22,920 nt of DNA from Chrysochromulina tobinii (taxonomy: Eukaryota; Haptophyta; Prymnesiales; Chrysochromulinaceae), in NCBI GenBank assembly GCA_001275005.1, contig JWZX01001540.1, positions 1-22,920 on the forward strand. Reading direction: 5' to 3'. The notes under the pieces were generated by a model. The model searched no databases. It was not told the origin of the DNA and was given only the letters and a program-made list of their open reading frames with translations. The position numbers and the translations under genes are program-made. Each line of letters begins with the position of its first letter. Position 1 is the stretch's first letter. Below, one piece after another: positions 1 to 22,920 of the stretch.

Positions 1-3000
1 CCCCCCCCCCAGCCCCCCCCCCACCCCGGACACGCCCGTTGAGCTCGGCTCCCGCCCGCACCAGCTGCGCCACGTGCGTGGACGCAGCGTGTGCAGCCCG
101 CGCACTTGGATGGTGTAGTCTGCGGCCGAGAGAGCGCTCTTCTTCAAAGCGAGCTCGCGCTCGGCGTTGAACTGCTTGAGCCAGATGAGGTAGAGCAGGA
201 AGACGAGCGTGGTCACGAGCTCGCTGCAGCCCACCTGGAGCAGATTGAAGGGCGTGCCACGCTGCCCCGTGTTCGCGCCGATCGTGAGCCCCTGCAGGAT
301 GACGTCGACGGCGGTGACATTCGGCTCCCAGCTGCCCAAGGCGGTGGAATGCAGCTTGAAGTACACAAAGTAGTTGTTGAGCATCGAGCCGAGAGAGACG
401 AGCCCCATCAAGAGGAAGACCCATCCGAGGGTGATCAGCTGCATGAAGTACAGCTCGGCACCGATACCGATGCCGATGCCCTCCGAGACGCCCTCGGCGG
501 TGGAGCGACGAGTGCGAGAGACGGACGAGTGCATGCACGAGAGGGGCAGCACCAGATGCATCAGGCGCGGCCCCTCGGAGTGCTCGCATTTGGACGGAGG
601 CGTCGAGTTGAGCACTACGGGCTCGTGCCGAAGGGCATCCCTGAGGGCTTGGACGGCTCGTCTGGCCTCTGTGGTGTCCGTCGAGGCAGAAGAGTCTACT
701 GTGGCCGTTGGCGAAATCTGCGAGGCAGTGGCCGAAACCGGTGGGGGCACCCAAACCCAGCCCGACCAAATCTGCTCCATGCAGCTCATCCATGGGCTCC
801 TCGAGGCCTGCGGCGCCGTGGCGGGCGGCGCCGGCGAGCCGTCGAGCAGTCGCAAGCTGGTGCGCGCGACGCGTGGACGGATGCCGCACCCCGGAATATG
901 GACGTCGACGCTCCCGTCCCCATGGAGCGCCACGATACTGCAGCCCACGAAGCCGCCCAGAATCACACTCATGCCGACGGTCAAAGGCGGCGGCAACTGC
1001 TCCTTCTGAAGGCACGCGCACCGCAGGTAGTGGCGCAGCGGGAGCGTGCATGCGCTGCAAGGGGCGGCGAGGAGAGACATGCATGCGCCCAGCCTCTTCT
1101 CGAGCTTCGTCAGAGCACGCTCGAGCTGCCGGCACAGCTCGTCCTTGGCGACGTGGCGCTCGGGGTTGAGCTCCTTCTCGAGCGGCGTCAGCTGCCAGCA
1201 GTCGTCGAACCCAAATATGGAAGGCCCAAATGGGCGCACGCGCAGCCGCGACGCGGGCGCGGAGCTCGGGCCGAGATCGTGGCGCACACGCAGCTGACGC
1301 CAGAAGCGCGCGTCGGCGACCACGGGGCCGTTCGCAGGGCCTATCTCCACGCCCTCCTTTGTGGGTGTGAAGACTTCAATGCGGTCCTCCATCTCAAGCC
1401 TGCGTCGCCTCGTCTTGGCGGGAAGAAGGACGTGGGAGATCCGCTCCTGGAGTGCCTCATCCTCGTCGGCGGCGTCCTGTGAGGAGAGCCCAGAGGTGCT
1501 CCACACGTCCTGGTAGCGCGTGAAGACCTCGTCCTCCGATTTGATCTTGAGCCATGCCGTGCGGTCGATGCGATGGTCGATCTCCTCGCGCAGACGATAC
1601 CACGTGATCTCATCGTGCGACGCGCTCGAGGGAAGGACACCCTCGACACGCACGGTGAGCTTCTGTGCAAGGGGGCGGAGCAGCAGCGCGCGCGCCGCCG
1701 CGCGCGTCTCCATCTCCTGCCGCCTCGCGTCGCCCGTCTTGAGGTGCCTGCAGAGCACGCCCACCTGGCCCAGCAGCCAGAGCAGGCCGACGCCTAAGGC
1801 TCGGAGCGGCACGGCAAGGCAACAGAGCAGCGCCATCAAGAAGGGTCCCGGATGGCACGCACATCGCGTGCTCGGCCTCATGTCAGCGAGCGCTGGCTCG
1901 TCCTCTTCGAACGGCTCGTACGAGCGCGGCAAGATCAGACGGCACACGAGGTCGTGCTTGGGCTCCCGAGGATGGCGATCGCTCCTTGGCTTACAGCTGA
2001 GCGCGCGCCAGTCCACCCACTCGCTGCCGCATGGGCGGCGCGCCTCGCCGGCTGCGAGAGGCGCCTCCTCTAGCGGCTGCTGCTCAGGCTGCTCCGACTG
2101 GTCGAAGAAGTAGAAGAAGCCCCCACACGGCCAGCGCCTCGCCGCATACGCCTCCGAGACGAAGCCGTCGAAGGTCTCCGCCGGCCGCACCCAGCAGAAG
2201 CCGACCAGCTGCTGCACCTGCAGCGCAGGCTGCGTCACGCGCTCCACTCGGTGGATCTCGTACCTGATGAGGGAGGCAATCAGGCATGATGAGAGAGGCA
2301 ATCAGCATGCAATCACTCGGTGGATCTCGTACAGGTACTGTCGGAGGGCCTGTGGAAGTAACGGCTGGCCTCGCTCGTCCTTATCTTCGGAGCGGTTGAA
2401 GTGGAGCCTGGGCGTCCCTAATATGGGAGAGCCAGGAGCGCGCCCAGCCACGGGCGCGTCGTCGCCGGCCTCGAGCGGCTGCGCGAGCGCCGTCGCAAGC
2501 GGCTGCTCATCGGTGAGCGCGTGCACCTTCAGAATATTCCCAGATGCATCCCATACGCAGAAACCGCCGAAGAGCAAGAGAGCGTCCGCATCGCTCCTAC
2601 TTCCGGGCACGCCATCGGCGGGGATCGGCGACTCGTCATCAGCCGGGCTGGCGGGTTCGTCAAGCACCCGAGGTTCGTCAAGCAGCCGAGGTTTGTCAAG
2701 CACCCGTGGCAGTGGGTACACGAACGCGAAGCTATGGGCGCCGTCCTGAGCGAGCATCGCCTCGAAAGCGCTCCATGCACTCGGCTCGGGAGGCTCGAGA
2801 GGCTTCGGCTCGCCAGGCAGCTTGGCCTTGGGCGGAGCCAGCTGCCGCGTCATGAGCGGGGCATGCGAGCCAACAAGCCTACTCGTGCCCGCAGCGGTAG
2901 CGTCGCTGCCGGCAGCGGCATTGCCGGCATCGGCCTCGGCCACGGCAACTTTGCCGTCACAATTGGGTGGCCCCGAGCTGGGAGCAATCTCAAGAGGCGG

Positions 3001-4050
3001 CTTGCTGAGCGGAGGTTTGAGCGGCTGGCGCCTTGTCACTGCCTTGCCGCTCTCAAACCTCATGCGAGGGCTCAGATGGCCACGCGTCTCAAAGTGCTTG
3101 GTGCGCAGCGTGCCGTGGGAGCTCGCGCCGCCCAATGCGACCGTATAGTTGCCCCCATTGAGCGCGGCGATGTTGGAGGTGGCGAAGCCAAAGTAGTGGT
3201 AGTCGTGCACCTCGGTCAGCTGGAACGACAGACCCTTGTGGAAGGGGGGGTGGAGCGGGCTCTCGACGCGCACACCCTTACGCTTCGAGAATGCGGGAGA
3301 TGGCGCACTGCTTGCCGTCAGAGCCACTCTCGGTCCAGACGCCACCGCTCGCGCCGTCGCCGCCGCGTCATTAGTGGTCGCGGCCAATGCTGATCGCAAG
3401 CGTTCGCACTCCGCCTCTGCGTGTGTCCGCCCCGCGAGCGCCTCTCCATGCGCCGCCTCCGCCTTTGCCAACGCGGCACGCACGTGCTGGAGCTCCTCCT
3501 CAGCCTTAGCCGATGTAGTGCGACCTTTGAGCGCTTTGAGCTGCTGTCTTGCCTCCTCGAGCTCCAAGGCGTACTGCGCCACCGTCATCTTCGCCTCGAC
3601 CAACGCGTCGGAGACACGATCGAGCTCGAGTACGCGGCGTCGGAGCTCCGGCGAGACGCCACTATGAGGTCCGCTCGGCTGGCGGCCGCCCACTTGCTCG
3701 CCATGACTGCCCATGGCCTGCTGCTCTATGCGCTCAACCTCGGCCTCGGTGATCGCTAGGCTCTTGGCCCGCTGCACGTCACCGTCTGATATGTGCTTGG
3801 CCATCCACTCCACGCGCGCTCTTGAGTTCGCTAGGTCCTGGCGGTCCTGCTCGCTCGATACGAGCTTCTCTGCCAGCTCCCATTTGTAAGTCTTGACTGC
3901 TTCTATAAACTGCGGCTCTAGTTCAATGGTCGTCGTAGGCGCAGGTTCCGTGGGCGCCGCCGCCCACTCGGCAGTAGGCGTCGCCGCCGGGCCTTCAGCA
4001 CTTCCAAGCGAGCGCTTTACCCAGAGTGAACCTCCAGGAACGAGCGACAT
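1..4050 (-). CDS. Gene A: large coiled-coil, multi-pass membrane protein (partial, C-terminus off the left edge)
   Basis: Read on the minus strand from the ATG at 4050; exons 4050-2333 and 2263 to the window edge. The frame stays open for about 1,330 codons. The N-terminus is Pro/Ala-rich, followed by a Glu/Arg/Ala-rich coiled coil (about residues 130-240). Residues 430-460 hold three copies of an 18-bp repeat. A hydrophobic helix lies near 708-738, a possible Tudor-like stretch near 1000-1035 (GDGSVDVHIPG), then two more hydrophobic segments near 1180-1210 and 1252-1270. The last readable part, KKSALSAADYTIQVRGL, resembles the start of the cytosolic RRM-like domain that follows the first membrane helices in OSCA/TMEM63 (DUF221) channels. 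That link is a weak inference, and another protist multi-pass family is possible. The last exon may end near 105, where minus-strand GTGCGCGGG matches the donor style seen in this window; the G-rich tract beyond it may be intron. It starts divergently from the ankyrin gene. Confidence 0.8.
2264..2332 (-). other. Intron A-i1 (69 nt) with a 19-nt exon echo
   Basis: Donor GTACGAG at 2332 and acceptor CATCAG ending at 2264. Splicing joins RQYL to YEIHRVERV in frame (phase 2). The first 19 intron bases (2332-2314) are identical to the first 19 bases of the next exon (2263-2245). The rest is GATTGCC-type filler ending in GCCTCCCTCATCAG. Read unspliced, the frame meets TGA at 2304-2302, inside the intron. 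Confidence 0.85.
2654..2707. repeat. Three tandem 18-bp units inside gene A
   Basis: Three successive 18-bp units (2654-2671, 2672-2689, 2690-2707) differ at only a few positions. Being a multiple of three they keep the frame and encode a repeated Leu-Asp-Glu/Lys-Pro-Arg motif on the minus strand. This looks like simple in-frame repeat expansion. Confidence 0.85.
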
Positions 4051-4213
4051 TAGGTTCTCGTTCGTGAAGAAGAACAGCGAAAAGGTTTGGGACCGTCATT
4101 TTGCAGTGTAAGGCACCTCTTTCTGGTACACGTGTGGCACGGTTTGTTCGGCTCCCACGGCGCGTGCATGGACTGATTACGTTCACGTCGACGGACGTCA
4201 ACGGCCAAACACG
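4051..4213. promoter_or_regulatory. Shared divergent promoter region, gene A / ankyrin gene
   Basis: Only 163 bp separate the ATG of gene A (minus) from the ATG of the ankyrin gene (plus), so both promoters must lie here or overlap the 5' ends. It holds three short palindromes: ACACGTGT (4128-4135, an E-box/G-box-like core), CGTCGACG (4186-4193) and GACGTC (4194-4199, CRE/bZIP-like core). No TATA box is evident. Regulatory function is inferred from position. Confidence 0.45.
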
Positions 4214-5248
4214 ATGAACATCGTGCGATCGGATGAGCTCCTTACGACGGCCGCTTTCCGCGGCGAGACGGAGCGCGTGCGCGAGATGCTCTCGCACGGC
4301 GCCATGTCATCCGCGCGCAGCGAACTAAAGACGACGGCGCTGCACTGGGCTGTCAGCATGGGCCACGTTGACACAGCCAGGGTGCTCGTGGAGCACGGAG
4401 CTGATGTGGACGCGCGCTCGGCGGACGGAAATTCACCGCTGCACGTGGCCGCCCGCGAGGGTGATGCTGCGACGGCCGAGTTCCTAATCGAGTCGGGGGC
4501 TAACCCTGTGCTGTGCAACTCGGCGGGTGCCACGCCACTCGATCTCGCTCTCGAGTACGCCGACGATGAGGTGGAGCTAGTCCACCTTCTGCGCACGGCG
4601 AAGCGCTCGCATGAAGAACGGCGCCTCACCCAAGGAGGCACAACCATCAGCGCAGCACCGTCCCCAGCGACTGCGACGCTGGCCAGCAATAGCGGCGGCA
4701 GCAGCAGCAAGGCCGTGATGGTCAGCTCGGGCTGCGGCGACGATGAGCCCCTGCCTGTCGACGGCCCACTGCGCGCCGACCTGCCGGATTACGCGCCGCT
4801 GCCCGCGGATCGCAAACCGCGGATGGTGAGCGGTGGCTGCGGAGGTGACGACTCTGGCGGCATCGTCCTCTGCTTCTCTTCGGCGGGTGGCGGCGGCAGC
4901 GGAGACGGCACCAGTGTCTCTACGGGTGCCTTCTTGGGCACCTCCTCGTCCTCGTCCTCGGCTGGCACGTTCTCGGGCGGCGAGGGACGCAGCTTCCTGC
5001 CGGCGGCACCACCGCCAGTGCCTCTCCCGCCGCCAGCAGCGCCCGCCGCTGCTGGCGGGCTCGTCGCAGCTTTCGACGCTTTGGGGCTCGTCAACGGCGG
5101 CGCGACGGGGAGCACGAGCGCTACCCCAGTTGCCGACCTCGACCAGCCAGACGAAGACGACTCGCCTCGAGTGCCACCGGCGGTCAAGACTGCCGCTGAC
5201 ATCGATGGCGCGAGACTCGCCTCGCTTGCGAGCGCAATGGGCTTTTGA
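4214..5248 (+). CDS. Ankyrin-repeat protein with a low-complexity tail
   Basis: A 344-residue intronless frame starting at the first ATG (context AACACGATGA) and ending in TGA. The N-terminal third has about four ankyrin repeats: a degenerate first (residues 9-39), then 40-71 (TALHWAVSMGHVDTARVLVE), 72-104 (SPLHVAAREGDAATAEFLIE) and a fourth, partial one from 105 (ATPLDLAL). Such repeats bind partner proteins; no catalytic domain is visible. The tail is Gly/Ser/Ala/Pro-rich. It carries a duplicated motif, MVSSGCGDDEPLP near 166-178 and MVSGGCGGDDSGG near 200-212, and a proline run near 265-280. The C-terminus is acidic, then helical (DIDGARLASLASAMGF). Partner and location cannot be told. It converges on the EGF-like gene, with about 160 bp between the two stop codons. 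Confidence 0.85.
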   Translation: MNIVRSDELLTTAAFRGETERVREMLSHGAMSSARSELKTTALHWAVSMGHVDTARVLVEHGADVDARSADGNSPLHVAAREGDAATAEFLIESGANPVLCNSAGATPLDLALEYADDEVELVHLLRTAKRSHEERRLTQGGTTISAAPSPATATLASNSGGSSSKAVMVSSGCGDDEPLPVDGPLRADLPDYAPLPADRKPRMVSGGCGGDDSGGIVLCFSSAGGGGSGDGTSVSTGAFLGTSSSSSSAGTFSGGEGRSFLPAAPPPVPLPPPAAPAAAGGLVAAFDALGLVNGGATGSTSATPVADLDQPDEDDSPRVPPAVKTAADIDGARLASLASAMGF

Positions 5249-5407
5249 TCTCTGGCCTCTCTAGCAGTGTGAGTGTCGGCCGGACCCGGCCGCGGCGGCT
5301 GCGGCTGGCGTGGTGGCTGCTGCATGTGCAGTCGTGTGTGTCGGTGTGCGTGTCTGCGCGTGGAGCCGGAGTAGGGCAACAGCCCTTTGGTGCTTAAATC
5401 TAATGCA

Positions 5408-5821
5408 TCACGGCATCACAGGGATTTCCCGCGAGTTGCTGGCCTCCTCCTCGCAAGCCACTCCACGTCGGTGGGGGCGGCAGAGGCAAGAATGTGCGGC
5501 GCAGACTTCGCCCGAGCACACTTTACCATCGGCGTTGCGCGGGCACATGGTGTCGTGCTCGCAGATGGCGCCGCTATAGCCTGGTGCACACTCGCATACG
5601 CCTGACAAACATAAGCCGTGGCCACTGCACGGCAGCCTAGAAGCAGCTGGATCGCAGGAGAGCTCGATGGCACAGTCGATGCCGGCCCGACCCTCATCGC
5701 ACACGCAAGCAAAAGCCCCGCTGCCGAATTCAACGCACGTGCCGCCGCTCGCGCACTCATTCAGTCCATACGTTGGGCAGCGGATGGAGACCAGCGCAGC
5801 GAGCGCAAGGGCAGCGGCCAT
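5408..5821 (-). CDS. Small secreted-looking protein with three EGF-like domains
   Basis: Minus-strand frame of 137 residues from the ATG at 5821; the frame stays open further upstream but without another ATG. The first 13 residues (MAAALALAALVSI) are hydrophobic and could be a short signal peptide, although no basic residue precedes them. Three six-cysteine modules follow, spaced as in EGF-like domains. The first is C-x7-C-x5-C-x9-C-x-C-x8-C, the second C-x8-C-x5-C-x4-C-x-C-x8-C with the typical GHGLC and CAPGYSGAIC elements, and the third C-x8-C-x4-C-x4-C-x-C-x8-C. The tail (SNSREIPVMP) has no membrane helix, so a secreted or extracellular role is inferred. A missing 5' exon with a fuller signal peptide is possible. 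The gene starts divergently from the coiled-coil/armadillo gene. Confidence 0.75.
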   Translation of the reverse strand: MAAALALAALVSIRCPTYGLNECASGGTCVEFGSGAFACVCDEGRAGIDCAIELSCDPAASRLPCSGHGLCLSGVCECAPGYSGAICEHDTMCPRNADGKVCSGEVCAAHSCLCRPHRRGVACEEEASNSREIPVMP

Positions 5822-6021
5822 AGCGCAAAAGCGAACGTTCGCGACGACGCCCAATGGCGAAGCCCCCGATTCCCGTTTTCACGATTGGTCGACCAATCCT
5901 CCAGTAGCTCTGTTGGAATCCTATGATCACTTCGCGGCGAAAAAGCGCTCTCCAAAACGTCCCCGATTGAGGCCGGTGGGTGGACGATTGCTTCGCCGGG
6001 GTCGTGCCGCAGGGCACAGAC
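5822..6021. promoter_or_regulatory. Shared divergent promoter region, EGF-like / coiled-coil-ARM genes
   Basis: About 200 bp between two divergent start codons (5821 minus, 6022 plus). It is visibly less GC-rich than the flanking coding DNA. GATTGGTCGACCAATC near 5883-5898 is a 16-bp perfect palindrome that contains ATTGG and CCAAT, so CCAAT-box-like half sites face both genes. The function is inferred from position and the palindrome. Confidence 0.45.
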
Positions 6022-9000
6022 ATGCAAGGCGCGCGCCTTCGCAAGCCTTCAGGTGACCTTAAGCTGTTTGACCGCGTGTCGAGTTCGAGCGCGCTGCCCG
6101 TAGATACTGCCGGCATGATTTCAGGGCTGTTAGAGCAAACACCATCACGTCCTACTCCTAGCCGAAGCCGAGCTGCAAGTAAAGATTTTGCGATGCAACC
6201 GCCTCTGGTGGTGCCGACTGGAGAGGCAGACAGCTCAGTGCCAAGATTGGACCTTGGGGCCCTCCCTGAAGCAGCGCGCGCTGAAGGGACGGGGCGCAGC
6301 AGTCAAGCCGACACTGATAACAAACCCTCGTGGACGCTTAATGTCATGGCTGACCCTGATGGTCTGCCAGAGGTCTCAGGAGAGGAGGCACTCAGGAGAA
6401 CGTACGGACATTCAGAGCTGGCTGCTGTTGGCGATGAGGGAGCCCCTGCACCGGCCGCAGCGCCTGCCGGAGAGGCACCCGCAGAAGAAGAGGTACTGAG
6501 TGAAAAAGACAAAGCTGCAGGTGCAAACGGAGCCCAGGGTGGAACGGTGAGCGAAACGAAAACGACAGGCTCTCACTCGCCGAAGCCGAAGGAATCCCCC
6601 CACGGGTCGGACTCGTCGCTGTCCAGCCGAGTCGAAGCCATGAACCGCTACTATCAGAAAAAGAAGCTGTTGACCCCGCGCACAGCTGCGAGAAGCGCCG
6701 CGGCCAAAGCTGCTGCCAAAGGTGACCTCGCTGCCCGTCGGACGGCGGCCAACGATGCGAAGGAAGCCCGTCTGCAAGCAGCGGAGGCGCGAAAGGATGA
6801 ACGACGGCGCGTGAGCGCCGCAACAAAAATCCAGTCATGGGAGCGTGTCCGCCGAGCCCTGCGAGTCAGCAGATACATGCGTCTGCGGCTGTGGGCGATC
6901 AGGACAGTGCAGGAAGGCGTGCGGCGGTGGCGCGTGCGAGTGAGAATGCTCGTTGAGGCCAAGGAAAGAGCAGAGATGCAGGCGAAGGAGGCGGCCCTGC
7001 GAGCCGCCGAACAGGCGGCGGCGAGGAAGGCAGCTCGGGAGGCAGCCAAGACGGAGGCAGCACGCCTTAAGGCAGAGAAGGAGGCCGCTGAGATGGAAGC
7101 TCCGGGAGCCGCGCGTCGTCGTGCAAAGCGTGCGGGACAGGAGGAGAAGGAGTTGCTCCTGTCAAAGGAGCAGCAAGAGAAAAGGAAGGCAGCATCACAG
7201 GCGAAAGAGGCAGCTAGGCAAGCCCAGGAAGAAGGGGAGCGCGCCGAGCGTGAGGCGCGGGCAAAGGCAGGGGCGCTCCAGGCTCAGATGAATGAATTGA
7301 GGCAAACAGGAGCGGCTCGAACAAGAGAGGCTCAGACGGGAGATTGCACAGCAGGCCGCCATAGCCAGGGAGGAGGCGTTCAATGCTGTGCGCCTCTTCG
7401 CCGAGGGCATGCAGGAGCTCGCCAGTCTGGGCGATGATCATCGCGATAGCATCCGCACGTGCGGAGGTATCCCGCCGCTGGTCGCCATGCTCGGAGGCGG
7501 AGTCCATCCAGGGGTCGAGCTAGCTGCTGCAATGGCGTTGACTAATGTCTCATATGGGAGCGAGGCGAATCGCAACGCCATTCGTAAAGCGGGAGGCATC
7601 CCACCGCTCGTGTCCTTGGCCACGGCGAGCGTCAAGGCAGGGTCGATGAAGTACGTGCCTGCAATGACCAATCTGGCATCTGGGACCGTCCGCGAGAATC
7701 AAGATGCAATTCGCGAGGCGGGTGGCATCCCACTACTCGTAGGATTGCTCACTGCAGGCCCAGATTCCAAGACCACATGCGACGCGGTGGACTCCCTGCG
7801 CCATTTAACTCTCGACAATAAGGCGAATTGCGAAGCGGTGCGTGCGTCTGGTGGCGTCACCTGGCTCGTCGCCCTGCTAAACGCTGGAGTGGAGTCCGTG
7901 GTGGCCACGGATGCGGTGGCCACTCTGTGCCAGATGGCTGAGGACATGCCGTTGAACCAGGACGCGATCCGCGAATCGGGCGGCATTCGCCCTTTGATTG
8001 GGTTCCTCGCAGCCAGCAGCGAATCAGATGCGCTCAAATTTGCGGCGCGTGCGCTCGGCCATTTGGCGAAGGAGAATGCCGTGAACCGCAACGTCATCTG
8101 CGAGCAGGCTGGGACCATCGCGCGTCTTGTGGCACTTCTAGGGGCAGGTGCGTCGTCCGAGGCCGCAAATTTGGCAGCCGATGTGCTGCGCGTTCTTATG
8201 CTCGGCCACGATGACCGAATAGCGGTATCCGTGCTCGCGGCCATGAAACGCCAGGGTATAGGTCTAGGTCAGAATGCTTCGTTCTCGCTGGCGGATGCCT
8301 TCCCCGGACTGCTGCAAGGCCTTACCTCAGTGGTGGCTGCACGGCTCAACGCCGCCGTCAGGCGAGGGAACGACGACAAAACAGCGAGTGGCCAGATCCA
8401 GATGGCTCTCAACGACGCTATTGCGCTGGAGCTCCCAGAAGAGGATCTCGACGCGGCGCGGGCGAAGCTGGATGAGATTGCTGCTGCACGTGCGGAGGCT
8501 ATCGCTGCTCGTAAAGCAAGGAGGGCGGCCAAGGCTGACAAGGAGAAGCGCGATGAAGGTGGCGAGTCCGCAGGCTCACCATCGCCCGAGCGACCCCGAC
8601 AGAGAGGAGAGGCGAGCGGCACAGACGGCCTAGAGGCCAGTGGCTCGCAGAACACGAATCAAAGTAAAGGTCCACAGCCAACCGGTGGTGGCAGTGGTGG
8701 AAATCACGGGGGCGGGAGCTCCACGGTCATTGGAGCGCAGGCCGTTCTCGATGCGGCGCAAACCCGTCTCAAGGAGATTGAGGCTGCAGCAGAGGCCGCC
8801 CGACGCGCGCGGCGTGAGGCCGCAGCCGAGCGAGCTGTCAAAGGCGTTGTCGGCCCTGGGGCGCGGACTGCACCACAGCGCAAGAAGGAGGCAAACCCAG
8901 TTTCCGCCCTCAACAACAAGAGGCCCGAGTCACACTCGTTCAAGGAGAATGACGAGTACTCAGACCCATGTTTATCCCCCGACGATCAGGATCACGATCA

Positions 9001-9025
9001 TGGCGCAGCTCTCTCGAGCATCTGA
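6022..9025 (+). CDS. IQ / coiled-coil / armadillo-repeat protein, frame interrupted once near 7303-7309
   Basis: Two overlapping open frames read as one gene. The first runs from the ATG at 6022 (an in-frame GTG lies at 5980) to about 7305. It has a disordered N-terminus, an IQ-like segment (AATKIQSWERVRRALR, near 6820-6870) and a long Ala/Glu/Lys/Arg coiled coil. The coiled coil then continues one base out of register (QERLEQERLRREIAQQ, from about 7307) into about six armadillo repeats, roughly 7440-8240. Each begins with a variant of AIREAGGIPPLV and contains LVxLL. Another coiled coil and a disordered C-terminus end at TGA 9025. Armadillo repeats form a binding superhelix; IQ motifs usually bind calmodulin or myosin light chains. 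A scaffold role is inferred; the partner is unknown. The break lies in a run (CAAACAGG) where one fewer A restores a continuous helix. That suggests a sequencing or assembly indel, a recent mutation or programmed shifting, and no GT-AG intron fits. Confidence 0.78.
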
Positions 9026-9561
9026 GGCCATTTCAGAAGAGCACGCGAGACCAGCAGCCTCATTCGAGAGCGCACGAGCCACGACACGACAGTCAGTAGG
9101 AGTAGGCGAATGAACCGCGTGCGAGAGCAGGCTCGTATCTCAGATTTTATGTCTCTCATCAGGTACTCCGATCGACTCGATCACGAACGCTGCTCCTGCG
9201 CCGGCTCGCAACTTACACAATTTCCTAAAGAAACTTGGTTGACCGCGCTTTCGGGGCCGGGCGGGCGAAGGCGGGCGCGACACCGCAACACGACATAACT
9301 AACACTAGACACCGACGCTGCCCATCCTGCATTCATCGGGAAGGATATTATACGCGCCCTACGATATTGTTGCGCGGGCCGCGGCGCGTCTACAGCGTAT
9401 CAGCTTACTAAGCGTACATCAGGTGCAGCTGGTGAAGCGCATTTCCAGTTGTTCCTACTCAGATACATCAGCCGGGGAGGAAGCAGAAGAGAACCGAAAG
9501 CTGTCATTCAAGTTATTCCGCGGCCGGCCAGGACGAATAGTGAATCATGCAGCAATCACCT
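9026..9561. other. Intergenic region between two converging genes
   Basis: This 536-bp stretch lies between the stops of the coiled-coil-ARM gene and the SHOCT-like gene, so it holds both 3' regions. I see no convincing coding frame. It is less GC-rich than the genes. Two short sequences, CTCATCAG|GTACT (near 9156-9168) and CATCAG|GTGCAG (near 9418-9429), match the intron 3' ends of this window. They could mark a 3'-UTR intron or an old insertion remnant. No polyadenylation signal was recognised. Confidence 0.5.
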
Positions 9562-9987
9562 CTACCACGGGCAAGCTGCCGGGCCTCGCGGCTTCGTAGT
9601 GTCGTACCCAGGCTTCCGAATGTCTCGCTCACCGGGCTTCTTAATCGCTCCCGGTTTCTTGATCCCACCCGTGAGCTTTGCTCGTAGGTCAGTTTGTTCG
9701 CCGTGCACACCAGGCTTTCGAATGCTGCCCGCTGGCTTTGGCAAACCGAGCCGATCGAACACTCCGCCTCTCTTCTGGGGAGCCTCACCAAGCCGGTCAA
9801 ACACCGATCTCGCCAGTCCGGTAATGCCAGTGGAGTCTGCCGACGTCTGAGGAGCTGCTACCGGCTGCACCGCGGTCGCCTGGTCTATTATGACCTGTCG
9901 CCGCGTTCCAAACTCCGCCTTCGTGATGAAGCCCTCGTCTAACAGCGCCTTCAGGCTTGTTAGCGCCTTTCGTACGCCAGCGTCCAT
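9562..9987 (-). CDS. Small SHOCT-like protein with repeated VFDRLG and I[KR]KPG motifs
   Basis: A 141-residue minus-strand frame from the ATG at 9987. Residues 5-36 (VRKALTSLKALLDEGFITKA, then EF) resemble the SHOCT type of short helical hairpin (LxxLxxLLDEGxITxxEF). Two VFDRLG motifs follow (residues 62-67 and 76-81). Then come four short basic motifs, IRKPG (89-93), IKKPG (109-113), IKKPG (115-119) and IRKPG (123-127), with Pro/Gly-rich linkers. The rest looks disordered. No catalytic residues, signal peptide or membrane helix are visible. The exact repetition argues for a real protein carrying short binding motifs, but the partner is unknown and I do not assign a function. It converges on the armadillo gene. 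Confidence 0.6.
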   Translation of the reverse strand: MDAGVRKALTSLKALLDEGFITKAEFGTRRQVIIDQATAVQPVAAPQTSADSTGITGLARSVFDRLGEAPQKRGGVFDRLGLPKPAGSIRKPGVHGEQTDLRAKLTGGIKKPGAIKKPGERDIRKPGYDTTKPRGPAACPW

Positions 9988-10447
9988 CGACGCTGAAATC
10001 CGAAAATGTGTGAATATTCAGTGTGAAAATGCCAACAAAATGGACCTTGAAAATCCTCGCCGGTGTGTTAGTCCACCGAGCGACGCGACCGCAGCGCCAG
10101 TCTGTGTTTCGTGTCGTAGTGGCAGGTCGGTACCTTGTGTGTCGATTCAACTGACCCATTCTCAAACTCAATTTACTCAAATTGGACGCGCGCTTTCCCG
10201 GGCACACCGTTCAACGACACTTGACGCTTTTTCATAAATCCTAGATCACGCTCGGCCGGCAACCTCACACTGTTGCAATTGGAACTTCCGGAGAGCGGAG
10301 TGTCTGAGCGCATCAGAAATTCAGAAATTCAGACATGCAGAGGACAAGGAAACGGAATCGGAGCACGTAGGAATTCTAGAGGGGGAGCAAAAGCCAAGAT
10401 CGGAGCACTCCCACAGCCAGGATCGAGGATGCGCCGGATGCCAGAAG
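9988..10447. other. Intergenic region: gene B 3' end and SHOCT-like gene promoter
   Basis: This 460-bp stretch lies downstream of gene B and upstream of the SHOCT-like gene, both on the minus strand. It is AT-richer than the genes, most clearly at 9995-10060 and 10140-10210. A small direct repeat (CAGAAATT, twice, near 10314-10330) sits about 120 bp below the gene B stop codon. I see no coding frame or RNA gene. Confidence 0.5.
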
Positions 10448-12490
10448 CTACGGCGCCGCGCAGCAGAACAGGCCCCAAAACTGGCCTTGCTGTTTGCTGC
10501 GCTCGATGCGTTGGAGTCGCAGCTCGATGGACTCGAGCCTCTGGAGGACGACACACGCGAGGTCGACGCTCTCTCCTCTGGCGGCGCTCGCGACTGCCCG
10601 GCTGGAGCTCATCACCTCACGCCGGGCTGCGGCGATCTCAGCATCGAGCTCCGCCGCGCTCAGCACGGCGCGGTCGGAGCTCGCCATGCCGGTGGCGCTT
10701 GGCGTTATCGAGGGCTTGTCGTCGTCCGCGAGGTCCTCTGTGACACGCGAGGAGCGTGCTGATGCGCCGGGCATGATCCGCGCGCGAGCTTGGAGCCGAC
10801 GCACGGCGGACTCTTCAACAGAAGTGAGCATCGCCGCCGCAAGTGCGTCCGTGAAGTTGGACGTTTTGCGAACCTTCCCCTCCGTCATCGGAGAGGCTTC
10901 CGAAGGAACGGCGAGGGTCGGGAGGCTGGGGAGGCTACTCGGTGGGTAAGGCGAAGCCATCGAGGCGGGCGGCGAAGTGATCGGGGTCGCTCCCGGGACT
11001 GTCGACGTGTATGGCGGGGGCGAGGTGGAACTGGAGGGCGTGTCCACCTCGGCGGGCGAGGCGGCTATGCGGCGAGCGCTCGCGCGCTCACGCCGCAGGA
11101 ATGCGAGGCGTTCCATAGCGAGTCTCTGTGCCGAGGGGGCGGCTACGAGGCTGCGACGGGATCGCTCGTAGATCGACGGCAGCACCGCCTCGGGCCACTG
11201 GAGAAAGGCGACGAGGACATCCGCGGTGGAGAGAATTGGGTGGTCGAGAACCCACTGGAGAAAGTCGCCCAGGACTTGCATCCGGCTCTCGATCACGGCT
11301 TTGGCGAACCGGCTCGCGCCCGTCTTCTCGGGCAGGGGCGGCAGCTCGAGCCCCGGAAGGAAGTCGAGGAGTGCGACGCGCAGCTTGACGAAATCGGAGA
11401 AGCGATGACGGCACTTGATCCAGCCGACGCCGCTGCGGCGCACTTGCGTCGAGACCTGGTAGCTCGTGTGCCGCTTCGGGCCAAAGCCTTCGGTCTTGGG
11501 GTCGTCCACCTGATGAGGGAGGCCATCAATGGCGTCATCAGAGGTCATCAGAGGTCATCAGGGCCAAAGCCTTCGGTCTTGGGGTCGTCCACCTGATGAG
11601 GGGGGCCATCCTGAGTAGGGAGGCAATCCTGATCTCAATCAGTGTTCGGTCTTGGGGGTCGTCCGCCTGATGAGGGAGGCCATCGATGGCGTCATCAGAG
11701 GTCATCAGAGGTCATCAGAGGTCATCAGAGGTCATCAGAGGTCATCAGAGGTCTTGAGGTCGTCCACCTTCGCGTCGCACAGCCGGTGCTCGTCAGTACG
11801 CTGGAGCTCGAGGCAGCGCGTGAAGCGAACGCCCATGAGCGCCATGCGCCAGCGCAGCCGCGCGCGCAGCCGGCGCGCCTTCTCCATCTCAGCGTTGGGC
11901 TCGCCCTGCTCGGTGTCGTCGGCCTCAGTCATGCGCGACGCACGAACCATCGGCTCAGACGCCTCCATCGACGCCTTGCGAAGCGTCACGTACTCAAGTG
12001 CGCGCACCGGAAGCTGCTCGTAGGCAGTGAGGCTGCCGTCGCGGATCCCATTGGCTAGCTGCGTTCCGATTCCCGAGATCGTGCACACGCAGGTGATCTC
12101 GAAGAAGAGGCGGCAGCCCTTGCCGCGCGGCTCCACCCACTGCTTGCCGTTCACATTGATGCGGTCCGGGAACACGGGTGGTGTCGTCGTGAAGCTACAA
12201 GGATGCTCCGCGCCGTAGACGTTTCGACGCCAAGTCTCGCTAATCGTGAAGGTGAAGCCATCCCTGCATTTCAGCATGCCACGCACCGGGTATGGGATCG
12301 GGTTCTTCAGGGCCGTCACCTTGGAGATCCGTGTCACGGTGCCGTCTGCGTCCTCCGTGCACGAGATGACCTCAGAACTTGTTGCCGGCACATTGGTAGC
12401 ATTGACGTACTTGTCGTAGCCATCGTCGTCCCGAAGTGCCCAGTAGACCTCAGGGGCGAGGGCGCAGTCGTACTCCACGCGGGTAGTCAT
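10448..12490 (-). CDS. Gene B: START-like (SRPBCC) plus PX-domain protein
   Basis: Exons 12490-11768 (241 codons, phase 0) and 11509-10448 encode 594 residues. The start is the first ATG; a GTG two codons upstream was ignored. Residues about 1-190 resemble the SRPBCC/START helix-grip fold (TRVEYDCALAPEVYWALRDD at the start; GKGCRLFFEITCVCTISGIG later), possibly for lipid binding. The second exon carries a PX domain (about 242-350), a phosphoinositide-binding fold of endosomal and sorting proteins. It has the R[RY]F-like motif RHRFSDF (275-281), the LPPLPEK loop (297-303) and Arg317 in the helix that often contacts PI3P. A Ser/Pro-rich linker and a C-terminal amphipathic coiled coil (about 560-585, VLQRLESIELRLQRIERSK) follow. 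A cytosolic membrane adaptor linking lipid transfer and endosomal membranes is an inference. The PX call is firm; the START-like call is moderate. Confidence 0.85.
11510..11767 (-). other. Intron B-i1 (258 nt), compound of three echo units
   Basis: Splicing joins CDAK to VDDPKTEGFGPKRH in phase 0. On the minus strand it reads as three consecutive units, 11767-11667, 11666-11593 and 11592-11510, each ending in CTCATCAG. Each unit starts with a copy of the downstream exon start (11509 onward): 17 of 18 bases identical, about 20 of 22 with GT changed to GC plus one inserted base, and 32 of 32 identical. The most intact copy lies next to the exon. Confidence 0.88.
11691..11750. repeat. Six perfect decamers inside intron B-i1
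   Basis: GTCATCAGAG is repeated six times without change. In the direction of transcription this is CTCTGATGAC, a form of the TGATGACCTC decamer that fills other introns here. Confidence 0.95.
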
Positions 12491-12518
12491 GCTCACGGGA
12501 CCTCCGACCGCAACTTAG

Positions 12519-12572
12519 CGAGTACCGGTAAAAAGACACCGGGGGGAGCCGGGACACAAACGAGTACCGGTA
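12519..12572. promoter_or_regulatory. Paired palindromic boxes upstream of gene B
   Basis: Two identical 12-mers, CGAGTACCGGTA, start 42 bp apart and lie about 30 and 70 bp upstream of the gene B ATG. Each contains the 8-bp palindrome TACCGGTA. Position and exact duplication suggest a transcription-factor site; the factor is unknown. Confidence 0.45.
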
Positions 12573-12915
12573 GCGCCATTTTGGGCGGTTCGGTATTTCG
12601 TTCTGAAGGCTTAGATACGAGGGCAAGGGCTGTGCCGCGTCTGCACATTTTGCCCTCTACGAATGACTTTCACGACACTTATTCCCTACTTGGCGCTTGC
12701 CGACCAGCACGGACTTCCAAACGGTAGGACTCCGCTTGTCTCTGTCATCACAGTCTTGTAACTGTGTGAGAGACTGTGAGACTCCCTCTCCCGGCTCCCC
12801 TCCATTGTTTGCGCGCCTTGATCATTTCGCTCCTTGCTCGCCATTGTCAGCGTGTCCCTCTCTCGCTCTCATCTCGCTCTCATGTTGCTCAGATGGCGCC
12901 AGCATCGCCAGCATC

Positions 12916-12969
12916 CCCTGCATCGATTCCTTTCCCTGCATCGCCTCCTTCCCCTGCATCGACTCCTTC
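12916..12969. repeat. Three 18-bp tandem units downstream of gene C
   Basis: CCCTGCATCG recurs at 12916, 12934 and 12952 with an exact 18-bp period, followed by a pyrimidine-rich half unit. It ends 18 bp below the gene C stop codon on the minus strand and is probably in its 3' UTR or flank. Confidence 0.85.
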
Positions 12970-12987
12970 CATAGCGTCAGCCCCTTG

Positions 12988-14061
12988 CTAGCGGCGTGCG
13001 CTGCGCGCTTGCTCCCTCGCCCTCTCCGCTGCAGACGCGCTCGCCGCCGCGGCCGAGTGCGCGGCTGACTGCGCGCCGTGAAAGACCTTGGTGACGACCT
13101 CGCCCACCTTTTGGACGCCCGTCTCGATGGCTGGCCCCACCTTATCCATCAGCTCATCCACGGCGTTAGGGTTGGGGACGTAGTCACGTATCTCGAGGCG
13201 CGAGACGTACGCGTACGAGCCGATCTTCTCCACCATCAGCTTGTTGGCCACGTCGACAGCCGAGAGGATGCATGCGAGCGCGAGCTCGACGGGTAGAGTC
13301 TCGGGGTGGATCGGGTAGTAGACACGCTCATACCGGTTGTCCTTGGTGTTCTTCTTCACATACGCCGACCAGAAGTATGAGATCGGGTTCTCGCGCCCAT
13401 CCGGTTCCGTCAGGAGCAGCTTGAAGGCGTAGCGGCCGCGCTCGATGGCCTGAAGGCTGCCGAGCGACGTGCGGCTGTAGTGGTCGATGGCACCCTTTTG
13501 GTGCGAGAACGCCACGCGGTACAGCGCGTGCGACGAGAGCACCAACGTGCGAGGCTGCTGCGAGCCCCACTCATTGATGGAGAGCACGGGCCAACCGCAC
13601 AGTACCTTCTCCTCGGGGCGCGCGAGGCCGCTCACGTAGGAGCAGCAGCGTGCGACCGCCTCGGCGTACGCGCCGACCGCGATTTCGCGCACGCAGTCTT
13701 GTTGCAGCAGCGAGTGCAGGTCCTCAATGCTTCCTGCTTTTTCTAGGGTGTCGAGAATCGCCGCGAGCGAGGTGGAGCCAGCCGCACGGCCCTTGTCGCC
13801 AGGGGAGCGCAGGACGACGTCCTCGATCGCCGCCGGAGCGGCCGTCGCACGCACTGCCTCTGCGGCAGACCGTGGAGGGGCAGATGGGATGGAGGGTGCA
13901 GCTTGCGGCGGTTGCGGCGGCGACACGGGCGCCGGAGCAGTCGGCACTGGAGGTAAGTCCTCCGGCGGTTGAGGCTCTGGAAGAGATGGTGGCGGAAACG
14001 GCGGGGGCGCGGACGGTGGACCGGCCAGCAAGGCGAGGTCTTCCTCACTCGCCTCCTCCAT
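12988..14061 (-). CDS. Gene C: hSac2/TPRG1-like domain protein
   Basis: An intronless minus-strand frame of 357 residues from the first ATG at 14061; upstream in-frame codons have no ATG. Residues 15-65 are proline-rich and disordered, and a helical region covers about 95-145. Residues about 145-285 resemble the hSac2 (INPP5F-type)/TPRG1 homology domain, with VLCGWPVLSINEWG (153-166), RTLVLSSHALYRVAFSHQKG (171-190), YSRTSLGSLQAIERGRYAF (205 region) and a hydrophobic helix LALACILSAVDVANKLM. In known proteins this domain is a PH-like dimerisation module next to a Sac phosphatase. No Sac catalytic CX5R motif is present here, so no phosphatase activity is claimed. The Ala/Arg/Glu-rich C-terminus (320-357) could be an amphipathic helix. 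Its neighbour, gene B, has a PX domain, which fits a phosphoinositide or membrane theme by inference. Confidence 0.8.
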   Translation of the reverse strand: MEEASEEDLALLAGPPSAPPPFPPPSLPEPQPPEDLPPVPTAPAPVSPPQPPQAAPSIPSAPPRSAAEAVRATAAPAAIEDVVLRSPGDKGRAAGSTSLAAILDTLEKAGSIEDLHSLLQQDCVREIAVGAYAEAVARCCSYVSGLARPEEKVLCGWPVLSINEWGSQQPRTLVLSSHALYRVAFSHQKGAIDHYSRTSLGSLQAIERGRYAFKLLLTEPDGRENPISYFWSAYVKKNTKDNRYERVYYPIHPETLPVELALACILSAVDVANKLMVEKIGSYAYVSRLEIRDYVPNPNAVDELMDKVGPAIETGVQKVGEVVTKVFHGAQSAAHSAAAASASAAERAREQARSARR

Positions 14062-14234
14062 AAAGCGGCTCGTCCGAGTGTTCACGTTCACGTTAATGCC
14101 ATCGCGGCAAGACACGAGAGTTCTTGAATACACGAGAGCTCCTCAATGTGGCGTGAAGTGCCCGTGGATGACTTTCCGATTTCCGAGCGCCTCCGATTTC
14201 CCAGGAAGGATCTCGCTCGGTTTCCTGTCGCAAC
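14062..14234. promoter_or_regulatory. Shared divergent promoter region, genes C and D
   Basis: 173 bp between the ATG of gene C (minus) and the ATG of gene D (plus). A near-duplicated TTCACG pair lies at about 14079-14092. No TATA box or known factor site was recognised. Promoter function is inferred from position. Confidence 0.4.
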
Positions 14235-17200
14235 ATGACTGCCGACGACTTCGAGGTTGACCCGCCCGTGACCATCGCTGAGGTGCAAGAGTTCTGCGCA
14301 ATTGTCAAGAAAAGCGTGCCGCCCGCCGTATTCGACTCGTTCGTCGAGGTGGCGCTGCGCCTCCCGGCTGCTGGCATCCCAGCGTTCGTAGCGTGCGCGC
14401 ACATTGAGGCAGTGCTCAGTGACTGGGGTGCTGCGGCCGAGGGCGGGCGGTACGAGGTGTTGCAGCAGCTCGGCATGCTTTACCCTCCGTACGGTGCCCA
14501 GCTAGCCGCCGCAGCTGCGAAGAAGTCGCGCGAGGACGCTGAGCGTCTTGCCTGTTCCGCAGCTGCGTCCGCCAGTGGCTCTATCGGAGCACCTGCCCCC
14601 GCCGCCCTCGCTGCCGCGCCCGCGCCCGCGGCAAATCCGTTTGCGGCGTTGCCTGCCTGCCCGGCGTTCGCACTGCCTGGCACGCCCGCACCCGCGCCGG
14701 CCGAGGTCGTGAATCAGCCCGCGGGCGGCGGGGCGCTCGCGCCCGCGCTGGCCGGCCCGGCCCCCGTTGCGAAGAAGGTGATCGAGAAGCCAATCTCCGT
14801 CTTCGGCTTCACCCCGCGCACCGACTGGAACTCGCTTGTCATGCCAGTTGGTCTTCAAGGGGGGGGGCTTCTCGGGGCCAGTGGAGCCACGGCCACGTTG
14901 CCGAAGCCCCCGAGCGAGCCCGCCATCGTGGTGGGCGATCGCGTGCGCGTCCGGGAGGGCGTGACACCCTCGCACGGCTGGGGCGGCGTGACCGCGGAGA
15001 GCATCGGTACGTTGGTTGCCATTGCTGGCCCCGGATGACCTCTGATGATGCCGCATGAGCTCCTTCATCAGGTACCGTCATTTCGATCCACAAGCCCGCA
15101 CCCGCATCCGGACCTCCGAAGAGGGGCGATACGGTCAAGGTGGTCGCGAACACGAGCTCGAGCCCGCGTCTACAACCTTTCGTCGGCCAGGAAGGGGTGA
15201 TTGTCGGGGACGACGGGACTAGCAACCCGTACAAGATCCAATTCAAAGATGGCAAGTTGGGAGGAGACTTTTACAAGGCCGACGTTGAGTTGAAGCTGGA
15301 CCTGAAGGTGCAGCAGATCCTCACACGGTGCGTCGCCCACTTCCCCCGTGGGCTGTTTGGCCTTTGAGGGCCTCTGAGGGCCTCTGAGGGCGTATGCGGA
15401 CCTTGAAGGATCTCGAATGGCCTCCCCCTCGCTCAGGTGCGTCGTCAACTTCCTCGAGGAGCCCGATTGGGAATCGAATCTCGCCGAGATCGAGATCGTC
15501 GCCATCGCCGAGGCTGGCGGCGCCGCGTCGGGTGACGATCACGCGCCACCCAAGCCACCCATGTGGGCGCACTACCAAGACGGCGCGTGTGGGCGGCGAG
15601 GATCGCTCCCTGGCAGCACGGGGAGCGACTGCGACGTGACATGGCGACCGGTGGCGCGGCTGTCATTCGGCTCATCGGCTGCTCTCCAACCAAGACGACG
15701 CCGAGCGGCGCCAGCAGCCCCCGCTCCCTCCGGCGCCGAGCCCGCCCCCGCTCCTGCGGTGGCGCCCTTCACCTTCGGCGGCGCAGTGCCCCCCACTTCC
15801 ACGATGGCCTCCCCCGACAGCTGTGTGCCGAAGCCCACCGGCCGCATCGGGATAGGTGAAAAAGTTATAGTCAACGGCAGGCGCGGCAAGATCACGTCCA
15901 ACGACGGGGCTAGTAATCCGTACCAGGTCACCTTCAACAACGGGAAGGTGAGCGGATGGCTCACTTCCCAGGAGGTGACCAAAATTAAGATTGCGCCCAA
16001 CAAGACCGCGGCGGACACGGCCGAGCCCCCAAGCCCACCAGGGCGCGTGTGGGTCTACCGGGACGACGCGCCTCCCCCATCGGAGGGCATCGAGGTGCGC
16101 CACGTGGCACTCATCGACGCGATCCGCGCCGAGCTCAGCTTCGTCATTCCCTCGGCGCATCCCTCGGCGCATCCCTCGGCGCATCCCTCGGCCCCAACGG
16201 CGCAGATCGAGCTCGGAGCGCATGAGTTCCAGCTGCTGCACTTCTATCTCGATCTGAGCCACGTGCGTCCGGGCGACTACGTGTGCGTGGACGGCGCCAT
16301 CTACCAGTCGCCTCCCATATTAGGGACGCCTGCTGTGAAGGCGGGTGCGCCACCGAATCTCGTGCAGGTCCGCAAGGAGCTCGAATTGGCCTTGGAGTCA
16401 GTGCCACGTGTGCCCAACTGCTCGGCGACGGCGCTGGACGCGACCAGCGCCGCCGCGCTCGCGCTCGTCGCCATCTTCGGCGACGAGCCGCACGCGTGCC
16501 GTCACGCCAAGGCCTTTGGCCTCGTGCCGCTGACACGTGGCCATCTAGTTCACACGAGCTACGACGCTGGCTTCCAGGCATCCTCTGCGCGGGAGCTCGA
16601 TCCCGAGCTGTGCCGCGAGTGGCACGCGGTCGCTTGCCTGATCGGGGGGCGCCCCTCGGACATCGACCTGCCCTTACGTGGCCAGCCGTTCATCGGCAAG
16701 GGCTCGGCGCTCGGCACGGCGCTCGCGGGGGAAGGGCGGGGGGTCCTATTCCACCTGGGGAGCGTCGGCGGCACGCGCCAGTACAAGAATCCCCACAGCC
16801 GCGGCGCGGTCGTGGCATCGATGTCCTCGGTGCGGGGTGCCGCATTAGGAAGCCCCGAGCGCTTCGTCGAGAATGCCAAGCCCGCCACCCCTGCACCGTC
16901 CTTGACGGCTCCCGCCGCTGCGGCACCCACGCTATTCAACCAGACCGACAACAAGCCGGCCTCGTGGATGGCAGTGGACCTTGGCGAGGGCACGTCCCTC
17001 TATCCAGAGCGCTACTGCCTACGCACCGACTCGGACGGGAGCCTCGCGCCGAGCCACTGGCAGCTGCAAGGATCGAGCGATGGCGTGGCGTGGGTGGTAC
17101 TGCGTCGGCACGTGGATGAGAAGTGGAAGGGCGCCACCGGGTTCTCGCCGTTCGCCGTGCCGCCCAACCCAACGCCGGCCGGCAACGCGGCGCCGGCGCT

Positions 17201-20200
17201 CGCGGAGGCAAGCTGGAAGCTCGAGCCCGCCCTCGTGCAGGGGCGCGGCTTCCGCCACTTTCGGATCCTGCAGACGGGGCCCAACCTGGGCGGCACCAAC
17301 GTGCTTGCATGCGCGGGCATCGAGCTGTACGGGGTGCTCGAGACATCGGGCGCCGTCTCGGGCGCCGACTCCCCGGCCATTCCCGCCGCCCTGGGTTCTC
17401 ATCCCGCAACGGCCGCCCACGTACGTGCGTGGCGCGCCTTCACCTCGCTGCTGCAGCAGCTGCGCTCTCGCGTCGAGGTGGGCTCCCAATCTGATTGCCA
17501 CTGATTACCACTGATTGCCACTGATTGCCACTGATTGCCACTGATTGCGCTCTTGCGTCGAGGTGGGCTCACACGTGTTTGGCCGTTGATTGCGCTCTCA
17601 TTGCACCTGCTCGCCTCCCCCCCTGACAGGTGCCTCCTCCGATGGCCTCTGATTGCCACTGATGGCACCCTAACTGCACCCGCTCGCCTGCCCCCCCATC
17701 AGGTGCTCGCAAGCGATCCGACGAGCGGGCTGTGCTACGTGCGCCATCCGACAGAGTCGTTTGGGATGCTCTGCCACGCGAACGCGCTGCTTCCACAGCC
17801 GATGCACGAGGCCGCGTGCCGGCTCACCCGCGTCGCGCGCGCCCGGCTACGCCAGCGTGCGCACAAGCAGCGCGTCGCGTGTCTCGCGCTACAGGCCGCG
17901 TGCCGGCTATGGATCGCGCTGCGGCGGGTGCGGCACCGGCGTGCGCTGCTAGAGGCGAGTGTGAAGACTCTGCCACAGGCCGTCGAGGAGCTCGAGGAGA
18001 TCGGAGGAGATGATAGAGGAGATTGGAGGAGATCGGGGGCGTTCGAGCAGCTGGAGGAGATGACCGAGCGTCTCAGGGAGAGCGATACCGATGGCATGGC
18101 GATGACGAGCCTCATTGGTGCGCTTCATGCACGGATCACAGCTCATTACTTATGATGGCCTCTGATGTGTGCCCTCGGATTGCTTCGGATAGCCTTATGA
18201 CGGCCCTGGATGGCCTCGGATGGCCCAGACGGCCACTGATTGCCACTGATTGCCACTGATTGCCACTGATTGCCACTGATTGCCACTGATTGCCACTGAT
18301 TGCCATGGATGGCCTCGGATGGCCCAGACGGCCTCGTAAGACCTCCTGCTTACTACAGATTGCCAATAATTGTCTCCCTCATCCCAGGTGCGCTCGAGAC
18401 GGCGGTATGCGCGGGCGGCGCGAACGACCCGCGCGTGCTCGAGGCGACGCGCCTCGTCGTGCGTGCAGAGCGTGTGGCGGCGGTGCGCTACTACATCTCG
18501 TCCAAGATGCCCATGCTAGCACGCCCCGACACCCTCGACCAGCTCGTCGCCCCTGCGCAGTCCGAGCGCACCTCCACCTCCACCCTCACCTCGCCCAAGC
18601 GTACTGCGTCCGCACGCCGCGCCGCCTCCGCGCTCACGCATGGCGGCGCGGCGCCCCTCACCTCCGCGCATGTCGCGATGCTGCCCGTGACGGCGCGTCG
18701 CAAGGCCGAGCGCGCGGTGGCTGCAGTGCTCGCGAGCCAGTGGGAAACGGCTGCCGATATGTTTGACGAAGCGCGGGACGCGGCCAATGCCGAGCCCAGT
18801 GCAACAGCGGCCGCGGCGGCCCTGGACGTCATGTACGCGTTCGCACTCGCATCCGATCCAACGAGCCGCGACAAGGCGGAGGCGTGGTCAGTGGTGCACG
18901 AGTACGCACGCAAGGTGACCGAGCTGCAGCTTGCATGCGAGCCGTTACTTCTCCTCGTGCTTGCACGCCTCGAGCACGGCGACGTCACGCACGCCGCGCC
19001 GCCCGCGCGCTCACGGCAGCGCTCCGCCGACTCATATGCGTTCCTCGCGCTCTTTGCGCACAAAAGTGGGATTTGGCACGCGCCAAAGGCCTCCGCCGCC
19101 GATGTCGCCTCGGCCGCCGCCGCCTCGGGAGCCGTTGGAGCCGTTGGAGCCGGCGCCTCTGGAGCTATTGGTATTGCCGCCGAGGGGGTGGGCGTCAACG
19201 GCGATGGCGGCGTCAACGGCCACGGCGGCGCGTGCTTTAGTGTGGAATTGGGGCTCACCGGGAGATCGGTGCTCACGGAGCTCGAGCTGCGCGAGATTCG
19301 CGAGGCTGACGAAGCACGCGAGCTCGAGCTCATCTCGGACGCGCAGCGCCAGGGCGAGGCTTCTTCGAGCGTGCCGATCCTGCCGTCGCGCTCGTGGTCC
19401 GGCGCGCTCGGCCCGGAGGCTCGCTGGCAGCGAAAGGCCGACGAGGCGTCCTCGGGGGATGGAGATCCGACTCTGCCCTCGTCGGCGCTGGACACGCTGA
19501 TGGCGCTGCGTGGGCTGCACCACGTCAAGAACATCGCGCTCGAGCTGCACACGCGCGTGATGGCCGAGCGGAGGCTGCCGCCCGCGATGCGCGTCAAGAC
19601 GTCGCTCAACTTCTCGCTCATGGGCAACCCGGGCACGGGCAAGACCACGGTCGCGAAGCTCCTCGGCCAGCTGCTGCACGAGCTTGGGCTGCGTTCGAGC
19701 ACGACCTTCGTGAGCACGAGCGGCGAGGCAATGTTGCGAGAATGCCCAAAGAAAATCCCTGGGCTCATCGCCTCGGCCGACAACGGCGTGCTCTTCATTG
19801 ACGAAGCGTACCAGCTCGACCCGGCCAAGAACTCGGAGGGCAAGGCGATTGTGAATCAGCTGCTTACCGCTGCCGAGGAGAAGCGCGAGACACTCTCGAT
19901 CATCTTTGCCGGCTACAAGGATGACACCGAGGAGAAGCTGTACGCGTACAGCTGCGGCCTCCAGAGCCGCTTCCGATGGCCTCGGAGTGCCTCAGATTGC
20001 AAATGAGGACCTCGGATTGCCTCCTTCATCAGGTATGGCTTCAACCCGGGGCTCAAGAGCCGCTTCCGTGACATCCTGTTTGAGGACTTCACGCAGCCCG
20101 AGCTCAAGGAGATCTTTGTGGAATTCGCCGAGAAGCACAAGTGGACCCTCGACACCAGCGTGGCCGAGGTCGCCTCGCGGCGCGTCGCACGACGGCGCGG

Positions 20201-22920
20201 CGTCAAGGGCTTTGCCAACGCGCGCGACGTGCGCACTCCGATCGCCTCAGATTGCCTCAGTCTGCCGTGGATGGCCACCGATGATCTCTGATTGCCTCAG
20301 ATCGCCTCAGATCGCCTCAGATTGCCTCAGTTTGCCATGGATGGCCACCGATGATCTCTGATTGCTCCCGACGACCTCTGATTGCCTCTGATGACCTCTG
20401 ATTTCCCCTTGATGGCAGGTGCGCACGCTCTTCGAGCACTCGTACACGCGCGCCACCAATCGCATCGACGCTGAGCGCCGCGCCGAGAAGCGCAAGGAAG
20501 CGGCGCAGGCGGCCGCCACGGCGCTCGCCACGGCGCTCGACCAGGACGCGGGTAAGAGAGAGGAGGGCAAGGGGGGGGAAGAGATGGCGCTGATCAAGCC
20601 TGGCGCTCCCGCCGCCGACATGCCGACGGAGTTGGCCCCGGGCGATACAGTCCAAATCCAGCCGTTACAGTCCAAATCGCCAAATACAGTCCAAATCCAG
20701 CCGTTACAGTCCAAATCGCCAAATACAGTCCAAATCGCTCCGGGCGATACAGTCCAAATCCAGCCGAGTGCAATCACCTCGGGCAGCCTACCGGAGCGCT
20801 TCTCGCTGTGCGAGGCGGCTGTTGTGGATGCGAGCGACATGCCCACCTTCCTTCAGGTCTGATGGCCACCCAATCCACTGATTGTCTCCCTCATAAGTCT
20901 GATGGCCAACCGTATCCACTGAATGCCTCCGATTGACTCTGTCATCCATGGACGCGTGCGGCATGCCTGCCTTCCCTCAAGGTCTGATGGCGACTGATGG
21001 GCTCTGATTGCGCCCCTCTTCCAGGTCAAGCTTGGCGAGGTCAAGGGCTGCGGCCCAGGTTGCACCAGCAGACACAGTAATGACGGCAACTGCCTCGTTT
21101 GCGGTCGCGCCTGGGGGCAGCACAACGACCACACGTGCCGCGAAGGAAAGCGCGGCAGCTGGGGAGGGCACGTCGGCCACATCTACCTCATCGAGCCCGG
21201 GTTCGTCAAGCGGACCTTTGCCGTGGCGCGGGCGCCCGGCCCGGCGCCCGGCCCGGCGCCCGGCCCGGCGCGCGTCCAACGGCTCACGTGTGCAGCGGAC
21301 ACGTCCGTCGGCGCCATTCTCAAGTTCTTGCCGACCTCATCCTACAGCTACCCGAGCTCATGCGTACACGACGCGCAAGTCACCTACCTCGAGACGAACG
21401 GCGGTCAGCCGCCCGCCCACGTCAGATGGAGCAATGGGTACACGTATTGGGTCCATTGGCAAGATCTCGTCATTGTTGGCGGCGGCGGCGGCGGCGCGGC
21501 GGCCTCCTCTGATCCCCTCGTCCCAAAGCGCAAGGCGTCCAAATTCGCGGCCGAGAAGCTTGTGATGCGGGTGGTCGATGTGGTAGGCCCCCCGCCCGAC
21601 GTGGAGACGGTGCCGGATCTCAAGGTGGCGCTTGCGGAGCTCGATCAGCAGATTGGGTTGGAGGAGGTCAAGAAGCAGGTGCGTGCCGCGCTTGATGGGC
21701 TGTAACCAATGTGTGCCACTGATGACCTCTGATGACTCCCTTGATTGCCTCCCTCCTCAGGTGCACTGCCTAATCGAGCTCGCGCGCGTCAACTACCAGC
21801 GCGAGGTGCGGTGCGAGCCGCTACACATGCTGCCCCTCAATCGGCTCTTTTTGGGCAACCCTGGCACCGGTAAGACGTCCATCGCCAAGGTGTATGGGCG
21901 CATCCTCAAAGGGCTCGGCTACCTGTCCGACGGCTCCGTCGAGGTACGTACACCCTCCGACCTCATCGCGTCCGCGGTCGGAGGCACTGAGGAGAAGACG
22001 GCGGCGCTGCTCGAGATCTGCAAGGGCAAGGTGCTCGTGATCGACGAGGCGTACGCGCTGCACGAGGGCATGTACGGCGCGCCCGCGCCATCGACACGAT
22101 CCCTCTCTGCATGCAAGTGCTCACCACGGCCCGCGCCCCCCTCCCCACAGGTACGGCGCGCGCGCCATCGACACGATCGTCTCAAAGGTGCATAACGCCC
22201 CGGGCGAGGACATCGCCGTGTTGCTGCTCGGGTACGAGGCGCCACTGAGTGCCGCTGTGCGCCGCTGAGTGCCACTGAGTGCCGCTGAGTGCCACTGAGC
22301 GCCGCTGATTGCCGTCCCTAATTAGGTACGGGGAGCCCATGTTCAAGATGCTTCGCGAGGCCAACCCGGGGCTGCAGCGACGCTTCTCGCCCGAGTCCGC
22401 CTTCCACTTTGCCGACTTTTCGGATGAGCAGCTCGAGGAACTGCTGCACCGCACCGCCGCGGCCGCTGGGCTCAAATGGTCGAGCCGCAAGGTGCGCAAG
22501 GCCGCGCTCGGGCTGCTGATTGGATGGCCCAGCATGCAAGTGCTCACAACGGCGCCCTGTCCCTTCCCCACAGGTGCGCAAGGCCGCGCTCGGGCTGCTG
22601 ATTCGAGAGAGGATCCAGCCCAACTTTGGCAACGCGGGCTCCGTCAACTCGCTCCTCGGGCGCGTCAAGTCGGCGGTGGCCGCGCGCGGAGATGCGCGCG
22701 AGATCATCCTCGCCGATCTGGGGCTCGATGAGAACGCGGCGGGCGGCAGCGCCAAGACCGAGGCCCTCCTCGCCGAGGTCGAGGCCGAGATGAGCGAGCT
22801 GTTCAAGGCGGAGCATCTACGCGCTCACTTTGACGACCTGGCCGCGAGGCTCACGACCCTCGAAAAGGATGGCGAGCTCGATGCATCTCGTCCCGCCGAC
22901 AAGGTGGGCTCGTACGTCTT
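14235..22920 (+). CDS. Gene D: giant multidomain protein with HERC2/MIB-like, HECTD1-type discoidin and tandem CbbX-like AAA+ domains (partial)
   Basis: Exons 14235-15006, 15072-15327, 15437-17477, 17703-18117, 18388-19939, 20033-20228, 20419-20856, 21025-21678, 21761-22071, 22151-22231, 22326-22491 and 22574 onward. All phases agree, giving at least 2,409 residues. In order: N-terminal helical region; HERC2/MIB-like GDRVRVREGVTPSHGWGGV (about 235-253); two related beta-rich repeats (about 275-331 and 480-527, sharing DGTSNPYKIQF and DGASNPYQVTF); HECTD1-type discoidin region (about 775-978, NKPASWMAVDLG, HWQLQGSSDGVAW, FRHFRILQTG); IQ-like helix (about 1085-1105); AAA+ 1 (GNPGTGKTT near 1573, LFIDEAYQL near 1628, NPGLKSRFR); Cys/His cluster (1899-1928); AAA+ 2 (GNPGTGKTS near 2139, VLVIDEAYAL near 2198, NPGLQRRF). 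The final KVGSYVF precedes the place where a third P-loop would be expected. The AAA+ type is SpoVK/CbbX-like, a hexameric remodeller; remodelling of a bound target is inferred, the substrate is unknown. Confidence 0.85.
15007..15071 (+). other. Intron D-i1 (65 nt)
   Basis: Joins TAESIG to TVISIHKP in phase 1 and restores the HERC2/MIB-like consensus. Donor GTACGTT, acceptor CTTCATCAG, next exon GTACCGT. The nucleotide echo is weak (GTAC), but the read-through peptide IGTLVAIAGPG resembles the real one, IGTVISIHKP. Filler includes GATGACCTCTGATGA. Confidence 0.85.
15328..15436 (+). other. Intron D-i2 (109 nt) with a 17-nt echo
   Basis: Joins QQILTR to CVVNFLEEP. The first 17 intron bases match 15 of the first 17 bases of the next exon (15437-15453). 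Filler contains GAGGGCCTCT units with a 10-bp period, and the acceptor is CCCTCGCTCAG. Confidence 0.88.
16149..16196. repeat. In-frame 12-bp tandem repeat in gene D
   Basis: Four units of CCCTCGGCGCAT (the last diverged) encode PSAHPSAHPSAHPSAP. This is a frame-preserving simple repeat in a linker before the discoidin region. Confidence 0.9.
17478..17702 (+). other. Intron D-i3 (225 nt), compound
   Basis: Joins QLRSRVE to VLASDPTSG in phase 0. Internal AG|GT junctions at 17562/17563 and 17629/17630 divide it into three parts. The exon end plus donor (17462-17485) recurs inside the intron at 17547-17570 with 23 of 24 bases identical. The two stretches before 17630 and 17703 also resemble each other (GCACCTGCTCGCCT and GCACCCGCTCGCCT). 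Confidence 0.85.
17492..17547. repeat. Decamer array in intron D-i3
   Basis: About five copies of TGATTGCCAC with a 10-bp period (one TGATTACCAC), ending where the internal copy of the upstream exon end begins. Confidence 0.9.
18118..18387 (+). other. Intron D-i4 (270 nt)
   Basis: Joins MTSLIG to ALETAVCAGG in phase 1. The intron begins GTGCGCTTC and the next exon GTGCGCTCG, sharing the first seven bases. A decamer array sits inside, flanked by two identical 28-bp copies (18207-18234 and 18306-18333). Acceptor TCTCCCTCATCCCAG. Confidence 0.85.
18231..18302. repeat. Seven-copy decamer array in intron D-i4
   Basis: TGCCACTGAT is repeated from 18231 with an exact 10-bp period. The first copy differs at one base and the next six are perfect. 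Confidence 0.95.
19940..20032 (+). other. Intron D-i5 (93 nt) with a 36-nt decayed echo
   Basis: Splicing gives AGYKDDTEEKLYGFNPGLKSRF in pieces: AGYKDDTEEKL joins YGFNPGLKSRF. The spacing from AGY to NPG is then 11 residues, as in the second AAA+ domain. Intron bases 19940-19975 align without gaps to exon bases 20033-20068 at 26 of 36, the last 13 being identical. A donor 6 bp downstream (19946) is possible but gives poorer spacing. Confidence 0.85.
20229..20418 (+). other. Intron D-i6 (190 nt) with internal 45-bp duplication
   Basis: Joins FANARD to VRTLFEHSYTR, the lid region of the AAA+ domain. The first eight bases (GTGCGCAC) equal the next exon start; 12 of the first 16 match. Positions 20251-20295 and 20321-20365 are copies with two differences, exactly 70 bp apart. 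Confidence 0.87.
20647..20766. repeat. AT-richer in-frame repeat in gene D exon 7
   Basis: ACAGTCCAAATC occurs six times. A 39-bp unit is nearly perfectly doubled, encoding repeated TVQIQPLQSKSPN. It keeps the frame but is far less GC-rich than the surrounding exon and has unusual codons for this gene. Confidence 0.9.
20857..21024 (+). other. Intron D-i7 (168 nt), compound
   Basis: Joins MPTFLQ to VKLGEVKGCG in phase 0. The end of the upstream exon plus donor (20825-20866) recurs inside the intron at 20948-20990 with about 36 of 42 bases identical and one inserted base. GTCTGATGGC occurs three times (at 20857, about 20898 and 20981). Acceptor CCCTCTTCCAG. Confidence 0.83.
21234..21272. repeat. 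In-frame 12-bp repeat in gene D exon 8
   Basis: GCGCCCGGCCCG recurs three times and encodes APGPAPGPAPGPA, probably a flexible linker after the Cys/His cluster. Confidence 0.85.
21679..21760 (+). other. Intron D-i8 (82 nt)
   Basis: Joins LEEVKKQ to VHCLIELARVN in phase 0, matching the helix before the P-loop in CbbX-like proteins. Only the first four bases of the echo (GTGC) are clear. The read-through peptide VRAALDGL still has the same hydrophobic pattern. Filler TGATGACCTCTGATGACTCC, acceptor CTCCCTCCTCAG. Confidence 0.85.
22072..22150 (+). other. Intron D-i9 (79 nt) with a 30-nt echo
   Basis: Joins EGM to YGARAIDTIVSK. Intron bases 22072-22101 match exon bases 22151-22178 except for a 2-base indel in the GC run. 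Acceptor CTCCCCACAG. Confidence 0.9.
22232..22325 (+). other. Intron D-i10 (94 nt)
   Basis: Joins AVLLLG to YGEPMFKMLREANPGL. The first 16 bases match the next exon start at 12 positions. Filler is a decamer ladder (TGAGTGCCGC, TGAGTGCCAC, TGAGCGCCGC). The acceptor is the unusual CCCTAATTAG. Confidence 0.87.
22492..22573 (+). other. Intron D-i11 (82 nt) with a perfect 30-nt echo
   Basis: Joins WSSRK to VRKAALGLLIRERI in phase 0. The first 30 intron bases (22492-22521) are identical to the first 30 bases of the next exon (22574-22603). The unspliced frame would therefore repeat VRKAALGLLI. Acceptor CCCTTCCCCACAG. Confidence 0.92.

What the first reader, a model, noticed from the sequence alone, without database searches (positions are those of the whole stretch)
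2264..22573. Introns begin with a copy of the next exon's first bases: an introner-like intron-gain system
Seen: eight of 13 introns, in genes A, B and D on both strands, open with a clear copy (12 nt or more) of the following exon start. Examples are 30/30 (D-i11), 32/32 (gene B inner unit), 19/19 (A), 28 of 30 with an indel (D-i9), 15/17 (D-i2), 26/36 (D-i5), and 12/16 (D-i6, D-i10). D-i4 shares only its first 7 bases, and D-i1, D-i3, D-i7 and D-i8 are weak. The copy ends abruptly and unrelated decamer filler follows, so each intron is echo + filler + AG. Known: introners in Micromonas, Aureococcus and other lineages insert as units whose target duplication supplies a splice site. Inference: this is such a system, but the duplications are long and vary (about 12-36 nt). 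That fits staggered-break repair or template switching better than a transposase with a fixed duplication length.
Basis: partly seen in the sequence, partly recalled or inferred. Interest (0 to 1): 0.92.

Follow-up and report, generated by a model that had tools for sequence, protein, structure and literature searches.

The report
Jumping introns that duplicate exon starts
In a small alga, short DNA pieces insert into genes, copy 14 to 43 letters of the spot they land in, and use that copy as the edge of a new intron; a near-identical gene copy in the same genome still shows one landing spot empty.

Summary
Ten of 14 tested intron units in the window begin with a copy of the next exon's start (p<=0.012 against other GT-starting exons). 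An echo-blind gene model of 273 kb of the same genome gives 8 of 106 introns with a strong echo, none in 500 shuffles. The genome is very probably the haptophyte Chrysochromulina tobinii. The echo is a target-site duplication: a 97%-identical copy of gene D (contig C72) holds one copy of the D-i11 echo and lacks the intron. The 'filler' is not unrelated: it includes two families, 879 and 398 exact copies of their motifs, that carry the 3' splice site; the duplicated target usually supplies the 5' GT. Duplications are variable, 14-43 nt in 25 fresh cases; passages on earlier introners give 3-9 bp. 28 of 29 F1-like ends in the sample lie in called sense introns. Endonuclease/RT frames of LINE layout exist. 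I favour target-primed insertion of intron-derived RNA (about 0.4) over break repair; splicing was not tested with RNA. New variant of introners.

The parts
2264..2332 (-). Gene A intron: duplicated target copy 1 (2314-2332, 19 nt) + 50-nt F1 insert (2264-2313, ends TGATTGCCTCCCTCATCAG on the minus strand); target copy 2 is the exon start 2245-2263
   Evidence: 19/19 echo; F1 end exact
11510..11592 (-). Gene B intron, inner unit: 32-nt duplication (11561-11592 / 11478-11509) + 51-nt F1-type insert ending GATGGCCTCCCTCATCAG
   Evidence: 32/32
11593..11666 (-). Gene B intron, middle unit: begins GCGGACGACCCCCAAGACCGAA (diverged copy of the exon start), contains two F1-like ends, the last GATGGCCCCCCTCATCAG
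   Evidence: sequence; unit ends
11667..11767 (-). Gene B intron, outer unit: 17/18 echo of the exon start (11750-11767) + decamer filler ending GATGGCCTCCCTCATCAG
15328..15436 (+). Gene D intron 2: echo 15/17, GGCCTCTGAG decamer filler
18118..18387 (+). Gene D intron 4: 7/7 echo only; long GCCACTGATT array
19940..20032 (+). Gene D intron 5: decayed 36-nt echo (26/36), F1-type 3' end (1 mismatch)
20229..20418 (+). Gene D intron 6: 8/8 echo, decamer array
21679..21760 (+). Gene D intron 8: F1-type 3' end (1 mismatch), echo not significant
22072..22150 (+). Gene D intron 9: echo 28/28 with an indel; F2 insert (core at 22109)
22232..22325 (+). Gene D intron 10: echo 10/12; paralogue C72 has the same intron 3' end (CCCTAATTAG|GTACG) but different filler and a 26-nt echo
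22492..22573 (+). Gene D intron 11: 30-nt duplication (22492-22521 / 22574-22603) + 52-nt F2 insert (core at 22532); 32 + 50 if the shared AG is counted to the duplication; empty in paralogue C72
15007..15071 (+). Gene D intron 1, no significant echo
17478..17702 (+). Gene D intron 3, no exon-start echo; contains a near copy of 25 nt spanning its own donor (17461 and 17546)
20857..21024 (+). Gene D intron 7, no significant echo
14235..22920 (+). Gene D, 12 exons after removal of 11 introns; 2,409 codons, no stop; runs off the contig; two AAA+ domains, the second matching CbbX

Best explanation
The echoed introns are young spliceosomal introns made by insertion of very short introner-like elements (30-91 nt in 23 of 25 fresh cases) that duplicate 14-43 nt of the exon they enter. 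The element's 3' end (branch-point-like motif, pyrimidine tract, CAG; families F1 and F2) supplies the 3' splice site. The first copy of the duplicated target, usually beginning with GT, supplies the 5' splice site. Splicing from the first copy to the second would restore the original coding sequence exactly. Later the intronic copy decays, the decamer filler turns over, and further units can stack at the same exon start. Shown: insertion and duplication (one empty site), families, restoration of frame. Inferred: splicing. Most likely mechanism (about 0.4, inferred): an intron-derived RNA ending at its own CAG is copied into a nicked, transcribed gene by target-primed reverse transcription of LINE type, which gives variable duplications, a fixed 3' end and a variable 5' end. 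The confidence below is for the insertion-and-duplication core, not for that enzyme step.
For: Empty site: C72 has one copy of AGGTGCGCAAGGCCGCGCTCGGG(T)TGCTGATT where the window has two copies around a 50-nt insert. A 79%-identical paralogue, C1384, matches the whole query, D-i8 to D-i11 positions included, in one uninterrupted stretch. Seven of the 16 homologues I fetched read across the D-i11 position without an insertion; one of them, P0244, is the C72 gene model itself. Echo against shuffles: 8 of 106 versus 0 of 500; F1 sites 24 of 54 with score >=16 versus 0.57% of shuffled pairs, tandem stacks included. Families: 879 and 398 exact copies, reversed-pattern controls 0. F2 sites fetched by core alone: 31 of 43 are followed within 45 nt by CCCCACAG, 3 by another CACAG, 9 by neither; GT follows in 28 of the 34. 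Fresh duplications 14-43 nt in 25 of 94 F1/F2 sites. The CbbX-type domain aligns to solved structures through the D-i8 to D-i11 junctions with only small gaps. 28 of 29 F1-like ends and 94 of 96 decamer pairs in called sense introns. EN and RT domains on one strand in frames of equal reported length on five contigs: C914, C1323, C1586, C1004, C767.
Against: No RNA evidence of splicing. 53 of the 94 F1/F2 sites show no duplication scoring >=12, taken as old but not proven so. Presence/absence at DNA level rests on one locus. Two close homologues, P0249 and P0250 (97-98% identical), begin exactly at the D-i11 position, as they would if an intron lay there too, and P0245 leaves the frame there; so D-i11 may be polymorphic, and loss from C72 is not excluded. 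The HMM's intron term was trained on the same sequence, which favours calling F1, F2 and decamer stretches sense introns. After F1 ends not followed by GT, 44% of 16 windows look sense-coding and 44% antisense. Against target priming: no A-tail between insert and second target copy, few copies outside sense introns, which a free LINE would leave, and no second copy of the 5' part of the D-i11 insert at <=1 mismatch.
Confidence: 0.87

Rival explanations
1. Repair of staggered double-strand breaks: both overhangs are filled in (duplication) and a filler is captured or synthesised between them, as proposed for Daphnia.
For: Variable duplication length fits. Daphnia new introns carry exon-terminal repeats at the opposite end, 4-12 bp (PMC4202315, passages). 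Decamer arrays look like slippage products.
Against: The captured piece is not arbitrary: hundreds of copies of two motifs, 28 of 29 F1-like ends in called sense introns. Duplications are 14-43 nt, longer than the Daphnia range in those passages.
Confidence: 0.25
2. RNA-level event: an intron 3' piece is joined to, or picked up by template switching on, an mRNA during reverse transcription, and the cDNA recombines back into the gene. Sense orientation and exon-only location would follow automatically.
For: 0 of 29 F1-like ends and 0 of 96 decamer pairs in the 11.7% called intergenic.
Against: Does not naturally produce a 14-43 nt duplication. Conversion by cDNA should erase neighbouring introns, but D-i10 sits only 166 nt upstream of the fresh D-i11.
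Confidence: 0.15
3. Tandem duplication of exon segments containing AGGT, with the copies later replaced by filler.
For: Some stacks are plainly tandem copies of a whole unit, e.g. L022, spaced 78, 78, 78 and 74 nt.
Against: The D-i11 insert is F2-family sequence and its empty site shows a single 82-nt difference. The first copy is preceded by AG in only 8 of 25 fresh cases.
Confidence: 0.06
4. Ordinary DNA-transposon introners (MITE-like) moved by a transposase.
For: Most introner families are interpreted as DNA elements in the main survey, which also has a Chrysochromulina metagenome genome with 4-bp duplications (PMC9860276, passages).
Against: Duplication length is not fixed. No consistent terminal inverted repeat: in-register terminal matches were 0-4 of 10 in 36 of 39 inserts, though 4 of 39 had an internal inverted match >=7 against 0.3 expected. 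I did not search for transposase genes.
Confidence: 0.06

Closest known systems
Introners of diverse protists, including a Chrysochromulina sp. metagenome genome (Gozashti et al. 2022, PMC9860276; passages read)
   Same: Families of similar introns at many loci; one splice site on the element and the other taken from the duplicated target; bias to genes.
   Different: Passages give 3-9 bp duplications for earlier families and 4 bp in that Chrysochromulina genome, where the element carries the 5' site and takes the 3' site. Here 14-43 nt, variable, and the element carries the 3' site in F1 and F2.
New introns of Daphnia pulex (PMC4202315; passages read)
   Same: Exon-terminal repeats of variable length at the opposite end of new introns; evidence of repeated events in one intron.
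   Different: Repeats 4-12 bp there; no constant-ended families in the passages I saw.
LINE/SINE retrotransposons (recalled; no member compared)
   Same: Variable target duplications, fixed 3' end, variable 5' end; the host genome has EN-RT frames.
   Different: Mostly 30-91 nt long, no A-tail, almost only in called sense introns.
Amoebophrya introner elements (PMC7789003; passages read)
   Same: Direct repeats at intron borders, spread in genes.
   Different: Repeats 3-5 nt there, with 8-20 nt inverted repeats and non-canonical borders; here GT-AG (103 of 106 called introns start GT, by the model's design) and no consistent inverted repeats.
Direct repeats near splice sites in general (Rogers and Bendich 2025, PMC11782384; abstract and passages read)
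   Same: Reports 4-30 bp repeats at or near intron borders.
   Different: Mean 11.4 bp, within 40 bp of the borders; here exactly adjoining, up to 43 nt, with an empty site.

Membership tests
Introner | Near-identical intron sequence at many unrelated loci | tested here: met
   F1 879 and F2 398 exact copies of a 19- and 21-mer, controls 0
Introner | Creates a new intron by insertion (presence/absence) | tested here: met
   D-i11 absent in C72 and C1384; one locus at DNA level; two homologues may carry it too
Introner | Inserted sequence is spliced out | not testable with these tools
   No RNA reads; frame and conserved domain are restored when introns are removed
Introner | Enriched in genes | tested here: met
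   28 of 29 F1-like ends in called sense introns, the other a 4-mismatch exon hit; 50 nt after F2 called sense-coding in 86% of 21 and after GT-F1 in 79% of 29, against 16% of 603 intergenic windows; but only 44% of 16 non-GT F1 sites
DNA-transposon (MITE) introner | Target duplication of fixed length | tested here: not met
   14-43 nt in 25 fresh cases
DNA-transposon (MITE) introner | Terminal inverted repeats | tested here: not met
   39 inserts, no consistent terminal inverted repeat
LINE/SINE-type (target-primed) element | Variable-length target duplication | tested here: met
LINE/SINE-type (target-primed) element | Constant 3' end, variable 5' end | tested here: met
   F2 sites fetched by core alone: CCCCACAG within 45 nt in 31 of 43; 5' extent varies. 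F1 sites were chosen by their 3' end, so F1 is no test of it
LINE/SINE-type (target-primed) element | Poly(A) or simple-repeat 3' tail | tested here: not met
   In the 25 fresh cases the second target copy follows directly on CCCCACAG (15) or CTCATCAG (10); sites were chosen by such ends
LINE/SINE-type (target-primed) element | RNA intermediate | not testable with these tools
   no transcripts or new insertions available
Staggered-break repair introns (Daphnia type) | Arbitrary, unrelated inserts | tested here: not met
   for F1 and F2 inserts; repeats without F1/F2 sequence also exist

The most novel reading that the evidence does not exclude
A retro-introner system: excised or unspliced intron RNAs of C. 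tobinii, ending at their own CAG, are copied by a LINE-type reverse transcriptase at nicks in transcribed exons. Any intron 3' end can therefore breed new introns, and the target's duplicated 14-43 nt supplies the missing donor. Intron gain would then be a by-product of the cell's own introns and a resident retrotransposon rather than of a DNA transposon.
Probability: 0.38. Interest if true: 0.93.

Novelty: new variant of a known kind. Interest (0 to 1): 0.84.

Why it matters
How new spliceosomal introns arise is a long-open question, and cases with an empty site and a readable scar are valuable. Here a compact algal genome holds over a thousand copies of two intron-end motifs, with fresh target duplications long enough to date and orient each insertion, and near-identical gene copies that differ by introns. 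The variable duplications, recurrent 3' end and sense placement point away from the transposase model given for most introners and make an RNA-mediated model directly testable in a culturable alga.

Tried and rejected
A 10.5-bp helical periodicity in duplication lengths: not significant (uniform-null p 0.47). Chance: rejected by shuffles. The unanchored F2 scan gave 13 of 28 with score >=20 against 1.7% of shuffled pairs, but 17 of 28 against 7% at >=14; shared tails inflate that null, so I rest F2 on fresh long duplications and the empty site. Terminal inverted repeats: no consistent ones. Source tracing: the 5' part of the D-i11 insert occurs once in the genome at <=1 mismatch, and the A insert has one relative at 2 mismatches on C1898. 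F2 core in viral contigs: one match, near the end of a contig whose open frames look like phage genes to me (no family search run), probably chance or a chimera; F1 end followed by GT: none. An all-repeat scan not anchored on families found 56 near repeats in the 273 kb, many of them protein repeats or decamer arrays; a splice that restores the target was possible in 12 of 34 lying in called introns and 2 of 22 elsewhere (Fisher p 0.03). It includes repeats with no F1 or F2 end, which I did not explain. A mirrored class, in which the end of the previous exon recurs at the intron end, exists (score >=10 in 2 of 106, shuffled mean 0.006); I did not work it out. My stack filter failed because it let the shared AG shift the start; one search replaces it. 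A second LINE-type endonuclease family, PF14529, gave one hit. Protein searches did not name the organism; one search did. The spliced gene B had one stop in its best frame, whose place I did not check.

Literature: ten searches. In those listings and the passages read I saw no report of introners with long variable duplications or of C. tobinii introners; supplementary tables could not be read, so C. tobinii may be among the 175 genomes of PMC9860276. In PMC4580454 I saw passages only (59 Mb, 3,472 contigs, 63.4% GC, about one intron per gene). PMC3443670 and PMC12768974: passages only.

Full report
What was checked. The window is the whole of contig C638 of a 53.15-Mb assembly. A protein named Chrysochromulina tobinii lies on a 13,481-base contig (P0244), and contig C72 of this genome, which encodes a stretch 97% identical to gene D, is also 13,481 bases long. 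GC is 63.2% in the first 200 kb sampled against 63.4% published (PMC4580454, passages). I therefore take the organism to be this haptophyte; that is an inference.

The echo is real. To avoid choosing introns by their echo I trained a small hidden Markov gene finder on 272,920 bases (25 loci of 10 kb plus the window), with codon, intron and splice-site terms only. It returned 106 usable introns (141 called; those over 400 nt, near an end or not flanked by exons were dropped). The start of the intron matches the start of the following exon with score >=10 (+1/-2) in 8 of 106, and in none in 500 shuffles of intron-exon pairs. In the window 10 of 14 units are significant at p<=0.012 even against exons that also start with GT, and 4 are not. 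The null contains a few self pairs, so its floor is about 0.0007.

The filler is not filler. Many introns end in TGATTGCCTCCCTCATCAG (F1); others contain GCATGCAAGTGCTCACCACGGCGCC and end CCCCACAG (F2). Exact searches find 438+441 copies of the F1 19-mer and 189+209 of an F2 21-mer in the genome, with no copy of the reversed patterns. F1 sites were picked by their 3' end, so its constancy is by choice; what adds is that almost nothing upstream of it is shared. F2 sites were fetched by the core alone: of 43, 31 are followed within 45 nt by CCCCACAG, 3 by another CACAG and 9 by neither, and GT follows in 28 of those 34. Between core and end lies a variable pyrimidine-rich stretch. Both families contain a motif like the animal branch-point consensus (CTGAT, CTCAC; consensus recalled), so each looks like a minimal 3' splice region. 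Decamer arrays around CTGAT lie almost only in called sense introns: 94 of 96 pairs, none in the 31,916 bases called intergenic.

The echo is a target duplication. In 54 F1 sites (40 fetched regions plus the loci already held, tandem stacks included) the sequence right after CATCAG recurs upstream with score >=16 in 24, against 0.57% of 1,045 shuffled pairs. Of 94 F1 and F2 sites, 41 have a duplication of score >=12 adjoining the insert and 53 do not; 25 are fresh (<=2 mismatches, not stacked by my flank rule, not at an edge), with lengths 14-43 nt; 22 of the 25 begin with GT. Inserts are 30-157 nt, 91 or less in 23 of 25; the two longest include stacked units. Indels shorten some lengths, D-i9 for one.

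An empty site shows insertion at one locus. Gene D's second AAA+ domain has two close copies in the same genome. In C72, 97% identical in protein, the D-i11 position is contiguous. The DNA alignment shows one copy of AGGTGCGCAAGGCCGCGCTCGGGTTGCTGATT where the window has two copies around 50 nt of F2 sequence, a clean 82-nt difference. C1384, 79% identical, matches all 321 residues in 963 bases, so it has none of introns D-i8 to D-i11. Among the 16 homologues fetched of 298 found (120 listed), seven read across D-i11 without an insertion, one of them the C72 gene model itself; P0249 and P0250 (97-98% identical) begin exactly at that position, as they would behind an intron, and P0245 leaves the frame there. 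So the intron may be present in some close relatives and absent from others. Read-through of intron-like stretches in P0243 and P0261 suggests that such database proteins were predicted from unspliced DNA (my reading). C72 in turn has an intron, stacked behind another CATCAG, before GTGCACAACTCGCC, where the window and C1384 have none. D-i10 is shared with C72 by its odd 3' end CCCTAATTAG, but filler and echo differ, so intron interiors turn over while the coding parts stay about 97% alike.

Consequences for the protein. With 11 introns out, gene D reads 2,409 codons without a stop, and its second AAA+ domain aligns with CbbX (3zuh, E 4.2e-27) through the D-i8 to D-i11 junctions, with a 4-residue gap near D-i9 and a 1-residue gap near D-i11. 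D-i9 (79 nt) and D-i11 (82 nt) would shift the frame if kept. RNA was not available.

Two ways to supply splice sites. Usually the target copy starts with GT and the insert brings the AG. In L057 the target copy starts CC, and splicing that restores the exon would use a GT at the insert's start and an AG at the end of the second target copy (sequence). A mirrored class with the previous exon's end repeated at the intron end exists in the sample. This suggests that insertion comes first and splice sites are found afterwards.

Mechanism. Variable length speaks against an ordinary fixed-cut transposase, and no consistent terminal inverted repeats were found; transposase genes were not searched. 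A recurrent 3' end with a variable 5' end is what target-primed reverse transcription gives (recalled from LINE biology). The genome encodes EN and RT domains in LINE order on the same strand of nine contigs, on five of them (C914, C1323, C1586, C1004, C767) in frames of equal reported length; of 26 RT hits in all, those on C1323 and C962 among the nine fall below the family's cut-off. Ten integrase hits, on C1667, C2140 and C2236 near RT hits, point to LTR elements as well. Against a free LINE-type process stands the near absence of intergenic and antisense copies: 28 of 29 F1-like ends in called sense introns, the last a 4-mismatch exon hit; F2 6 of 9 in sense introns, 2 in stretches called sense exon, 1 antisense to a called intron that the HMM probably placed on the wrong strand. 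A caution: the HMM's intron term was trained on the same sequence and so leans towards this result. A check by coding signal alone gives 86% of 21 F2 and 79% of 29 GT-F1 sites sense-coding downstream, against 81% of 124 called exon starts and 16% of 603 intergenic windows, but 44% sense and 44% antisense for 16 F1 sites not followed by GT. Selection explains the loss of antisense copies from exons, not from introns or intergenic DNA, so the process is probably tied to transcripts. Break repair explains variable duplications but not recurrent intron 3' ends. I therefore rank target-primed copying of intron-derived RNA first at about 0.4, break repair 0.25, an mRNA-level event 0.15.

Novelty. 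Passages of the main introner survey give 3-9 bp duplications for earlier families and, for a Chrysochromulina metagenome genome, 4 bp with the 5' site on the element (PMC9860276); Daphnia repeats are 4-12 bp (PMC4202315); Amoebophrya 3-5 nt (PMC7789003). The passages I saw do not describe this combination; supplements were not readable. I file it as a new variant of introners.

Limits. One empty site at DNA level; a draft assembly; sites taken in contig order; in-house gene finder; 53 of 94 family sites without a clear duplication; no RNA. After rechecking I lowered the core confidence by 0.01 for P0249 and P0250.

Noticed in passing
window 17461-17570: D-i3 holds a 25-nt near copy of the segment spanning its own donor site, a different kind of duplication from the exon-start echo.
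   Followed up: no
L014:660 and L020:5330 (minus strand), L057: Mirrored type: the end of the upstream exon recurs at the intron's 3' end, about 24-33 nt, and the insert brings the donor.
   Followed up: partly
L022:5022-5407: Units of 74-78 nt stacked in one intron: tandem duplication of echo plus insert.
   Followed up: partly
G000 contigs C914, C1323, C1586, C1004, C767: LINE-like frames with APE endonuclease and reverse transcriptase domains, apparently open.
   Followed up: no
G000:C1384:17269-18231: Paralogue of gene D's AAA+ part without the four introns, in an open frame of 2,977 codons, 79% identical.
   Followed up: partly
P0243, P0261, P0270, P0249, P0250 (homologues): Read-through, abrupt ends or starts suggest introns at other positions, at D-i9 (P0270) or at D-i11 (P0249, P0250) in relatives.
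   Followed up: no
L020:2671-2754: Repeat of 26 nt around a 32-nt CTGATGGG decamer insert in a stretch called intergenic, ending CTAA rather than AG: a possible non-intron insertion.
   Followed up: no
window 4214-5248 (+), 7301-9025 (+), 10448-12514 (-), 12988-14142 (-): Neighbouring genes: ankyrin repeats, armadillo repeats, PX plus DUF2505 (gene B), hSac2 domain.
   Followed up: no
L094:4499-4519 (IMG/VR contig): One exact F2-core match near the end of a contig whose frames look phage-like; chance or chimera likely.
   Followed up: no
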